Shown here piece by piece: positions 1 to 64,000 of a DNA stretch of 64,000 nt. Below the pieces are notes generated by a model, which was not told the origin of the DNA, ran no database searches, and was given only the letters and a program-made list of their open reading frames with translations. The DNA comes from Tessaracoccus bendigoensis DSM 12906 (lineage in GTDB: Bacteria > Actinomycetota > Actinomycetes > Propionibacteriales > Propionibacteriaceae). The stretch covers positions 1 to 64,000 of the forward strand of contig NZ_FQZG01000011.1 of the NCBI RefSeq assembly GCF_900141915.1. Direction: 5' to 3'. Numbering within the stretch: position 1 is the first letter of the stretch; every line of letters begins with the position of its first letter. The position numbers and the translations under genes are program-made.

Positions 1-942
1 GAGTTGCGGGCCGCGTTGACCGCACGAGACCAAGGCTGCGTGTTCCCATCCTGCGGCGTGGCACCGGCCGCCTGTGAAGCGCACCACATCCAACCCTGGT
101 GGGCCGGAGGCGCAACATCGGTCGCAAACACGATGCTGCTATGCCCGTTCCACCACCGACTCGTCGAGCCAGACCCCGAACAATCCCATGCTTCGCAATG
201 GGAAGCATTCCTCGACCCCGAAACCGGCCGAGCCAGCTTCATCCCCCCAACCCACATCGACCCAACCCAGACCCCCAGACAACACCGCCAGCACCGCGTC
301 CCAGACATCCTCAACAACCCCACCAGCCCCCACCCGGCCAGCAAGACCACCACAACAACAAAGACCAGCCGACCCGAGACCGGCAGACCCGAGACCGGCA
401 GACCCGAGAAGAGCGCCGAAACTCGCCCATCCGTCTGGGACCAGCCACCCGAGCCTTCGGTCTGGGACCAGCCACCAGAGCCCTCCGCCTGGGACGAACC
501 CATCGAGCCATCGGACCAGGACCAACCACCAGAGCCGCCAGCCAAGGACGAGCCACCCGAGCCGCAACCCGACGAGGCCGAGCCGCCCGAACCCACCGAC
601 GACCGGGGCCAACCACCCAACCCCTCCGCCTGGGACCAGCCACCCACACCCTCACCGTGGGCAGAGCCACCCGAGCCCTTCGACTGGAACCAGCCACCCG
701 AGCCCTCGGTCTGGGATCAGCAACCCGAGCCGCCAGCCGAGGACGACTCGCCTGGACCCACCGATGACTGGGGCCAACCACCCAGGCCCTCCGGCTGGGA
801 GGACACATCCTCGCCCCCGACGTGGGCAGAGTCGCCCGAGCACACCGACGACCGGGACGAGCGTTGCACCGTTGCCTTTGAACCCGAAGACGACCCCTGG
901 CACCCGCACGCTTGGGGACCAGCCGAACCCCGAGCCGGATAG
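1..942 (+). CDS. HNH endonuclease domain protein (13E12/DUF222-type), 5' end outside window
   Basis: The frame is open at the left edge, so this is the C-terminal part of a longer protein. An HNH nuclease motif occupies the first 50 or so residues: a CVFPSC zinc-binding pair, then AHHIQPW and CPFHHRLVE. HNH domains at the end of DUF222 proteins are typical of the multicopy actinobacterial REP13E12 family. The DUF222 part would lie upstream and is not visible. The last 200 or so residues are a low-complexity Pro/Glu/Trp/Asp tail made of degenerate nine-residue repeats of the type QPPEPSVWD, probably disordered. The gene is convergent with recO across a repeat-rich gap. Nuclease activity is inferred from the motif only. 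Confidence 0.85.
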   Translation, partial: ELRAALTARDQGCVFPSCGVAPAACEAHHIQPWWAGGATSVANTMLLCPFHHRLVEPDPEQSHASQWEAFLDPETGRASFIPPTHIDPTQTPRQHRQHRVPDILNNPTSPHPASKTTTTTKTSRPETGRPETGRPEKSAETRPSVWDQPPEPSVWDQPPEPSAWDEPIEPSDQDQPPEPPAKDEPPEPQPDEAEPPEPTDDRGQPPNPSAWDQPPTPSPWAEPPEPFDWNQPPEPSVWDQQPEPPAEDDSPGPTDDWGQPPRPSGWEDTSSPPTWAESPEHTDDRDERCTVAFEPEDDPWHPHAWGPAEPRAG

Positions 943-1469
943 ACCCCGCCGCCGGTTGAACCCGGCCCCGCGCGTCGGCTGAGCCGCCTGGCGCGTCGGT
1001 TGAGCCCGGCCCCGCGCGTCGGTTGAGCCGCCTCGTGAGGAACGAACGAGGCGTGACGAAACCTGGCACACGGTGCAGAATCCTGGCCACAGCATCCTGA
1101 GAGACTCTGCGGAGATGGTCACGATGGTTTCGTCACGGTCCCCGGCGCTCCGCGCGGCGGGACCAGCTCAACCAGCGCGTCGGTTGAGCCGCCTGGTGAG
1201 GAACGAGCCAGGCGTGGTCGTTACCACCTGGTACACGGTGCAGACACCCGACCGCAGGTTCTTGAAGGACTCCACGGAAACCTCACGATGGTCTCGACAC
1301 GGTCCCCGGCGCTTCGCGCGGTGGGACCGGCTCAACCGACGCGCAAGCCCGGCTCAACCGACCGTGCGGCAATCCCGGCTCCACCGACGCGCAAGCCCGG
1401 CTCAACCGCCGCGCCCCCGGCTCAACAGACGCGCCGCCAGGCTCAACCAACCGACGGATCGGACACCCA
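943..1469. repeat. Repeat-rich convergent gap: two diverged ~155-bp units with GGTTGAGC ends
   Basis: No gene is supported in this 527-bp stretch. Two diverged copies of one unit lie at about 1021-1173 and 1182-1337. Each starts GGTTGAGCCGCCT, continues GTGAGGAACGA, contains CACGGTGCAGA and CACGATGGT, and ends GGTCCCCGGCGC...GCTCAACC. The ends are therefore inverted repeats (GGTTGAGC / GCTCAACC). Further GGTTGAGCC copies lie at 990-1030 and GGCTCAACCG copies at 1349-1450. The short open frames here are repeat artefacts. Confidence 0.8.
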
Positions 1470-2192
1470 CTAACGCTCGAAGTAGGGCAGCGACCTGAGG
1501 GCGCGGTCAAGGTGCCAGGTCGCGTACGCCACGACCATGCCGTCGACCCTCGTGGCGATATTCCGCGGTGAGGCCAGCGCCTCTTCCCAGTCGCCGGACA
1601 GCAAGGCCCCGAGATGCAACGAGTCTTCGCTTTCGAGGGTGGCCGAGCCCGGCGTCCGGCAGTTGCCGCAGACGGCGCCTCCGCCTTGAGGCGAGAACCA
1701 CCGCACCTCAGCCGACCCGCAGCCCGCACACTGGAGTGTCGACACACCGTAGCCAGCCACGGCTAGGGCTCGCAGAAGGAACGAGTCGACGATCAACGGC
1801 GCCGGAAGGTCGCCCCGCTCCAGCGCGAGGATGGCTCCCAGCAGCAACAGGTACTGCTGTAAGGAGGGGGTGCCTTCCTCCGAGACGAGCCGGTCGGTGG
1901 TCTCCACGAGCACCTCGGCGGCGGTGAACCGCGGGTAATCCGCAGCCAGGCGACTGGAGTGCAAAGCCTCGACCTGCGTGACGACCTCGAGCGATCCGCG
2001 TCCCTCAGCGAACTGGATGTCGACGTGGCTGAATGGTTCCAGCCGCCCACCGAACTTGCTCGAGGTCCGACGGACCCCCTTCGCGACGGCCCGCACCTTC
2101 CCGTGGGTGCGCGTCAGCAGCGTGATGATGCGGTCGGCCTCACCCAGTTGGTGGGTCCGCAGCACGACGGCTTCGTCACGGTAGGTGGGCAC
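1470..2192 (-). CDS. recO: DNA repair protein RecO
   Basis: This 240-residue protein has the RecO family start, with an OB fold opening [19 protein letters not shown], and a normal RecO length. A zinc-finger-like pair, CAGC followed about 20 residues later by CGNC, sits near residues 155-180. RecO helps load RecA on SSB-coated single strands in the RecFOR pathway. The GTG start at 2192 lies 7 nt after a TAGAAT -10 box (2200-2205 on the plus strand), so the mRNA is probably leaderless. The gene is divergent from uppS with only 31 bp between the start codons. Confidence 0.95.
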
Positions 2193-2223
2193 GGACCCGA
2201 TTCTAGGCGGCTACCCTGATGGG
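2193..2223. promoter_or_regulatory. Overlapping divergent leaderless promoters of recO and uppS
   Basis: Only 31 bp separate the GTG start of recO (2192, minus) from the proposed GTG start of uppS (2224, plus). The minus strand carries TAGAAT at 2200-2205, 7 nt before the recO start. The plus strand carries TACCCT at 2212-2217, 6 nt before the uppS start. Each -35 region must then lie within the start of the opposite gene, so the two promoters overlap. The uppS -10 is the weaker match. Confidence 0.6.
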
Positions 2224-2988
2224 GTGCCTGAGCCTCGCCGTCGCCCCACTCCACACCCAAGCGGTGCCACCGCGCCTGAGATCCCCGCCAAGGCGATACC
2301 GCGCCATGTCGCCATCGTGATGGACGGGAACGGTCGCTGGGCGAAGGAGCGAGGGCTGAAACGCACCGAGGGCCATGCGATGGGCGAGGCGTCACTCCTC
2401 GATGTGATCCACGGCGCCATCGAACTCGGGGTCGAGTATCTTTCGGCCTACGCCTTCTCGACCGAGAACTGGAAGCGCTCCCCCGATGAGGTGCGCTGGC
2501 TGATGGGCTTCAACCGCGACGTGATCCACCGACGCCGTGACGAGCTGAACGACCTAGGCGTCAAGATCCGTTGGGCCGGGCGTCGCCCCAGGTTGTGGGG
2601 CTCGGTGATCAGGGAGCTCGAGGTCGCAGAGGAGATGAGCAAGAGCAACGACACCCTGACGCTGCAGTTCTGCGTCAACTACGGCGGCCGCGCCGAGATC
2701 GTCGACGCGGCCCGCGAGATCGCCCGGCTGGCAGCAGCGGGAAGGCTCGACCCGGATCGGCTCACGGAGGCGAGGTTCGCGAAGTTCCTGGACGAGCCGG
2801 AGATCCCAGACGTCGACCTGTTCGTGCGCTCTTCCGGTGAGCAGCGCACCTCGAACTTCCTGCTGTGGCAGTCGGCCTACGCCGAGTTCATCTTCCTCGA
2901 CCGGTTGTGGCCGGACTTCGACCGTCGCGACCTCTGGGCGGCCGTCGAGCAGTACGCGAAGCGGGAGCGTCGCTTCGGCTCGGCGTGA
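2224..2988 (+). CDS. uppS: Isoprenyl transferase (undecaprenyl diphosphate synthase type)
   Basis: This is a cis-prenyltransferase of about 254 residues. It condenses isopentenyl diphosphate onto an allylic diphosphate to make the lipid carrier for cell-wall synthesis. [18 protein letters not shown] holds the pyrophosphate-binding Asp and the GNGRWA loop. Later conserved blocks are [27 protein letters not shown] and the C-terminal [19 protein letters not shown]...EFIF. The frame is open upstream to a GTG at 2185, but that start would lie inside recO. The GTG at 2224, behind a possible -10, begins the usual PHPSGA N-terminus and is preferred. A 20-bp inverted repeat starts 5 nt after the stop. 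Confidence 0.93.
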
Positions 2989-2992
2989 GTTG

Positions 2993-3080
2993 GGCGTTGA
3001 GCACTATCCCGGACTCGATCGACGACACGCCGCAACTGGGCGTCGCTTGGGCAAACGAACCCGGGATAGTGCTCAACGCC
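2993..3080. repeat. Inverted-repeat element between convergent uppS and helicase, possible bidirectional terminator
   Basis: The arms 2993-3012 (GGCGTTGAGCACTATCCCGG) and 3061-3080 are perfect 20-bp inverted copies separated by 48 bp. The element fills the space between two stop codons, 5 nt after uppS and 15 nt before the end of the helicase gene. It has no T-tract. It could act as a terminator for both genes or be a small mobile-type repeat with TTGAGC ends. Confidence 0.75.
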
Positions 3081-3095
3081 TGATCTACCACAGCG

Positions 3096-5657
3096 CTAAT
3101 CGAGGCGTTCGACGGACGTCGCCCGGACGACGGCCGAGCCGGCGGCGTCGCTGGCAGGCAGGTCGACATCGGCGATGATCCGCCAGTCGTGGTTGCCGGC
3201 CGGGTCGTCCAAGATCTGCGTGATCCTCCAGTGATCTTTGCCCTTGTCGATCTCGAACATGCGGGGCCCTCGCGCTTGCCCGCCTGTGCCGATGTCGTCG
3301 TGCTCGTCCCAGTAGTCGGCCAGGGCCTCATCCCAGGCATGGGCGGTCATCACGACCTCAAGCGGCGGATCGACCAAGTGCGCGGCAGCCGTCTCCAGTT
3401 CACCCAGTTCCCGCCAGCGGTCGAGCGCGGCCAGTTCGACCCTGCGGAACATCGCCGTGCGGATCATGGCGGTGAAAGCGCGCTCGTTGCCGGTGACGGG
3501 GCGCGGCGGCGGGGGCGGCGCCCCTTGAGCCGCGAGTTCGGCGGCGGCCGCTACCTTGTCCGGGTCGGTGAGCGCCTCCCACTCGTCGAGCAGCGAGGAG
3601 TCCGTCTGACGGACGGTCTCCCCCAGCCACTCGACCAGGTCGTCGAAGCTCTCATCGCGGAAGCTGTCCGGCACCGTGTGGCGCAGTGCCCGGTAAGCGT
3701 CGGAGAGGTAGCGAAGCACGGTGCCCTCGCTGCGCTGCAGCTTGTAGAACGAGATGAACTGGGTGAAATTCATGGCACGTTCCCACATGTCGCGCACCAC
3801 GGACTTCGGGGAAAGCGACGACGGATCGACCCACGGATGCGACTGCGCGTAGATCCCGATCGCGTGCTCCAACAGTTCGGCGAGCGGCTTGGGCCAGGTG
3901 ACCTGTTCCAGCAGCTCCATCCGCTCGTCGTATTCGATGCCGTCGGCCTTCATCTGCGCCACGGCTTCGCCGCGCGCCTGGAACTGTTGAGCCAACACCA
4001 CCTGGAACGGGTCCTCGAGCACGGCTTCCATGACGGAGACGACGTCGAGATGGTACGTCGGCGAATCGCGGTCGAGCAGCTCAAGGGACGCGACGGCGAA
4101 AGGCGCCAGCGGCTGGTTGAGTGCGAAATCCTGGCCGACGGAGTCAGCCATCACGCACCAACCGCCGTACTTATCGGGCTCCGTCAACTTGACGAGCACG
4201 CCGGAGCTCAACAACCCGCGGGTGAGTGCGAGCGCCCGACGCTTCAACGTCCGCTGCCTGTCCCTGCCCTCGTGGCTGGTCTCAATCAGCCGTTTCATCG
4301 CCTCGTAGCTGTTGCCCTGCCGCTGCGCAATGTTGAGGAGCATGCCGTGGGTAACCTGCATCCGGCTGGTCAGGTTCTCGGGTTCGGCGACGATGATCTT
4401 CTCGTAGCCCTCCTCGGTCCAGCCGACGAACCCCTCAGGCGGCTTCTTGCGAACCACCTTCCTACGCTTCTTCGGGTCATCCCCGGCCTTTTCCAACGCC
4501 CGCTCGTTCTCGATGACGTGCTCGGGCGCCTGGACGACGACGAAGCCGACGGTGTCGTAGCCCGCGCGGCCCGCCCGCCCGGCGATCTGGTGGAACTCGC
4601 GCGAACGCAGTTTCCTCACGCGGGTCCCGTCATACTTCGACAGGCCGGTGAACAGCACCGTCCGGATCGGCACGTTGATGCCGACGCCGAGCGTGTCGGT
4701 GCCGCAGATCACCTTCAAGAGCCCGGTCTGGGCCAATTGCTCAACGAGGCGCCGATACTTGGGCAGCATTCCGGCGTGGTGTACGCCGATCCCGCGGCGC
4801 ACCAGCCCTGAAAGGATCTTCCCGAAGCCTGGCCCGAAGCGGAAGGCACCGATCTCCTCGGCGATCCGGTCGGCGTCGTGGCGGGTGATCAGGTTGACGC
4901 TCAGCAGCCCCTGGGCCCGCTCCAGCGCATCCGCCTGTGTGAAGTGCACGATGTAGACCGGTGCCTTCATCTCATGGACGAGGTCGACGACCTTCTCCTG
5001 GATCGGGGTCATCGACCACTCGAACAGCAGGGGAACGGGGCGTTCGGCGTCGTCGATCAGGCTGGTCGGACGGCCGGTCCGTTCAGAGAGCTGGGCCGCC
5101 ATCGCGGAGATGTCGCCGAGCGTGGCGCTCATCAGCAGGAACTGCGCCTGCGGCAGTTCGAGCAGCGGCACCTGCCACGCCCAGCCCCGCTCGGGCTCAG
5201 AGTAGAAGTGGAACTCGTCGGCGATCACCATGCCGACGTCGGCACCCTCACCCTCACGCAGAGCGATATTGGCGAGCACCTCCGCGGTGCAGCAGATGAT
5301 TGGGGCATCCGCGTTGACGGAGGCGTCCCCGGTGACCATGCCGACGTTCTCAGCACCGAACACCTGGCACAGCGCGAAGAACTTCTCGCTGACCAGTGCC
5401 TTGATCGGGGCCGTGTAGAAGCTGACTCGGTCGGTGGCCAACGCCGCGAAGTGGGCGGCAAGCGCGACCAGCGACTTACCGGAACCGGTGGGCGTCGCGA
5501 GGATCAGGTTGTTGCCGGAGAACAGCTCGATAGCGGCCTCATCCTGGTGCGGGTAGAGCGAGATCCCCTGCTCGAGCGCCCATGCGCTGAAGTGTTCATA
5601 GAGGGTGTCGGCGTCACCGGAGACGCGGTCGGTGAGCTTCAGCATGCCATTCACCAT
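3096..5657 (-). CDS. DEAD/DEAH-box superfamily 2 helicase with C-terminal DUF3516
   Basis: This 853-residue protein opens with a helicase core. Walker A is ATPTGSGKSLVAL (about residues 55-67), motif II is IADEFHFYSEPERGWAW, motif III is LLMSATLGD, and motif VI is HQIAGRAGRAGYDTVG. The DEFH box, a HHAGMLPKYRR segment and the long C-terminal part match the actinobacterial DUF3516 helicases, which resemble Ski2/Mtr4-like enzymes. The C-terminal half, from about residue 400, has no catalytic motif I recognise. The gene follows a phosphoesterase by 6 nt and leuA lies just upstream, so it is probably co-transcribed from the leuA promoter. Its RNA or DNA substrate is unknown. Confidence 0.9.
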   Translation of the reverse strand: MVNGMLKLTDRVSGDADTLYEHFSAWALEQGISLYPHQDEAAIELFSGNNLILATPTGSGKSLVALAAHFAALATDRVSFYTAPIKALVSEKFFALCQVFGAENVGMVTGDASVNADAPIICCTAEVLANIALREGEGADVGMVIADEFHFYSEPERGWAWQVPLLELPQAQFLLMSATLGDISAMAAQLSERTGRPTSLIDDAERPVPLLFEWSMTPIQEKVVDLVHEMKAPVYIVHFTQADALERAQGLLSVNLITRHDADRIAEEIGAFRFGPGFGKILSGLVRRGIGVHHAGMLPKYRRLVEQLAQTGLLKVICGTDTLGVGINVPIRTVLFTGLSKYDGTRVRKLRSREFHQIAGRAGRAGYDTVGFVVVQAPEHVIENERALEKAGDDPKKRRKVVRKKPPEGFVGWTEEGYEKIIVAEPENLTSRMQVTHGMLLNIAQRQGNSYEAMKRLIETSHEGRDRQRTLKRRALALTRGLLSSGVLVKLTEPDKYGGWCVMADSVGQDFALNQPLAPFAVASLELLDRDSPTYHLDVVSVMEAVLEDPFQVVLAQQFQARGEAVAQMKADGIEYDERMELLEQVTWPKPLAELLEHAIGIYAQSHPWVDPSSLSPKSVVRDMWERAMNFTQFISFYKLQRSEGTVLRYLSDAYRALRHTVPDSFRDESFDDLVEWLGETVRQTDSSLLDEWEALTDPDKVAAAAELAAQGAPPPPPRPVTGNERAFTAMIRTAMFRRVELAALDRWRELGELETAAAHLVDPPLEVVMTAHAWDEALADYWDEHDDIGTGGQARGPRMFEIDKGKDHWRITQILDDPAGNHDWRIIADVDLPASDAAGSAVVRATSVERLD

Positions 5658-5663
5658 ACTGGG

Positions 5664-6554
5664 TCACAGCCCGGAGCCGATCCGGTGGAGGGTCACCTGC
5701 GACTGGTTGAACAGTCTGAATGGCGGGCCGGTCACCCCGACGCCGCTGTCGACGTAGAGCGTCGAACCCCCTTCGGTGTAAGGACCCTTGCTGATCTTCG
5801 GGAACCAGTCGCCACCCGGCTGGTACAGCGCCCCGAGCAGCGGCAGCCGAACCTGGCCGCCGTGGGTGTGGCCACACAGTGCGTAGTCGACACCGGCGTC
5901 GTCGAGGACGGGCAGGAGGTCGGGTGAGTGGGTCAGGGCCAGGCGGAAGGCTTCCTGTGGAAGCCCGCTGACAGCGCGAGCAAGATCTCCATGGCCGCTG
6001 AAGTAGTCGTCGACCCCGACGAGTTGGACCCGGCCGAAGTCGCCGTCGAAGATCAGGGACTCGTTGACCAGCACCGTCACGCCATATTCGTCGAGTAGGG
6101 CGTGCAGCGCCTGCTGATCCGACGACCAATGATCGTGGTTGCCGTCGACGTAGAACCGGGGCGCGTCGATCCTGGCCAGACCGTCGAGCAGTTGGCGCAC
6201 CGGGTCGAGGGTCTCGTTGTGGGTGTTGATGAGGTCACCGGTGAGTGCGATCAGGTCCGGTTCGGCGCCGCGTGCCAGGTCGACGATCGAGTCGACCTGG
6301 CCCGCGCGCGGCAGATTGTGGAAGTCGGTGATCTGAAGCACCCTCAGTTCACCGCTCAGCTCGGCCGAGGCATAGGTCGTCTCATTGAGCTTGGTGTGAC
6401 GCACCTCCCACGTCGCGCGCCACACCGTCAACACCCCGACCAGCAGGACAGCCGTCGCCACAAAAGCGAGCCGCCGGAGCCATGGTCTTCGCCGAGGCGG
6501 AGCCTCAGGAGCAGACAACGGTCGACGGGCTTGAACCGCGCCAACCACCCGCAA
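5664..6554 (-). CDS. Membrane-anchored calcineurin-like metallophosphoesterase
   Basis: The 296-residue product has an Arg-rich start and one membrane segment (about residues 28-45, LAFVATAVLLVGVLTVW), followed by an extracytoplasmic phosphoesterase domain. Metal-binding motifs appear in order: ITDFHNL, LTGDLIN, VDGNHDHW, LTHSPD and CGHTHGGQVRLP. This is the YkuE-like branch of the family; the substrate cannot be read from the sequence. The TTG at 6554 is the longest start, and a GTG two codons later is an alternative. It lies 8 nt after leuA and 6 nt before the helicase gene. Confidence 0.88.
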   Translation of the reverse strand: MRVVGAVQARRPLSAPEAPPRRRPWLRRLAFVATAVLLVGVLTVWRATWEVRHTKLNETTYASAELSGELRVLQITDFHNLPRAGQVDSIVDLARGAEPDLIALTGDLINTHNETLDPVRQLLDGLARIDAPRFYVDGNHDHWSSDQQALHALLDEYGVTVLVNESLIFDGDFGRVQLVGVDDYFSGHGDLARAVSGLPQEAFRLALTHSPDLLPVLDDAGVDYALCGHTHGGQVRLPLLGALYQPGGDWFPKISKGPYTEGGSTLYVDSGVGVTGPPFRLFNQSQVTLHRIGSGL

Positions 6555-6562
6555 GTACCCTG

Positions 6563-8329
6563 TCAGACCGCGTTCCGGGTTGCCGCATGGAAGGCCTCGG
6601 CCCGGTTCAGCGCACTCAGGATCGCCTTCATCGAGGCGCTCGTGATGCTGGGGTCGACCCCGACGCCCCAGAGAACCTGCGCGTCGTCGCCTTCCCCGAT
6701 CTCACACTCGACGTAGGCCGCGGCCTTTGCGTCACCGCCGGCCTCCAGGGCGTGCTCCGCATAGTCCAGCACCTTGACGTGCGCGCCTTCCCGGGACAGG
6801 GCATCGACGAAGGCCGAAACCGGGCCGTTGCCTTCGCCCTCGAGCGCTACGGCCTTCCTGGTGGGCCCGTCCACAGACGCCGTGACGTGGAACTGGCCGT
6901 TGCTGGACGTCGAGCCGGCCGATTGCAGCACCCAGGGCTTCTCCCCCAGGTACTCGTGACTGAAGATCTGGTGGATCTCCTCGGCCGTCACCTCTCCACC
7001 GGCGACGTCGGTGTGCTGCTGCACGACGCGGCTGAACTCGATCTGGAGCCTGCGCGGCAGGTCCATCTTGAACTCGTTCTTCATCAGGTAGGCCATGCCG
7101 CCCTTGCCCGACTGCGAATTGACGCGGATGACGGCCTCGTAGGTGCGGCCGACATCGTGTGGGTCGATCGGCAGGTAGGGCGCCTCCCAGTGCATCTCGC
7201 CGACGGTGGTGCCGGCCTCCGCCGCGACGTCCTCCAGGTATTCCAGACCCTTCTTGATCGCATCCTGGTGAGACCCGGAGAACGCGGTGTAGACCAGATC
7301 ACCGGCATAGGGGTGCCGCGGATGCACGGGCAGGCCGGTGCAGTATTCGACGGTGCGGCGCACGTTGTCGATGTCGGACAGGTCGATCTGCGGGTCGACG
7401 CCCTGCGTGTAGAGGTTCAGCGCCAGGGTCACCAGATCGACGTTGCCGGTGCGCTCGCCGTGCCCGAACAGGCAACCCTCCACCCGGTCTGCGCCAGCCA
7501 TCTGGCCCAGCTCCGTCGCCGCGACCGCGGTGCCACGGTCGTTGTGGGGGTGCAGCGACACGGCGATGTATTCCCGGTTCTTAACGTTGCGGCAGAAGTA
7601 TTCGATCTGGTCGGCGTACGTGTTCGGTGTCGAACGCTCCACCGTGGCAGGCAGGTTGAAGATGATCTCGCGGTCGGCGCCCGGCTGCCAGACGTCGGAG
7701 ACGGCGTTGCAGACCTCGATGGCGAAGTCGGTGGGGGTCTGCGTGAAGATCTCGGGTGAGTACTGGTAACCGAACTCGACGTCGCGCAGGTGCTGGTCGG
7801 CGTACTTCATCACCAGTTCGGTGCCCCGTACCGCCAGGTCAACGCACTGCTGCTCCGAGATGCGGAACACCACCTTGCGGAACAGCTCCGCGGTGGCGTT
7901 GTACATGTGGATCGTGGCGCGGTGCGCACCGATCAGCGATTCGGCGGTGCGTTCGATGAGATCCTCACGGGCCTGGGTCAGCACCGAGATGGTCACATCG
8001 TCAGGCACCTTGCCGCGCTCGATCAGTTGGCGTACGAAGTCGAAATCGGTCTGCGACGCCGACGGGAAGCCGACCTCGATCTCCTTGTAGCCCATCGAGA
8101 TCAACAGTTCGAACATCCGCATCTTGCGGGCCGGCGTCATCGGGTCGATCAGGGCCTGGTTGCCGTCGCGCAGGTCGGTCGAGAGCCAGCGGGGAGCCTT
8201 CTCGATCCTCTTGGTCGGCCAGGTGCGGTCCGGCACATCGACGGGGATGAACGGGGTGTAGCGATGCACCGGCATCGGTGTGGGCTGCTGGGTGGGGACG
8301 GGCTGGGTGCGGGTGTTGAACTGAGTCAT
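6563..8329 (-). CDS. leuA: 2-isopropylmalate synthase
   Basis: The 588-residue enzyme condenses acetyl-CoA with 2-ketoisovalerate, the first committed step of leucine synthesis. The TIM-barrel domain holds the signature LRDGNQALIDPM near residues 55-66 and the metal-binding SLHPHNDRGT. The C-terminal 130 or so residues form the LeuA dimer regulatory domain, which binds leucine in the long actinobacterial enzymes. An AAGGAAG ribosome site lies 6 nt before the ATG. Upstream is a leader peptide with three consecutive Leu codons and a hairpin, so transcription is probably attenuated by charged tRNA-Leu. The phosphoesterase and helicase genes follow closely. Confidence 0.97.
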   Translation of the reverse strand: MTQFNTRTQPVPTQQPTPMPVHRYTPFIPVDVPDRTWPTKRIEKAPRWLSTDLRDGNQALIDPMTPARKMRMFELLISMGYKEIEVGFPSASQTDFDFVRQLIERGKVPDDVTISVLTQAREDLIERTAESLIGAHRATIHMYNATAELFRKVVFRISEQQCVDLAVRGTELVMKYADQHLRDVEFGYQYSPEIFTQTPTDFAIEVCNAVSDVWQPGADREIIFNLPATVERSTPNTYADQIEYFCRNVKNREYIAVSLHPHNDRGTAVAATELGQMAGADRVEGCLFGHGERTGNVDLVTLALNLYTQGVDPQIDLSDIDNVRRTVEYCTGLPVHPRHPYAGDLVYTAFSGSHQDAIKKGLEYLEDVAAEAGTTVGEMHWEAPYLPIDPHDVGRTYEAVIRVNSQSGKGGMAYLMKNEFKMDLPRRLQIEFSRVVQQHTDVAGGEVTAEEIHQIFSHEYLGEKPWVLQSAGSTSSNGQFHVTASVDGPTRKAVALEGEGNGPVSAFVDALSREGAHVKVLDYAEHALEAGGDAKAAAYVECEIGEGDDAQVLWGVGVDPSITSASMKAILSALNRAEAFHAATRNAV

Positions 8330-8378
8330 CGGAGTCTTCCTTGGCTGGTTGCCGATCTTTGCCAGACGCGCAGATGCA

Positions 8379-8423
8379 CCGCAGCGAGGGTTCCGGCTCA
8401 GGAGTTATTGAGCCTCGCTGCGG
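8379..8423 (-). promoter_or_regulatory. Attenuator-like hairpin in the leuA leader
   Basis: Perfect 11-bp arms CCGCAGCGAGG / CCTCGCTGCGG lie at 8379-8389 and 8413-8423. Inside is a shorter GGCTCA / TGAGCC pairing that competes for the same bases. The stop codon of the leader ORF (8405-8407) falls in the loop, and its three Leu codons end 5 nt before the 5' arm. A ribosome stalled there would mask the arm. There is no clear U-tract, so the outcome may not be classical Rho-independent termination. Confidence 0.6.
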
Positions 8424-8470
8424 CGGCCAAGGAGAAGGGTGCGCCATGCCACGAGCGCCACAGTAGCCAT
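8405..8470 (-). CDS. leuL: leuA leader peptide, 21 aa
   Basis: The short ORF reads MATVALVAWRTLLLGRR followed by SEAQ and a TAA stop. Codons 12-14 are CTT CTC CTT, three Leu codons in a row, placed just before the attenuator stem upstream of leuA. Leucine-rich leader peptides before leuA are known in other actinobacteria. No good ribosome site is visible before the ATG. A weak TAGGCT -10 lies about 40 nt upstream. The symbol is by function only. Confidence 0.6.
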   Translation of the reverse strand: MATVALVAWRTLLLGRRSEAQ

Positions 8471-8541
8471 AGAAGGGGCAGCGACACAAGGGCTTTTCGA
8501 GATTTGGACAGCCTAGGCCCGGATGCGGCAGCGTGACGCGC

Positions 8542-8576
8542 CGCTGCCCCGTGCCAGAACCTGGCACGGGGCAGCG
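8542..8576 (-). terminator. Terminator hairpin of sugar ABC operon 1
   Basis: A perfect 16-bp stem (8542-8557 with 8561-8576) closes a 3-nt AAC loop, 37 nt after the stop of the last permease gene. It has no T-tract, as is common for strong hairpins in GC-rich actinobacteria. It separates this operon from the leuA leader downstream on the same strand. Confidence 0.8.
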
Positions 8577-8613
8577 ACTGATTGTGGGCCGGGGGAATGG
8601 CCCCTTGATGGGC

Positions 8614-9462
8614 CTACTTGCCCGCGCCAGCGGTGAGACCGCCGATCAGGCGCTTCTCGATGATGCCGAACAGGATCACGACTGGCACGATCGCGATCAG
8701 TGCGACGGTGAACAGGTACTGCCAATCCTGGATGTAGAGCCCGAGGAATCGTGGCATCGACACCGTCAGCGGCTGGAGGTTCTGGTCCTGCACCAGGATC
8801 AGGGCGGCCGCATACTCGTTCCACGAGTTCACGAACACGAACACGATCGCGGTGACGATGCCCGGCCACACCAGCGGCAGCGAAATCTTGAACATCGTCT
8901 GGAGCCTGCCGAGGCCGTCGATCAGGGCCGCCTCATCGATCTCCTTCGGGACGGACGCGAAGAACGCCTGCATGATCCAGATCGCGAAGCTCAGGTTGAA
9001 GGCGCCGTTGATCAGGATCAGTGCACCCCAGACCGCATAGCCCTGCCAGCCCCGAAACTCCTGGTAGAGGCCGACCGCGAGGACAGTGGGCTGCAGCATC
9101 TGGGTGATCAGCACCAGCAGCAGGAACACCAGGCGACCCGGGAAACGGAACCTCGCCACGTAGTACGCGGCCGGTGTGGCCACGACCAGCACCAGCAGCG
9201 TCGCGCCGAAGGCGATCACGACGGTGGAGAGCAGCGATGCGGCGGGGTTGACCTCCGAGGACCACACCGACAGGTAGTTGCTCCACTGCGGATTCGCCGG
9301 GAAATAGGCCGGTGGGATCTCGGTCACCTCCAGCCGCGTCTTCAGCGAGGTGATGAACATCAGGGCGTACGGGAAGCCGAAGAAGGCCACGATGGCCAAT
9401 GCACCGATGACGACCAGCCACGGATTAGGCGTCTTCTGAATGCCATTTTGTCTTTTCGCCAT
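8614..9462 (-). CDS. Carbohydrate ABC transporter permease (MalG type)
   Basis: This 282-residue inner-membrane protein has six predicted membrane segments. The EAA loop that contacts the ATPase is EIDEAALIDGLGRLQTMFKISLPL, about residues 175-198. The N-terminal GFPYALMFITSLK block is typical of the second permease of CUT1 sugar importers. It begins 1 nt after the upstream permease gene and ends the operon SBP-permease-permease. No ATPase is encoded here, so a shared MsiK-type ATPase elsewhere is likely. The sugar is unknown. Confidence 0.92.
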   Translation of the reverse strand: MAKRQNGIQKTPNPWLVVIGALAIVAFFGFPYALMFITSLKTRLEVTEIPPAYFPANPQWSNYLSVWSSEVNPAASLLSTVVIAFGATLLVLVVATPAAYYVARFRFPGRLVFLLLVLITQMLQPTVLAVGLYQEFRGWQGYAVWGALILINGAFNLSFAIWIMQAFFASVPKEIDEAALIDGLGRLQTMFKISLPLVWPGIVTAIVFVFVNSWNEYAAALILVQDQNLQPLTVSMPRFLGLYIQDWQYLFTVALIAIVPVVILFGIIEKRLIGGLTAGAGK

Positions 9463-9463
9463 G

Positions 9464-10408
9464 TCAGTCCACCTCCTTCGTGGGCCGGACCACCACTAGA
9501 TAGATCGCGATGATCACCAAGCAGAAGAGAAAGTTGAGCACCGACAGCGCCGAGGAGACACCGGGGCCGAGCGCGCGCTGATATTCGTACATCAAGGTCG
9601 TGGTGATATGCCCGGTGTGGTAGCCGGGCGTCTCCTGGAGAATCCGCAGGATCGGCAGCGAGTTGAACACGTTGATGATGTTGATCAGAGCAGCGGTGGC
9701 GATGGCTGGGCGCAGCAGCGGCAGCACGATCTGGAAGTAGCGCTGAGTTGCGGTGGCTCCGTCGACATGGGCGGCTTCAAGAACGTCTGTCGGCACCGCC
9801 TGCAGACCTGCGAGGATCGTGTAGCTCGTGAACGGAAGAGAGACATAGATCGCGACGAACACCGCGATCCAGAATGCGCTGGTCGGGTCCTTGGTCCAGG
9901 CCCTTCCGACCTCGAGGATTCCTGTATCGACGAGCAGCCTGTTGAACAGGCCGACGTTTTCCTGCAGCCCGTAGCGGAACACGGTAGCCGTCATGACGAC
10001 GGAACAGGCCCAGGGGAGAATGATGAACAGTCGCAGGAGTTTGCGCCCTCGGAACGGTTTATTCAGGAACTGGGCGATGAGCAGCGACAGGAGCACCGTG
10101 ATGATGACGACCACGACCACCCAGACGACCGTGTTGAGGAGGATGCGGCCGATCGGGACCCCTGGGAAGGTGAGCGCACCGGCCGGCCCGATGTAGTTGT
10201 CGAGCCCGATCGGATCGTCGCTTCGCCGGATGCCCTGCTTGTTGTACTTGAAGAACGAGGTGTAGACCATCAAACCGGCCGGGTACAACACGACCCCGAC
10301 TATCAGGAGCAAGGTCGGCAGCAGCCAGGGCAGCGCGACGAGGGTCGCACGCCCCCGGCCTGCCCTTGGCCTACCCACCGTGGTCGCGGCGCGGGCTTTC
10401 TTTAACAC
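9464..10408 (-). CDS. Carbohydrate ABC transporter permease (MalF type)
   Basis: The 314-residue membrane protein has a basic N-terminus, a first membrane segment at about residues 25-47 (PWLLPTLLLIVGVVLYPAG) and an EAA loop VLEAAHVDGATATQRYFQIVLPLL in the C-terminal third. The order MalF-like then MalG-like matches CUT1 importers. A strong hairpin (10436-10477) lies between it and the upstream binding-protein gene and may lower its expression relative to that gene. Confidence 0.92.
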   Translation of the reverse strand: MLKKARAATTVGRPRAGRGRATLVALPWLLPTLLLIVGVVLYPAGLMVYTSFFKYNKQGIRRSDDPIGLDNYIGPAGALTFPGVPIGRILLNTVVWVVVVVIITVLLSLLIAQFLNKPFRGRKLLRLFIILPWACSVVMTATVFRYGLQENVGLFNRLLVDTGILEVGRAWTKDPTSAFWIAVFVAIYVSLPFTSYTILAGLQAVPTDVLEAAHVDGATATQRYFQIVLPLLRPAIATAALINIINVFNSLPILRILQETPGYHTGHITTTLMYEYQRALGPGVSSALSVLNFLFCLVIIAIYLVVVRPTKEVD

Positions 10409-10435
10409 GGGATACCTTTCCGGAGCCGCACTCCC

Positions 10436-10477
10436 GACTGACGGGAGACGCCCCGGTGGGTGCGTCTCCCGTCAGTC
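10436..10477 (-). promoter_or_regulatory. Intercistronic hairpin after the binding-protein gene, operon 1
   Basis: Perfect 16-bp arms at 10436-10451 and 10462-10477 (GACTGACGGGAGACGC and its complement) enclose a 10-nt loop. It starts 15 nt after the SBP stop and lies before the first permease gene. Such hairpins commonly protect or partly terminate transcripts so that the binding protein is made in excess. Confidence 0.75.
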
Positions 10478-10492
10478 ATGAAGTGAGTTGTC

Positions 10493-11782
10493 TCAGCTCT
10501 GAGCGTCGACCTGAGCCTGGATCTCCTTCAGCAGCGCGGCGGGATCGTCGGTGCCGACCCGGTAGGCGTTGCCCTGGAGAGAGGTCTGCAGTGCATCCCA
10601 CTGAGTGTTGCCAACGGGCAGGAACTTCACGATCGACAGTGCTTCGAGGAAGCCCTTCTCGTTGTCGGTGGTCGCATCGGCCTTGGCCTTCTCGATCATC
10701 GACGTGGTGACGGGCAGCAGCTTGGTGCCCTTGTACCAGCCCTCGTACATCGCGTCGGAGTACATGAGGTCGAGTAGCGCACCGGTGGCGGCCTTACGGT
10801 CGGCGTCCTCGTTGTTGAACGCGACGATGAAGTCGGTCACACCGGTGGTGACGCCGTCGCCACCCGCCTTGTCAGGGACCGGGGCGAGGGCGACGTTGAT
10901 GCCCTGGGCCTCGGCGTCGGCGACGATCTGCGAATGCCCGACGATCATGCCGAGCTTGCCGGCGTGCATGAGGTTGGCGACATCCTGACGGTTGTCCTCC
11001 AGCTTTGGCTGTGTGAGGCCCTCCGAGTGAAGCTTCTTCATCTCGGTGAATGCCTCGACGGCCTCCGGCGTGTCGGCGACGAGGTTCTCGCCGTCAACCC
11101 AGGTGCCACCGGCGCCCCAGAGCCACAGCGAGGACTCGACCTGGGCCTCTTCGCTGCCAAGCGGCATTCCGTAGCCGACCGTGCCGTCACCGAGGGCGAC
11201 CAGCTTGGTGGCGGCGTCTTCCATCTCGGCCCACGACTTCGGCGCGGCAGCGATACCGGCCTTCTCGAACAGGTCGGTGTTGTAGATGAGCATGCGGGCG
11301 CTGGCGATGTCAGGGGCCGCCCACTGGGTGCCGTCGGCGCCGACGCCGTTGGCCAGCAGCGACGGTTCGATGGCGGCGATGGTGTCTGCGCTGACGACCT
11401 CGTCGATCGGGTACAGGAGTCCGGCATCGGCCGATGCCGCGAAGGCGTTGTCGTTGAGGATGTCCGGGTAGTCACCGGCCTGGATCCGTGCCGAGATCTT
11501 CTCAGCGAATCCGTCCCAACCCTCGATCTGCAGGTTCACCTTGACCTTGGGGTAGGTCTCGTTGAACTTGGCGATGATCGCGTCCCAGTCGGACTTCGAT
11601 GAGTCGGCGTACGACGGCGCCAGGATGCTGATCTCGGTTTCGAGGTTTGCAGGATCGACGGCCGCAGGGGCACTGCCGTTGCTTCCCTCGTTCGAGGGGG
11701 ACTCTGTGGTTCCGCCACAGGCGGACAGCGCGAATGCGCTGACGAGAGCGACGGCGCCGATCTTGAAGACACGCTTCTTCAC
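10493..11782 (-). CDS. ABC transporter sugar-binding lipoprotein
   Basis: This 429-residue extracellular solute-binding protein has a lipoprotein signal MKKRVFKIGAVALVSAFALSAC, with Cys22 as the lipidation site after LSA, then a Ser/Gly-rich linker. The family-1 fold is seen in the block ISILAPSYADSSKSDWDAII, in TDLFEKAGI and in GKLGMIVGHSQI. It captures sugar outside the membrane and delivers it to the two permeases downstream. A recognisable promoter lies upstream at 11836-11865. No hydrolase or regulator is adjacent, so the ligand cannot be named. Confidence 0.92.
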   Translation of the reverse strand: MKKRVFKIGAVALVSAFALSACGGTTESPSNEGSNGSAPAAVDPANLETEISILAPSYADSSKSDWDAIIAKFNETYPKVKVNLQIEGWDGFAEKISARIQAGDYPDILNDNAFAASADAGLLYPIDEVVSADTIAAIEPSLLANGVGADGTQWAAPDIASARMLIYNTDLFEKAGIAAAPKSWAEMEDAATKLVALGDGTVGYGMPLGSEEAQVESSLWLWGAGGTWVDGENLVADTPEAVEAFTEMKKLHSEGLTQPKLEDNRQDVANLMHAGKLGMIVGHSQIVADAEAQGINVALAPVPDKAGGDGVTTGVTDFIVAFNNEDADRKAATGALLDLMYSDAMYEGWYKGTKLLPVTTSMIEKAKADATTDNEKGFLEALSIVKFLPVGNTQWDALQTSLQGNAYRVGTDDPAALLKEIQAQVDAQS

Positions 11783-11835
11783 GTGCGTTCCTTTCCTTAC
11801 GGGTCAAGGGCAACCAGAACCTGGCTGATGCGGTG

Positions 11836-11865
11836 ATCCTAGAAACGAACTGGGACGTTTGTGAA
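11836..11865 (-). promoter_or_regulatory. Promoter of sugar ABC operon 1 with operator-like inverted repeat in the spacer
   Basis: On the minus strand, TTCACA (11860-11865) and TAGGAT (11836-11841) are 18 nt apart, a plausible sigma-70-type promoter. An inverted repeat AAACG-N8-CGTTT (11843-11860) fills the spacer, the kind of site a LacI-type repressor could use. Further upstream, 11878-11902 holds an imperfect palindrome, CGTCGTAAC/GTTACCGACG. The rest of the gap up to 12046 shows no gene. Confidence 0.5.
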
Positions 11866-12046
11866 CAGCCAGCCCGGCGTCGTAACCGAATAGTTACCGA
11901 CGCAGGCCAGTCGCTCAGTCAAAGTGTTCGTTTTACGCTTGACCCGGTTGGTGGTGATAGGAAACAAATGAAGGAATCGCTCATTGTGGAGTGAGTGGTC
12001 CCTCCCTTGCCTGCTGTGGCAGCGTGGGTTTCGATCAGGCTGCCGC

Positions 12047-12973
12047 TCAGAATCCGAGACGGTTCAGATGCTTCGGGTCGCGTTGCCATTCCTTCAAGAC
12101 CTTCACATGGAGGTTCAGGTGCACGCGGGTGCCGAGCAGACGGTTGATCTGTTCCCTTGCGGTCGCGCCGATCTCACGCAGCCGTTCGCCCCGGTGGCCG
12201 ATGATGATGCCCTTCTGGGAATCGCGTTCGACCACAATGGAGGCGAAGATGTCGGTCAGAGGCTTGTCCTCAGGCCGATCGGGCCGCGGAAGGATCTCGT
12301 CGATCGTGACGGCTATGGAGTGGGGCAGTTCGTCACGCACTCCTTCTAGGGCGGCCTCGCGGATGAGCTCCGCGATCAGCGTCTCCTCGGGCTCGTCGGT
12401 GATCTCCCCGTCGGGGTAGAACATGGGGCCCTCGGGCAGGAGCGAGACGAGTTGGTCGCGAACGAGGTCGACGTTGTCCCCGCTGGTGGCCGAACACGGC
12501 ACGACTGAGGCCCACTCGATCCCCAGTTCCTCCGCCACCGCTGCAACGTCGACCAGGTGCGAGAGCTGACGTTCCTTGGAGACCAGGTCGGTCTTGGTCG
12601 CCAGAGCCACGAGGAGCGGCCTGCGGTCCAGTTTCGCCAGTTCACCGATGATGAACTTGTCGCCAGGCCCGATCCGCTGGTCGGACGGCAGACATACGCC
12701 CACGACGTCGACCTCGGCCCACGTCTCGAACACCAGGCTGTTCAACCTCTGGCCAAGGAGCGTGCGGGGGCGGTGCAGGCCGGGGGTGTCGATCAGGATC
12801 AGCTGACCATCCGGACGGGTGACGATGCCGCGCACCGCATGTCTGGTGGTCTGGGGCTTGCTGGAAGCGATCGCGATCTTCTGCCCGACAAGCGCGTTTG
12901 TCAGCGTCGACTTGCCTGCGTTTGGTCGGCCCACGAAGCACGCGAAACCCGAGTGGAATCGAGGTTCATTCAT
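12047..12973 (-). CDS. era: GTPase Era, ribosome assembly factor
   Basis: The 308-residue GTPase binds the 3' end of 16S rRNA during 30S maturation. G1 is GRPNAGKST at residues 15-23, G3 is IDTPGLH, and G4 is TKTD rather than the usual NKxD. The C-terminal KH domain carries GIIIGHRGERLREIG. The ATG at 12973 is preferred because AAAAGG lies about 9 nt upstream. An in-frame ATG three codons earlier has no room for a ribosome site, and the longer frame runs inside the upstream gene. It overlaps the CorC-like gene by 8 nt, which implies coupled translation. Confidence 0.95.
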   Translation of the reverse strand: MNEPRFHSGFACFVGRPNAGKSTLTNALVGQKIAIASSKPQTTRHAVRGIVTRPDGQLILIDTPGLHRPRTLLGQRLNSLVFETWAEVDVVGVCLPSDQRIGPGDKFIIGELAKLDRRPLLVALATKTDLVSKERQLSHLVDVAAVAEELGIEWASVVPCSATSGDNVDLVRDQLVSLLPEGPMFYPDGEITDEPEETLIAELIREAALEGVRDELPHSIAVTIDEILPRPDRPEDKPLTDIFASIVVERDSQKGIIIGHRGERLREIGATAREQINRLLGTRVHLNLHVKVLKEWQRDPKHLNRLGF

Positions 12974-14282
12974 CGTCGTCATCCTTTTCCCGGTCTGCCT
13001 CATCAGCGAGTTCTTCATCGGAGAGTCGGCGGGCGAGCACCGTGCCGATCTGGTGTCGTCGCCCGATTGCACGGTCCGCGATCAGTTCGATGCTACCGAC
13101 CAGGGCGCGGGACCCGGGGATGGGCACGAGATTGAGTTGCTTGGCCATCAGGCCGCCGACCGTGTCGACGTCGTCGTCGTCCAGGTCGAGGTCGAAGAGG
13201 GCACCCAGTTCGTCGATGGGCAGCCTTGACGAGACACGGTACCTCCCCTCCCCCAGCTCGGTGACGGCCGGCAGGTCATGGTCATACTCGTCAACGATCT
13301 CGCCGACGATCTCCTCAAGGATGTCCTCGATGGTCGCCATGCCGGCCGTGCCGCCGAACTCGTCAATGACCATCACCATGTGGGAATGGCTCAGCTGCAT
13401 GTCGTGCAGCAACTCGCTGACGGGTTTCGAATCGGGGCAGAAGGTGGCCGGGCGCATTATCTCCTCGACCCGCTCGCGCCGCTCGGCGTCCGGGAAGTCG
13501 TAGATGCGTTTGGCCACGTCTTTCAGGTAGACGACGCCGAGCACGTCATCCAGGTCCTCGCCGACCACCGGGATTCTGGAGAATCCGGAGCGAAGCGCGA
13601 GGGAGAGGAGTTGCCGAAGCGTGCGGTGCTTCTGGATATAGACCATGTCGGTGCGCGGGACCATCACTTCTTTGACGATGGTGTCGCCCAGTTCAAAGAC
13701 GGAGTGGATCATCTTGGATTCGCCGGCCTCGATCAGCTCGTTGGCCTCCGCCATGTCCACCAGATCCCTCAGTTCCGCCTCTGTGGCGAATGGGCCGTCG
13801 GTGTAGCCGCGGCCAGGTGTCATGACGTTGCCGATGAGGATCATCAGTTGCGCGATCGGGCCGAATACGGTGGTGAGGCCATTGATCAGCGGTTGGAACA
13901 TCAAGAGCGTCCGCTCCGGGTTCTGCCTTCCGAGCGTTCGGGGGGCGACCCCCCAGAGGATGAAGGAGATCACCAGCATGATGCAGATGGTCACGAGTGC
14001 GCGCGTCCAGTCGGCCTCGAACTGGGTGAACATGACGATGGTCGCCACCACGATCGCGGTGATCTCCAGCGCCATCCGAGAAAACATCACGGCGTTTATC
14101 GAAGGCGCCGGGTCCTGCGCGATCAGACGGATACGTTCGGCGCCGCGCTCCCCCTCCTCGACCAGCCGTTCCGCACGAGACTTGGTGATGACGCTGAGCG
14201 CGGTCTCTACGGCCGCCATTACAGAAGCTCCGACGGCGCACAACAGCGCGATGCCAAGCTCAATCCACTCGGACTGGGACAC
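12966..14282 (-). CDS. CNNM/CorC family membrane protein with CBS domains (hemolysin family)
   Basis: This 438-residue protein begins with a DUF21/CNNM membrane domain (about residues 1-180). A CBS pair around 200-330 contains KEVMVPRTDMV and SHSHMVMVIDEFGGTAGMATIEDILEEIVGEI. A CorC/HlyC C-terminal domain follows at about 345-420, then an acidic tail DDDDE. The family is linked to divalent cation efflux. It is the usual neighbour of ybeY and era in actinobacteria and is probably in one operon with them. The hemolysin label is historical and no toxin role is implied. Confidence 0.93.
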   Translation of the reverse strand: MSQSEWIELGIALLCAVGASVMAAVETALSVITKSRAERLVEEGERGAERIRLIAQDPAPSINAVMFSRMALEITAIVVATIVMFTQFEADWTRALVTICIMLVISFILWGVAPRTLGRQNPERTLLMFQPLINGLTTVFGPIAQLMILIGNVMTPGRGYTDGPFATEAELRDLVDMAEANELIEAGESKMIHSVFELGDTIVKEVMVPRTDMVYIQKHRTLRQLLSLALRSGFSRIPVVGEDLDDVLGVVYLKDVAKRIYDFPDAERRERVEEIMRPATFCPDSKPVSELLHDMQLSHSHMVMVIDEFGGTAGMATIEDILEEIVGEIVDEYDHDLPAVTELGEGRYRVSSRLPIDELGALFDLDLDDDDVDTVGGLMAKQLNLVPIPGSRALVGSIELIADRAIGRRHQIGTVLARRLSDEELADEADREKDDDDE

Positions 14283-14351
14283 GGGAACCTGATCAACTCG
14301 CTCGACTCGATGACTGTACCCGGGAATTGTAGCCCAGGCCCTGTTCCTGCC

Positions 14352-14810
14352 TCAGTTCGCGGCGGAGCGCGTCAACTCCCACCCGGCAATGATCCGGTCG
14401 TTCAGGTTGAACATGACGGCCTTCTCCTCCGGCTCGGCATGGTCGTGCCCCAGCAGGTGCAAGAGCCCGTGGATGAGCAGATACTCAATCTCTCCCTGCT
14501 GATCGCGGCCGTTCTCGGCGGCCTGACGGGATGTGACCTGTGGGCAGATCGCGATGTCACCCAGACGTCCGAGCACCATCTCGGTGTCGTCCCCCACGGA
14601 GCGCGGCTCATCCGGAAAGCTCATGACGTCGGTAGGGCCGGGCAGATCCATGAACCGTTCGTGCTTTTCGGTCATGGTCTCCTCGTCGACCAGCAGGACT
14701 GAAAGGTCGGCGAGCGGATGGATGCGCAGCAGGTCGAGCGCATATCGTGAAAGTGCGATGAGTGCCACCTCGTCGACCTCCATGCCGGACTCGTTGTTGA
14801 CGTCGATCAT
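14352..14810 (-). CDS. ybeY: Endoribonuclease YbeY, rRNA maturation
   Basis: The 152-residue metalloprotein has the family signature HGLLHLLGHDH near residues 114-124, whose three histidines bind the catalytic zinc. The block TDVMSFP around residue 60 and the start MIDVNNESG are also typical. YbeY acts in 16S rRNA 3' processing and ribosome quality control. Its ATG overlaps the phoH stop by 4 nt, so translation is likely coupled. Confidence 0.96.
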   Translation of the reverse strand: MIDVNNESGMEVDEVALIALSRYALDLLRIHPLADLSVLLVDEETMTEKHERFMDLPGPTDVMSFPDEPRSVGDDTEMVLGRLGDIAICPQVTSRQAAENGRDQQGEIEYLLIHGLLHLLGHDHAEPEEKAVMFNLNDRIIAGWELTRSAAN

Positions 14811-15790
14811 CTGCTGGCCCTCCGGCCCTGGTTGAGGCTCTCGAACTGGTCGTAGGCGGCCACGATTCGGCCGACCAACTTGTGGCGCACCACGTCGCGG
14901 GCCGTGAGTGTGCAGAACGCGATGTCGTCGATCCCGTCGAGGACCCCCTGGACACCGCGCAGGCCACTGGCCACCCCACCGGGCAGATCCATCTGCGTGA
15001 TGTCGCCGGTCACCACCATCTTCGAACCGAACCCGAGCCTGGTCAGGAACATCTTCATCTGTTCCATCGACGTGTTCTGTGCCTCATCGAGGATGATGAA
15101 CGCGTCGTTGAGTGACCGGCCGCGCATGTAAGCCAGGGGGGCGACCTCGACGGTGCCTGAGGTGAGCAGCTTCGGCACGGAGTCCGCGTCGACCATGTCG
15201 TGCAACGCGTCGTAGAGCGGGCGCAGGTAAGGGTCGATCTTGTCGTTGAGGGTGCCAGGCAGAAACCCGAGCCTCTCCCCCGCTTCGATGGCCGGACGGG
15301 TGAGGATGATCCTGCTGACCTCCTTCGCCTGCAGAGCCTGCACGGCCTTCGCCATGGCCAGGTAGGTCTTGCCGGTGCCGGCAGGCCCGATGCCGAACAC
15401 GACGGTGTGCCGGTCGATCGCATCGACGTAACGCTTCTGGTTCAAGGTCTTGGGGCGAACGGTGCGACCCCTGGAACTCACGATGTTCTGGGTGAGGATC
15501 TCCGCGGCATTCGCCGTCGGGTCCTCGCTCATCTGGATGACCCGCTCGACCGTCTCCGCGGTCAGACCCTGACCCGTCCGGATGATGGCAATCAGCTCGG
15601 TGAGGATCTCGGCGGCCTTGGCGACCTGCCCGGCCTCACCGGAGAGGGTGATCTGCCCGCCCCTGACATGAAGGTCGGCGTCGAGGTGCGACTCGAGGAT
15701 CCGTAGGAAGTCGTCACGGGGGCCGAGGAGGTTGATCATGTCGATCGACGTCGGCACGGCGACGGTTCGGGTGGCAGGCTGCTGGGGCAA
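14807..15790 (-). CDS. phoH: PhoH-like ATPase
   Basis: The 327-residue protein has an N-terminal KH-like part and a P-loop ATPase domain. Walker A is GIGPAGTGKTYLA (about residues 132-144), and Walker B is AFIILDEAQN near 220. RPAIEAGERLGFLPG and VVTGDITQMDLP are PhoH family blocks. It precedes ybeY by a 4-nt overlap, the standard pairing linked to RNA metabolism. The start is odd: the frame has no ATG or GTG upstream of the TTG at 15790, while a CTG at 15805 has AAGGA 7 nt before it and may be the real start. Confidence 0.94.
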   Translation of the reverse strand: MPQQPATRTVAVPTSIDMINLLGPRDDFLRILESHLDADLHVRGGQITLSGEAGQVAKAAEILTELIAIIRTGQGLTAETVERVIQMSEDPTANAAEILTQNIVSSRGRTVRPKTLNQKRYVDAIDRHTVVFGIGPAGTGKTYLAMAKAVQALQAKEVSRIILTRPAIEAGERLGFLPGTLNDKIDPYLRPLYDALHDMVDADSVPKLLTSGTVEVAPLAYMRGRSLNDAFIILDEAQNTSMEQMKMFLTRLGFGSKMVVTGDITQMDLPGGVASGLRGVQGVLDGIDDIAFCTLTARDVVRHKLVGRIVAAYDQFESLNQGRRASR

Positions 15791-15864
15791 CGATTGGCTG
15801 GTCAGGATCTGGTCCTTGGATGCTTGCGATGAAAATGGAAACCAGGCAAGTCTACTCTCGCTGC

Positions 15865-16293
15865 TCAGTCTTCCAGCGGGGCGTCATCCTCGTCGTCCGA
15901 GATGATGTGCATCGCCGCCTCCTCGGCGCTGGCGGCGCCGCCGCTGATCCCGACGTCGACGCCCAGAGTGTCTTCGTGGCCACTGCCCTGCACCGACATG
16001 AGTCGCCCGGCGCGCTCGGAGCCGACCTGTCGGGCCTCGCGGTGCGGGTTCCACTCGGCGGCGCCCTCCGTGCGTTCGGGTTCCTCCTGTTTGATGCGCA
16101 TCTCGAGAGTCTCCCCCTGACGCATCTCTGAAGGCGTGTTTCCGAAGCCTTGGGCAGGCGACCAGTGGTCGGGGGCGATGAAGCCCTCGTCGAGGACGTC
16201 TTTGACGCCCCGGTTGATCAAGGAGTCTGCCTCCTGCAGCTGATCCAGCTGCTCAGACTCCTCAGGGACACCGTCAAACTCCTGTTCACTCAT
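15865..16293 (-). CDS. DUF5709 domain protein
   Basis: This acidic, soluble protein of about 142 residues has the DUF5709 pattern seen across actinobacteria. DSLINRGVKDVLDEGFIAPDHWSP is followed by ETLEMRIKQEEPE and a C-terminal region ending in DDEDDAPLED. The function is unknown. The ATG at 16293 (MSEQEF) is preferred over a TTG two codons earlier. CAGTAT lies 6 nt before the ATG and could be a -10 for a leaderless transcript. It is divergent from the queuosine-precursor transporter gene. Confidence 0.85.
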   Translation of the reverse strand: MSEQEFDGVPEESEQLDQLQEADSLINRGVKDVLDEGFIAPDHWSPAQGFGNTPSEMRQGETLEMRIKQEEPERTEGAAEWNPHREARQVGSERAGRLMSVQGSGHEDTLGVDVGISGGAASAEEAAMHIISDDEDDAPLED

Positions 16294-16366
16294 AACCAAA
16301 TACTGCCACGCCCCTTGCCGACCGGGTGGGACAACGCGCAGGGGAAGGGGCCGATCTGCGTCGGCG

Positions 16367-16372
16367 TAGAAT
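16367..16372 (+). promoter_or_regulatory. -10 box for a leaderless transporter mRNA
   Basis: TAGAAT ends 6 nt before the GTG start at 16379, so transcription would begin at or next to the start codon. There is no ribosome-binding site between them. Confidence 0.6.
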
Positions 16373-16378
16373 GCCCCG

Positions 16379-17086
16379 GTGCAAACCGAACTCGAAGCCC
16401 CACCTCAGCCACGCTTCGCGACCCGCCCGCCCGGCGTCTATGACGTGGTGCTCGCCCTCTTCTGCTGCCTTCTGTTGATCTCGAACGTCGCCGCGGTCAA
16501 GCTGATCCAGTTCGGCCCCGATGTTGAGGTCTGGGGCTTCCCGGTGCTCCCGGTCATCACCGACGGCGGGGCGTTGCTGTTTCCCCTGACCTACGTGCTC
16601 GGCGACGTCCTTGCGGAGGTCTACGGCTGGAGGGGGGCGCGGCGCGCCATCACCATCGGGTTCGCCACATCCGTGGTGGCGTCGCTGACCTTCCTCGCGG
16701 TCGGCGCCATGCCCCCGGCTGCTGATTGGGGCAACCAGGACGCATACGTGGCGATCCTCGGGTTCGTGCCCCGCATCGTCGTGGCGTCGTTGATCGGCTA
16801 CGCGGTCGGGCAGTTGCTGAACGCCTGGGTCCTTGTCCGGCTGAAGGCAAGGACGAAGGAGGGGTCGCTGTGGGCGCGGCTGCTCGGTTCAACCCTGGTG
16901 GGCGAGGCGGCCGACACGACGCTGTTCTGCATCATCGCGTTCGCCGGGATCATCACCGGAGGCACGCTGATCAACTACATCATCGTCGGGTACGTCTACA
17001 AGGTGGCGATCGAGGCGCTGTTCCTGCCCGTCACCTACAAAGTGATCAGGCATGTGAAGCTTCGCGAACCCAGCTACGCGGAGTAG
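16379..17086 (+). CDS. Queuosine precursor transporter (YhhQ/VUT family)
   Basis: The 235-residue integral membrane protein has about six hydrophobic segments. The conserved early block LISNVAAVKLIQFG is followed by FPLTYVLGDVLAEVYGWRGARRAI, and later by GEAADTTLFCIIAF. YhhQ proteins import preQ0, preQ1 or queuine for tRNA modification. The gene is convergent with tgt, which inserts such a base into tRNA, and the two 3' ends overlap by 13 bp. The pairing supports a salvage role. The GTG start is probably leaderless. Confidence 0.92.
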   Translation: MQTELEAPPQPRFATRPPGVYDVVLALFCCLLLISNVAAVKLIQFGPDVEVWGFPVLPVITDGGALLFPLTYVLGDVLAEVYGWRGARRAITIGFATSVVASLTFLAVGAMPPAADWGNQDAYVAILGFVPRIVVASLIGYAVGQLLNAWVLVRLKARTKEGSLWARLLGSTLVGEAADTTLFCIIAFAGIITGGTLINYIIVGYVYKVAIEALFLPVTYKVIRHVKLREPSYAE

Positions 17087-18291
17087 AAGCGCCCGAGGAA
17101 CTCGTCGCGGTACGCATGGAAGTCTCCGCTGACCAGCGCCGCCCGGATGTTGTCCACCAGCCGCACGGTGAAGCGTTCGTTGTGGATCGTCGCCAGCGTC
17201 GAGGCCAGCATCTCCTTCGCCTTGAACAGGTGATGAAGGTAGGCGCGGGTGTAGTGCAGGCAGGTGTAGCAGTCGCAGCCATCCTCCAGGGGGATGAAGG
17301 AGCGACGGTGCCTGGCGGTGTTTACGTTGTAGCGGCCGTCAGCGGTGTAGATCGCCGCATTCCTTGCTACCCGTGAGGGATTGACGCAGTCGAATGTGTC
17401 GACCCCCATCTCCACGGCGGCGAAGAAGTCGTCGGGCTCCGAGATGCCGAGCAGGTGCCTCGGCCGGTCTTCAGGCAGTTCATCGACCATCCATCCGACG
17501 ATGGTGCCGAGGTTCTCCTTCTCCAAGGCCCCACCGAGCCCGAACCCGTCGAACCGCTGCCCGTCCACCTCGAGTTCCGCCAGACCGCGTGCGGCACGCC
17601 GACGCAGGTCCTCGTACTGGGCGCCCTGAATCACCCCGAACAACGCCTGGTAGGGCTTGTCCGCCCGCTGCCTGGTCAGTTCGGCGTGCGCGCCAAGGCA
17701 TCGGGCCGCCCATCGGTGCGTCCGTTCCACCGACGACTCCTGGTACCCGCGGGTGTTCATCAGCGTGGTGAGCTCATCGAACGCGAACATGATGTCGGCA
17801 CCGAGTTCGTGCTGGATCCGCATGGACACCTCGGGCGTGAAGCGGTGCCTGTCACCGTCGAGGTGCGACTTGAATGTGACCCCGTCCTCGTCGACGTGGG
17901 CCATCCGGGTCTTGCCTTCGGCGATCACGTCGTCGTTCTGGAGCCCGGCGGTGTCCATCGCGAGGACCTTCTTGAACCCGGCTCCGAGGCTCATCACCTG
18001 GAATCCGCCCGAATCCGTGAACGTCGGCATCGGCCAGTTCATGAACCGCCCCAAACCACCGGCCTCATCGATCAGGTCGGAACCTGGTTGCAGATAGAGG
18101 TGGTAGGCGTTGGCGAGCACGGCCTGCGCGCCCAGGTCACGGACGGCCTCGGGCAGGACGGCTTTGACGCTCGCCTTGGTCCCCACGACGATGAATGCGG
18201 GGGTCTCGATCGACCCGTGGGGGGTGTGGATGACCCCGGCACGTCCCGGGGAAGTCTCCAGTCGATGGGTGACGTCGAAGGAGAAACTCAT
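17074..18291 (-). CDS. tgt: tRNA-guanine(34) transglycosylase
   Basis: This 405-residue TIM-barrel enzyme swaps guanine 34 of GUN-anticodon tRNAs for a queuosine precursor. DSGGFQ at residues 93-98 holds the general base, and the nucleophile Asp is in DTFDCVNPSR near residue 300. The zinc site is CDCYTCLHYTRAYLHH at about 339-354. The specificity loop reads GLGGALEKENLG, where many preQ1 enzymes have GGLAVGE, so the accepted base may differ. The gene overlaps rsmE by 4 nt and is the last of hrcA-dnaJ-rsmE-tgt. Confidence 0.95.
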   Translation of the reverse strand: MSFSFDVTHRLETSPGRAGVIHTPHGSIETPAFIVVGTKASVKAVLPEAVRDLGAQAVLANAYHLYLQPGSDLIDEAGGLGRFMNWPMPTFTDSGGFQVMSLGAGFKKVLAMDTAGLQNDDVIAEGKTRMAHVDEDGVTFKSHLDGDRHRFTPEVSMRIQHELGADIMFAFDELTTLMNTRGYQESSVERTHRWAARCLGAHAELTRQRADKPYQALFGVIQGAQYEDLRRRAARGLAELEVDGQRFDGFGLGGALEKENLGTIVGWMVDELPEDRPRHLLGISEPDDFFAAVEMGVDTFDCVNPSRVARNAAIYTADGRYNVNTARHRRSFIPLEDGCDCYTCLHYTRAYLHHLFKAKEMLASTLATIHNERFTVRLVDNIRAALVSGDFHAYRDEFLGRFYSA

Positions 18292-19019
18292 CCGATCCTC
18301 GCCAGCACATCCAGCTGGCCGAGCGCCACAGCTCCGGCGGTCGAGGTGCGCAGCACGCCGTCGCTGATGCTGACCGCGAGGGCTCCGGCCGTCAGGAAAC
18401 CGCCTAGCTCATCCGGGGCGATCCCGCCCTCGGGCCCGACGATGACCAGCCCTTCGCCCGCCTCGGGGAGTTCGATCTGGGCGATGTGCGCCGTGGCGTC
18501 TTCGTGCAGCACCAAGGCGATCGCGGCACCCCGGATGGCCTCGACCACGTCGCCCGTGGTGGCGAAACCGACCTCGGGCACGTAGAAGCGGCGGGACTGT
18601 TTGGCCGCCTCGCGGCCTGTGACACGCCACTTCTCGAGAGCTTTCTCGCCGCGCTCCCCCTGCCAGCGCACGATGGATCTTGAGGCCTGCCAGGCAAGGA
18701 TGCGGCGCGCCCCGAGCTCGGTAGCGGTCTGGACGGCGATGTCGCTGCGGTCGCCCTTGGCGAGGGCCTGGACGACCCCCCAGGTGAGCCTCCCCGGTGC
18801 GGGGGCGAAAATCTCGACCACCCGCACGCCCAACTCCCGGCGACCGATCGACTCGACCCTGCCATCCAGCGCGGTGCCGCGACCGTCGCAGACGATCACG
18901 GGTTCGCCCACCTGAACCCGCTTGACGGCGACGGCGTGGTGCGCCTCGTCACCGATGATGGTGACGACATCTCCAGGGCCAACCTCGCCGAACTCGGCGA
19001 GGAAGAGCGCACTGGTCAT
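18288..19019 (-). CDS. rsmE: 16S rRNA (uracil-1498-N3)-methyltransferase RsmE
   Basis: The 243-residue SPOUT methyltransferase modifies U1498 of 16S rRNA. An N-terminal PUA-like part has [15 protein letters not shown]. The knotted SAM-binding region has [15 protein letters not shown] and the C-terminal [14 protein letters not shown]. The ATG at 19019 overlaps the dnaJ stop (ATGA), and the stop overlaps the tgt start in the same way. The longer open frame upstream is dnaJ read out of frame. Confidence 0.95.
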
Positions 19020-20185
19020 GAGAACCACTCGGAGAGTTTGCCTCTCACTCCCTTGTGTCCCTTGGCGGCGACCGCTGCCGGGCGGGATTCGTCGCGGGCC
19101 TCCGCCAACTGCCGCAGCAGGTCCCGTTGCTTGTCGTCCAGCTTCGTCGGGGTCTGTACCAGCAGCGTGACGCCGAGGTCGCCGCGGCCGCCGCCGCGCA
19201 ACTTCGGTACCCCTCGGCCCTTGAGTGAGACCCGGGTTCCGGACTGCGTGCCGGCCGGAACCTCGACGGCGACCTGGCGGTCCTCGACCGCTGAGTCGGC
19301 CCATTCAGCCTCGAGGGTGGCGACGTCGACCGTGGTGCCGAGGGCGGCCGCGGTCATCGGGAGCTTGACGACCATCTCGAGGTTGTCGCCGTCGCGGCGG
19401 AACGTCTCGTGGTCCTCCACCTTCAGTTCGACGTAGAGGTCGCCGGCCGGCCCGCCGCCGGGGCCGACCTCGCCCTGCGACTCAAGATGGATGCGGATTC
19501 CCGTGGAGACGCCCGCGGGCACCTTTACCTGCAGCGTGCGGGTGGTTCGCACCCTGCCCTCGCCGGAGCACTCCCCGCACGGGTTCGGGATGATCGTGCC
19601 GTAGCCGCGGCAGGTGGGGCATGCCTGCGTGGTGCGCACGTCACCGAAGAAGCTGCGCTGGATCTGCGACACCTCGCCCGAACCGTTGCAGGTGCCGCAG
19701 TTGACGGGCTCCGAGCCGGGCTCGCCGCCGTTGCCGGAGCACTTCGGGCAAACGACCGCCGTCTGCACCTTGATCGGCTTGGTAGCGCCGAACACGGCCT
19801 CGAACAACTCGAGCCGCATGCCGACCAGGGCGTCCTGGCCCTGACGTACGCGGGAGCGTGGGCCACGGCTGGAGGACGCCCCGAACATGGCATCTACCAG
19901 GTTCGTGAAATCGAAACCGCCGGGGAACCCCCCGCCGAAGCCGGAGAAGCCGGCACCGCCCATGCCGGACATGGGGTCGCCGCCCCGGTCGAAGACCGCA
20001 CGTTTGTTGGCGTCGCTCAGCACCTCGTAGGCCTCGCTGAGTTCCTTGAACTTCTCGGCCGCTTCGGCATCGTCCGGCGCCACGTCCGGGTGTACCTTCA
20101 TGGCGCGTCGGCGGTAGGCCTTCTTGATCGCCTCGGGGGTGGCGTCGCGTTCCACGCCGAGGATGTCGTAGTAGTCCTTGCTCAT
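19016..20185 (-). CDS. dnaJ: Chaperone DnaJ
   Basis: The 389-residue Hsp40 stimulates DnaK. It has a J domain with HPD in [11 protein letters not shown] (about residues 31-41), then a Gly/Phe-rich stretch. Four zinc motifs follow: [24 protein letters not shown] and CGECSGEG. Two beta-barrel substrate-binding domains complete it. It lies 14 nt after hrcA and is therefore under the CIRCE/HrcA promoter. Genes named dnaJ2 in actinobacteria have this location next to hrcA. Confidence 0.97.
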
Positions 20186-20199
20186 AATCTCTTCGGTCT

Positions 20200-21201
20200 T
20201 CAGCCTTCGTTGAGGAATCTGCTCACGTAACGCGCCACGGCACGCACCGCGGCGATGGTGGATGGATAGTCCATCCTGGTCGGGCCGACGACTCCGAGGC
20301 TGGCCTGCAGATCGGAGCCGTAGCCGGCGGCGACCAGGCTGGTCGCGTGGAATCCGAGGGTGGTGTTCTCCTGCCCGATCCGGACCGTCACGTCGTCGCC
20401 CGCGGCCTCACCCAGCAGCCGCATCAGGACGACCTGCTCCTCCAATGCCTCGAGCAGCGGGCGGAGGTTGGTTTCGAACTCGGCGCCCGCGAGGTTCGGC
20501 ACCCCCGCGACCAGGACGTGTGCGGCGGGTTTGGCCGCGATGGTCTCAAGCACAGAGGCGATGATCGGAGCGATGATCGCCCGATCCATCGGGGCCATCG
20601 AATCGAGGAACCCGGAAAGCGCGGTGGCAGCGTCGGCGGTGGAACGGCCGACCACGGCCGCCGCGACCTGCTGGCGGAGGGTGGTCAGTGACTGCTCGGC
20701 CAGAACCGGTCCCTCGACCATCGTCTGGTCGACCCGCCCAGACGACGACACGACTATCACGAGCATCCGGTCGAGGGTCAGCGGCACGAGGTCGACGTGA
20801 CGGACCTCGTCACGCTGCGCCACCGGGTACTGCACGATCGCGACCTGACGGGTCAGCTGAGCCAGCAGGCGCACCGTGCGTCCGACCAGGTCGTCGATGT
20901 CGGCGGTGCCGTTCATGAAGCTCGTGATCGCGACGCGTTCGGCCTGGGACAGCGGCTTGATCTGTGCCAGCCGGTCGACGAAGAGCCGGTAGCCCTTGTC
21001 TGTGGGGATCCGGCCGGCGCTGGTGTGGGGCTGCGTGATGTAGCCCTCCTCCTCCAGAGCGGCCATGTCGTTGCGGACGGTCGCGGCCGAAACCTTCAGC
21101 TGGTGCCGCTCCACCAGAGCCTTCGAGCCGACGGGCTCCCGGCTGGCGACATAGTCGGTGACGATGGCCTTCAGAACGTCAAGTTTGCGGTCGTCGAGCA
21201 T
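20200..21201 (-). CDS. hrcA: Heat-inducible transcriptional repressor HrcA
   Basis: The 333-residue repressor has an N-terminal winged helix ([36 protein letters not shown] region) and a GAF-like middle. It ends with the usual [21 protein letters not shown]. HrcA binds CIRCE, and a CIRCE lies 25 bp upstream of its own start, so it is autoregulated. A strong AGGAGG sits about 5 nt before the ATG. The gene leads the operon hrcA-dnaJ-rsmE-tgt and is divergent from an MBL-fold gene. Confidence 0.97.
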
Positions 21202-21225
21202 GGCACCTCCTGTCGCGCTCGGCTG

Positions 21226-21252
21226 CTGGCACTCTCAAATGTCGAGTGCCAG
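21226..21252. promoter_or_regulatory. CIRCE operator (HrcA binding site)
   Basis: The site is CTGGCACTC-N9-GAGTGCCAG, a perfect 9-bp inverted repeat that matches the CIRCE core GCACTC-N9-GAGTGC. On the minus strand a TACACT -10 (21251-21256) abuts it, so the operator lies at the hrcA transcription start. It also lies 11 bp upstream of the -10 of the divergent MBL-fold gene and could affect that promoter. Confidence 0.93.
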
Positions 21253-21263
21253 TGTAGTCCCTC

Positions 21264-21269
21264 TACGAT
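21264..21269 (+). promoter_or_regulatory. -10 box for leaderless MBL-fold gene
   Basis: TACGAT ends 7 nt before the ATG at 21277, and there is no ribosome site. The -35 region of this promoter falls inside or beside the CIRCE element. Confidence 0.55.
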
Positions 21270-21276
21270 GGAACGC

Positions 21277-22047
21277 ATGACCCCTGTCTGGACCCCTGTC
21301 ACCGATCGCGTCTTCGTAACCAGAGTCGAACCCCATGGGGTAAACGTCGGGTTGGTCGTCGGGGCCGACTCGGCCCTGCTGGTCGACTCTGGCAACACCC
21401 CCGAACAGGGTCGTGAGCTGATCGAGTCGGCCGCCGAACTGGCGGGCGTGCCAGTTTCGCACGTCGTGGTCACGCATGACCACGACGATCACAGCGGAGG
21501 GGTCGCCGGGATGGGTCAGGTGACGAGCATCGCGCACGAGAACCTCGAGGCGTTCGCCCCAACGCGTCAATTCTCGATGGCCGTGGCTGTGGACCTTGGA
21601 GGCCAGCGGGTGGAGATGATCCACTTCGGTGAGGCACACACCCGAAGCGACGTGCTCGTCTTCGTCCCTGGCGAAAGTGTCATCTTTGCCGGCGACCTGC
21701 TCGAGGAGGGTGGCGACCCTCAGGTCGACGACACGACTTCGTTGAGCAACTGGCCAACCGTCCTCGACGGTGCCCTTGGAGCCAGCACCGGCGCGACCCG
21801 CTTCGTGCCCGGGCACGGCAAGGTCGTCGACCGCGACTTCGCGTTCGTGCAGCGAGCAGAGATCGCGATGATCTACAGCCAGACCGAGATGCTGATCCAG
21901 CAGGGGGTGAAGGTCGGGGACGCCGCCGCGGCGACCCAGTGGCCGTTCAGCGCTGAGATGCTCGCAGTGGCGCTACCGAAGGCCTACGCGGAACTTGCAG
22001 CGAAGGGTGTCGAACCTCGCACCCAACTGCCAATCCTCAACATCTGA
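21277..22047 (+). CDS. MBL-fold metallo-hydrolase
   Basis: This metallo-beta-lactamase-fold protein of about 256 residues has the metal motif VVTHDHDDHSGG (HxHxDH type) near residue 65. Further ligands are in IHFGEAHTRSD and FVPGHGKVVD. The substrate is unknown; thioesterase- or glyoxalase-like hydrolysis is possible. The frame is open far upstream but would cross CIRCE and hrcA. The ATG at 21277 behind a -10 box is chosen, and an ATG one codon earlier in another frame was excluded. It may share HrcA control. Confidence 0.85.
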   Translation: MTPVWTPVTDRVFVTRVEPHGVNVGLVVGADSALLVDSGNTPEQGRELIESAAELAGVPVSHVVVTHDHDDHSGGVAGMGQVTSIAHENLEAFAPTRQFSMAVAVDLGGQRVEMIHFGEAHTRSDVLVFVPGESVIFAGDLLEEGGDPQVDDTTSLSNWPTVLDGALGASTGATRFVPGHGKVVDRDFAFVQRAEIAMIYSQTEMLIQQGVKVGDAAAATQWPFSAEMLAVALPKAYAELAAKGVEPRTQLPILNI

Positions 22048-22081
22048 GCCTCCGGGTCGCCACAATCGACCACCCGATCTG

Positions 22082-23329
22082 TCAGGAGAGGCGCAGCAGG
22101 ACCGCGTCATGTGGTTCGAGGTCGACACTGAGCCATCCGGACCGCACGGGAATCCGGGCACCCGACCACAGGTCAATGGCATGGTCGGTGTCTGCGACCC
22201 CGAGGTCGAAGCGGTGCATCGATCTGGTCGTCGGTTCGTCACCGAGCCAGAACACGGCGCGAACCTGGTCGCCGTCGAGGGTTGCCGCCCAGATGATCAG
22301 GTCGCCGTCGCGGATGATCTCGCGGTTGTGGTCGGAGCGCTGGTTCACGGCGAGCACCGCGTCGTTGGTGAGTAGGTCCACCGTCTCCTGAGCCGAGTAC
22401 GGCGGGTGCCCGCCGAACATCATGGGAGAGCGTGCGATCGACCACAGCGTGACCATGGTGCGCTGTTCGGCAGGGGTCAGGTTCGAGTCCCGCTCGGTGC
22501 CCACATGGGCCCGGAGCCCGATTCGGCCAAGGGGCAGCATGTCGAGGTCGGCAAACCCCGCATCGCCTTGGAACGGGGCCCAGCGGGCGGCCCGCTGGAA
22601 CTGTTCCAGCACGGCCGACCAGTCGTCCCAAAGGTCGTCCGAGACGCGCCACATCGCCGAGTGCGTACGCAGGAAGTCGAGCTGTTCGAGGGACAGTTCC
22701 CTGCCCGGGGACAACGAGAGCGAGATGTCTCGCCCGGTGCGCCCGATGGCCTCCGAGATGAGCTTTATCTCGGCGCGTTGCACCGGCGGGTAGAGGACGT
22801 CGTCCAGCTTGATGAAGTCGACCCCCCAGTCGGCGAGCATGGCGATCAGGGAGTCGTACCACTGCGCGGCGCCCGGATGGGAGGCATCCACCCCGTCGTT
22901 GTCGGGATTCCAGGGGCACCGGTTTTCCTGATCGGCGATCTCGCGTGCCGTGTACGGAGCGCCCGCGATCGGCAGGTCGGCGGCGACCGCACGGCGCGGA
23001 ATGCCCCTCATGAGGTGGACTCCGAACTTGAGCCCAAGGGAATGGATCCGGTTGGCGAGAGACGTGAATCCCCTACCGTCCGTTGCGCTGGGGAAACGGT
23101 TGATCGCGGGCTGCGGCCGACCGTTGGCATCGAGCATCGCCGACGACCGCACCCGGTAGTCGTTGAAGCCCGGGTCCGGCTCATACCATTGGATGTCGAC
23201 GACCACATGGTCCCAGCCATGGGGCAGCAGGTGCGCAGCCATGAACTCGGCGTTGCTCAGCACCTCTGCCTCTGTGACCGACCCGCCGAAGCAGTCCCAC
23301 GAGTTCCAGCCAAGCGGTGGTCTGGTCAT
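22082..23329 (-). CDS. Glycoside hydrolase family 27 enzyme (alpha-galactosidase or beta-L-arabinopyranosidase)
   Basis: The 415-residue protein has a GH27 barrel. PPLGWNSWDCFG opens it, the nucleophile is probably Asp176 in VDFIKLDD, and the acid/base lies in WRVSDDLWDDW. There is no signal peptide, so it is cytoplasmic. The early substrate-binding block reads VVDIQWYEP rather than the Asp-Asp-Trp block of typical alpha-galactosidases. With arabinan genes nearby, a beta-L-arabinopyranosidase is a fair alternative. It is divergent from a LacI gene that may control it. The 201-bp gap between them holds a possible TATAGC -10 and no gene. Confidence 0.85.
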   Translation of the reverse strand: MTRPPLGWNSWDCFGGSVTEAEVLSNAEFMAAHLLPHGWDHVVVDIQWYEPDPGFNDYRVRSSAMLDANGRPQPAINRFPSATDGRGFTSLANRIHSLGLKFGVHLMRGIPRRAVAADLPIAGAPYTAREIADQENRCPWNPDNDGVDASHPGAAQWYDSLIAMLADWGVDFIKLDDVLYPPVQRAEIKLISEAIGRTGRDISLSLSPGRELSLEQLDFLRTHSAMWRVSDDLWDDWSAVLEQFQRAARWAPFQGDAGFADLDMLPLGRIGLRAHVGTERDSNLTPAEQRTMVTLWSIARSPMMFGGHPPYSAQETVDLLTNDAVLAVNQRSDHNREIIRDGDLIIWAATLDGDQVRAVFWLGDEPTTRSMHRFDLGVADTDHAIDLWSGARIPVRSGWLSVDLEPHDAVLLRLS

Positions 23330-23530
23330 CTCACACCTCCACGATCAGCGGCCTGATGCATATCGCGCCTCGGCTTCTCTTGCCCGCGTTCCGGGATGGG
23401 ACACGGGCCACCCCCGGCCACCCTATCGGGGCCCTTCGGCACCTCCTGGGTATAGCCTGACCACCGACGAGTTGGAACCCGGTGAAGATGAACCGTCTGG
23501 TGCATCGCAAGTCGATCTGGAGGAGTGCCT

Positions 23531-24559
23531 GTGGCAACGACGATGCAGGATGTGGCGCGCCTGGCCGGGGTGTCCATCAAGACCGTTTCGAACGTCGTGA
23601 ACGACTATCCGCACATCAGCGCCGGGACCAGGGCAAAGGTCGAGAAGGCCATCGCGCAACTCGGCTATGAGCCGAACCTGACGGCCCGTAACCTCCGTCG
23701 CGGTCGCACCGGACTCATCGGGCTGGCGCTGCCGGAACTGAAGTTGCCCTATTTCGCCGAACTCGCCGACTCGGTGATCGTCGCCGCGGAGAAGCGGGGC
23801 CTGCGGGTGCTGATCGAGCAGACGAACTCGCAGCGGGAACGCGAGATCGATGTGCTGCACGGCTCGGTTCGTCACCTTCTGGACGGCCTGATCTTCTCGC
23901 CCTTGGCGCTCGGTCAGGATGATGTGCGCCAACTGCGGGTCGAGTACCCGCTGGTGGTCCTGGGAGAGCGGGTCTTCGACCATGGCAACGACCACGTGAC
24001 CATGAGCAACGTCGAGGCGGCCCGCGCCGCCACCACGCATCTGATCGACCGGGGGCGTACTCGGATTGCTCTTGTCGGGAGCCATGCGGGCGAGGTGGTC
24101 GGATCTGCCGCACTGCGGCAACGCGGCTACATGGAGGCCCTCATCCGGGCCGGTCTGCCTGTCGATCAGGCACTGATCCGGGAAACCGGGCTCTGGCACC
24201 GTGCCACCGGCGCCGCCGCCATGCATGACCTGCTCGCATCAGGGACCCCGTTCGACGCCGTGTTCGCCCTCAACGACGCGCTCGCGATCGGCTGCCTGCA
24301 TGAGCTGCACGAGGCTGGCCGGTCGATCCCAGGGGACGTCGCGCTGATCGGCTTCGACGACATCGAGGATGCGGCATACACCTCGCCGACCCTGTCCACG
24401 ATCTCCCCTGGACGAGAGCAGATCGCTGAGCGCGCCGTCGACCTGCTAGCCAAGCGGATCGAGGCCCGGGCCGATGGCTCCGACGACCCCGACCGGTTTG
24501 TCAGGGTCGACGCGGAGTTCGAGTTGATCGTCCGGGAGTCCACCGGTTTGCCTGCTTGA
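23531..24559 (+). CDS. LacI family transcriptional regulator
   Basis: This regulator of about 342 residues has an N-terminal helix-turn-helix and hinge: TMQDVARLAGVSIKTVSNVVND followed by LGYEPNLTARNLRRGRTG. A periplasmic-binding-protein-like sugar sensor with IALVGSH, VFALNDALAIG and DVALIGFDD follows. GTG at 23531 is chosen because AGGAG lies 5 nt before it; a GTG two codons earlier overlaps that site. It is placed between GH27 and the arabinan genes, so it probably senses a galactose- or arabinose-containing sugar. The effector is inferred. Confidence 0.92.
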   Translation: MATTMQDVARLAGVSIKTVSNVVNDYPHISAGTRAKVEKAIAQLGYEPNLTARNLRRGRTGLIGLALPELKLPYFAELADSVIVAAEKRGLRVLIEQTNSQREREIDVLHGSVRHLLDGLIFSPLALGQDDVRQLRVEYPLVVLGERVFDHGNDHVTMSNVEAARAATTHLIDRGRTRIALVGSHAGEVVGSAALRQRGYMEALIRAGLPVDQALIRETGLWHRATGAAAMHDLLASGTPFDAVFALNDALAIGCLHELHEAGRSIPGDVALIGFDDIEDAAYTSPTLSTISPGREQIAERAVDLLAKRIEARADGSDDPDRFVRVDAEFELIVRESTGLPA

Positions 24560-24673
24560 TCCATCGACGTCCCGCGTCGGTTTCCCGAGGTGTTCGGCGT
24601 TATGGAGAACGAGGCCCGGCCTGCGTGGATAGTTGACTCTTCAAATGACATCGCAACCAAGTGGATGGCTTGT

Positions 24674-24800
24674 CACCAGCGATGTGGCGTCGACACCAGG
24701 GAAAAGGCCTCGACACCAGGGAAATGGCGTCGACGCCAACGGAATAGCTCGTCACCAGGCGTATACCGCTGGTATCGAGCAACACCGCTGGTGTCCGCGA
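24674..24800. repeat. Array A: 20-bp periodic repeats that invert around a GTATAC palindrome
   Basis: In the 320-bp gap between convergent LacI and DUF624 genes, CACCAG-type units start at 24674, 24694, 24714, 24734 (variant CGCCA) and 24753. CTGGT units in the opposite orientation start at 24769 and 24788. The switch point is the 20-bp near-palindrome ACCAGGCGTATACCGCTGGT (24754-24773). The unit consensus read towards CTGGT is CTGGTGTCG followed by about 11 looser bases. A second array with the same plan lies at 48213-48373. I see nothing else in this gap. Confidence 0.85.
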
Positions 24801-24879
24801 GGATCATCAGCCCCCGCGCTCCCAAGGGACGAACGACCAGTGAGCCCCACCACCGCCTCGCCGAAGAACGACTGCCCAC

Positions 24880-25539
24880 CTACTTATGGTGGTGTTCAGT
24901 TATGCGAGGGCCAAGGGTCTCCAGGTCTCGGACCGCTAGCCAGGTGGCGGTGAGCATCACGAGGCCCGGGCCGAAGGTGATACCGATCGCAGGCTGGGCG
25001 AGCAGGAGCAGTAGGACGGCCACGCAGACGGGAAACAGGATCAGGGTCGAACCCACCTTCACCGCGGGAAGCACGATGGCGGCGCGCCAAGGGACCTCGA
25101 CCGGCAGTGCGTTTCGCGGGGGGTCCATCAGCACGACCCGCAGCGCGAGGGCACGGACGAAGTAGCCTCCGAAGAGCAGGAGCGGTACCGACACGACCCA
25201 GCCGCCGGGCAACACGCCGAGGAATGCGAGGATGATCTCAGTGGACAGGACCAGCGCGACCAGGCCCCAAGGGGCCAATCGACGCTGTGAGCTCCAAAAG
25301 GATGATCGCCAGGCGGTGACCGCGTCGCGCCAGGGAGTCCCGTCGCCTTCCGGGGTCAGTTGTGCCCTCGACATGGCCACGGCCGCGCGGCACGCGGGGG
25401 CGAAACCGAGGACCACTCCCCCCGCCAACAGGCCGAGCAGGAACGCCAAGCCGATCTCTACCGGTGCGGTCAGCCAACCGAGCCACCGCATGACGGTGAC
25501 GGCCCAACCGCCCCCCTCCGACTTGGCGGCCGTGCTCAT
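24880..25539 (-). CDS. DUF624 (YesL-like) membrane protein
   Basis: The 219-residue membrane protein has about five hydrophobic segments (starting near residues 20-45). The DUF624 pattern is FAPACRAAVAMSRAQL...WRDAVTAWRSSFWSSQRR. YesL-type proteins are found beside carbohydrate ABC transporters and glycosidases, but their role is not settled. The ATG at 25539 overlaps the GH43 stop (ATGA), so it is translationally coupled and is the last gene of the arabinan transport operon. The longer open frame upstream is GH43 out of frame. Confidence 0.8.
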   Translation of the reverse strand: MSTAAKSEGGGWAVTVMRWLGWLTAPVEIGLAFLLGLLAGGVVLGFAPACRAAVAMSRAQLTPEGDGTPWRDAVTAWRSSFWSSQRRLAPWGLVALVLSTEIILAFLGVLPGGWVVSVPLLLFGGYFVRALALRVVLMDPPRNALPVEVPWRAAIVLPAVKVGSTLILFPVCVAVLLLLLAQPAIGITFGPGLVMLTATWLAVRDLETLGPRITEHHHK

Positions 25540-26780
25540 CGCTCCCCCTGTAACCAGACGGCCTGCCCCGACCGGTCGAGCGCCGAGACGCTCAGGACGG
25601 GGCCTTCCGCGGATAGGTCGGTGAACGCGACGCCGACCAGGCTCACCCCGTCTACGACGACGCGAACCCGCCCTTGTCGATCGATGACGCCCAGCTCGAC
25701 GGTGGTCGGCGTCGGCTCGACAGGGTCGGTGACGCCGTCGATGAACCGGGTCGCCACCCATCTCGCGGGGGGCTCGGCCTGCGAGTCGGGCTGCCCGCCG
25801 AAGACCACGGGAGAGACGACCGGCCAGCCGCTTCTCGTCCAGGCAAGCTGGCGGATCTGGGCGCAGTGGCTATCCGGATCGGCCCCGTATCGGACGTGGT
25901 GAACCAGGAATGCACGCTCGCCGTCGAGGAGATGCGAACTGTGCCCAGGGGCCACCCACGTCCGACCCTCGACGTCAACATGGCTGCCGATAAGCAGGTT
26001 TCCGGTCGGTTCCGGTGGTTCCTGCCTGTGCATCATGGAGCGCTGCTGGGCGTCGCGATACTCGCCGGTGATGGCCCGGCTCCTGGCCGCGCGCACGTGG
26101 TAGGTGTCGAAGAGCGAGTCGAAGGAGCTGAACAGGTAGTAGTGACCGTGGTCCCGGTTCCACAGCGCGTGGGCACCTTCGATGGCGCCGTTGATGGACG
26201 CTGCCCGCTGGGCGACCGGTACGCCGAGATCGTCTGTGCGCACCGGCCTGCCGTCGGCGTCGAGGGGAAGTACCCGCAGACCGCCGAAGAAGGACCCGAA
26301 GAACAACCAGTCCCGGCCCTCGGAGTCTGTGGTGACCGCGGCGTCGATGGCGTTGACCTCCGACGTGTGGTGTTCGGTCCGCACCACCACCCCCTGATCG
26401 ACCCATGGTCCCCTGGCGCTCGGGGCCGTGGCCAACGAGATGGCCGAGGTCCGCGACCCGAAGGTGGAGGCCGAATGGTACATCCGGAACTCATCACCTC
26501 GCCGCACCACCTCGGGGGCCCAAAGGCCCTCGGCTCCGCTCCAGTCGGCGGCCTGCCTGGGCACGCCGTCGAAGGCATGCCCACCCCAGCGCCACGTGAT
26601 CAGGTCGTCGGAGAGCCGCAACTGCGCGCCGACGCCCGGCCCACCGACGGCCGTGTCTGTCGAGACCATCACGTAGCCACCGTCCCGGTCACGGACGATG
26701 GTCGGATCATGCGCGCCGTCCAGGCCAGGATCGACCCAATGGGCGGTGCCGACGGCGCGTCTCAGGTAATCGGGTTCCAT
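25536..26780 (-). CDS. GH43 family glycosidase, probably intracellular arabinan-degrading
   Basis: The 414-residue protein has the five-bladed beta-propeller motifs of GH43. GAHDPTIV holds the catalytic base Asp, followed by LWAPEVV, NAIDAAVT with the second Asp and INGAIEGAHALW with the acid Glu. There is no signal peptide. Arabinanase-like spacing and the surrounding genes suggest it cuts imported arabino-oligosaccharides. It starts 1 nt after the upstream permease gene ends. The C-terminal 90 or so residues form an extra beta-rich part. Confidence 0.87.
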   Translation of the reverse strand: MEPDYLRRAVGTAHWVDPGLDGAHDPTIVRDRDGGYVMVSTDTAVGGPGVGAQLRLSDDLITWRWGGHAFDGVPRQAADWSGAEGLWAPEVVRRGDEFRMYHSASTFGSRTSAISLATAPSARGPWVDQGVVVRTEHHTSEVNAIDAAVTTDSEGRDWLFFGSFFGGLRVLPLDADGRPVRTDDLGVPVAQRAASINGAIEGAHALWNRDHGHYYLFSSFDSLFDTYHVRAARSRAITGEYRDAQQRSMMHRQEPPEPTGNLLIGSHVDVEGRTWVAPGHSSHLLDGERAFLVHHVRYGADPDSHCAQIRQLAWTRSGWPVVSPVVFGGQPDSQAEPPARWVATRFIDGVTDPVEPTPTTVELGVIDRQGRVRVVVDGVSLVGVAFTDLSAEGPVLSVSALDRSGQAVWLQGER

Positions 26781-26781
26781 G

Positions 26782-27630
26782 TCAGCCCTTTGTCCCGGTC
26801 AGAGCGACCGATTCGATGATCTGACGCTGGAAAGCAACGAAGATCGCGAAGATCGGCACCAATGCGATCACCGATGCGGTCATGATCAACGGGTAGTCGG
26901 TCTGGATCGCGTACGCCGCGTTGAAGTTGGCGATCACGAGCTGCAACGTCATCTTCTCTGGGCTGTTGAGGTAGATGACAGGACCGATGTAGTCGTTCCA
27001 GACGGCCATGAACCACAGGATGAACTGTGCGGCTATGGCCGGCCGGATCAGGGGCAGGATCATCGTGGTGAAGATCCTCACGTACCCTGCGCCGTCGATC
27101 TTGGCAGCCTCGATGACCGAGTCGGGCGTTGAGGCCAGGTACTGCCGGAGGAAGAAGATCATCATGATGTTTCCGAACAACCCGGGAATGATCAGCGGCA
27201 GCAGCGTATCGACCCATCCGATGGTCGAGAACATGATGAACTGCGGAATCAGCAGCGTGGGCATGGGGATCATCAACCCCGCCAGCAACCCGATGAAGAT
27301 GGCGTTCTTTCCGGGGAGGCGCAGCTTCGCGAAAGCAAAGGCGGCCATGGTGGAGGCGATGGTGCCGATGATGGTGACGGAGAAGCTCACGATCATCGAG
27401 TTTGCGATACCGGATGCGAGCGGACCGGCCTCCCAGACCCGCAGATAGTTCTCCCACTGTGCGGGTCGTGGGATCCACTCCGGCGGGAGCGCGAACACCG
27501 ATTCCTTGGTCTTGAGAGAGGTGGACAGCATCCACACCAGCGGCGCGACCATGATGATGCCGCCAAGCGCCAGCAGGATCGAGACGACGATGTTGCCAGT
27601 TGCGTACTTGGACTTGCGTGACATGGCCAT
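26782..27630 (-). CDS. Arabinan-locus ABC transporter permease (MalG type)
   Basis: The 282-residue membrane protein has six membrane segments. The EAA loop is SVIEAAKIDGAGYVRIFTTMILPLIRPA in the middle third. TSLKTKESVFALPPEWIP near the N-terminus marks the second CUT1 permease. The ATG at 27630 lies 1 nt after the upstream permease stop; an earlier in-frame ATG lies inside that gene. The proposed substrate is arabino-oligosaccharide, from the GH43 and GH51 neighbours. Confidence 0.92.
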   Translation of the reverse strand: MAMSRKSKYATGNIVVSILLALGGIIMVAPLVWMLSTSLKTKESVFALPPEWIPRPAQWENYLRVWEAGPLASGIANSMIVSFSVTIIGTIASTMAAFAFAKLRLPGKNAIFIGLLAGLMIPMPTLLIPQFIMFSTIGWVDTLLPLIIPGLFGNIMMIFFLRQYLASTPDSVIEAAKIDGAGYVRIFTTMILPLIRPAIAAQFILWFMAVWNDYIGPVIYLNSPEKMTLQLVIANFNAAYAIQTDYPLIMTASVIALVPIFAIFVAFQRQIIESVALTGTKG

Positions 27631-27631
27631 C

Positions 27632-28540
27632 TCAGTCGACCTCCACCTGGTTGCGGGCATTGAGACGGAACTGGATCAACGTCACGATGAAAATGATGAT
27701 CCCCAGCACGACCGCCATCGAGGATGCGTAGCCCATCTGGAGGTTCTTGAAGGCCTTCTGCCAGATGTACCAGACGATCGAGGCCGTGCTCCATTCCGGG
27801 CCACCGGTAGGCGTCATGATGTTGATCTCGGTGAAGATCTGCGCCCCGCCGATGATGTTGGTCACCACCAGGAAGAAGGTGACGGGCCTGACCATCGGGA
27901 GCGTGATGCTCCAGAATTGCCGCCACGAGTTCGCCCCGTCGATCGCGGCCGCTTCGTAGAGGCTCCGGGGAACGGACTGGATGGCGGCCAGGTACAGCAG
28001 CATGGAATAGCCGAGGCCCTTCCATACGGACATGATGATGATCGCAGGCTTTGACCAGGCGGCATCCTGCAGCCAGTTTGGGCCGTCGATCCCGAAGAAC
28101 CCGAGCATCTGGTTGACCAGCCCGAAGTCACCGTTGAAGGCCCACTGCCACAAGATGGCGATCGCGGCGAGCGACGAGACCACAGGAACATAGTAGATGG
28201 CCCGGAAGAAGCTTCTTCCGAACATCTTCCGGTTCATGGCCAGAGCCAGAACGAGCGAGAGAACCAGACCGATCGGGATGCCGATCATGTAGAAGAAGGT
28301 GTTTCCCATCGCCTGCCAGAAGTAGGGGTCCTTCAGCAGCCTCGTGTAGTTGTCGAAACCCACCCAATCCTGTACTCCGAGGCCGTTCATGTTGGTGAGC
28401 GAGGCGTAGATGGAGTAGCCGAGCGGGAACGCCGTGAACAGCGCGAACCCGATCAGCGGTAGGGCGACGAAGAGCAGCGCGACGCGGTGCTCGGTGCGGT
28501 AAAGCCGGCTCTTGGTGCGCGGCAGGGCGGTCGTGGTCAT
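27632..28540 (-). CDS. Arabinan-locus ABC transporter permease (MalF type)
   Basis: The 302-residue membrane protein has a first membrane segment at about residues 20-45 (VALLFVALPLIGFALFTAFP). The EAA loop is SLYEAAAIDGANSWRQFWSITLPMV. The ATG at 28540 has AGAGG about 7 nt upstream and gives the usual N-terminus MTTTALPRTK. A 13-bp hairpin precedes it, after the binding-protein gene. Like the other two sugar operons here, this one lacks its own ATPase gene. Confidence 0.92.
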   Translation of the reverse strand: MTTTALPRTKSRLYRTEHRVALLFVALPLIGFALFTAFPLGYSIYASLTNMNGLGVQDWVGFDNYTRLLKDPYFWQAMGNTFFYMIGIPIGLVLSLVLALAMNRKMFGRSFFRAIYYVPVVSSLAAIAILWQWAFNGDFGLVNQMLGFFGIDGPNWLQDAAWSKPAIIIMSVWKGLGYSMLLYLAAIQSVPRSLYEAAAIDGANSWRQFWSITLPMVRPVTFFLVVTNIIGGAQIFTEINIMTPTGGPEWSTASIVWYIWQKAFKNLQMGYASSMAVVLGIIIFIVTLIQFRLNARNQVEVD

Positions 28541-28566
28541 GTGGATCCTCTGGATACCTGCTCGGG

Positions 28567-28599
28567 GGCCGGTGCAGGTCGCGTGGACCCGCACCGGCC
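28567..28599 (-). promoter_or_regulatory. Intercistronic hairpin after the binding-protein gene, arabinan operon
   Basis: GGCCGGTGC (28567-28575) pairs with GCACCGGCC (28591-28599), and inside GGTC pairs with GACC around a 5-nt loop. The stem is thus 13 bp with one A/C mismatch. It begins 6 nt after the SBP stop and lies before the first permease gene, the same place as the hairpin of operon 1. Confidence 0.7.
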
Positions 28600-28605
28600 G
28601 ATCGA

Positions 28606-29952
28606 TCAGCGGTTCTGTTCAGCCTGCTGGTTGGCGGCGTCCAACTTCTCCTGCATGCGCGGCTGGACTTCCTTGCAGTAGTCCGCAGCGCTCTTCTTCC
28701 CGTCCAGCACGGGCTGGATTCCGACCCAGAACTCGTCGTACCACTCACCGCTCCATGTGGTAGCGGCCGGAAGCGCCCGTCCGGTCTCCTGGATGATGTT
28801 CAGGAACTCGGCCTTGTTCTCCGGCATGCCTTCGCTCGTTGCGAACTCGTTCGTGGCCATGTCGATGAGGTTCGGGACCTGGACTCCGGCCTTCCAGAGT
28901 TGCCGCTGGGCCTCCTCGTTCGTGGAGAGGTACACGGCGAGCTTTGCCGCAAGGTCGGGGTGGTCGGTGCTCTGTGCCACCGCGATACCGAGCGACCCGA
29001 CCCAGGTGGCCGTCTCCCCCGTGCCCATGACGGGATAGGGGATCAGGTCCCAGTCGAAGTCGAGCTTGGTGTAGGTCGACACGTCCCAGGGGCCGACGGG
29101 GAAGAAGCCGATCTCGCCCTTCATCCAGCGCTGATAGGTGTCGAGGGTCTGCGCCTCGGCGATCGAGGGGGTGGACTTGTCCACGTTCTGGATGTCGGCG
29201 AACGTCTGCAGCGCCTCGACGAACTCGGGCTTGTCGACGGTGACCGTCGTCTTCGCCTCATCGACCCAGTCGCCGCCATTGGACCATACGAACGCCTGGA
29301 GGTTCCAGGTCACGTTTAGCCCCGTCCCCCACTGGTCCAGTTCGCCGTCGCCGTTGGTGTCTGTGGTCAGTTGCTTGGCGACGGCCCGGAACTCGTCCAT
29401 GGTGTAGGGCTTTTCGGGATCGGGCAGCGGGATTCCGGCCGCTTCGAACATGGTCCGGTTATAGCCGAACGAGAACGGGCCGATGTCCTTGGGCATGCCG
29501 TACATCGCACCCTGGCCGACCCGTTCACCGTCGAAGCGGTATGAGTTGACGCCGTAGGCCCAGACGTTGTCCAGGTCGACGCCGGAGGCCTCGACCTCGG
29601 CGGTGATGTCGCGCACCACGTGGTTGGTGGCGAACGCCATCACCGAACCCTGCTCAAGGTAGAAGACGTCGGGCACCTGGTTGCCGGTGATGGCAGCCTG
29701 AAGCTTGGTCGTGTACTGGTCCGCGTCGGTGACGATCACCTTGACGGAACAGTCGTTGGCCTCCTCGAACGCCTTGATGGCGATGTTGTAGGCGGCGCGC
29801 TCGTCCTCGCCGCCCCGGTACATGTAGGTCAGTTCCGGGCGCCCGTCCGATGTCGTGCCACCCGGCTGGCTGGAATTGCCGCAGGCGCTCAACCCGGCGG
29901 TCATGGCGATCCCACCAGTTCCGAGGAGGAAGCTGCGTCGACGAATGTTCAT
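28606..29952 (-). CDS. Arabinan-locus ABC transporter sugar-binding lipoprotein
   Basis: The 448-residue solute-binding protein starts MNIRRRSFLLGTGG, a twin-arginine-like signal, and ends the signal with GLSAC, so Cys24 is the likely lipidated residue. Family-1 SBP blocks include TKLQAAITGNQVPDVFYLEQGS and GYNRTMFEAAGIPLPDPEKPYT. The ATG at 29952 has GGAGA 5 nt before it; an upstream ATG is less likely. It is expressed from a strong promoter at 30019-30047 and is divergent from the GH51 gene. Arabino-oligosaccharide binding is inferred from context. Confidence 0.92.
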   Translation of the reverse strand: MNIRRRSFLLGTGGIAMTAGLSACGNSSQPGGTTSDGRPELTYMYRGGEDERAAYNIAIKAFEEANDCSVKVIVTDADQYTTKLQAAITGNQVPDVFYLEQGSVMAFATNHVVRDITAEVEASGVDLDNVWAYGVNSYRFDGERVGQGAMYGMPKDIGPFSFGYNRTMFEAAGIPLPDPEKPYTMDEFRAVAKQLTTDTNGDGELDQWGTGLNVTWNLQAFVWSNGGDWVDEAKTTVTVDKPEFVEALQTFADIQNVDKSTPSIAEAQTLDTYQRWMKGEIGFFPVGPWDVSTYTKLDFDWDLIPYPVMGTGETATWVGSLGIAVAQSTDHPDLAAKLAVYLSTNEEAQRQLWKAGVQVPNLIDMATNEFATSEGMPENKAEFLNIIQETGRALPAATTWSGEWYDEFWVGIQPVLDGKKSAADYCKEVQPRMQEKLDAANQQAEQNR

Positions 29953-30018
29953 CTCTGTCTCCTTCTGTGGATCCCCGGTGAGCATCCTTGCTCTGCCTCC
30001 AGGTCATCCCTCAGAGAA

Positions 30019-30047
30019 TTATTACTACGATGAATGGCGTTCGTCAA
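30019..30047 (-). promoter_or_regulatory. Promoter of the arabinan transport operon
   Basis: On the minus strand TTGACG (30042-30047) and TAATAA (30019-30024) are exactly 17 bp apart. This is the best promoter match in the window. It drives SBP-permease-permease-GH43-DUF624 with a leader of about 60 nt. Confidence 0.75.
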
Positions 30048-30060
30048 CAGGTTTGCGAGA

Positions 30061-30150
30061 AGGCTAGCAGCAAGCCTAGTCAATCCGCTATTGACTGGAG
30101 ATCATCGGTGAGGGAAGATTGTTGTACATCGTTGTAGGCATTGTAGCCAG
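30061..30150. promoter_or_regulatory. Operator-like palindromes between the divergent arabinan operons
   Basis: AGTCAAT-N5-ATTGACT forms a 19-bp palindrome at 30078-30096. It is next to a smaller AGGCT/AGCCT pair at 30061-30077. Further on, TTGTA is repeated at 30122, 30132 and 30141, about one helical turn apart, just before the GH51 gene. The elements lie between the SBP promoter and the GH51 start (ribosome site GGAGA 6 nt before the ATG), a fitting place for a regulator of both. Confidence 0.5.
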
Positions 30151-30162
30151 CAGGAGAAGATC

Positions 30163-31665
30163 ATGCGTTCAGCCTCACTAGTAGTCGACCCCGCCTTCAC
30201 CGTCGGCCCCGTGCGCCGTCGGACCTTCGGGTCGTTCGTGGAGCATCTTGGAAGGTGCGTCTACACGGGCATCTATGAGCCCGGTCACCCGACCTCTGAT
30301 GAGGACGGCTTCCGCGAGGATGTCCTGGCCCTGACCCGCGAGCTCGGGGTCTCCACCATCCGCTACCCGGGTGGGAACTTCGTCTCGGGCTACCGCTGGG
30401 AGGACGGGGTCGGACCCGTCGCGGAGCGTCCCCGCCGCCTCGATCTGGCCTGGCATTCGATGGACCCGAACACCGTCGGCACCGACGAGTTCATGAAATG
30501 GGCGGCCAAGGCAGGCATCGAGCCGATGATGGCCGTCAACCTCGGCACGCGCGGGACAGAGGCCGCGCTCGACCTGCTGGAGTACTGCAACATTCCGGCA
30601 GATTCGGCCATCGCCGAACGCCGCCGCGCCAACGGCGCCGATGAGCCCTATCGCGTCAAGATGTGGTGCCTCGGCAACGAGATGGACGGCCCTTGGCAGA
30701 TCGGCCACAAGACAGCCCACGAGTATGGGCGACTCGCGGCCGAGACCGCACGCGCCATGCGCATGATGGATCCCTCGATCGAGCTCGTCGCCTGCGGTTC
30801 GTCGTCACGGGCGATGCCGACCTTCGGCGAGTGGGAGCGCACCGTGCTGACGCAGGCGTGGGAGTTCGTCGACATGGTCTCGGCGCATGCGTACTACTGG
30901 GAGCGGGGCGATGACCTCCAGAGCTTCCTCGGCAGCGCCGTCGACATGGACCGCTTCATCGAACAGGTCGCAGCCACCGCCGACGCTGTTGGCGCCGCGA
31001 ACAAGTCGGAAAAGGTGATCGGCATCAGCTTCGACGAGTGGAACGTCTGGTACCAGGATCGCGCCGAATCAAAGCCCCCGACAGGCGACGACTGGCCGGT
31101 TGCGCCGGTGCTGCTGGAGGACAACTACTCCGTAGCCGACGCGGTCGTCGTGGGCAACCTCCTGATCAGCCTTCTGCGACACACCGACCGCGTCTGGTCC
31201 GCCAACCTGGCTCAACTTGTCAACGTGATCGCCCCCATCATGACGGTGCCAGGCGGGAAGGCGTGGAAGCAGACGATCTTCCACCCGTTCGCACTGACCG
31301 CCCGCCACGCCTCCGGCGAGGTCCTCCGCGTCCACCTCGATTCCCCGCAGCTGCCGACCACGGAGTTCGGCACGATCCCTGCCCTCGACGCGGTCGCCAC
31401 GTCCGGCGACGGCAACCTCACGGTGTTCCTGGTCAACCGCTCCCTCGACGAGTCGGTCACCACCTCGCTAGACCTGCGCGGTCAGGAGCACGACCTGATC
31501 GAGGCCCTGACGCTGAGCAACGACGACCCCCGCTACCAGGCCAGCGCGGAGGACGACGACACGGTCGTCCCGCTGCCAAACCGGTCTGTGAAGCTCGACG
31601 GGGCCCTGGTGGAGCTCACCCTCCCACCCGCCTCCTGGACCATGGTCCGGCTGGCGGCGCGATGA
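30163..31665 (+). CDS. Alpha-L-arabinofuranosidase, GH51
   Basis: The 500-residue enzyme removes terminal L-arabinofuranose from arabinan or arabino-oligosaccharides. The GH51 barrel has FGSFVEHLGRCVYTGIYEPG at the start. The acid/base Glu is in WCLGNEMDGPWQ (about residue 173), and the nucleophile Glu is in ISFDEWNVWY (about 294). There is no signal peptide, so it acts in the cytoplasm on imported sugars. Its stop overlaps the start of the GH43 lipoprotein gene (ATGA). Confidence 0.95.
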   Translation: MRSASLVVDPAFTVGPVRRRTFGSFVEHLGRCVYTGIYEPGHPTSDEDGFREDVLALTRELGVSTIRYPGGNFVSGYRWEDGVGPVAERPRRLDLAWHSMDPNTVGTDEFMKWAAKAGIEPMMAVNLGTRGTEAALDLLEYCNIPADSAIAERRRANGADEPYRVKMWCLGNEMDGPWQIGHKTAHEYGRLAAETARAMRMMDPSIELVACGSSSRAMPTFGEWERTVLTQAWEFVDMVSAHAYYWERGDDLQSFLGSAVDMDRFIEQVAATADAVGAANKSEKVIGISFDEWNVWYQDRAESKPPTGDDWPVAPVLLEDNYSVADAVVVGNLLISLLRHTDRVWSANLAQLVNVIAPIMTVPGGKAWKQTIFHPFALTARHASGEVLRVHLDSPQLPTTEFGTIPALDAVATSGDGNLTVFLVNRSLDESVTTSLDLRGQEHDLIEALTLSNDDPRYQASAEDDDTVVPLPNRSVKLDGALVELTLPPASWTMVRLAAR

Positions 31666-32690
31666 GACGCTGGATCGCGCTCGCCCTCGCCGCCGTGCTT
31701 GCGGTGGTCGGATGTTCGGCCGACCCCGAGTGGGCAGAGCCCATCGAGGTCTCGGGGGACATCAACGTGCACGACCCCGGCCTGGCCCTCGACGACGAGG
31801 GCCTCCCCTGGGTCATCGCGTCCACCGGCGACGAACGCATCGGGTTGGGCGCGATCCAGATCCGCACCTCCGACGACGGAGGTGCGACCTGGGAACACAC
31901 CGGTGAGGCCTGGACACCGGCCACCGAACCAGAATGGATCCGGGAGATCGTGCCCGGCGTCACCAACTTCTGGGCGCCGGAGCTGGTCAGGGTCGAAGAG
32001 ACCTGGTACCTCTACTATGCGGCCTCGACCTTCGGCTCGAACACCTCCGTGATCGCGCTGATGACCAATACCGCCTTCGACCCGCACAACCCGGGGGACG
32101 GCTGGGTGGATCGCGGCCTGGTCGTACAGAGCACGGGCGAAGACAACTTCAATGCGATCGATCCGTCGGTCCTGTTCGACACCGACGGCAACGGCTGGCT
32201 GGCATTCGGCTCGTTCTGGGGAGGCGTCCAGCTGGTCGCGCTCGACTTCCCGTCAGGCGGGCTTGAAGCTGGGGCGCAACCTGTGACGATCGCGAGCCGC
32301 GGCACCAGTACCAACGCCATCGAGGCGCCTTCTCTCATCAGCCACGACGGCTACTACTTCCTTTTCGTCTCCTTCGACAAATGCTGTTCCGGCACGTCGA
32401 GCACCTACAACATCAACGTCGGTCGCTCGGAGACGCCCGAGGGGCCCTATCTCGACAAGGCGGGAAATGACCTGGCCGACGGCGGGGGCACCATGCTGCT
32501 TGAGAGCGTCGGCGACCAGATCGGCCCGGGAGGGCAGTCCGTGGTGGGCGACAGGATCGCGTTCCACTTCTATGACGCCGAGGCAGGTGGCGCGCCGACC
32601 CTGGCCCTTCGCACCCTGGCTTGGCGCGACGGTTGGCCGGTCGTCGCGACCCAGGCAGAAGCCGCAGAGATGCCCTTCTACGTGGAGTGA
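31662..32690 (+). CDS. Secreted GH43 endo-arabinanase, lipoprotein
   Basis: The 342-residue protein has a signal peptide, MRRWIALALAAVLAVVGC, with Cys18 as the lipidation site, so it sits on the outer face of the membrane. GH43 motifs are VHDPGL (base Asp), FWAPELV, FNAIDPSV and TNAIEAPSL (acid Glu). The block VSFDKCCSGTSSTYNI is typical of endo-1,5-alpha-L-arabinanases. It probably cuts arabinan outside the cell for the nearby ABC importer. The ATG at 31662 overlaps the GH51 stop; the longer frame upstream is a GH51 shadow. Confidence 0.92.
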   Translation: MRRWIALALAAVLAVVGCSADPEWAEPIEVSGDINVHDPGLALDDEGLPWVIASTGDERIGLGAIQIRTSDDGGATWEHTGEAWTPATEPEWIREIVPGVTNFWAPELVRVEETWYLYYAASTFGSNTSVIALMTNTAFDPHNPGDGWVDRGLVVQSTGEDNFNAIDPSVLFDTDGNGWLAFGSFWGGVQLVALDFPSGGLEAGAQPVTIASRGTSTNAIEAPSLISHDGYYFLFVSFDKCCSGTSSTYNINVGRSETPEGPYLDKAGNDLADGGGTMLLESVGDQIGPGGQSVVGDRIAFHFYDAEAGGAPTLALRTLAWRDGWPVVATQAEAAEMPFYVE

Positions 32691-32707
32691 GCCCGCGCAA
32701 CAGCACC

Positions 32708-32739
32708 GGCCCAGGTCTGTCACGATGACCTGACGGGCC
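32708..32739. terminator. Possible bidirectional terminator between GH43 and baeRF11 genes
   Basis: CAGGTC (32712-32717) pairs with GACCTG (32727-32732), and outside it GGCCC pairs with GGGCC past a small bulge. The hairpin lies between two convergent stop codons 67 bp apart. No T-tract is present. Confidence 0.45.
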
Positions 32740-32757
32740 AGCCGACCTTGTCGAGAC

Positions 32758-33876
32758 TCAGGCCAGTGCGAACCGCAACCCCGCGACGGCGGGTGCGATC
32801 CAGGTGGCCGATCGGATCTCTTCGGGACGGACGGCGAAGACCTGCCCACCCGTGTCCAACACCTGGAGGGCCAGCCGCGAAAGCACGTGGTAGCCGTCGT
32901 CGGAGTAGCTCAGGGCGCCGGTTACCAGGTCCACCTCGCCGGTGACGTCAGAAGTGACGTCGTAGATCAGGGTTTCGACGGCGCCGAGGGAGGCGGCCTT
33001 CGCGATGTCTGCCAGGTCCCGCGCGACCGTGCCGTGCGCGATGCCATCCCCCAGCCGGTCGAGCCGGTCATTGATGACGTCGGCGTTGACGGTGGGCAAC
33101 CCGGCGCGCATCGCGGCGTCGACGTCGTGCGCCCCAAGCGCATCGGGCGAGCCCTCCGAGACGACAAGCGTGCGACCGGTCCGGTCGGCAGAGAGATAGA
33201 GCTCGAGCAGCGGTGAGGTGGCGAAGACGAACAGCGGAGCAGACCCGTTGCCTGCGGGTAGTTCGGAGACCACGGACTCCGCGACGCGGGACGCATAGGT
33301 CTCGAGGAGGACGGTGCGCCCCTCATCCCCGACGAGGCGGCCGACATATCCGCGGTCGCGGACGGTCGCGCGGTTCGTCGCGTCTGCCACGTCTGTCGGG
33401 TGCTCCCCGGCCAGGACCATCTCCTCGGCCCGTCGGGTTGCGGTGCCGTGCCACAGGTTCCAGCCGTTCTGGGACAGCGTGAGCCCGAACGCCTCCTGGG
33501 GCGTCGTGGCGGCCCGGACGAGTTGGCTCAGGTCGAAGTAGGTCCCGACCTGTACGCGGTCCTCGAACCGGTTCGGCAGTACGAACAACTCGTCGACGTC
33601 GTCGGCGAGCAGCAGCACGATCGACGATGAGAGCTTGCCCCAGAGGAGGCTGTCTTCGTATTGCGCCCAGCGCCTTCGCAGTTCCTCCTCCGTCGAGCGG
33701 GAGACGCCGCCGACACGCAACTCGCGGATGGCCTCGTCAAATGCGGCCTTGACCACCAGTTTGCTCTTGTCCCGGTCTTCCGGGCTCGTGCTCGCATAGA
33801 TCGTGACGGCCGTCTCGTGGGGGCGGGCCAGGTCGAGCAGCTGCTCGAGGCTGGGGTGAACGTTTTGTTCGGACAT
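32758..33876 (-). CDS. baeRF11-family protein (bacterial release-factor-like fold)
   Basis: This soluble 372-residue protein resembles the bacterial archaeo-eukaryotic release-factor family, subgroup 11. Recognised blocks are LLDLARPHETAVTIYASTSPEDRDKSK, SIVLLLADDVDELFVLPNRF, and FVFATSPLLELYLSADRTGRTLVV. The family is thought to act on ribosomes or RNA, but the cellular role is not known. It sits alone inside the arabinan locus, convergent with the GH43 lipoprotein and just downstream of the araA terminator, and may be independent of sugar use. Confidence 0.78.
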   Translation of the reverse strand: MSEQNVHPSLEQLLDLARPHETAVTIYASTSPEDRDKSKLVVKAAFDEAIRELRVGGVSRSTEEELRRRWAQYEDSLLWGKLSSSIVLLLADDVDELFVLPNRFEDRVQVGTYFDLSQLVRAATTPQEAFGLTLSQNGWNLWHGTATRRAEEMVLAGEHPTDVADATNRATVRDRGYVGRLVGDEGRTVLLETYASRVAESVVSELPAGNGSAPLFVFATSPLLELYLSADRTGRTLVVSEGSPDALGAHDVDAAMRAGLPTVNADVINDRLDRLGDGIAHGTVARDLADIAKAASLGAVETLIYDVTSDVTGEVDLVTGALSYSDDGYHVLSRLALQVLDTGGQVFAVRPEEIRSATWIAPAVAGLRFALA

Positions 33877-33954
33877 GTCCTACCTTCCTGTTCTCCTCCA
33901 CGCTAGCAGCCCTTCCCAGGGGCTGGTTCGAGGTGGGTTTCAGCGGGCCGGACA

Positions 33955-33992
33955 CACAGGACCCCCGGCGGATGGCCACCGGGGGTCCTGTG
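33955..33992 (-). terminator. Terminator after araA
   Basis: A perfect 14-bp stem (33955-33968 with 33979-33992, arm CACAGGACCCCCGG) has a 10-nt loop and lies 31 nt after the araA stop. It ends the araD-araA transcript before the baeRF11 gene. Confidence 0.85.
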
Positions 33993-34023
33993 GTGGGCGC
34001 TGCTCAGCCCACCTGACGCGTCC

Positions 34024-35535
34024 TCAGCGGAGGCCGTCGGTGAACTTGTGTACGACCGCGTTGTAGCGCAGTTCGTTGAGGAAACCGCGAGTCGTGGTCG
34101 AATCGTCGATGAGCGCCAGCTCGATGTCGGCGATGTCGGCGAAGTCCTGGAACTCCTCAAGGCCGGCACCGGTCGACATGACGGTGTGGTGGGCGGCTCC
34201 GGCCGCGATCCAGCACTCCGCCGAGGTAGGCAGGTTCGGCTGCGGAACCCAGACGGCGCGGGCCACCGGGAGGTTCGGCAGCGGCTGATCGGGCTCGACG
34301 ATGTCGACCAGGTTGGCCGTCATCCGGAACCGGTCCCGCAGGTCGGAAAGAGCTACGACGATGCCGGCGCCGGCATCGGTGTTGAACACCAGACGCACCG
34401 GATCCTCACGCCCACCGATGCCGAGCTCGTGGATCTCAAGCGTCGGCTTCGAGGTGGTCAGCGACGGGCAGACCTCCAGCATGTGGGCGCCAAGGATCTT
34501 CTCCTTGCCGGGGGTGAGTTCGTAGGTGTAGTCCTCCATCAGCGACGCGCCACCGGGCAGGCCGTGGCCCATCACCTTGGCGAGGCGCACGAGAACCGCG
34601 GTCTTCCAGTCGCCTTCCGCGCCGAAGCCGTAGCCGTCGGCCATCAGCCGTTGCACGGCGAGGCCGGGTAGCTGCTTCAGACCGCCGAGGTCCTCGAATG
34701 TGGTGGTGAACGCCTTGGCCCCGACCTCGTCGAGGAAGGAACGCAGCGCCAGTTCCTGGCGGGCGCCGTAGCGCAGGGACTCGTGGCGCTCCCCGCCCGC
34801 GCGCAGCTCGGCCGCAACCTCGTAGAGCTCCTCGTACTCGGCCACGAGTGCGTCGATGTCGGCCTCGGAGACCGCTTCGACTGCGGCGACCAGCTCATTT
34901 ACGCCCCACGTGTTCACGGAGACGCCCAGCTTGTGCTCGGCCTCGGTCTTGTCGCCTTCGGTGACGGCGACGTTTCGCATGTTGTCGCCGAAACGGGTCA
35001 GCCGCAGGGTGCGCAGCTCGGCCCAGCCCGTGGTGGCCCGTGCCCAAACGGCGACCTTGTGCCGGACGTCGGCGTTGGTGGCGTGCCCGACGACGATCTT
35101 GCGCTGCTTGCCGAGGCGGCTGACGATGTAGCCGAACTCACGGTCGCCGTGGGCGGCCTGGTTCAGGTTCATGAAGTCCATGTCGATGGAGTCCCACGGC
35201 AGCGCCTGGTTAGCCTGCGTGTGGAGGTGCAGCATGGGCTTGGCGAGGGCGTCGAGGCCGAGGATCCACATCTTCGCCGGGGAGAAGGTGTGCATCCACG
35301 CGATGACGCCGATCACGGACTCGTCGGCGTTGGCTTCGAGCATCGCGCGCTCGATGGAGACGCGATCCTTCAGGATCGGGCGCCACTCGATGTCGACGGG
35401 GATCTCATCTGCGGCGTTCAGGTCGGCCACGACCTGCTTCGACTGCGCCTCGACCTGGTCAAGGACCTCGGGGCCGTAGAGGTCCTGCGATCCGGTGAGG
35501 AACCAGATCTTGCGGTTCGCGAACGGGGATTCCAT
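34024..35535 (-). CDS. araA: L-arabinose isomerase
   Basis: The 503-residue enzyme converts L-arabinose to L-ribulose. It begins with the family block [17 protein letters not shown] and has [37 protein letters not shown] with a catalytic Glu and [22 protein letters not shown]. Length is standard. It follows araD by 15 nt and ends at a strong hairpin. araB (ribulokinase) is not next to it. Confidence 0.97.
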
Positions 35536-35550
35536 GTGCTTCTCAGATCC

Positions 35551-36276
35551 TTACTTCTTGGGCTGTCCGTAGACGTTCTGGTAGCGGTCGAAGAGCGAGT
35601 CGACCTTCTCCTGGGCGATCGGCAGCGGCTCGCCGAGCTGGCGGGAGATGTGTACGGTGCGCGCGACCTCTTCGCACATCACGGCGGCCTTGACCGCATC
35701 CCGGCCGTCCTTGCCGATCGTGAAGGGCCCGTGGTTCTGCATCAGGACGGCGCGGCTGCGCGAATCCTTCAGCGTATCGACGATGCCGCGGCCGATGGAG
35801 TCATCGCCGATCAGCGCGAAGGGGCCGATCGGGATCGGGCCCCCGAACTCGTCGGCCATCATGGTCAGCACGCAGGGGACCTCCTCGCCGCGCGCTGCCC
35901 AGGCCGTGGCGTACGTGGAGTGGGTGTGTACGACGCCGCCGACGTGGTCCATGTGGGTGTAGACGTACGCGTGGGCAGCGGTGTCGCTGGAGGGCTGGAG
36001 CCGGTCAGGCGTGCCGTCGTTGATCTTGGCACCGTCGAGGGTGCACACCACCATCTGAGTGGGCCCGAGCTGGTCGTAGGAGACGCCAGACGGCTTGATC
36101 ACGAACAGGTCCTCGCCGATCTGGTCGGCGCACCTGATCCGCTGGGACACGTTTCCGGCGGTCCAGACGACCAGTTCCCAGCGCGGCAGCTCCGCATGCA
36201 GGTCTGCGACGATCCGGCGGGTCTTGGAGACCTCGTCCTGGACGTCGGCTGGTAGATCGGTAAGCGTCAGCGTCAT
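35551..36276 (-). CDS. araD: L-ribulose-5-phosphate 4-epimerase
   Basis: The 241-residue class II aldolase-fold enzyme converts L-ribulose 5-phosphate to D-xylulose 5-phosphate. Seen are TAGNVSQRI, VIKPSGVSYDQL, the zinc-binding VVHTHSTYATAWAA and AVLMQNHGPFTIG. The ATG at 36276 has GGAGG 5 nt upstream; an in-frame ATG 16 codons earlier has no such site. A perfect palindromic operator lies 61 bp upstream of the start. Confidence 0.95.
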   Translation of the reverse strand: MTLTLTDLPADVQDEVSKTRRIVADLHAELPRWELVVWTAGNVSQRIRCADQIGEDLFVIKPSGVSYDQLGPTQMVVCTLDGAKINDGTPDRLQPSSDTAAHAYVYTHMDHVGGVVHTHSTYATAWAARGEEVPCVLTMMADEFGGPIPIGPFALIGDDSIGRGIVDTLKDSRSRAVLMQNHGPFTIGKDGRDAVKAAVMCEEVARTVHISRQLGEPLPIAQEKVDSLFDRYQNVYGQPKK

Positions 36277-36336
36277 CGCATCCTCCATGCTTCGGGGGCC
36301 GGCCCGGTTCACGCACCGTAGCAATCACCAAATCAA

Positions 36337-36350
36337 TGTGACCGGTCACA
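36337..36350. promoter_or_regulatory. LacI-type operator upstream of araDA
   Basis: TGTGACCGGTCACA is a perfect 14-bp palindrome of the TGTGAnCGnTCACA type bound by many LacI-family regulators. It lies between the araD start and the stop of the LacI gene that precedes it, so that regulator is the obvious candidate. Confidence 0.7.
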
Positions 36351-36393
36351 CGTCAGATTACCGCGTGCCAGATTGGGAGTCAAGGCCATGGGG

Positions 36394-37401
36394 TCAAGCG
36401 ACCACCGGGGAGCCCGCCGACTCGCGCCAGACGAAGCGGGATGGAAGCAGCCGCTCCCCCGTCGGGCGACCGTCGAACAGGTCGAACAGCAGGTCGATCG
36501 CGGCCGATCCGACGGCGGTGAACGGCTGTCGCACGGACGCCAGCGGGACGCTGAGGAAGGGCGCGACGTCCGTGTCGTCGTAGCCGACCAGCGCGATGTC
36601 GCCCGGCACTGCGCAGCCCAGTTCGGAAAGACGCCTGAGCGCCCCGACCGCGACGTGGTCGTTGGCTGCAAAGATCGCGTCGAGCTCGGGCGCCAACGCG
36701 AGCAACTCGTCGACGCCGCGGTATCCGCCTGCCGGATCCCAGCCGCTCGTGACCACCGGCCCGGGTGCCTCACGAGCCGCCTCGGCCCAGCCGTCGCGTC
36801 GCGCCCTGGCCTCGAGCCACTCGTCGGGGCCAGCCAGATGGGCGATGCAACGTCGGCCCGACTCCCGTAGTGCGGCCACGGCCTGTTCGGCCCCGCCGTG
36901 ATTGTCGCCCCTTGCCCGGGCCAACCCCTGCGGTACGGGTCCCTCCGCCACCACGGAGGTAGGGATGTGGCCGGCGAACCGTTCCGCCAACCCCAGGGAG
37001 GCTTCCGACCATGCGATCACCACGACGCCGTCGACACCGAGCCCCAGGAGGTGCTCCCTCGCTTCGTTCAACACGTCAGGGTTGTCGTTTCGCACCGTCA
37101 CCGACGCCGTCGAATAGCCCCTGCTGCGGGCGCCTTCATCGATCGCCAGCGCCGTCTGGCTCGGGCCGAACAGGGCGGCATGCACCGAGACCACCCCGAT
37201 CGTCATCGAATCGTTGGTCGCCAGCGACCTGGCCGCCTTGCTCGGACGGTAGCCGAGTTCCTCAATGGCGGAATGGACGCGCTCGGCCGTCTCCCTGCGC
37301 ACGAGCGAGGGTTCGTTCAGGACCCGCGAGACCGTCTGGTAGGACACCCCGGCGACGGCCGCGACATCGCGGATGGACGGCTTGTCGTGGGCCTTCGGCA
37401 T
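36394..37401 (-). CDS. LacI family regulator, probably of L-arabinose genes
   Basis: The 335-residue regulator has the helix-turn-helix SIRDVAAVAGVSYQTVSRVLNEPS and the hinge LGYRPSKAARSLAT. The sensor domain contains IFAANDHVAVGALRRL and DIALVGYDDTDVAPFL. It precedes araD and araA on the same strand, with a palindromic operator between. It starts 1 nt after the stop of a phosphatase-like gene. Control of araDA is inferred from position and is not shown by sequence alone. Confidence 0.92.
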   Translation of the reverse strand: MPKAHDKPSIRDVAAVAGVSYQTVSRVLNEPSLVRRETAERVHSAIEELGYRPSKAARSLATNDSMTIGVVSVHAALFGPSQTALAIDEGARSRGYSTASVTVRNDNPDVLNEAREHLLGLGVDGVVVIAWSEASLGLAERFAGHIPTSVVAEGPVPQGLARARGDNHGGAEQAVAALRESGRRCIAHLAGPDEWLEARARRDGWAEAAREAPGPVVTSGWDPAGGYRGVDELLALAPELDAIFAANDHVAVGALRRLSELGCAVPGDIALVGYDDTDVAPFLSVPLASVRQPFTAVGSAAIDLLFDLFDGRPTGERLLPSRFVWRESAGSPVVA

Positions 37402-37402
37402 C

Positions 37403-38176
37403 TCAGTCGACCGGCCAGAGATGTTGAGCGGTCATCCAGCTCAGCGTGTCCCCTGCCACCAGCAGACCGCTCGAGTTGGACTGCACCGTGTAGGCGAGGC
37501 CGTCGAGCGTGCGGCTCACCCCGCCGTTCTCTGTCACCATGAGCGAACCGGCGAGATGATCCCACGGGTAGGTGGTGCGGTAGAACATGAAGTCGATGTC
37601 GCCGTCGAGCAATGCGGGATAGTCGAAGGCGCAGCAGAAGTGGCTGCGCACCACGGGACTCAGCCTGCCGTCGGCGTCGAAGCCGAGCAGTCGGTGGTGG
37701 GCGGTCGCGCCGAGCGGTGGCCGCTGGTGCCGCACCCGGACGATCGGTTCACCGTTCATCCGTGCCCCGGCGCCGCGCTCGGCCACATAGCCGCGGCCCG
37801 TCATCGGCTGCCAGATCCAGCCTCGGGTCGTAACGCCTGCGCGCACCTCGGCCAGCATCACGCCATGCTCGTCCTTGCCGCGCACGAAGTTGCGGGTGCC
37901 GTCGATCGGGTCGATCAGGAACGCGTGGTCGGCGTTGCCGATGCCCTTGAGGAGGCCGGGGTCGGCGAACACTGCCTCCTCGCCGATCACGACGGCGCCG
38001 GGGAAGGCGCCCTTCAGCGCCCGGGTGAGGTGGGCCTCGGCCTCGAGGTCGGCGACGGTGACCAGGTCGCCCGGGCGCTTCTCCTCGACCTCGCCGTCGC
38101 GCAGGCGGTGGAACCTCGGGGTGATCACCTCGGCAGCCGTCTGCCTGAGAAGCGCGAGGATGTCGTCGGTGTCCAT
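37403..38176 (-). CDS. Inositol monophosphatase family protein
   Basis: The 257-residue metal-dependent phosphatase has VIGEEAVF, the signature FLIDPIDGTRNFVRG and a C-terminal YPWDHLAGSLMVTENGG. The residues for two or three magnesium ions are present. Substrates in the family include inositol phosphates, histidinol phosphate and others; none can be chosen here. It is probably co-transcribed with the LacI gene, 1 nt downstream. Confidence 0.88.
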   Translation of the reverse strand: MDTDDILALLRQTAAEVITPRFHRLRDGEVEEKRPGDLVTVADLEAEAHLTRALKGAFPGAVVIGEEAVFADPGLLKGIGNADHAFLIDPIDGTRNFVRGKDEHGVMLAEVRAGVTTRGWIWQPMTGRGYVAERGAGARMNGEPIVRVRHQRPPLGATAHHRLLGFDADGRLSPVVRSHFCCAFDYPALLDGDIDFMFYRTTYPWDHLAGSLMVTENGGVSRTLDGLAYTVQSNSSGLLVAGDTLSWMTAQHLWPVD

Positions 38177-38208
38177 GTCTTTCAGCTTAGTGGTGGGGAC
38201 CGGGGGCT

Positions 38209-39060
38209 TCAGTCGTCGGCCAGGTGGTCCTGGGTGACGAAATCGATCAGCGTCTCGACCTTGGTGTTGAGCTGTGGTTCAAGGTCGCGCCATGACGAGA
38301 CGCGGGCGAGGATGGCCTGCCAGCCCCTGGCGATGTCGGCCTGGTCGGCGTGTGGGAGGTTGAGGGCCTCCAGGGTGCCTAGCTTGAAGTCGACGTCCCT
38401 CGGGACCGACGGCCACGCCTTCCTGCCGATCCGCTGCGGCTTGACGGCCTGCCAGATGTCGATGAACTCGTGCCCTTCGATCAGCACGGTGTCGCGGTAT
38501 CCGCCCTGGTAGACCTGCTTTGCGATGCGGGACTCCTTGCTGCCGGGCACCAGGTGGTCCACGAGGACCCCGAGGCGCCGTCCGGGTTCGGGGGCGAACT
38601 CGGCGACGATGGCAGGCAGGTCGTCGATGCCTCCGAGGTACTCGACGACGACGCCGACGTGGCGCAGGTCCGCGCCCCAGACCTTCTCGATCAGTTCGGC
38701 GTCGTGGCGGCCCTCGACGTAGATCCGGCTCGGCAGCGCCACCTTCGCCTTGGCCGGTTCGGTTGAGGCGCGGGACCCGGAAGCGGTGTACTTCGGTTTT
38801 GTCGAACCGCCCCGGAGTGGAGGTCGGAGAGCCACCGGCTTTCCTTCGAGCAGGAATCCGGGGCCGAACGGGGCGCCCCGCCGCTTGCCCCTACGGTCCT
38901 CGAGCAGGACGATGCCGTTCTCCCAGCCGACGACGGCGCCGCAGAAGTCGTCGAACTCGACCACGAGGTCGAGCTCGACCTGCACGTCGGAGGTTTTCTT
39001 GAGGTGTGCCTTCTGCCAGCCGGGGGTCAGCACGTCTTTCGAGTATCGGTCCACGGGCAT
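38209..39060 (-). CDS. DUF3097 family protein
   Basis: The 283-residue soluble protein matches the actinobacterial DUF3097 family. It starts MPVDRYSKDVLTPGW and carries VALPSRIYVEGRHDAELIEKVWG, YLGGIDDLPAIVAEFAPEPGRRLGVLVDHLVPGSKESRI and the C-terminal LNTKVETLIDFV. The IYVEGRHDAEL...VLVDH spacing recalls a TOPRIM domain, which is inference. The family often sits near hemW and hrcA, and hemW is 2.3 kb upstream here. The ATG at 39060 lies 8 nt after the permease stop; the longer frame is a shadow of that gene. Confidence 0.83.
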   Translation of the reverse strand: MPVDRYSKDVLTPGWQKAHLKKTSDVQVELDLVVEFDDFCGAVVGWENGIVLLEDRRGKRRGAPFGPGFLLEGKPVALRPPLRGGSTKPKYTASGSRASTEPAKAKVALPSRIYVEGRHDAELIEKVWGADLRHVGVVVEYLGGIDDLPAIVAEFAPEPGRRLGVLVDHLVPGSKESRIAKQVYQGGYRDTVLIEGHEFIDIWQAVKPQRIGRKAWPSVPRDVDFKLGTLEALNLPHADQADIARGWQAILARVSSWRDLEPQLNTKVETLIDFVTQDHLADD

Positions 39061-39068
39061 CGACGGTA

Positions 39069-39884
39069 TCAGCGCAACTCCAGCCTGCGGCTGTACGACA
39101 CCTTCGCCCAGCCGATTGCGACGATCGCTACCCCGAAGAGCACGACGAACACGGCGACGGGGAGCACCGGGGCGTTGTCGCCGATCTTGAAGATCGCCAT
39201 TGGGTCCCAGAGCAGTTCGATGTCCGGGAACCGCCTGAGATCCAGCGACGGGGGGATGAACAGGGAGAGGACGCCGAGGATCTGGGTGGCGACGTAGTAC
39301 AGGAACCAGGTCAGGACCACGCCGCCGAAGCCCGACCGGTTGATCCAGGCCTCGCTCCCGACGGTCGCGGCGAAGAAGAACGGCGTGATCATCACGAGCG
39401 GGTAGAGCAGCACCGTGACGACGAAGACGGCCAGCAGCCACGCGGGCAGCTCACCGATCGCCTCAAGGGCGCGACCGAGCATCGCCAGCGTCTCCCGGGG
39501 CGCCACCCCGCTGGTCGCGCCGGTGGCGATGTTGGCCGGAATCTGGAGGAGGAACCCGATCGCCAGCGCCAGGAGCGTGGCGAGGTAGGCGTAGGCGGCC
39601 TTCACGGTAAATATCGTCGACCCCGCTGCGGGGATGGCTGCGGTGAAGTAGCCGGTCTTCGAGTAGGTCGAACGGTAGAAGTCGAGCGAGATCAACAGCG
39701 GGACGGCCACGATGTACCCGGCCGCGGCAAAGACGGCCAGGACGGCGAACAACACGTTCAGCGGCGCAGGCAGCAGCATGGCCGCTCCCGAGAAGGTCGC
39801 GACGACGAGGGTCACCGCGAGCGTGACCAGGGCGAACGGGCGCCAGGTGCGCAGGAGCTCATGCTTGAACAAGGTGCGGATCAT
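39069..39884 (-). CDS. ABC transporter permease, ABC-2-like
   Basis: The 271-residue protein has six or so hydrophobic segments and starts MIRTLFKHELLRTWRPFALV, a form common to ABC-2 type exporters. Substrate is unknown. Its start overlaps the stop of the ATPase gene by 4 nt. GntR, ATPase and permease form one operon of the YtrA/YtrB kind, which in other bacteria respond to cell-wall stress. Confidence 0.82.
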   Translation of the reverse strand: MIRTLFKHELLRTWRPFALVTLAVTLVVATFSGAAMLLPAPLNVLFAVLAVFAAAGYIVAVPLLISLDFYRSTYSKTGYFTAAIPAAGSTIFTVKAAYAYLATLLALAIGFLLQIPANIATGATSGVAPRETLAMLGRALEAIGELPAWLLAVFVVTVLLYPLVMITPFFFAATVGSEAWINRSGFGGVVLTWFLYYVATQILGVLSLFIPPSLDLRRFPDIELLWDPMAIFKIGDNAPVLPVAVFVVLFGVAIVAIGWAKVSYSRRLELR

Positions 39885-40573
39885 CGGTAGACCTTCCTGA
39901 AGAGCGCGTCGATGGAGACGCCGTGCTGGGTGCGTAGGTCGTCGACGTCCCCGGTCAGCAGCACCTGGCCGTAGCGCATGAACGCGACGCCGTCGAGGAT
40001 CGGTTCGAGGTCGTGGATGAGGTGGGTGGAGATGAGCACCAGAGCCTCGGGCGGCAGGTCGCGGATGATGGCCTGGAGGAGGATGTCGCGCGCGGCCGGG
40101 TCGACGCCGGAGATCGGCTCGTCCAGCAGGTACACCTTCGCCCGCCGCGACATGGCCAACGCGATCTGGGCCTTCTCGCGCATGCCCTTCGACAGCGTCG
40201 AGAGCTTGCGAGACGGGTCGAGCCCGAAGAAGCCGATGAGGTCGGACGCGTGCTCGCGGCTGAAATCGGCGAAGAAATCGTCGTACATGCGGATGCAGAA
40301 GTCGATGGTGGCCGAGTCGGGCAGGAAGCTGGCGTCCGGCAGGAACGAGACGATCGCCTTGCTCTCGGGCCCTGGACGGTGGCCGTGGATCGACACTTCT
40401 CCCCCGTACTGGGTCAGCGCACCGGCCAGCACCTTCAGCAGCGTCGTCTTGCCGCAGCCGTTCTCGCCGAGCAGACCGACGATCTGTCCGGGTGGAAGCT
40501 CAAGGTCGAGGCCGTTGATTGCTCTGAACTTGCCGTAGTCCTTGGTGAGGCCCCTGATCGAGATGGCGCTCAT
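39881..40573 (-). CDS. ABC transporter ATP-binding protein
   Basis: The 230-residue ATPase has Walker A GLLGENGCGKTTLLK (about residues 33-47), signature LSKGMREKAQIALAMS, Walker B VYLLDEPISGVDPAAR and the H-loop LISTHLIHDLEP. It energises the permease encoded next to it. Its ATG overlaps the GntR stop by 4 nt. A longer open frame upstream is an artefact of the GntR gene. Confidence 0.93.
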   Translation of the reverse strand: MSAISIRGLTKDYGKFRAINGLDLELPPGQIVGLLGENGCGKTTLLKVLAGALTQYGGEVSIHGHRPGPESKAIVSFLPDASFLPDSATIDFCIRMYDDFFADFSREHASDLIGFFGLDPSRKLSTLSKGMREKAQIALAMSRRAKVYLLDEPISGVDPAARDILLQAIIRDLPPEALVLISTHLIHDLEPILDGVAFMRYGQVLLTGDVDDLRTQHGVSIDALFRKVYR

Positions 40574-40947
40574 GACTGTTCTCCTTCCGTGGCGTCTCGC
40601 CACTGGGCGCCCAGGAGTTCCCGGGCTGCGTCGAGGCTCATCCCGAGCCCCTGCGCGCGTCTGGCGTATTCGGTGGCGACCTCCGAGGCAAGGTCGACCC
40701 TCGCCTGGTCGATTGCTGCGGCGTCGAGGGTGACGAACCGTCCGGCGGTGCGCTCCGATCGGCTGAGGCCTTGTCGGTCCAGCTCGGCCAGCGCGCGTTG
40801 GACGGTGTTCGGGTTGACCCTCAGGTCGAGGGCCAGTTCGCGGACGCCGGGGATCCGGTCGCCCGGTGGCCATGTCCCGACGGCGATGCGGCGGGTGAAC
40901 TCGCCGACGAGTTGCAGCCAGATGGGGCTGCTCGGGTCGAACTCCAC
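40570..40947 (-). CDS. GntR family regulator (YtrA subfamily)
   Basis: The 125-residue regulator has a GntR winged helix with PIWLQLVGEFTRRIAVGTWPPGDRIPGVRELALDL and NPNTVQRALAELDRQGL, then a short C-terminal helical part as in YtrA. It starts at GTG 40947. A 22-bp palindrome overlaps its promoter, so it probably represses its own operon with the ABC exporter. Confidence 0.92.
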   Translation of the reverse strand: MEFDPSSPIWLQLVGEFTRRIAVGTWPPGDRIPGVRELALDLRVNPNTVQRALAELDRQGLSRSERTAGRFVTLDAAAIDQARVDLASEVATEYARRAQGLGMSLDAARELLGAQWRDATEGEQS

Positions 40948-40966
40948 GACTCACCGCCTTGTGTTG

Positions 40967-40988
40967 TTGTATTAGGTACTTAATACAA
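40967..40988. promoter_or_regulatory. Probable GntR/YtrA operator over the ABC-exporter promoter
   Basis: TTGTATTA-N6-TAATACAA is a perfect 8-bp inverted repeat, 20 bp upstream of the GntR start. On the minus strand TAATAC inside it can serve as -10 with TTGTCC upstream as -35 (about 16 bp), so a bound regulator would block the promoter. Confidence 0.7.
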
Positions 40989-41040
40989 TAGGACAAAGGT
41001 GTGTGCGGGTCAAGGGCTGGGGGCGCGGGCTGGGTGAGGA

Positions 41041-41352
41041 GTTTGAGCAGGATTTGCTAGTCATTGGGGGCTTGGGTGCGTTGTCTGCTGACGATGCCAG
41101 CGGAAGGGATTTGACTTGCGGATCCCTGCTCAAAGCTGGGCGGGGCAGGAGTTTGAGCAGGATTTACTACTCATTGGGGGCTTGGGTGCGTTGTCTGCTG
41201 ACGATGCCAGCGGAAGGGATTTGACTTGCGGATCCCTGCTCAAAGCTGGGCGAGGCATGAGTTTGAGCAGGATCCACTGCTCATTGGGGGCTCGGGCGCA
41301 TTGTCTGCTGACGATGCCAGCGGAAGGGATTTGACTTGCGGATCCTGCTCAA
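41041..41352. repeat. Three tandem copies of a 110-bp unit with inverted ends
   Basis: GTTTGAGCAG recurs at 41041, 41151 and 41261, a period of exactly 110 bp. The third copy is shorter and ends near 41352. Each unit starts TTTGAGCAGG and carries CCTGCTCAA near its end. In copy 3 the ends are a perfect 13-bp inverted repeat (41263-41275 with 41340-41352, TTGAGCAGGATCC). Inner sequence such as GACGATGCCAGCGGAAGGG is identical between copies. The open frames crossing it are repeats read as protein and not genes. Confidence 0.92.
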
Positions 41353-41373
41353 CCCGGGGATCCTGGCCGAAGC

Positions 41374-42564
41374 TCAGTCGAGCAGGTCGCGGATCACGCC
41401 GTCGGCCAGGAGGCGTGCCCCGGCGCTCACCCGGACGCGTTCGCCCACCCGCTCGACCATGCCCCGATCCTCAAGGTCGGGCAGCCGTGCCGCCTCGGAA
41501 GGCGTCAGGACGTCGACCGGCAGGCCGTCGCGGAGCCGCAACTCGAGCAGCACCCGCTCGACCCTGCGCTGGTCGGCGTCGAGCACCTCCCTGGCCAAGG
41601 CGGGCGAATGCCCCTCGGCCAGGGCCGCGGCGTAGCTGCGCGGGTGTTTGCGGTTCCAGAACCTGACCCCTGCGATGTGGGAGTGGGCGCCCGGGCCGGT
41701 CCCCCACCAGTCGGCGCCCTTCCAGTAGGCCAGGTTGTGCCTGCATTCGCCGCCCGGGAGCGCCCAGTTGCTGACTTCGTAGTTATCGAACCCGAGCGCC
41801 GCCAGGGCCTCTTCGGCCAGCAGGTACTTGTCGGCCAGGTCATCATCGTCCGGCATCGGAATCTCCCCGCGGCGCACCTGCATCGCGAGCCTCGTGCCCT
41901 CCTCCACGATCAGGGAATAGGCGCTGACGTGGTCGACGGAGGTGCCCGTGACGGCGTCCAGGCTCGCCCGCCAGTCGGCGAGGCTCTCCCCCGGGGTGCC
42001 GTAGATCAGGTCGAGGCTCACGTGCTCAAAGCCCGCCTCCCGCGCCCAGCCGGCGGCCGCCAACCCGCGTTCCGGGCTGTGCTCGCGCTCCAGCACCTTG
42101 AGCACGTGCGGTACGACCGACTGCAGGCCGAGCGAGATGCGGGTGAAGCCGTGTTCCCGCAGCCTCGCCAGGTATTCGGGCGTGACGGTTTCAGGGTTGG
42201 CCTCCGTCGTCACCTCGGCGTCGGGCGCCAGCTCGAACCGGTCGGCGATCGCGCCGAGGATGCCTGAGAGGTCCGGCTCGGGCAGCCACGTCGGGGTGCC
42301 GCCGCCGAAGAACACCGTCTCGACCCGGCGCGGTCCCAACTCCCGGGCCGCCAGGTCCAGCTCTGCCCGCACCGCCTCCAGGTAGGACGCCGACGCGCCG
42401 TCGCCCGCCTCGCCCGGGGTGTAGGTGTTGAAGTCGCAGTATCCGCACCGCACCCGGCAGAACGGCACGTGGACGTAGATGGAAAACGGCGCAGACGATG
42501 ACCGCGCGGCGGAGGGTAGCGATCCGTCCAGCGGAGCCGGATCGCCTTCGGGAAGTTGGGCCAC
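41374..42564 (-). CDS. hemW: Heme chaperone HemW (radical SAM)
   Basis: The 396-residue radical SAM protein has the cluster motif CRVRCGYCDF (CxxxCxxC) near residue 36 and FFGGGTPTWLP, TEANPETV, ISLGLQSVVPHVL and the HemN C-terminal domain. HemW inserts heme into target proteins and has often been mislabelled as coproporphyrinogen oxidase. In related genomes it sits between lepA and hrcA; here both neighbours are separated from it by sugar genes. Confidence 0.94.
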   Translation of the reverse strand: MAQLPEGDPAPLDGSLPSAARSSSAPFSIYVHVPFCRVRCGYCDFNTYTPGEAGDGASASYLEAVRAELDLAARELGPRRVETVFFGGGTPTWLPEPDLSGILGAIADRFELAPDAEVTTEANPETVTPEYLARLREHGFTRISLGLQSVVPHVLKVLEREHSPERGLAAAGWAREAGFEHVSLDLIYGTPGESLADWRASLDAVTGTSVDHVSAYSLIVEEGTRLAMQVRRGEIPMPDDDDLADKYLLAEEALAALGFDNYEVSNWALPGGECRHNLAYWKGADWWGTGPGAHSHIAGVRFWNRKHPRSYAAALAEGHSPALAREVLDADQRRVERVLLELRLRDGLPVDVLTPSEAARLPDLEDRGMVERVGERVRVSAGARLLADGVIRDLLD

Positions 42565-42635
42565 CTCGTCAGCTTACGGCGCAATCGTCGTAGCCTCGCC
42601 CACCAGGCGGGCCGATCCGTGCCAAGGTAAGCCCC

Positions 42636-43925
42636 ATGAATATCTCCCGACGATCCCTTCTGCTCGCGGGTGGCAGCCTGGCTGCAGCCGCAACCCTGGC
42701 CGCGTGCGGCAACAACAATCCCCTTTCCTCCCCGACGCCGATCGGCTCGACCTCCGCCTCCGGCTCGGCCAGCGACGTGACGCTGCAGCAGTGGTACCAC
42801 GAGTACGGCGAAGCCGGCGTGAAGGAGGCGGTCGAAAGGTATGCGGCCGCTTACCCGAACGCGACGGTGGAGGTGAAGTGGACCCCCGGCGACTACTCCT
42901 CGATCCTCGCCGCGCAACTGCTCACCAACGACATCCCTGACGTCTTCGAATACGAGCAGGGCGGCTCGCTCGACATGATCCGCGCCGGTCAGCTCGAGGA
43001 CCTGACCGAGTTGATCGGCGACCAGGCCGCAGACTTCAACCCCGCCGTCATGAAGCGGTTCACGTTCGAAGACAAGATCTACGGCATTCCGCAGACGATC
43101 GACATGCAGCTGCTGTACTACCGGCCCTCGCTGCTCGAAGCCGCGGGCGTGGAACCGCCCACCACCTTCGAACAGCTCGTGGCTGCGGCAAATGCCGTCA
43201 AGTCGGCCGACATCGGCGGCTTCTTCGCCGGCAACGACGGCGGCATCGGCGTGCTCGGCACGATCCTGATCTGGGCCTCGGGCAGCGACCAACTCACCGA
43301 GGACCGCAGCGCCGTCGCATTCCTCAACGACGACTTCTACGCCGCGCTGACCTCCTACCGCGACTTCCTGCGATCCGGCGGGGTGCTGGAGGCCGCCTCG
43401 GCCGAATGGTACGACGGGGCCGCCTTCGTCAACGGCGAGGCCGCGATGCAGTGGGGTGGCCTGTGGTCGCTGCCCGACATCAAGAAGGCCTGGGGCGACG
43501 ACGTCGCGGTGCTGCCGTTCCCGGCGATCGGGGCCAACGGGCGCCCAGCGGTCCCCTTCGGCGCGTTCGGGTCCTGCGTCGCGGCCAAGGGTGCGAACGT
43601 CGACGCCTCGAAGGCCTTCGCGAAGTGGCTGTGGATCGACCAGGAAGAGTTCCAGGTGGACTTCTCCAACTCCTACGGCACCCACATCCCGGCCAAGCCG
43701 TCGCTCGTCGCCCAGGCGGACAAGCTCGCCGACGGCCCGGGCAAGGACGCAGCCCAGTTCGTCTCCGATCACGGCTTCGCCAACGACATCATGTGGTCGG
43801 GCGCCCTGGGCGACGCCTACTCCACCGCGGTCAGCAACGTGATCAAGGACGGCAAGGATCCGAAGACGGAGTTCGCCGCGTTCGAGGCGACCGCCAAGAC
43901 CGAGCTGGCCAAGCTGCAAAGCTGA
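42636..43925 (+). CDS. ABC transporter sugar-binding lipoprotein (operon 3)
   Basis: The 429-residue solute-binding protein has a twin-arginine-like lipoprotein signal, MNISRRSLLLAGGSLAAAATLAAC by parts, with Cys24 after LAA. Family-1 motifs include ILAAQLLTNDIPDVFEYEQGG and YYRPSLLEAAGVEPPTTFEQL. It heads a plus-strand operon with two permeases and is divergent from hemW. The first permease gene overlaps its stop, so unlike the other two sugar operons there is no intergenic hairpin. The ligand is unknown. Confidence 0.92.
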   Translation: MNISRRSLLLAGGSLAAAATLAACGNNNPLSSPTPIGSTSASGSASDVTLQQWYHEYGEAGVKEAVERYAAAYPNATVEVKWTPGDYSSILAAQLLTNDIPDVFEYEQGGSLDMIRAGQLEDLTELIGDQAADFNPAVMKRFTFEDKIYGIPQTIDMQLLYYRPSLLEAAGVEPPTTFEQLVAAANAVKSADIGGFFAGNDGGIGVLGTILIWASGSDQLTEDRSAVAFLNDDFYAALTSYRDFLRSGGVLEAASAEWYDGAAFVNGEAAMQWGGLWSLPDIKKAWGDDVAVLPFPAIGANGRPAVPFGAFGSCVAAKGANVDASKAFAKWLWIDQEEFQVDFSNSYGTHIPAKPSLVAQADKLADGPGKDAAQFVSDHGFANDIMWSGALGDAYSTAVSNVIKDGKDPKTEFAAFEATAKTELAKLQS

Positions 43926-44878
43926 TGACGAGCGCCACAGCCCCCACCCAGCCCCGACGGGGGCTGTGGCACCGCGTGCGGGGGCGGCAAGGCCGCAACC
44001 TCTGGTTCGCGCTGTTCGTCGCCCCCTTCTTCATCGGCCTGCTGGTCTTCGTTTACGTGCCGATCGCGTGGAGTGCCTACCTCTCGTTCTTCGAGGCGCG
44101 CAACACCGTCACGCCGACCAAGTTCGTCGGGTTCGACAACTATCTCTACCTCCTGGGCGACGACCTGTTCCGCAACTCGCTGCTGGTGTTCGTCGCATTC
44201 GCGGTGTTCATCGTGCCGCTCACCTACGCCTGTTCGCTCGGCCTGGCGCTTCTGCTCGACAAGCTCCGCTGGGGCCGGGCATTCTTCCGGTCGGTGTTCT
44301 TCATCCCGACGGCGGTCTCATACGTCATCGCCGCGATCATCTGGCGGTTCAGCTTCTTCAACGGCGCCAGGTTCGGGCTGCTGAACTCATGGCTGCGCTC
44401 CTGGGGCTTCGACCCCGTCAACTGGCTGGGCGGCGGCAACAACCTGTACTGGATCGCGCTGGTCTCCGTGCGCCTATGGCTGCAGGTGGGCTTCTACATG
44501 ATCTTGTTCATCGCCGGCCTGAACAAGATCCCGGTCGAGACGTATGAGGCGGCCGCCCTGGACGGCGCGTCCGGCTGGAAGCTGCTGCGCTGGATCACAC
44601 TTCCCCAGCTGCGGGCCACGAGCGTCGCCGTGGTCATGCTGCTGTTGATCAACGCGTTCCAGGCTTTCGACGAGTTCTACAACATGCTCGGCTCGATCGG
44701 CTCCTACCCACCGTACGGCCGGCCCCCGCTGGTGCACCTCTACCTGATCGCGCTGGGCGGCGGCAAACAGGACCTCGGCGTCGGCGGAGCGGGCACCGTC
44801 ATCCTGACCGCGATCATCGTCGCCTTCGGAGTCCTGCAGAACCGGGTCCTCAACCGCGGCGAACGGGCCGATCGATGA
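43925..44878 (+). CDS. Carbohydrate ABC transporter permease (MalF type, operon 3)
   Basis: The 317-residue protein has a first membrane segment near residues 28-52 (WFALFVAPFFIGLLVFVYVP) and the EAA loop TYEAAALDGASGWKLLRWITLPQL. Its ATG overlaps the SBP stop by 1 nt (TGATG). The longer frame upstream is the SBP gene out of frame. The C-terminus overlaps the next permease by 4 nt. Confidence 0.92.
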   Translation: MTSATAPTQPRRGLWHRVRGRQGRNLWFALFVAPFFIGLLVFVYVPIAWSAYLSFFEARNTVTPTKFVGFDNYLYLLGDDLFRNSLLVFVAFAVFIVPLTYACSLGLALLLDKLRWGRAFFRSVFFIPTAVSYVIAAIIWRFSFFNGARFGLLNSWLRSWGFDPVNWLGGGNNLYWIALVSVRLWLQVGFYMILFIAGLNKIPVETYEAAALDGASGWKLLRWITLPQLRATSVAVVMLLLINAFQAFDEFYNMLGSIGSYPPYGRPPLVHLYLIALGGGKQDLGVGGAGTVILTAIIVAFGVLQNRVLNRGERADR

Positions 44879-45699
44879 AGACGGGAAAGGTGGGTCTCGC
44901 GCTGCGCTACGGTGTCGCCTCCGCTTTGGCGCTGCTCTTCCTGCTGCCGCTCTACGTCATCGTCCGCAACGCCTTCTCCACCAACGCCAACATCACCGCG
45001 GCCCGCTGGAACTGGCTGCCTGACCAGGCGAACCTGACCAACCTGCACTCGCTGCTGGCCAACGACTCGATCGGCATCGTCCGCGCGATGGGCAACTCGG
45101 CGGTCATGTCGCTGCTGCAGACCGCCGGCACCGTCACCGTCAGCCTCCTGGCCGGCTACGCGCTGGCCCGCTACACCCACCGGGTCGCCAGGGTGCTGCT
45201 CGGCCTGACCGTGTTCACGCTGATGGTGCCCGCGGCGACCACGTTTCTGCCGATGTTCATCATCACGGCCCAGCTCGGCTGGATCGACACCTTCCGGGGC
45301 CTGGTGATCCCCGGCATGTTTTCGGCGTTTGCGACCTACCTGTTCCGGCAGTTCTTCCTCGACTTCCCCGTCGAGCTGGAGGACGCCTCACTGATCGACG
45401 GCTGCAACCCTTGGACCAGTTTCTGGCGGATAGTGGTGCCCAACTCGACGGGAATCATCGCCGCGGTCGGCACGATCGTCCTGATCGGCTCGTGGAACGC
45501 GTTCCTGTGGCCGACCCTGATCGGCCGCGACGCGACCCGCACCGTCCAGGTGGCGCTGAGCCAGTTCATGACCAGCCAGGGGGTGCGTTATCCGGAGCTG
45601 TTCATGGGCACGTTGGTGGCGGTGCTTCCGATGCTGTTCGTCTTCTTGTTCCTGCAGCGCTACCTGGTTCAGGGGCTGACCACCTCCGGGCTTCGATAG
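44875..45699 (+). CDS. Carbohydrate ABC transporter permease (MalG type, operon 3)
   Basis: The 274-residue membrane protein has six segments and the EAA-like loop ELEDASLIDGCNPWTSFWRIVVPNS, in which Glu-Asp-Ala replaces the usual EAA. It overlaps the upstream permease by 4 nt. It is followed 25 nt later by hrpB on the same strand. No glycosidase or regulator lies nearby. Confidence 0.92.
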   Translation: MKTGKVGLALRYGVASALALLFLLPLYVIVRNAFSTNANITAARWNWLPDQANLTNLHSLLANDSIGIVRAMGNSAVMSLLQTAGTVTVSLLAGYALARYTHRVARVLLGLTVFTLMVPAATTFLPMFIITAQLGWIDTFRGLVIPGMFSAFATYLFRQFFLDFPVELEDASLIDGCNPWTSFWRIVVPNSTGIIAAVGTIVLIGSWNAFLWPTLIGRDATRTVQVALSQFMTSQGVRYPELFMGTLVAVLPMLFVFLFLQRYLVQGLTTSGLR

Positions 45700-45724
45700 A
45701 GGGCGGATCGGGCACACTTGGCTG

Positions 45725-48208
45725 GTGCCCACCCTCGCCGAACTCGTCTCCGACGGCTGCGGCCTGCCATTCGCCGCTGCCGCGGAGGCGCTGCGGGAGG
45801 CGGTCGGGGCGCACGGCGCGGCCGTCGTCGAGGCGCCGCCTGGAACGGGCAAGACCACCCTCGCGCCGCCGATCATTTCCGGCCTGGTCGAGGGGAGGGT
45901 GGTGGTCACCCAGCCAAGGCGGGTCGCGGCGCGCGCGGCCGCCCGTCGGCTCGCCGCCCTGACCGGGACGCCCGTTGGTGAACTGGTCGGCTACACGGTG
46001 CGCGGCGACAGAGTGCTTGGCGCCGACGCCAAAGTCGAGATGCTCACACCCGGAGTGCTGCTACGTCGACTGCTGCGCGACCCCGGCCTCGACGGGACCG
46101 GCGCCGTCATCCTTGACGAGGTCCACGAACGGGGCCTGGACACCGACCTGTTGGTCGGGCTGCTGGTCGAGGTGCGCGAGCTGCGCCCCGATCTGGTGGT
46201 GATCGCGATGTCGGCCACAGCCGACACCGAAACGTTGGCCGGGCTGCTCGGTGACACGGCGCCCGCACCGGTGGTCGGCGTGCCCGGCGTCCTCCACCCT
46301 CTGACGGCGCGCTACTGCCCCGGCCCGCTGCCGCTCGACGCCAGGGGCGTGAGCAGGGAGTTCCTCGCCCACGTCGCGACGGTTGCCAGGGCCGCGTTCG
46401 ACGAGCGTCCCGGCGACGGCGACGTCCTGGTCTTCCTGCCGGGGGCGCGCGAGGTCCGCGTCGTGGCCGACCTGCTGAGGGGCAGTGTCCCGGCAGAGGT
46501 GCTCGAGTTGCACGGGCAGATCCCGGCCCGGGAACAGGACAGGGCGATCTCGGGGAGGCGGCCGGGCGAGCCGCCCCGGATTGTGGTCTCGACCAACCTC
46601 GCCGAATCCTCGCTGACCGTCGCAGGGGTGCGCGTCGTCGTCGACGCCGGGCTGTCGCGGGAACCCCGGCGCGACTCCGCCCGCGGAATGTCCGGCCTGG
46701 TCACCGTCCGGTGTGCCCGGTCGTCAGCCGACCAGCGCGCAGGTCGCGCCGCCCGGCAGGGCCCGGGTGTGGTCTGGCGCTGCTACGACGAGGAAACCTA
46801 CGCGGGGCTTCGCCCGCAGGTGACCCCGGAATCGCAGACCACGGACCTGACCGGCGCCCTGCTGACGCTCGCAGCCTGGGGGTCGCCCCGCGGTGCGACG
46901 ATGCGGCTGCCCTCGCCGCTGCCGGCCGCCTCCGTCGCCGAGGATGAGGCCGTGCTGCGCTCGCTCGGCGCCGTCGATACGACTGGCCGCATCACCGAGG
47001 ACGGGCGTCGACTCGCCTCCATCCCCGCCTCACCGCGTTGGGCGAGGGCGCTCGTCGACGGTGCTGCCCTGGTCGGTTCGCGGACGGCGGCCGAGACGGT
47101 CGCCGCGGTGGAGTCGGGCGTCTCTGGCGACCTGGGCCGGGAGATCATCGCCCTCCGGCGCGGTGGAACCCCCGAGGCGAGGCGGTGGAAGGCAGAGGCC
47201 GATCGGCTCGCGCGCCTCATCGACGCCGCCCCCGGGACGGGTGCCCTGCCTGGTGCCGTCGTCGTTTTGGCCTTCCCGGAGCGGGTGGCGAGGAAGGTGG
47301 GTGGCACCTACCTCCTGGCCTCAGGCACCCGCGCCGCCGCTCCGCCTGAGCTCGCAGGACACGTTTGGCTGGCCGTCGCCGAGGTGACCAGGGCAGGTGG
47401 GGTGAGCGCGGCCGGTACCGGTGCGGTGATCCGCTCGGCCGCGCCCATAGATGAGCCGACGGCCCGGCTGGCCGGGCAACTCCTGGTTGAGGAGACTCGG
47501 GGCGAGTTGGTCGACGGCAGGCTCCGCGCCCGTCGGGTGGTCGCCCTCGGCGCGATCGAGCTCTCCTCGACACCGGTGCCCGCCCGGGAACTCGGGGCCC
47601 ACGCCGTCCGCGACGTCGTGGCGGCTCACGGGTTGGGCGTGATCGGCTGGTCGCAGTCGGCCGATGCGCTGCGTCGCAGGATGGCCCTGCTGCACCGCAG
47701 CATCGGCGGACGCTGGCCGGATGTGGGCGACGACGCGCTCCTGACCAGGCTCGACGACTGGCTGGCACCCGAGTTGCGGGCCGCGGCCGACACCGGGGCG
47801 CTGGCAGGGATCGACCTGACGACGCCGCTGCGCAGGCTCCTGCCCTGGCCGGAGGCCGGTCGGCTGGACGAGTTGGCACCGGAGCGACTCCAGGTGCCGA
47901 GCGGGTCGAGGATCCGGCTCGAGTACCCGCCTCACGACGCGGATGGACCGGTCGTCGTCGCCGTCAAGTTGCAGGAGTGCTTCGGGTTGGCGACGTCGCC
48001 AAGGTTGGTCGACGGTCGGGTGGAGGTGGTGTTCCACCTGCTGTCCCCCGCCGGTCGTCCGCTGGCGATCACCGGGGACCTCGCGTCGTTCTGGTCGGGG
48101 CCGTATGCGCAGGTGCGCTCGGAGATGCGCGGTCGCTACCCGAGGCACCCGTGGCCCGAAGACCCGTGGACGGCGCCTGCAACGGCGCGGACGAAGCGTC
48201 GAGGTTGA
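45725..48208 (+). CDS. hrpB: ATP-dependent helicase HrpB
   Basis: The 827-residue DEAH-family helicase has Walker A EAPPGTGKTTLAPP (about residues 37-50), motif II LDEVHERGLDTD, motif III MSATAD and motif VI SSADQRAGRAARQGPG. The HrpB C-terminal region is present. Its RNA-related role is poorly known. The GTG start at 45725 lies 6 nt after CACACT, a weak -10, so a separate leaderless promoter is possible; read-through from the sugar operon is the alternative. Confidence 0.93.
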   Translation: MPTLAELVSDGCGLPFAAAAEALREAVGAHGAAVVEAPPGTGKTTLAPPIISGLVEGRVVVTQPRRVAARAAARRLAALTGTPVGELVGYTVRGDRVLGADAKVEMLTPGVLLRRLLRDPGLDGTGAVILDEVHERGLDTDLLVGLLVEVRELRPDLVVIAMSATADTETLAGLLGDTAPAPVVGVPGVLHPLTARYCPGPLPLDARGVSREFLAHVATVARAAFDERPGDGDVLVFLPGAREVRVVADLLRGSVPAEVLELHGQIPAREQDRAISGRRPGEPPRIVVSTNLAESSLTVAGVRVVVDAGLSREPRRDSARGMSGLVTVRCARSSADQRAGRAARQGPGVVWRCYDEETYAGLRPQVTPESQTTDLTGALLTLAAWGSPRGATMRLPSPLPAASVAEDEAVLRSLGAVDTTGRITEDGRRLASIPASPRWARALVDGAALVGSRTAAETVAAVESGVSGDLGREIIALRRGGTPEARRWKAEADRLARLIDAAPGTGALPGAVVVLAFPERVARKVGGTYLLASGTRAAAPPELAGHVWLAVAEVTRAGGVSAAGTGAVIRSAAPIDEPTARLAGQLLVEETRGELVDGRLRARRVVALGAIELSSTPVPARELGAHAVRDVVAAHGLGVIGWSQSADALRRRMALLHRSIGGRWPDVGDDALLTRLDDWLAPELRAAADTGALAGIDLTTPLRRLLPWPEAGRLDELAPERLQVPSGSRIRLEYPPHDADGPVVVAVKLQECFGLATSPRLVDGRVEVVFHLLSPAGRPLAITGDLASFWSGPYAQVRSEMRGRYPRHPWPEDPWTAPATARTKRRG

Positions 48209-48212
48209 TCGC

Positions 48213-48373
48213 GGTCACGAGGGATTCTCTGGTCACGAGGGAGGGGTCGCGTTACCAGGGGAATGGCTGGATACCAGGGGTATACGGCTGGTGTCGTGCA
48301 ATAGCGCTGGTGTCGGGTCCGGATCGCTGGTGTCGCGCAATAGCGCTGGTGTCGCCGAGAACCGCTGGTGCGC
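48213..48373. repeat. Array B: 19-20 bp periodic repeats that invert around a GTATAC palindrome
   Basis: The gap between convergent hrpB and lepA is almost filled by repeats. GGTCACGAGG occurs at 48213 and 48231, and ACCAGGGG-type units start at 48254 and 48273. CTGGTGTCG units in the other orientation start at 48288, 48307, 48327, 48346 and 48365. The switch point is ACCAGGGGTATACGGCTGGT (48273-48292), two bases different from the switch point of array A at 24754-24773. Confidence 0.87.
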
Positions 48374-48387
48374 CCCAACCGGGCGAC

Positions 48388-50220
<1,833 letters not shown>

Positions 50221-50380
50221 TATCCTTGTGGCTGACGATGTCGACCACCAAGTCTCTCACGGATCGGCGGGGCGGGCTAACTGGTTGATTTGGCCTGGCG
50301 TGCCGGCCTCAGGTAAGGTTGATCGTCGCGTGCAAACGCATGACCGAGTCAACCAACATAGTGATAAAGAGGCTTGCCAA

Positions 50381-50641
50381 GTGGCGAACATCAAGTCCCA
50401 GAAGAAGCGCAACAAGACCAACGAGATCGCGCGTCAGCGTAACAAGGCCGTCAAGTCGGGCCTCCGCACCCACGTGCGTGCAGTGCGTGTTGCCGTTGCG
50501 GCCGGCGATTCGGTCCAGGCCAATGAGGCCGCAAGGGCCGCCAACCGCGCTCTCGACAAGGCCGTGAGCAAGGGCGTCATCCACAAGAACCAGGCCGCGA
50601 ACCGCAAGTCGGCCATCTCGCTCTCCGTCGCCGCTCTCTGA
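50381..50641 (+). CDS. rpsT: 30S ribosomal protein S20
   Basis: The 86-residue basic protein begins [20 protein letters not shown] and ends [17 protein letters not shown], typical of S20, which binds 16S rRNA. The GTG at 50381 fixes the family N-terminus; the longer frame upstream lacks support. A textbook terminator follows 29 nt after the stop. Confidence 0.97.
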
Positions 50642-50670
50642 GCCGGCCGAGACCAACTGTTCTACCGAAG

Positions 50671-50706
50671 CAGCGCCTTGGCCCTCGGTCATCAAGGCGC
50701 TGTTTT
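50671..50706 (+). terminator. Intrinsic terminator of rpsT
   Basis: CAGCGCCTTG (50671-50680) pairs with CAAGGCGCTG (50693-50702) around a 12-nt loop and is followed directly by TTTT (50703-50706). It is one of only two hairpins in the window with a clear T-tract. The rest of the gap to 50885 shows no gene. Confidence 0.92.
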
Positions 50707-50885
50707 GCGTACCCTCCATCGACGGCGGGTGCGGCCGGAATGTCGCGCCCCTGAGGTGAGTCGCTCCAACTCCTGGGCCGAGCGCCGCAGCGCACACCCC
50801 TGATTCACCCCACGGCAACCACAGACAAGCTGCCTCTCGTGCCACAATGTCCCCGTCGTGGGTCACAGCCTCAGGAGAGCAGAAC

Positions 50886-52052
50886 ATGAAGATCGTCGTC
50901 GCCGGAGCAGGGTACGTCGGCCTGTCAAACGCGGTCATCCTCGCGCAGCACCACCACGTCACCGCCATCGACACAGATGCCGCGAAGATCGAACTCATCA
51001 CCAGGCGGGTATCGCCGATCGACGACCCCGAGCTGACCGAGTATCTCGCCAACCGTCCGCTGCATCTGGAAGCGGTGACGGATCCAGAGCTGGCCTACAC
51101 GGCTGCGGACCTCGTCGTGGTGGCCACCCCTACCGACTACGACCCGCAGACCAGCTATTTCGACACCAGCTCCGTTGAGCTCGTCGTCGCCACGGCCTTG
51201 ACCTACAGCCCTGGCGCAAACATCGTCATCAAGTCCACGGTCCCGGTCGGTTTCACCGAGGAATTGCGTCAGAGGCACCCGGGCGCGACCATCATGTTCT
51301 CCCCTGAGTTCCTCCGCGAGGGGCGCGCGCTCTACGACAACCTCCACCCTTCGCGCATCGTCGTCGGTGACCGCTCCGCTGTCGGGCGACGGTTCGCCGA
51401 TCTAATGGTCGAAGGCGCCGACGATGACGTCGTGCCCGTGCTGCTGACGGACTCGACGGAAGCCGAGTCGATCAAGCTGTTCGCCAACACCTACCTGGCG
51501 CTGCGCGTGGCCTATTTCAACGAACTGGACACCTACGCTGCGGTCCGGGGATTGGACACCGCGCAGATCATCGAAGGGGTTGGGCTCGACCCGCGGATCG
51601 GGTCGCACTACAACAATCCCTCGTTCGGCTACGGGGGGTACTGCCTGCCGAAGGACACCAAACAGCTGTTGGCCAACTACTCCGAAGTGCCGCAGAACCT
51701 GGTCGTCGCGGTCGTCGACGCCAACCGTACGCGCAAGGATTTCATCGCAGGCGACATCCTCTCCCGCAACCCCGAAGTCGTCGGCATCTACCGTCTGACC
51801 ATGAAGACCGGCTCGGACAACTTCCGCTCATCCTCGGTGCAGGGGGTCATGAGGCGCTTGAGTGCCGAGGGGGTGACGTTGATCATCTACGAGCCTGGGC
51901 TCACGGAGGAGACGTTCTCCGGCTCTGAGGTGATAGCCGATCTTGAGGAGTTCAAGCGCCGCGCCGATGTGATCGTGACCAACCGGCAGTCGTCCGACCT
52001 GGACGATGTCGCGGACAAGGTTTACACGCGCGACATCTACGGCCGCGACTGA
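50886..52052 (+). CDS. ugd: UDP-glucose 6-dehydrogenase
   Basis: The 388-residue enzyme oxidises UDP-glucose to UDP-glucuronate for surface polysaccharides. It has the NAD-binding [20 protein letters not shown], the substrate block [15 protein letters not shown] and the catalytic Cys in [14 protein letters not shown] near residue 255. The ATG has AGGAG 10 nt upstream. The length equals the short enterobacterial type rather than the about 440-residue form common in actinobacteria. It is inserted between rpsT and holA, which are usually adjacent. Confidence 0.93.
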
Positions 52053-52060
52053 CGCTGGAA

Positions 52061-53023
52061 TCAGCGACGCGCCAACGCCAACACCCCCAGCACCATCCGC
52101 TCGAGCGCGAACGCCGGGTCCGTGGCCGCGCCCTTGACCTGGGCGTCACCCACGGCGATCAGCTGGATGGCGCCGGCGACCGAGCCGGGCCCCCAATAGC
52201 GTGACGTGCGCGCGTAGTCCTTCATCTTCCAAGGGGGCAGGCCCAGTTGGCGCGCCAGGTCGTTGCTGCTGATGCGGCTCCCCTGCGCGTCGATATACTT
52301 TCCCATTCCCCGGAAAGCACCCGCCATGGCGCTGGTCACCAGCACCGGTGCCACCCCTGTGCTCAACGCCCATCGGAGCCGTTCCATCGCGACGGTGGCG
52401 TTGACGGCCAGCACGGCGTCCGCGACGGCGAAGGACGTCACCTCAGCCCTGCCGGCGAAGTAGCGCCTGATCAGGTCTGAGTCGATCTGTTCCTGATCGG
52501 AGTCGGCGGCGAGCTGGGAAACCGCAGCGGCGAGGGCGCGCAGGTCATTCCCGACGGCGGAGACCAACTCGCCTGCGGCATCCTGCGAGATCCGCATCTT
52601 CTGCCGCTTGGCCTCCTCGACGACGAACTTAGGCAGCTCCCAGGTCTTGACGGTCGCCACTGATTCGGTGGGGACCTTCGCCTTCTTGAGCTTGTCGATC
52701 AGGCCCTTCCCCTTGTTGCCGCCAGCGTGTACCAGGATGAGGCAGAGATCTTCCGACGGGTTCCTGGCCACCTCGACCAGTTGGTCGACCACCCCGGCGG
52801 GGCAGGCGCCGACGTCGTCGATGACGGCGATGATGTTGCTGGAAAACAACGAACCGCCCACCACTTCAGACAGCATGGTGTCTTCCAGCTCCGACGCAGA
52901 GATCTCGTTGAGGTCGGAGTCGGGCTGTTCCTTGCGTGCTTTCGCGACCGTGGCCGCCACCAGCCGCTGGGCCAGCAGCGTCTCGGGGCCGGTGATCAGG
53001 AGGGAGGAACCGAAGGCGGGCAT
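52061..53023 (-). CDS. holA: DNA polymerase III subunit delta
   Basis: The 320-residue clamp-loader subunit has the HolA start LITGPETLLAQRLV, DDVGACPAGVVDQLVEVA, KGLIDKLKKAKV and the helical C-terminus with MKDYARTSRYWGP. It opens the beta clamp for loading. It is convergent with ugd, with 8 bp between the stops. In related genomes it lies beside comEC and rpsT; here both neighbours are displaced. Confidence 0.92.
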   Translation of the reverse strand: MPAFGSSLLITGPETLLAQRLVAATVAKARKEQPDSDLNEISASELEDTMLSEVVGGSLFSSNIIAVIDDVGACPAGVVDQLVEVARNPSEDLCLILVHAGGNKGKGLIDKLKKAKVPTESVATVKTWELPKFVVEEAKRQKMRISQDAAGELVSAVGNDLRALAAAVSQLAADSDQEQIDSDLIRRYFAGRAEVTSFAVADAVLAVNATVAMERLRWALSTGVAPVLVTSAMAGAFRGMGKYIDAQGSRISSNDLARQLGLPPWKMKDYARTSRYWGPGSVAGAIQLIAVGDAQVKGAATDPAFALERMVLGVLALARR

Positions 53024-53060
53024 GGGTAAAGCTTGCCAGCCCGGGCCGACAATCCGGTAC

Positions 53061-53894
53061 TCAGGCGCCGTCCCGCTTCTTTGGTTGGGCGGACCGGTCT
53101 CCAGCCGATTGGGCCAGTTGCCGGAACTGTTCCGGGTATCGGGTGGAGCGCAACTGCGGGAAGGCGCGCAACTGCCGTCGGGTGGTGAGGCTCAGCTTCG
53201 GCAACGCTTCGAGCCTGTCGTTGAGCACCTCGCGTCGATCCTTCAGCTGTTCAAGTGAGTCGTCGGCCTTTTCCTTGAGCTCCAGCGCGTGCTCGCCCAG
53301 TGAGGTGCTCAACTGGGTGGTCGACGCTCTGAGCTTCTCGTCGGCCTCCTTCAGGGCCTTGAGCTGATCGTCCAGCTTCAAGGTGGAGGAGACGGTGGCC
53401 GCGAGGTCGACCAGCATCGTCGTCGCGATGACCGCGAGGGCGACGATGACGACCCAGGGATTCAGCCAGTCGAGGAAGCGGCTGATCAGCGGGTGCAGCA
53501 CATCGATCAGCAGGACGCCGACGATGCCCCACATCAACGAGAACTGGAGGCAGATGTAGCCGCCGATGTTGAATGGACGGTCTGAGTAGTCCCACCACCT
53601 CCGGTGGAAGAGCTTTTCAAGGACCCACCCCGTGACCAGTTCCAAGAGCGAGGCCAACAGGGCGGCTCCGAGGAACACGAGGATCGGGTTGTCTGCGACG
53701 GGGAGCAGGAGCGCGGTCATCGCGAGCGCCCCGAACCCGTAGATCGGGCAGTATGGCCCGGCGAGGAACCCACGGTTTGTGACCTCGCCTTCGGTGACGG
53801 CGGAGAAGACGACCTCGGCGACCCAGCCGAGCATCGCGTAGATCACCACCAGCGTCACGGGGGCCGATGCCTGGACCAGTTCCACCGCAGTCAT
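53061..53894 (-). CDS. CmpB-like putative ABC transporter permease
   Basis: The 277-residue protein has about four membrane segments in its first 160 residues, with GWVAEVVFSAVTEGEVTNRGFLAGPYCPIYGFG and WDYSDRPFNIGGYICLQFSLMWG, the pattern of the CmpB/COG4905 family. The last 110 residues form a charged helical, probably coiled-coil region (KLDDQLKALKEADEKLRAS). The ATG at 53894 has GAGGAGG 7 nt before it and is preferred to the ATG 16 codons earlier. Function is unknown. Confidence 0.8.
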   Translation of the reverse strand: MTAVELVQASAPVTLVVIYAMLGWVAEVVFSAVTEGEVTNRGFLAGPYCPIYGFGALAMTALLLPVADNPILVFLGAALLASLLELVTGWVLEKLFHRRWWDYSDRPFNIGGYICLQFSLMWGIVGVLLIDVLHPLISRFLDWLNPWVVIVALAVIATTMLVDLAATVSSTLKLDDQLKALKEADEKLRASTTQLSTSLGEHALELKEKADDSLEQLKDRREVLNDRLEALPKLSLTTRRQLRAFPQLRSTRYPEQFRQLAQSAGDRSAQPKKRDGA

Positions 53895-54032
53895 CTTCCG
53901 TCCTCCTCGCTGTGTCGCTGCGGGCAGTTTAGCCATCTCCACCTGGGGCTCGGCGATGGCGGAGGCGCTGCGTCGATCACTACAACTACAAGGAAGTCAG
54001 TCGCCCGATTGGCTGGCCTTCCCACCGCCGCG

Positions 54033-55244
54033 TCATCCCTTCACGCAGAGCAGCGTCTGCAGCCGCGCGACGACGTCGACGAGGTCACACTGGGCGGCGA
54101 TGACCTCGTTGATGTCCTTGTACGCCGCCGGGATCTCGTCGACCACGCCCTCGTCCTTGCGACACTCGATGCCCGCCGTCTGCTCGGCGAGGTCGGCCGC
54201 GGTGAACTGACGCCGTGCCGCGTTGCGCGACATCCGCCGTCCTGCGCCGTGTGACGCCGACTGGTAAGACGCCGGGTTGCCCAGGCCGCGCACGATGTAG
54301 GAGCCTGTGCCCATGGAGCCCGGGATCACACCCAGATCCCCCAGCCCGGCCCGGATCGCACCCTTGCGGGTGACGATCAACTCGACGTCGTCGTAGGCCT
54401 CCACCGCCACGTAGTTGTGGTGGCAGCGGATCGGCGCCTCGAACCCGATTCCCGGAATGCGGTGCGAGAGCTCATCACAGATTGCCGCGAGCATCACGTC
54501 GCGGTTGAGCAGCGCATACGCCTGCGCCCACCAGAGGTCGTGCAGGTAGGCGTCCATCTGCGCCGTGCCGGCCAGGAACACCGCAAGGTCCTTGTCGACC
54601 AGGCCCTGGTTGTGGGGCAGCGCCTGCGCCGCCCGCATGTGCACCTGCGCCAGCTGATTGCCGGTCCCCCGCGACCCGGAGTGCAGCGTCACCCAGGCCC
54701 GGTCGTCGTCGCCGACGCACAGTTCGATGAAGTGGTTGCCGCCGCCCAGCGTCCCCACCTGCACCGAAGCCTTCCGCTCCGCCTTCGCCGACCTCGCCGA
54801 CGGGGTCAGCTCGGCCGCGCGCAGTTGACCGAACCCGCTCATGGTGTCGCGGTACCGCCGGGCCAGGTCGTCGTGCCTGGTCAAGGTGCGAGGCTCGTCG
54901 TTGTGTGAGGCGAAGCCGACGGGGACCGCCCGCTCGATGCCGTGCCGGATGGCGGCCAGGTCGTCGGGCAGCTGGTCGGGCCGCAACGTGGTGCGCACGG
55001 CGGTCATGCCGCAGCCGATGTCGACGCCGACGGCCGCCGGGGCGACCGCCTGGCTCATGGCGATGACGGAGCCGACGGTGGCGCCGAGCCCATAGTGGAC
55101 GTCGGGCATGACGCGCACGCCGTGGGTCCACGGCAGCCTCGCCACATTCCGGAGCTGGCCGCGGGCCTGCTCCTCGATGCCGGCCTCGTCGGCCCACATG
55201 AGGGTGTTGTCGGTGCCGGTCAGCGGCACCGGGTAGATGGACAT
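54033..55244 (-). CDS. rtcB: RNA-splicing ligase RtcB
   Basis: The 403-residue ligase joins RNA 2',3'-cyclic phosphate to 5'-OH ends using GTP and manganese. It has MPDVHYGLGATVGSV, AVGVDIGCGMTAVRT, VGTLGGGNHFIEL, VTLHSGSRGTGN and the guanylated His in SHGAGRRMSRNAARR. An AGGAGG ribosome site lies 7 nt upstream. The DVHYGLGATVG form differs from the DVHxGYG form of well-studied enzymes, which suggests a different RtcB subgroup. Upstream are 477 bp without a recognised gene. Confidence 0.94.
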   Translation of the reverse strand: MSIYPVPLTGTDNTLMWADEAGIEEQARGQLRNVARLPWTHGVRVMPDVHYGLGATVGSVIAMSQAVAPAAVGVDIGCGMTAVRTTLRPDQLPDDLAAIRHGIERAVPVGFASHNDEPRTLTRHDDLARRYRDTMSGFGQLRAAELTPSARSAKAERKASVQVGTLGGGNHFIELCVGDDDRAWVTLHSGSRGTGNQLAQVHMRAAQALPHNQGLVDKDLAVFLAGTAQMDAYLHDLWWAQAYALLNRDVMLAAICDELSHRIPGIGFEAPIRCHHNYVAVEAYDDVELIVTRKGAIRAGLGDLGVIPGSMGTGSYIVRGLGNPASYQSASHGAGRRMSRNAARRQFTAADLAEQTAGIECRKDEGVVDEIPAAYKDINEVIAAQCDLVDVVARLQTLLCVKG

Positions 55245-55721
55245 GGTGGTTCCTCCTGTGTGGATGGGTGACAGGGGTAACCGACGGCCCTCCCGGTCAA
55301 CGGGCGATGGGCGGATGTGTCTGGTTAGCGAAAGGAGTCAGGTACCCCGCAGCTTCAGCGCTGATGCGCAAAGCTGGGCTCGACGGCGACCGACGGGCAC
55401 AGCGGTGGCGTCGCTTGGCGACGTGGCTGTGCGGTCATGGTCTGTGCCTCTCGGATGCGGCGCCATCCATGGCGCCGCCGACCAGCCTGCCACAGATTCC
55501 TGGCCCTGGGCAACCCCCTTGCCTCCCACAGATCCAGGGCATGGATCAGTTGGTCGGAAGCATTGATGGCCTTGTGAGGCCGGTTCCAGAGGGGATCGCC
55601 GGCGCGAACCACCGTATGAGGAGGCGACCGCCGAGGACCTTGGCACGCGGGACCTGATCGACGGCGGTGCCGATCCCACCGCATCGCGCAGCCCGACCCG
55701 GGTCAGCGGATCGGAGGCTGA
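55245..55721. other. 477-bp gap upstream of rtcB with a 22-bp palindrome and no recognised gene
   Basis: No gene or tRNA is supported. A near-perfect palindrome GCGGCGCCAT-cc-ATGGCGCCGC lies at 55457-55478. Next to it are two copies of CACAGAT with similar flanks and a small GGCAA/TTGCC hairpin. A minus-strand frame at 55355-55684 includes a stretch reading LWNRPHKAINASDQLIHALDLWE that I cannot assign; it may be a gene relic. Confidence 0.4.
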
Positions 55722-56132
55722 CTATTGCGAGGCTGTGCCGCCGTCCACACGCACGAGGTTGCCGGAGGGGTCGCGGAAGGCGCAGTCCCGAACGCCCCAG
55801 GGCTGGTCGGCAACCTCCGACACGATCTCCGCCCCGGCCTCCTTGACGCTGGCGAACACCGCATCGACGTTGTCGGCGGTGAAATGGGCGGCGTTCATGC
55901 CGCCTTTGGCGACGAGCGCGCGGATGAACTCGACGTCCTCGGGGGAGCCGTCGACGTAATTCGACAGCACGATCCCGACGTCGGGCTGTGCCGGGGAACC
56001 GATCGTGATCCAGCGAAACTCGCCGTTGGGTACGTCCATTCGAACCTCGAGGCCCAACACATCTCGGTAGAAGGCCAAGGCGGCATCGGGGTCGTTGACG
56101 GTGATGAGACAGGTGGAGAGTCTGATGTCCAT
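55722..56132 (-). CDS. VOC family protein (glyoxalase/dioxygenase fold)
   Basis: The 136-residue protein has the VOC pattern, with STCLITVNDPDAALAFYRDVLGLEV in the first module and PWGVRDCAFRDPSGNLVRVDGG in the second. These folds bind a metal for various reactions or bind drugs. It starts 10 nt after the AraC gene and is presumably controlled by it. The substrate is unknown. Confidence 0.87.
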   Translation of the reverse strand: MDIRLSTCLITVNDPDAALAFYRDVLGLEVRMDVPNGEFRWITIGSPAQPDVGIVLSNYVDGSPEDVEFIRALVAKGGMNAAHFTADNVDAVFASVKEAGAEIVSEVADQPWGVRDCAFRDPSGNLVRVDGGTASQ

Positions 56133-56142
56133 GTCCGCAACG

Positions 56143-56574
56143 CTAAACGAGCGATCCCCGATGCGCTTCTCGATTCCTGCTCGGTCGGGTGGCCAACCGC
56201 GCCACGCAACTTGGGACGCCGATCAGCGCCGCGTGATCCCCAGCCCGGTAGGCAGTAGGCGTGCTGCCTACCAGTTCGGTGAACCGCGCGCTGAACGACC
56301 CCAGCGACGTACAACCCACCGCCATGCACACCTCGGTGACGGTAAGGCCGCCGCCACGCAGCAGCCACTGCGCACGCTCGATGCGCCGCGTCATCAGGTA
56401 CGAGTAGGGCGTCTCCCCGTAGGCAGCCTTGAAACGACGAGTGAAGTGGGCCTTCGACATGTAAGCCTGGGCGGCCACGGCTCCGATGTCGAGCGGCTCG
56501 GCGAATCGGCGATCCATCGCATCTCGGGCTCTGCGGAGCAAGGCAAGCTCGTTGAGTCGTCCGTGGCGCGGCAT
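56143..56574 (-). CDS. AraC family transcriptional regulator, HTH domain only
   Basis: The 143-residue protein is mostly the double helix-turn-helix of AraC/XylS proteins. DIGAVAAQAYMSKAHFTRRFKAAYGETPYSYLMTRRIERAQWLL is followed by VTEVCMAVGCTSLGSFSARFTELVGSTPTAYR. There is no separate sensor domain. It lies just upstream of the VOC gene on the same strand, a common pair. It is not related to the arabinose genes here. Confidence 0.9.
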   Translation of the reverse strand: MPRHGRLNELALLRRARDAMDRRFAEPLDIGAVAAQAYMSKAHFTRRFKAAYGETPYSYLMTRRIERAQWLLRGGGLTVTEVCMAVGCTSLGSFSARFTELVGSTPTAYRAGDHAALIGVPSCVARLATRPSRNREAHRGSLV

Positions 56575-56679
56575 GGCAGCAGCCTACGTCCCAGACGGCG
56601 ACGCCACCGCCGCCCTGGCGCAGAAGGGCTTGTAGTCGCATCACGCCCATGTGGAAGCTGAGTAGAGCGAGGCGCCGAA

Positions 56680-58977
56680 TCAGCGCTGGGTCCGCACCGC
56701 GATCCCCTCCCCGGTCCGCGAAACCGCGATCGTGCCCTGCAGGTCGGTTCGGGCCATTGCCATACCCAAGCTTTCGGCTAACTCGAGCGTCGCCCTCGCC
56801 GGATGTCCGTAGTCGTTGTCCAACCCGGCACTGGCAACGGCAAGCGATGCTCCTGACGCGTCGAAGAACCGGCTCTCCTGCTTCGATGACCCGTGATGCG
56901 GCAGCTTCAGCACATCCACCTCCAACGAGAGCCCCAACCCGACGGCTGAACGCAGGGCAGCCGACTGGCCGGACGGCTCCGCATCGCCTGCCAAGAGGAC
57001 ACCGATCCCGCCCGAGGTCGCCACCCCTACCACCGAAGCGTTGTTCTCGGCAGGGCCCTCGGCATCGGCGTTCTCCGAATCGACCGTGGAGGTCGTCGGC
57101 GCCGAGACCGTCGTCCAACTCGCCAGACCCGCCTGCAGCACCTCGCCCGGCGCCGCCGACCGCACTTCACCGCCGACCTCCCCCACCGCATCGAGCAGCC
57201 AGGTCGGAATCTCGCCTCCGCGCACGAGCACCAGCTTCGGCTTGAACCTCGCTATGACCGTGGCTGCTCCCCCGACGTGATCCGCGTGATAGTGCGTCAA
57301 CACCACCATGGGAACTGCTCGGACGCCAAGGCCTGCCAGGCAGTCGATGGTCGGCCCTGGCTCGGGGCCCGCATCCACCAGAATCGCGGCTCCCGGACCG
57401 GCGCGCACCACGGTCGCGTCCCCCTGGCCCACATCGCAGAACGCCACGCTCCACTGGCCCGGCCACCCAAGGGGCACAGGACGTGCCACACCGGCAACAA
57501 CCAGCACCACGATGAACCCGGCCCCACCCCATGGGCTGCGTAGCACCCGCGCCAACGCGAAAGCCGACAACAGCACACAGCCGGTGAGCACGATGAGCGG
57601 CAACAGGTCAGCCTGCCACTGCCAGGTCGCCGACGGCACCGAGGCACCGGACTGCGCCACCCAAAGGATGGGTTGGCTGCACCAACCCGCAAGCCAGGCC
57701 GGGACCACCCCGAGCGGACCCAGGCCGCTGAGCACGGCCGCAGACAACCCGAGCACCGTGGTCGGGCCGACGAACGGCGCGGCGAGCACATTGGCCGCCA
57801 CCCCCACGACGGAGATCTCATCGCTGATGGCTGTGACGATCGGCTGGGTCACCAGTTGGGCGGCCAACGACACCGCCACCGCCTCAGCGATCCATCTTGG
57901 GCACCACCGCACCAGCGCGTCCCGGAACCAGGGCCCCAACACGACTATCCCGGCGCATGCGCACACCGACAGGGCGAACCCCACCGACCTGGAAAGCCAT
58001 GGATCGCACCACACGAGAACCACCACCGCCAGGCAAAGCGAGCCTGTGCTCCGGCTTCCCGACGACACCCCGGTCGCCGCCAGGGCAACCAGACCCATCG
58101 CCGTGGCCCGCAGCACCGAAGGCTCCTGCCCGCAGACGAGAACGAACAAGCCGACCCCCGCCACGGCCGCGATCCTCACCCACCAACCACGCACCCCGAT
58201 CAGCCGGACGAACGCCAGCAGCACCCCGAGCATCAGCGAGAGGTTCGCACCGGAGACTGCCATGAGATGCGTGAGCCCCGTTGCCTTGAAGTCGGATCGC
58301 ATCTCGTCGTCGACCCGCGTGGTGTCCCCCACGACCAGCGATGGCACCAGCGCCGCCTGCTGGGGTGGGGAACGGCTCAGGCTGTCTCTTAGCCCTCCGC
58401 GCATGGCGTTCGCCAGCCGCCGCAGCGGGCCAGGATCGGCAACCCGTTGGTCGATCCGTTGCAGAGACAGCACCGCGGCCTCACGCTCCCCAGGCTCGGG
58501 AACACCCAGCCGTGCCACGGCCCGGTAGCGTGCCCCGGGCTCGAGTTGCGCAAGCGCGCTGCCCACCTCGCCGCTGGCCAATACGACGACCGGCACCGAG
58601 GCATTGACCCGGGCACTTCGCCGCTCGACCCACACCAGGCTCGCATGCGCCACCACGATCCCGTTCCGGGCGGCCGGCTCGGCGTTGACGCTGAACTCGA
58701 CGCTGACCACTACCGATTCGGCGGCCAACTCCGAAACTGGTGAGGAGTGCCGCTGCCATGAGCGCAATCCCGAGGCGAAGAGCGTCAACGCGAGCACCGC
58801 GAACACCATCGCTGTCCACACCCGTCCTGCGCGCCAGAGCATCACCGCGATCAGTAGGAGACCGACCAACCCCGCAACCCAGCCCGCGCGTTCCGGCATC
58901 CATCCGGAGGTGCCGATCCACGCGGCGGCCCAGACGGCGACTGCCACCGGCAACAGCCGCAGGTCGTGGCGGTTCAT
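56680..58977 (-). CDS. comEC: ComEC/Rec2 family DNA uptake channel protein
   Basis: The 765-residue membrane protein has an N-terminal DUF4131 part and a multi-pass competence domain (from about residue 230) with THLMAVSGANLSLMLG. A C-terminal MBL domain has the metal motif LTHYHADHVGGA near residue 545 and VLKLPHHGSSKQES. ComEC carries single-stranded DNA across the membrane in natural transformation. It overlaps comEA by 4 nt. All three modules are present, so the gene looks intact. Confidence 0.93.
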   Translation of the reverse strand: MNRHDLRLLPVAVAVWAAAWIGTSGWMPERAGWVAGLVGLLLIAVMLWRAGRVWTAMVFAVLALTLFASGLRSWQRHSSPVSELAAESVVVSVEFSVNAEPAARNGIVVAHASLVWVERRSARVNASVPVVVLASGEVGSALAQLEPGARYRAVARLGVPEPGEREAAVLSLQRIDQRVADPGPLRRLANAMRGGLRDSLSRSPPQQAALVPSLVVGDTTRVDDEMRSDFKATGLTHLMAVSGANLSLMLGVLLAFVRLIGVRGWWVRIAAVAGVGLFVLVCGQEPSVLRATAMGLVALAATGVSSGSRSTGSLCLAVVVLVWCDPWLSRSVGFALSVCACAGIVVLGPWFRDALVRWCPRWIAEAVAVSLAAQLVTQPIVTAISDEISVVGVAANVLAAPFVGPTTVLGLSAAVLSGLGPLGVVPAWLAGWCSQPILWVAQSGASVPSATWQWQADLLPLIVLTGCVLLSAFALARVLRSPWGGAGFIVVLVVAGVARPVPLGWPGQWSVAFCDVGQGDATVVRAGPGAAILVDAGPEPGPTIDCLAGLGVRAVPMVVLTHYHADHVGGAATVIARFKPKLVLVRGGEIPTWLLDAVGEVGGEVRSAAPGEVLQAGLASWTTVSAPTTSTVDSENADAEGPAENNASVVGVATSGGIGVLLAGDAEPSGQSAALRSAVGLGLSLEVDVLKLPHHGSSKQESRFFDASGASLAVASAGLDNDYGHPARATLELAESLGMAMARTDLQGTIAVSRTGEGIAVRTQR

Positions 58978-59753
58978 GTCGTCACCAGCGATGCGAGCTT
59001 CTCGAAGGTTTTCGGCCCGATACCGCTGACCTCCTGCAGCTCCTCGACGGCGGTGAAGCCGCCGTGTTCGTCGCGCCAGGCGACAATCGCGGCCGCGGTT
59101 ACGGGCCCTATGCCCGGCAACTCCTCCAGTTGTTCCGGCGATGCCGTATTCAGGTTGATCCGGCCACCCGCATCTGCCGGACCGCTTCCCCCGGGTGTCG
59201 AGACCTCGCCGCGGGGATCATCGGCCGACCCGATCAGGATCTGCATCCCATCGGTCACCGGTGCTGCCAGGTTCAGTTCGGCAGGCCCGGCGTCGGCGGC
59301 AAGGCCACCCGCTGCGACGATGGCGTCCTGCACGATGGATCCGGCAGGCACACTCACGACACCGGGCCGAACGACGGCTCCGGCCACGTGGACCCGCAGC
59401 GGTGGTGCCGAGCTCACCGGAGCTGACGGCGTGGGGGGAACGGAACGCACCACAGGGTCAACGGGCACCACGGTCGCCGAACTCTGCCCGAGTGCGAACA
59501 CGGTGAATGCCACCGCCACCAGCATCAGGGCCCCGACCACCAACGCGTGCTTGACGGTGATGAAGCGGCCGAGCGTCTCCACCGCGCCTCGCACCCGAGC
59601 CGCAGGCCCCCCGGGCGCGCCGCGCCCGGGGCCGGGATCGGGGGGAGTATCGCTTCCACCCTGCTCGACGGCCCGACGCGGCGCCCCCAGAGGCGGGCGC
59701 CCCGCGCTGATGAACGCCAGCCGGGCCCTCGCCAGTTCGTCCGAATCCTGCAT
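58974..59753 (-). CDS. comEA: ComEA family DNA-binding protein
   Basis: The 259-residue protein has a cytoplasmic Pro/Gly-rich start and one membrane segment (about residues 69-90, HALVVGALMLVAVAFTVFAL). An SLBB-like domain has LRVHVAGAVVRPGVVSVPAGS, and two C-terminal helix-hairpin-helix motifs contain LEELPGIGPVTAAAIVAWR and LQEVSGIGPKTFEKL. It binds incoming DNA and passes it to ComEC. The gene pair overlaps by 4 nt. Confidence 0.93.
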   Translation of the reverse strand: MQDSDELARARLAFISAGRPPLGAPRRAVEQGGSDTPPDPGPGRGAPGGPAARVRGAVETLGRFITVKHALVVGALMLVAVAFTVFALGQSSATVVPVDPVVRSVPPTPSAPVSSAPPLRVHVAGAVVRPGVVSVPAGSIVQDAIVAAGGLAADAGPAELNLAAPVTDGMQILIGSADDPRGEVSTPGGSGPADAGGRINLNTASPEQLEELPGIGPVTAAAIVAWRDEHGGFTAVEELQEVSGIGPKTFEKLASLVTT

Positions 59754-59809
59754 GCCCCATCTATCCGACGGTGGAGGGGCGAAAGTGCCACATCAATTTC
59801 GACCTGTGG

Positions 59810-59844
59810 AAAAACCCGCTGCCCGACTGTGTCGGGCAGCGGGT
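59810..59844 (-). terminator. Intrinsic terminator of leuS
   Basis: A 14-bp perfect stem (59814-59827 with 59831-59844, arm ACCCGCTGCCCGAC) has a 3-nt loop. On the minus strand it is followed by a run of T. It lies 22 nt after the leuS stop. Confidence 0.93.
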
Positions 59845-59865
59845 CGGTGGACGAATCCGGGGCGG

Positions 59866-62340
59866 CTACTTCCCGGGAACCAGGCTCAGCATCTTGGGCA
59901 GGCGGGCGATCACCTTGACGACCTCCCGGCCGTCCAGGCTGCGCTGCACGCCCTCATCGGCACGCGCCATCGCGATCGCAGCTTCCTCAGTGATGTCTGC
60001 CGGCACCTCCAGCTTGGCGCGGATCTTTCCCTGGATCTGGACGACCATCGTCGCGGTGTCATCGACCGTCAAAGCGGCGTCGGCGACCGGCCAGGCGCTG
60101 TTGGCGACCGAGGGCGGCAGGCCCAGCGACTCCCACATCTCCTCCGCCACATACGGGGCCACCAGGCTGAGTGACTGTGCGACGAACATCACGGCCTCCC
60201 GAACGGCCGGGTCCGCAGCGCCGACCTGCCCGTCGATCGCCTTGCGGGTGGCGTTGACCAGTTCCATGGTGCGGGCGACGGCGACGTTGAAGCGACCGGA
60301 GTCGAGCAAGGTGGTCACCTCCGTGACTGCCTTGTGGGTCGCCTTCCGCAGCGCCTTGTCGCCCCCGGCGAAGTCGGCGTCCACGGGGGACGTCACCTCC
60401 GACGCCAACCGGTAGGCGCGCTGCAGGAACTTCAGACTGGACGCCGGGGACAGGTCGGCCCAGTCGATGTCGTCCTCCGGAGGGCCCGCGAAGATCATCG
60501 TCAGGCGCACCGCGTCGACGCCGAACGCGTCGATCTGCTCGCCGAGGTCGACGCCGTTGCCAAGCGACTTGCTCATGGCCTTGCCCTGGTTGATCACCTG
60601 GCCCTGGTTCATCAGACGCAGCATCGGCTCGTCGAAGTCGACCATGCCCATGTCGCGCAGCACCTTCGAGAAGAACCGCATGTACAGCAGGTGCAGGATC
60701 GCGTGCTCGACGCCACCGACGTACTGGTCGACGGGCATCCACCGAGCGACGTCCGCCGGATCGAACGGCCCGGCCTCATAGCCCGGGGAGCAGTATCGGA
60801 AGAAATACCACGAGGAGTCGACGAAGGTGTCCATGGTGTCGGTGTCACGCTTCGCGGGGCCGCCGCACTTCGGGCAGACGGTGTCGACCCAGTCGGTGGC
60901 GGCCGCCAGCGGCGAGGTGCCCTTCGGCGCCAGTTCCTGGCCCCTCAGCTCGGGGGCGCGCACCGGCAACTGCTCATCGGGGACGGGAACCTCGCCGTCG
61001 ACAGGGCAGTGCACGATGGGGATGGGGCAGCCCCAGAACCGCTGCCGCGACAACAACCAGTCCCGCAGCCGGAACTGCACGGTGCCCGTGCCAGCGCCGT
61101 CGGCCTCCAGCTGAGCCGTGATCCGGGCGACCCCCGAGGCCTTGTCGGTCAACCCGTTCAACAGGCCGGAGTTGACGTAGGCGCCGTCGCCGACGGTGGC
61201 GACCCCCGTCTCGGCAGGGTCGGTGCCGTCGACGTCCAGGACGGTGCGCACCGGCAAGCCGTAGGTGCGGGCGAAATCCAGGTCGCGCTGGTCGTGTGCG
61301 GGCACGGCCATGATGGCGCCCGTGCCGTAGTCGGCCAGGACATAATCGGCAGCCCAGATCGGCACCCGCTCACCGTTGACGGGGTTGATCGCGTGCCGCC
61401 CCAGCGAAACGCCGGTCTTCTCATGTTCGGTCGACTGACGTTCGATCTCGGTCGACTTCTTGACTTCGGTCAGGTACGCGTCGAAAGCCGCACGCTGCCC
61501 GTCGCTGACCAACTCCTGAGCCAGGTCGGAGTCGGGCGCGACCACCATGAAGGTCGCGCCGAACAGCGTGTCTGGTCGCGTGGTGAACACCGTGACGGGT
61601 TCGTCTCGACCTTCGACCTTGAACGCGACGTTGGCGCCCTCGGAGCGGCCGATCCAGTTGCGCTGCATGGCCAGCACGTGCTCAGGCCAGCCGCCCTCCA
61701 ACTGTTTCATGTCATCCAGCAGTTGCTGCGCGTAATCGGTGATCTTGAAGTACCACTGGTTCAGCTTGCGCTTCGTGACCTCGGAGCCACAGCGTTCGCA
61801 CTGGCCCTGCACGACCTGCTCATTGGCCAGCACCGTCTGATCCTTCGGGCACCAGTTGACGTAGGAGTCCTTGCGGTAGGCCAGCCCGCGCTCGAAGAAC
61901 CTCAGGAACAGCCACTGGGTCCAGCGGTAGTAGCCCTCGTCCGAGGTGTGCAGCCGCCGCGACCAGTCCAGGCTCAGCCCGTAACGCTTGAAGGAGCGCA
62001 CCTGGGTCTCGATGTTGGCGTAGGTCCAGTCGGACGGGTGGGTGTCGGCTTTGATGGCCGCGTTCTCGGCGGGCAGCCCGAAGGAGTCCCAGCCGATGGG
62101 GTGCATGACGTCGTAACCCTTCAGCCGCCAGTAGCGGGCCACGACGTCGCCCATCGCGTAGGCCTCGGCGTGGCCCATGTGCAGGTCGCCCGACGGATAC
62201 GGGAACATGTCGAGGACGTAGCGGCGTTCCCGGGACCCGTCGTCGAGGGGCTTGAAGGTCTCATCCTTCTCCCAGAATGCCTGCCACTTCTCCTGGGCCC
62301 GGACCTTGTCGTACTGACCGGGCTCTTGGCTCACGCTCAT
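59866..62340 (-). CDS. leuS: Leucyl-tRNA synthetase
   Basis: The 824-residue class I synthetase charges tRNA-Leu. HMGH is at residues 54-57, and the second signature is AMSKSLGN near residue 590, with Ala-Met replacing the usual Lys-Met. A zinc-like set CPKD...CERC and CPKCGG and the editing domain with [14 protein letters not shown] are visible. It has its own promoter and terminator. The link with the leuA leader is functional: charged tRNA-Leu is the signal that leader would read. Confidence 0.97.
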
Positions 62341-62389
62341 GATCTTTTCCGCTTTCGGGTCTCCGCACGCCGGTGCGCACGAAGGCCAA

Positions 62390-62395
62390 ATTATA
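62390..62395 (-). promoter_or_regulatory. -10 box of the leuS promoter
   Basis: On the minus strand a full-consensus TATAAT lies about 50 nt before the leuS ATG. No good -35 is visible. A small hairpin, AGGGCC/GGCCCT at 62401-62416, just upstream is placed to end the kinase transcript. Confidence 0.6.
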
Positions 62396-62418
62396 CCCTC
62401 AGGGCCGTCGGGCCCTTC

Positions 62419-63339
62419 TCAGCCCTGGAACGCGTCCAATTCCGCCCGCGTCGGGGGTTTGGCACCCCTGCGTGTCACGACGATCGCGGCGGCCGCCGCG
62501 CCCCGGCTGAGCGCGGCCTCCACATCGGACGGGTCTGAGGCATATGCCGACAGGAACCCCGCCATGAACGTGTCGCCGGCGCCGACGGTGTCGACCACCT
62601 CTACCTTGTGGCCGGGGACCTGCACGACGACCCCACCTGGGCGGACAGCGGCGACGCCGTCCGGACCGAGGGTGACGATGAACATCGACAGCCCGTACTC
62701 CTCAACCCAGGCCTGGGCGTAGCTGAGCGGGTTCTCGTCGTCATCCACGAGCCACGCGATGTCCTCGTCACTGGCCTTGACGATCCCTCCGTTGCGACCG
62801 ACGGCCCGCATCAGGTCGGCGACCAGCCCGAAGTACGCGACCCTGTCCGGCAGCGTGGACGGCCGCACGTTGATGTCGTAGCTGGCTACCGCCTCTGTGC
62901 GGGATACGAAGTCCAGCACGTTTCTGGCACCGGGGCCGATGATCGCGGCGAGGGAACCGAAATGCAGCCAGTCGTCTGACTCCAACTCAGGAAACTCCCC
63001 ACGCCGCCAGTTGAAGTTCGAGGTGTTGTCGAAATGGAAATGGTAATTCGCCTTGCCCTCGTCGTCGAGCGAGACCACCGCCAACGAGGTGGCATCGTCG
63101 GTGGTCACGGCGAGGTCAAGGGCGACGCCCGCCGCCTCGAGGTGGCTGGTGAGTTGCCGCCCGAACGCATCCGTGCTGAGCCGACCGAGGTAGTGGGTGT
63201 CCTCACCCAGTTTGGCCAACGCGACGGCGGAGTTCATTGGTCCGCCACCCGAGCGGGCGATCCAGCGGCTCTCCTCCGGGGAGATCGCCTGCTCAGGCAT
63301 GAGATCGATCAGGGCCTCACCACAAACCACAAAGCGCAT
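62419..63339 (-). CDS. PfkB family carbohydrate kinase
   Basis: The 306-residue ribokinase-like kinase has MRFVVCGEALIDLMP, the GG motif SGGGPMNSAVALAKLG and the PfkB signature VVDTVGAGDTFMAGFLSAY with the catalytic Asp. Fructokinase activity is the nearest guess, but the sugar is not fixed by sequence. The ATG at 63339 follows a TATGGT box by 6 nt, so it is probably leaderless; an upstream in-frame ATG is less likely. Confidence 0.9.
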   Translation of the reverse strand: MRFVVCGEALIDLMPEQAISPEESRWIARSGGGPMNSAVALAKLGEDTHYLGRLSTDAFGRQLTSHLEAAGVALDLAVTTDDATSLAVVSLDDEGKANYHFHFDNTSNFNWRRGEFPELESDDWLHFGSLAAIIGPGARNVLDFVSRTEAVASYDINVRPSTLPDRVAYFGLVADLMRAVGRNGGIVKASDEDIAWLVDDDENPLSYAQAWVEEYGLSMFIVTLGPDGVAAVRPGGVVVQVPGHKVEVVDTVGAGDTFMAGFLSAYASDPSDVEAALSRGAAAAAIVVTRRGAKPPTRAELDAFQG

Positions 63340-63387
63340 GCGCAAACCATATGACACGGCGGCCCGGCCGTGTTGGTCGGGCCCCGA

Positions 63388-64000
63388 TCATTCGTCCCAG
63401 AGCCGGGGAGGAACTCCATCGCGATGCAGGCGGCTCAGCATGGAGAGCACAGGATGGGAGGGCGCACGCACCGACAGCTGCTCCAGACATGAGGTCTGCG
63501 CCGCTCCCCTGCCACTCAGCCACGAGGCGACGGCCAGGAGGGCCAGCACGTTCGCCTCGAAACGGGCGGGGCAAACTGCCCTGGCCTCGACCAGACGCGC
63601 CCAGTACCGTTCGGCCGTCCAGGTCCTGAGACGATTGAGGAGCTCACCGAAGCGGGCCTCGTCGTCGAGTAGCACGGCCAGCAGAAGCGCGTCCTGGGGG
63701 CGGATCTTGTCCGCTTCGGCCAGCGATTCAAGCAGATCCATGCCGGCATCGGCGTCCAGTTGCGCCACGTGCCTCTCCGCCGCTTGGATCACGTGGCCCG
63801 CCGGTGGTGAGGAGAGAGTCACCGGGGCAACTGCCGAATCGCGATCCTGGCACACATTGACCCCGTGGTAGACGGCCTGGGCGGCGACCGTGGACGTGTC
63901 GAACCGGTAGCCGACGGCTTCGTCTGGCGAGAGCATGCTCCAATAGCGGCCGCCGTCGGCCACGAGCGCCTCGATCACCTGCTCCGGCCCGAGCACCTCT
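63388..64000 (-). CDS. DUF4192 family protein, 5' end outside window
   Basis: The frame stays open through the right edge, so the N-terminal half of the protein is missing. The visible part, 203 or so residues, has VIEALVADGGRYWSML and TSTVAAQAVYHGV, as in DUF4192 proteins of actinobacteria. The C-terminal part is helical with LLLAVLLDDEARFGELLNRLRTW and ASWLSGRGAAQTSCLEQL. The function is unknown. An internal GTG at 63996 is probably not the start. Confidence 0.8.
   Translation of the reverse strand, partial: EVLGPEQVIEALVADGGRYWSMLSPDEAVGYRFDTSTVAAQAVYHGVNVCQDRDSAVAPVTLSSPPAGHVIQAAERHVAQLDADAGMDLLESLAEADKIRPQDALLLAVLLDDEARFGELLNRLRTWTAERYWARLVEARAVCPARFEANVLALLAVASWLSGRGAAQTSCLEQLSVRAPSHPVLSMLSRLHRDGVPPRLWDE

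Follow-up and report, generated by a model that had tools for sequence, protein, structure and literature searches.

The two repeat arrays found in a 64,000-nucleotide stretch of the Tessaracoccus bendigoensis DSM 12906 genome (the window; the genome is G000 below) are members of a dispersed family of intergenic elements of Tessaracoccus, built on a fixed plan, and we propose, with a confidence that falls slightly short of an even chance, that these elements may be a binding platform for a putative oligomerising DNA-binding protein. The first-pass annotation of the window had described two distant arrays and a maintained element; the maintained plan holds, as more copies built on it were found in the genome and in relatives, but two arrays are not its full extent, since dozens are present in this genome.

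Arrays in the window

The 64-kb window holds five occurrences of a two-unit pattern, with 0.01 expected, and two of the centre pattern when up to 3 mismatches are allowed, with 0.06 expected; because both counts far exceed expectation, the arrays are not a product of chance. Their parts and neighbours are as follows.

24656..24792, no strand: array 1 (sequence plus pattern and chain scans); left-pointing units ACCAG at 24675, 24695, 24715 and 24754 and degenerate GCCAA at 24735; right-pointing units CTGGT at 24769 and 24788
24735..24792, no strand: 58-bp core of array 1, four boxes and 8-bp centre (match to profile R1 at 24736-24792, model positions 2-58)
24754..24773, no strand: switch centre of array 1, ACCAGGCGTATACCGCTGGT (exact pattern match)
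48217..48369, no strand: array 2 (sequence plus scans); left-pointing units degenerate ACGAG at 48217 and 48235 and ACCAG at 48254 and 48273; right-pointing units CTGGT at 48288, 48307, 48327, 48346 and 48365
48254..48311, no strand: 58-bp core of array 2 (match to profile R1, which was built from 51 aligned cores, this one included)
48273..48292, no strand: switch centre of array 2, ACCAGGGGTATACGGCTGGT (exact pattern match)
23543..24559, + strand: LacI-family regulator gene (gene call; Pfam PF00356/PF13377 on 23525-24556)
24880..25539, - strand: DUF624 membrane protein gene, convergent (gene call; Pfam PF04854 on the longer reading frame 24883-25761)
45725..48208, + strand: HrpB-type ATP-dependent helicase gene, its 3' end adjoining array 2 (Pfam PF08482)
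48388..50217, - strand: lepA gene, convergent (Pfam PF06421)

The four flanking genes are context and lie outside the elements. Between the 3' end of the LacI gene and the nearest exact unit of array 1 lie 115 bp, and array 2 occupies most of the gap between the helicase gene and lepA. Sequence and scans confirmed for both arrays the annotated period of 19-20 bp and the switch of orientation at the centre; the unit counts of five left and two right in array 1 and four left and five right in array 2 were also borne out, and the assignment of ACCAG to the left and CTGGT to the right fits most units, the exceptions being the one degenerate left unit of array 1 and the two of array 2. Array 1 may have one more left-pointing unit, the sixth, at 24656, where the sequence is a degenerate ACCAA. 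Both 20-bp centres match exactly as they had been given, but as palindromes they are imperfect.

Distribution and architecture of the family

Further copies, which the annotation had suggested looking for in the genome and in relatives, are indeed there: G000 has 79 centres at up to 3 mismatches, with 0 for the reversed pattern, and Tessaracoccus sp. OS52 has dozens. Exact-pattern searches returned almost no matches beyond these two and suggested a family confined to them, but this was overturned by profile searches, in which 21 of 36 Tessaracoccus genomes proved to have diverged versions and two other genera of the same bacterial family also gave convincing copies. A phylum-wide profile search of 396 genomes had G000 as its sole match. 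The copy number detected across Tessaracoccus ranges from none to roughly a hundred, and some species rich in copies have close relatives, as judged from a LepA tree, with few or none detected.

Structurally, the core is a quasi-palindrome of 58 bp in which two left-pointing and two right-pointing boxes, GCWGGY-like (CCWGC / GCWGG) and 19 bp apart within each arm, surround an 8-bp centre, with the geometry 6-13-6-8-6-13-6 in 53 aligned cores. Every invariant column among these cores, taken from seven genomes, falls inside the boxes, which is partly so by construction because boxes or a box-derived profile chose the cores. Species differ in the sequence type of the element and the geometry stays constant; the box is looser in G002, G004 and G005, where numerous copies of it have the sequence GCAAGC. 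Tails of extra same-direction units every 19-20 bp are common but optional. While the first step from the centre was set by the core selection procedure and is hence not a free measurement, the second is 20 bp in 83 of 85 cases in G000 and 56 of 60 in OS52, and the third is 19 bp in 36 of 42 cases in the former and 20 bp in 46 of 47 in the latter. OS52 tails are mostly one-sided, one arm being limited to two units or fewer in 54 of 59 elements, so that the majority of tail units lack a counterpart on the opposite arm.

Genomic setting

By our own gene calls, with overlaps of up to 40 bp with genes disregarded, the clusters are intergenic except for two in G000 that overlap short doubtful ORFs. 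The annotation placed both window arrays between convergent gene ends, which is correct for them but not general for the family: of the 56 clusters that could be classed, 16 are convergent, 30 codirectional and 10 divergent, 14 further clusters at a stretch or contig edge being left outside these classes. The convergent setting is mildly enriched (16/56 clusters against 44/269 intergenic gaps, p=0.038). No recurrent neighbour gene that might be a driver or binder emerged among 239 proteins within two genes of the arrays; LacI-type regulators recur there with 7 members, a raw count to which overlapping stretches contribute. The single junction (LacI/DUF624) common to G000 and OS52 in the fetched stretches is about what chance would give by a rough estimate, and shared sites were dropped as a line of evidence.

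Some element positions are old: in OS52 as in G025, an element lies upstream of a LacI gene that is orthologous between the two (75% identity), with a different neighbourhood on the opposite flank. An orthologous copy is also found in G007 and G025 between the substrate-binding-protein and permease genes of a sugar ABC operon (genes assigned by eye). A replication or segregation site, one of the purposes envisaged in the annotation, was not borne out: inspection of the largest OS52 contig by eye showed tails of either direction even inside about 100 kb, and tail direction was rejected as a replication signal. Relative to the flanking genes, OS52 tails likewise run in both directions (by eye).

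Evolution and possible function

Phased boxes that are more conserved than their spacers are expected of a protein-binding array, and this is what was found at orthologous sites of G002, G004 and G005, where the differing positions are 23/312 in boxes and 8/104 in the 8-bp centre against 49/338 in the 13-bp spacers (boxes against spacers p=0.004; 13 of 14 comparisons, not all of them independent), that is, boxes and centre vary about half as often as spacers. Taken whole, the core shows no clear excess of conservation over its flanks (80/754 against 339/2686 positions changed, p=0.15), and the 17 bp adjoining it on each side show less conservation in orthologues (72/408 changed). The slower change of boxes and centre, taken together with the lack of within-genome covariation of the arms in four of five genomes, favours a DNA-protein platform over a folded RNA, and among the three purposes raised in the annotation a binding platform fits the evolutionary tests best.

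From these data we infer that the boxes would be binding sites of a putative sequence-specific DNA-binding protein able to oligomerise, which would nucleate on the symmetric core and then spread along the tail units. Element copies would multiply locally as tandem modules and become dispersed, and the arms would co-change between species because a single protein reads both of them. Such a bound protein may serve in transcription insulation or ending, in chromosome organisation, or in the element's own upkeep alone. It is possible, though we would lean against it, that Tessaracoccus harbours a whole site-protein system, in which a putative oligomeric protein reads the four-box core, the sites multiply and disperse between genes without a Y1 transposase, and the site sequence and the presumed specificity turn over between species while the geometry is fixed. 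Counted against the platform are that no cognate protein was found and that the arms covary strongly across genomes, as they would in a hairpin, and further the palindromes of G001, G035 and G373, the borderline match in G027, the excesses of double changes and of G.U, the lack of a clear excess of conservation in the core relative to its flanks, and the looser boxes of G002, G004 and G005.

We consider it clearly unlikely that the elements work as REP/BIME-like hairpins, formed by RNA or single-stranded DNA and acting as terminators or mRNA stabilisers at 3' ends or in operons, even though, of six stretches folded, four have z values below -2 (-2.49 to -5.65; the remaining two -1.65 and -0.51) and both arms co-vary strongly between genomes (0.294 against 0.162 shuffled). 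Near-perfect palindromes, occurring in some genomes with few detected copies, speak for a hairpin as well (complementary spacer positions by eye: G001 13/13, G035 12/13, G373 10/13), as do the copy inside the sugar ABC operon, the mild convergent enrichment, one G002-G004 double change that retains the pair (C:G to T:A) and an excess of G.U over A.C mismatches in the sense orientation (70 against 38 raw; 41.5 against 26.5 per locus, p=0.07). However, in G000, OS52, G007 and G022 the two arms of one element show no greater similarity than arms drawn from separate elements of that genome, with a borderline match in G027 (0.692 against 0.577, P=0.053), and the two halves of the OS52 centre match less than expected, this being the sole part below expectation at every level at which related copies were collapsed. 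Anti-pairing of the arms in general was discarded, its strong first counts having shrunk upon such collapse: the arm match was still below expectation at the mildest level (P=0.038 and 0.018) and not at stricter ones. Between orthologues, single changes comprise 33 switches between pair and mismatch and 16 between pair and wobble, approximately unconstrained by our own estimate, and of 12 double changes at paired positions (3.8 expected) just 3 retained a Watson-Crick pair. Tails without a partner arm and the clusters between divergent genes also argue against a hairpin, and the spread of clusters over divergent, codirectional and convergent settings does not agree with intrinsic terminators marking transcript 3' ends. 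A search of the window against Rfam 15 gave nothing that reached the gathering score. The annotation's RNA structure has in its favour the co-change of arms between genomes, with little sign of retained arm pairing between orthologues, and is less well supported than a protein platform.

Somewhat unlikely, in our opinion, is a selfish nature of the elements as non-autonomous MITE- or REPIN-like repeats, copied by an enzyme and free of host function. It would agree with the contrast in copy number between close relatives, with the species-specific sequence types, with relatives whose corresponding gene junctions carry no array (G028 for hrpB-lepA, six for LacI-DUF624) and with dispersed sub-families of G000 that share 66-88% identity over 400-900 bp at many loci; CGTC-type REPs, too, are reported to lack a dedicated transposase (PMC3733652). 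Against this, a Y1/RAYT transposase (PF01797) was found in 0 of 39 Tessaracoccus genomes, with 5 of 14 named control genomes positive, on which ground an identity with REP/RAYT systems was rejected, and orthologous sites vary more in their spacers than in boxes and centre. Searches of plasmid and phage records gave no match to array 2, and 26 viral contig stretches match a loose pattern once each, isolated and none of them an array, which also led us to reject a plasmid or phage origin. Recent transposition was set aside as well, since the sub-family copies of G000 are just 66-88% identical and no clean common end was seen. Selfish multiplication would be compatible with protein binding.

Relation to known repeat systems

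Many dispersed palindromic repeats of bacteria are viewed within the framework of REP sequences and RAYT transposases. BIMEs are inverted combinations of repeat units at gene ends and within operons, where REPs alternate with other motifs. The Tessaracoccus elements share with BIMEs the combination of inverted units in such places but consist of continuous phased boxes with one-sided tails. Operator and iteron arrays are short boxes in regular phase that one protein reads; the phasing is common to both, whereas here there are dozens of chromosomal copies and no linked regulator or replication gene was found. According to PMC3116915, REPs and REPINs are dispersed, intergenic, inverted and hairpin-capable, fall into distinct sequence types and occur singly, as tandem modules and in clusters, and in these respects, including an extragenic hairpin-capable inverted pair and several sequence types, our elements are similar. 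They differ in having four boxes at a fixed 19-bp spacing, an 8-bp centre, unpaired tails and no Y1/RAYT gene, which in REP/RAYT systems sits in the genome with the repeats at its sides, and they lack the REPIN end tag: by eye, GTAG appears among 51 aligned cores only within some 8-bp centres of OS52 and never at an end. The CGTC-type REPs, described in PMC3733652 as having stems of 8-9 bp, loops of 4-5 nt and a terminal CGTC tag, are similar as a palindromic family without transposase association, but the Tessaracoccus boxes stand 19 bp apart around an 8-bp centre with no fixed CGTC (by eye, the letters in front of most OS52 cores are GTTC or GTTT-like), and they fall outside that class.

Tessaracoccus therefore offers a family with a rigid architecture unlike that of REPs and without the RAYT enzyme. 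The range of copy numbers, along with comparable orthologous sites, makes the protein-platform, RNA and selfish-DNA readings testable within this genus, and the element itself is a ready bait for a putative DNA-binding protein. The elements may also account for some of the contig ends in the G000 assembly.

Arrays in the window and their copies

Two arrays of left- and right-pointing units of about 19-20 bp, arranged around a switch centre, are found in the window:

24656..24792, array 1, between convergent genes for a LacI-type regulator and a DUF624 protein
48217..48369, array 2, between convergent genes for an HrpB-type helicase and LepA, occupying most of the hrpB-lepA intergenic gap

Sequence and pattern scans agree with the first-pass annotation on the positions of the arrays and on the flip of orientation at a GTATAC centre in both, Pfam and gene calls bear out the convergent gene ends that it had described on their flanks, and its unit counts are matched once degenerate units are included. 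The window arrays are far from chance: a two-unit pattern gave 5 matches against 0.01 expected, and a centre pattern with up to 3 mismatches gave 2 against 0.06. Neither Rfam families nor tRNAs were found in the window.

Across the Tessaracoccus bendigoensis assembly (G000; 4.13 Mb, 158 contigs) a three-unit pattern has 121 matches (reversed control 0) and the centre with up to 3 mismatches has 79 sites (control 0). A pattern scan of genome contigs, from which the window's own records were possibly excluded, matched a sole organism, Tessaracoccus sp. OS52 (G026), in 23 stretches; there the three-unit pattern has 154 matches versus 2 for the control, a core-plus-unit pattern 57 sites and the G000-type centre 20. 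In stretches that had been picked because they carry arrays, a scan for chains of units recovered 70 arrays in G000 (a few of them other repeats) versus 1 in reversed sequence, and 35 in OS52 versus 5. Of 45 G000 clusters, 12 sit at the edge of a stretch or contig. One fetched locus (L074, G000:C66), a contig of 5.4 kb with parA- and parB-like genes recognised by eye, carries arrays close to each of its ends; the assembly may thus have broken within arrays on both sides.

Anatomy of the element

The dispersed intergenic family with its rigid four-box plan is real. In OS52 the core spans 58 bp, ACCAGC-N13-ACCAGC-N8-GCTGGT-N13-GCTGGT, and its tails are formed by 20-bp units, mostly one-sided (two units or fewer on one side in 54 of 59 elements), and in 17 of 25 clusters modules are repeated 2-6 times. 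In G000 extension of both arms is common; the copies viewed in G027 are bare cores. Outward from the centre the spacings are 19, 20, 19 and 20 bp in G000 (second step 20 bp in 83/85, third 19 in 36/42, fourth 20 in 23/24) and 19, 20, 20 and 20 bp in OS52 (later steps of 20 bp in 56/60, 46/47 and 16/18). The first step of 19 is fixed by core selection in these counts; in the chain scan, which also permitted 20, it was still 19 wherever the adjoining unit was intact.

The 6-13-6-8-6-13-6 plan is constant across species despite variation of boxes (GCTGGT, GCAGGT, GCTGGC, GCAGGC, and often GCAAGC in G002, G004 and G005) and of the centre, which is GGTATACC-like in G000, GCAATTGC in G022, GATACATC-like in some G007 and G027 copies, and the 8-bp GCTACAGC or its complement GCTGTAGC in 34 of 40 stretches from G002, G004 and G005. 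The GCTACAGC centre is palindromic except at its two middle bases, and this asymmetry orients each element. In this last clade (L276, L280, L303, L317 and similar loci) many cores are flanked by an extra inverted segment around CCCGTCGGG, together forming, by eye, an element of about 90 bp.

Distribution and genomic sites

Exact patterns had confined the family to G000 and OS52, a view overturned by profile searches. A profile from 51 cores (R1) had matches at E up to 0.01 in 10 of the 39 genus members, among them the window's genome; those in G008 are partial and doubtful. Counting both strands, it gave 191 rows in G000 and 137 in OS52. A second profile (R2; 53 cores, 7 genomes), run against 391 genomes of the order, had hits at E up to 0.001 in 21 of the 36 genus members, the lowest detected copy number being one (G001). 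Six genomes outside Tessaracoccus were also matched; by eye, G277 and G373 show the full element geometry, and the remaining four resemble partial matches arising by chance. Among 396 genomes across the phylum, the window's own was the one matched at E up to 1e-4. The order and phylum searches used strict filters, 14 scored candidates per genome and rough E-values, so absence from them is weak evidence. In a LepA tree (one gene, with modest support at deep branches) G000 clusters with G019 and G028, two genomes with no element detected by either profile, and OS52 stands away from G000, adjoining G025.

By our own gene calls, with overlaps of 40 bp or less ignored, clusters are intergenic, two in G000 overlapping short doubtful ORFs; no predicted gene overlaps the element at 17 loci from other genomes. 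The 56 classed G000 and OS52 clusters (16 convergent, 30 codirectional, 10 divergent), set against 269 gaps over 60 bp with array-bearing ones included (44, 142 and 83), show convergent sites mildly in excess (p=0.038) and divergent sites short (p=0.052). Beyond LacI-type regulators, no flanking gene family is shared near arrays.

The LacI-DUF624 junction carries an array in G000 and OS52 and none in six relatives, and the hrpB-lepA junction of G028 is, by eye, a short array-free gap. Upstream of a LacI gene that is orthologous between OS52 and G025 (74.8% identity) both carry an element, with a differing flank on its other side, and G007 and G025 share one between apparent ABC substrate-binding and permease genes, where their DNA is very similar throughout; many sites are common to G002, G004 and G005. 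By these shared positions, some element sites are old.

Possible mechanism

We propose, tentatively, that the element may serve as a protein-binding platform, which is the best-supported mechanism on the sequence comparisons. Functionless selfish repeats are a less likely but live rival, and a hairpin of RNA or DNA, the least probable of the three, is another. Of 14 orthologous comparisons among G002, G004 and G005, 13 were aligned, several on a common locus and not independent; in them there are differences at 80 of 754 core positions and at 339 of 2686 positions of the further flanks, coding sequence included (p=0.15), with 72 of 408 in the 17 bp on either side of the core. Within the core, boxes differ at 23/312 positions, the centre at 8/104 and the 13-bp spacers at 49/338 (boxes versus spacers, p=0.004). 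Among single changes, 33 are switches between pair and mismatch, 16 between pair and wobble and 3 between one mismatch and another; 12 double changes are seen versus 3.8 expected if independent, and 3 of them retain a Watson-Crick pair, as in the C:G to T:A change between G002 and G004. These rates and counts place the constraint less in arm pairing than in the boxes and the centre.

Folding of six stretches as RNA gave z of -4.10, -2.49, -1.65, -4.79, -5.65 and -0.51; inverted repeats fold well regardless of function. If base pairing were selected, arms within an element should match better than arms across elements of the same genome. They do not: with related copies collapsed, the match within and between elements is 0.527 versus 0.569 in G000 and 0.620 versus 0.668 in OS52 (sd 0.023 in each); it is 0.587 versus 0.593 in G007 and 0.566 versus 0.606 in G022, and G027 alone leans toward within-element matching (0.692 versus 0.577, P=0.053). 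In a core alignment from two genomes 77.1% of cells are paired versus 76.2% shuffled, a level reached by 45 of 500 shuffles. Across seven genomes the arms do co-change (paired 78.8% versus 70.4%; covariation 0.294 versus 0.162; 0/500 shuffles), as would be the case where one protein reads both palindrome arms, and also where a hairpin is maintained. The hairpin reading finds its best evidence in near-perfect palindromes, counted by eye over spacer positions in G001 (13/13) and G035 (12/13), both with few copies detected; G373 has 10/13. In sense orientation G.U mismatches exceed A.C (70 versus 38; per locus 41.5 versus 26.5, p=0.07), which could reflect RNA pairing or transcription-linked mutation.

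Known and neighbouring repeats

REPINs are described, in passages of PMC3116915, as inverted REP pairs linked to RAYT transposases, whereas no PF01797 (Y1/RAYT) gene was found in 39 Tessaracoccus genomes, the control being positive in 5 of 14 named genomes; the element does not fit them. Nor does its four-box plan fit the CGTC-type REPs, which part of the text of PMC3733652 presents as short stems with a CGTC tag, without association to transposase genes, from five phyla, Actinomycetota not among them. Array 2 matched no plasmid or phage record, and the viral contig matches are not arrays. The open-access literature, outside which most subscription journals fall, yielded no description of such a Tessaracoccus element, and as far as searched the family is undescribed.

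Other repeats accompany the arrays in G000. A dispersed motif, GTTGAGCACTATCC or its complement, stands at 2996 and 3064 of the window and in several array-bearing stretches (11 in 41 G000 stretches, window included; 0 reversed). A separate 19-bp tandem repeat, GCTGGTTGAGCCGGGCTGG, at 4545-4663 of locus L069 (G000:C51), belongs to a TTGAGCC-type family, with 15 copies of GCTGGTTGAGCC in G000 stretches and 1 reversed. A third, GACCAGTGGCCGATTT (5 in G000 stretches, 0 reversed), occurs at 5523-5644 of locus L102 (G000:C97), partly in a 39-bp tandem array.
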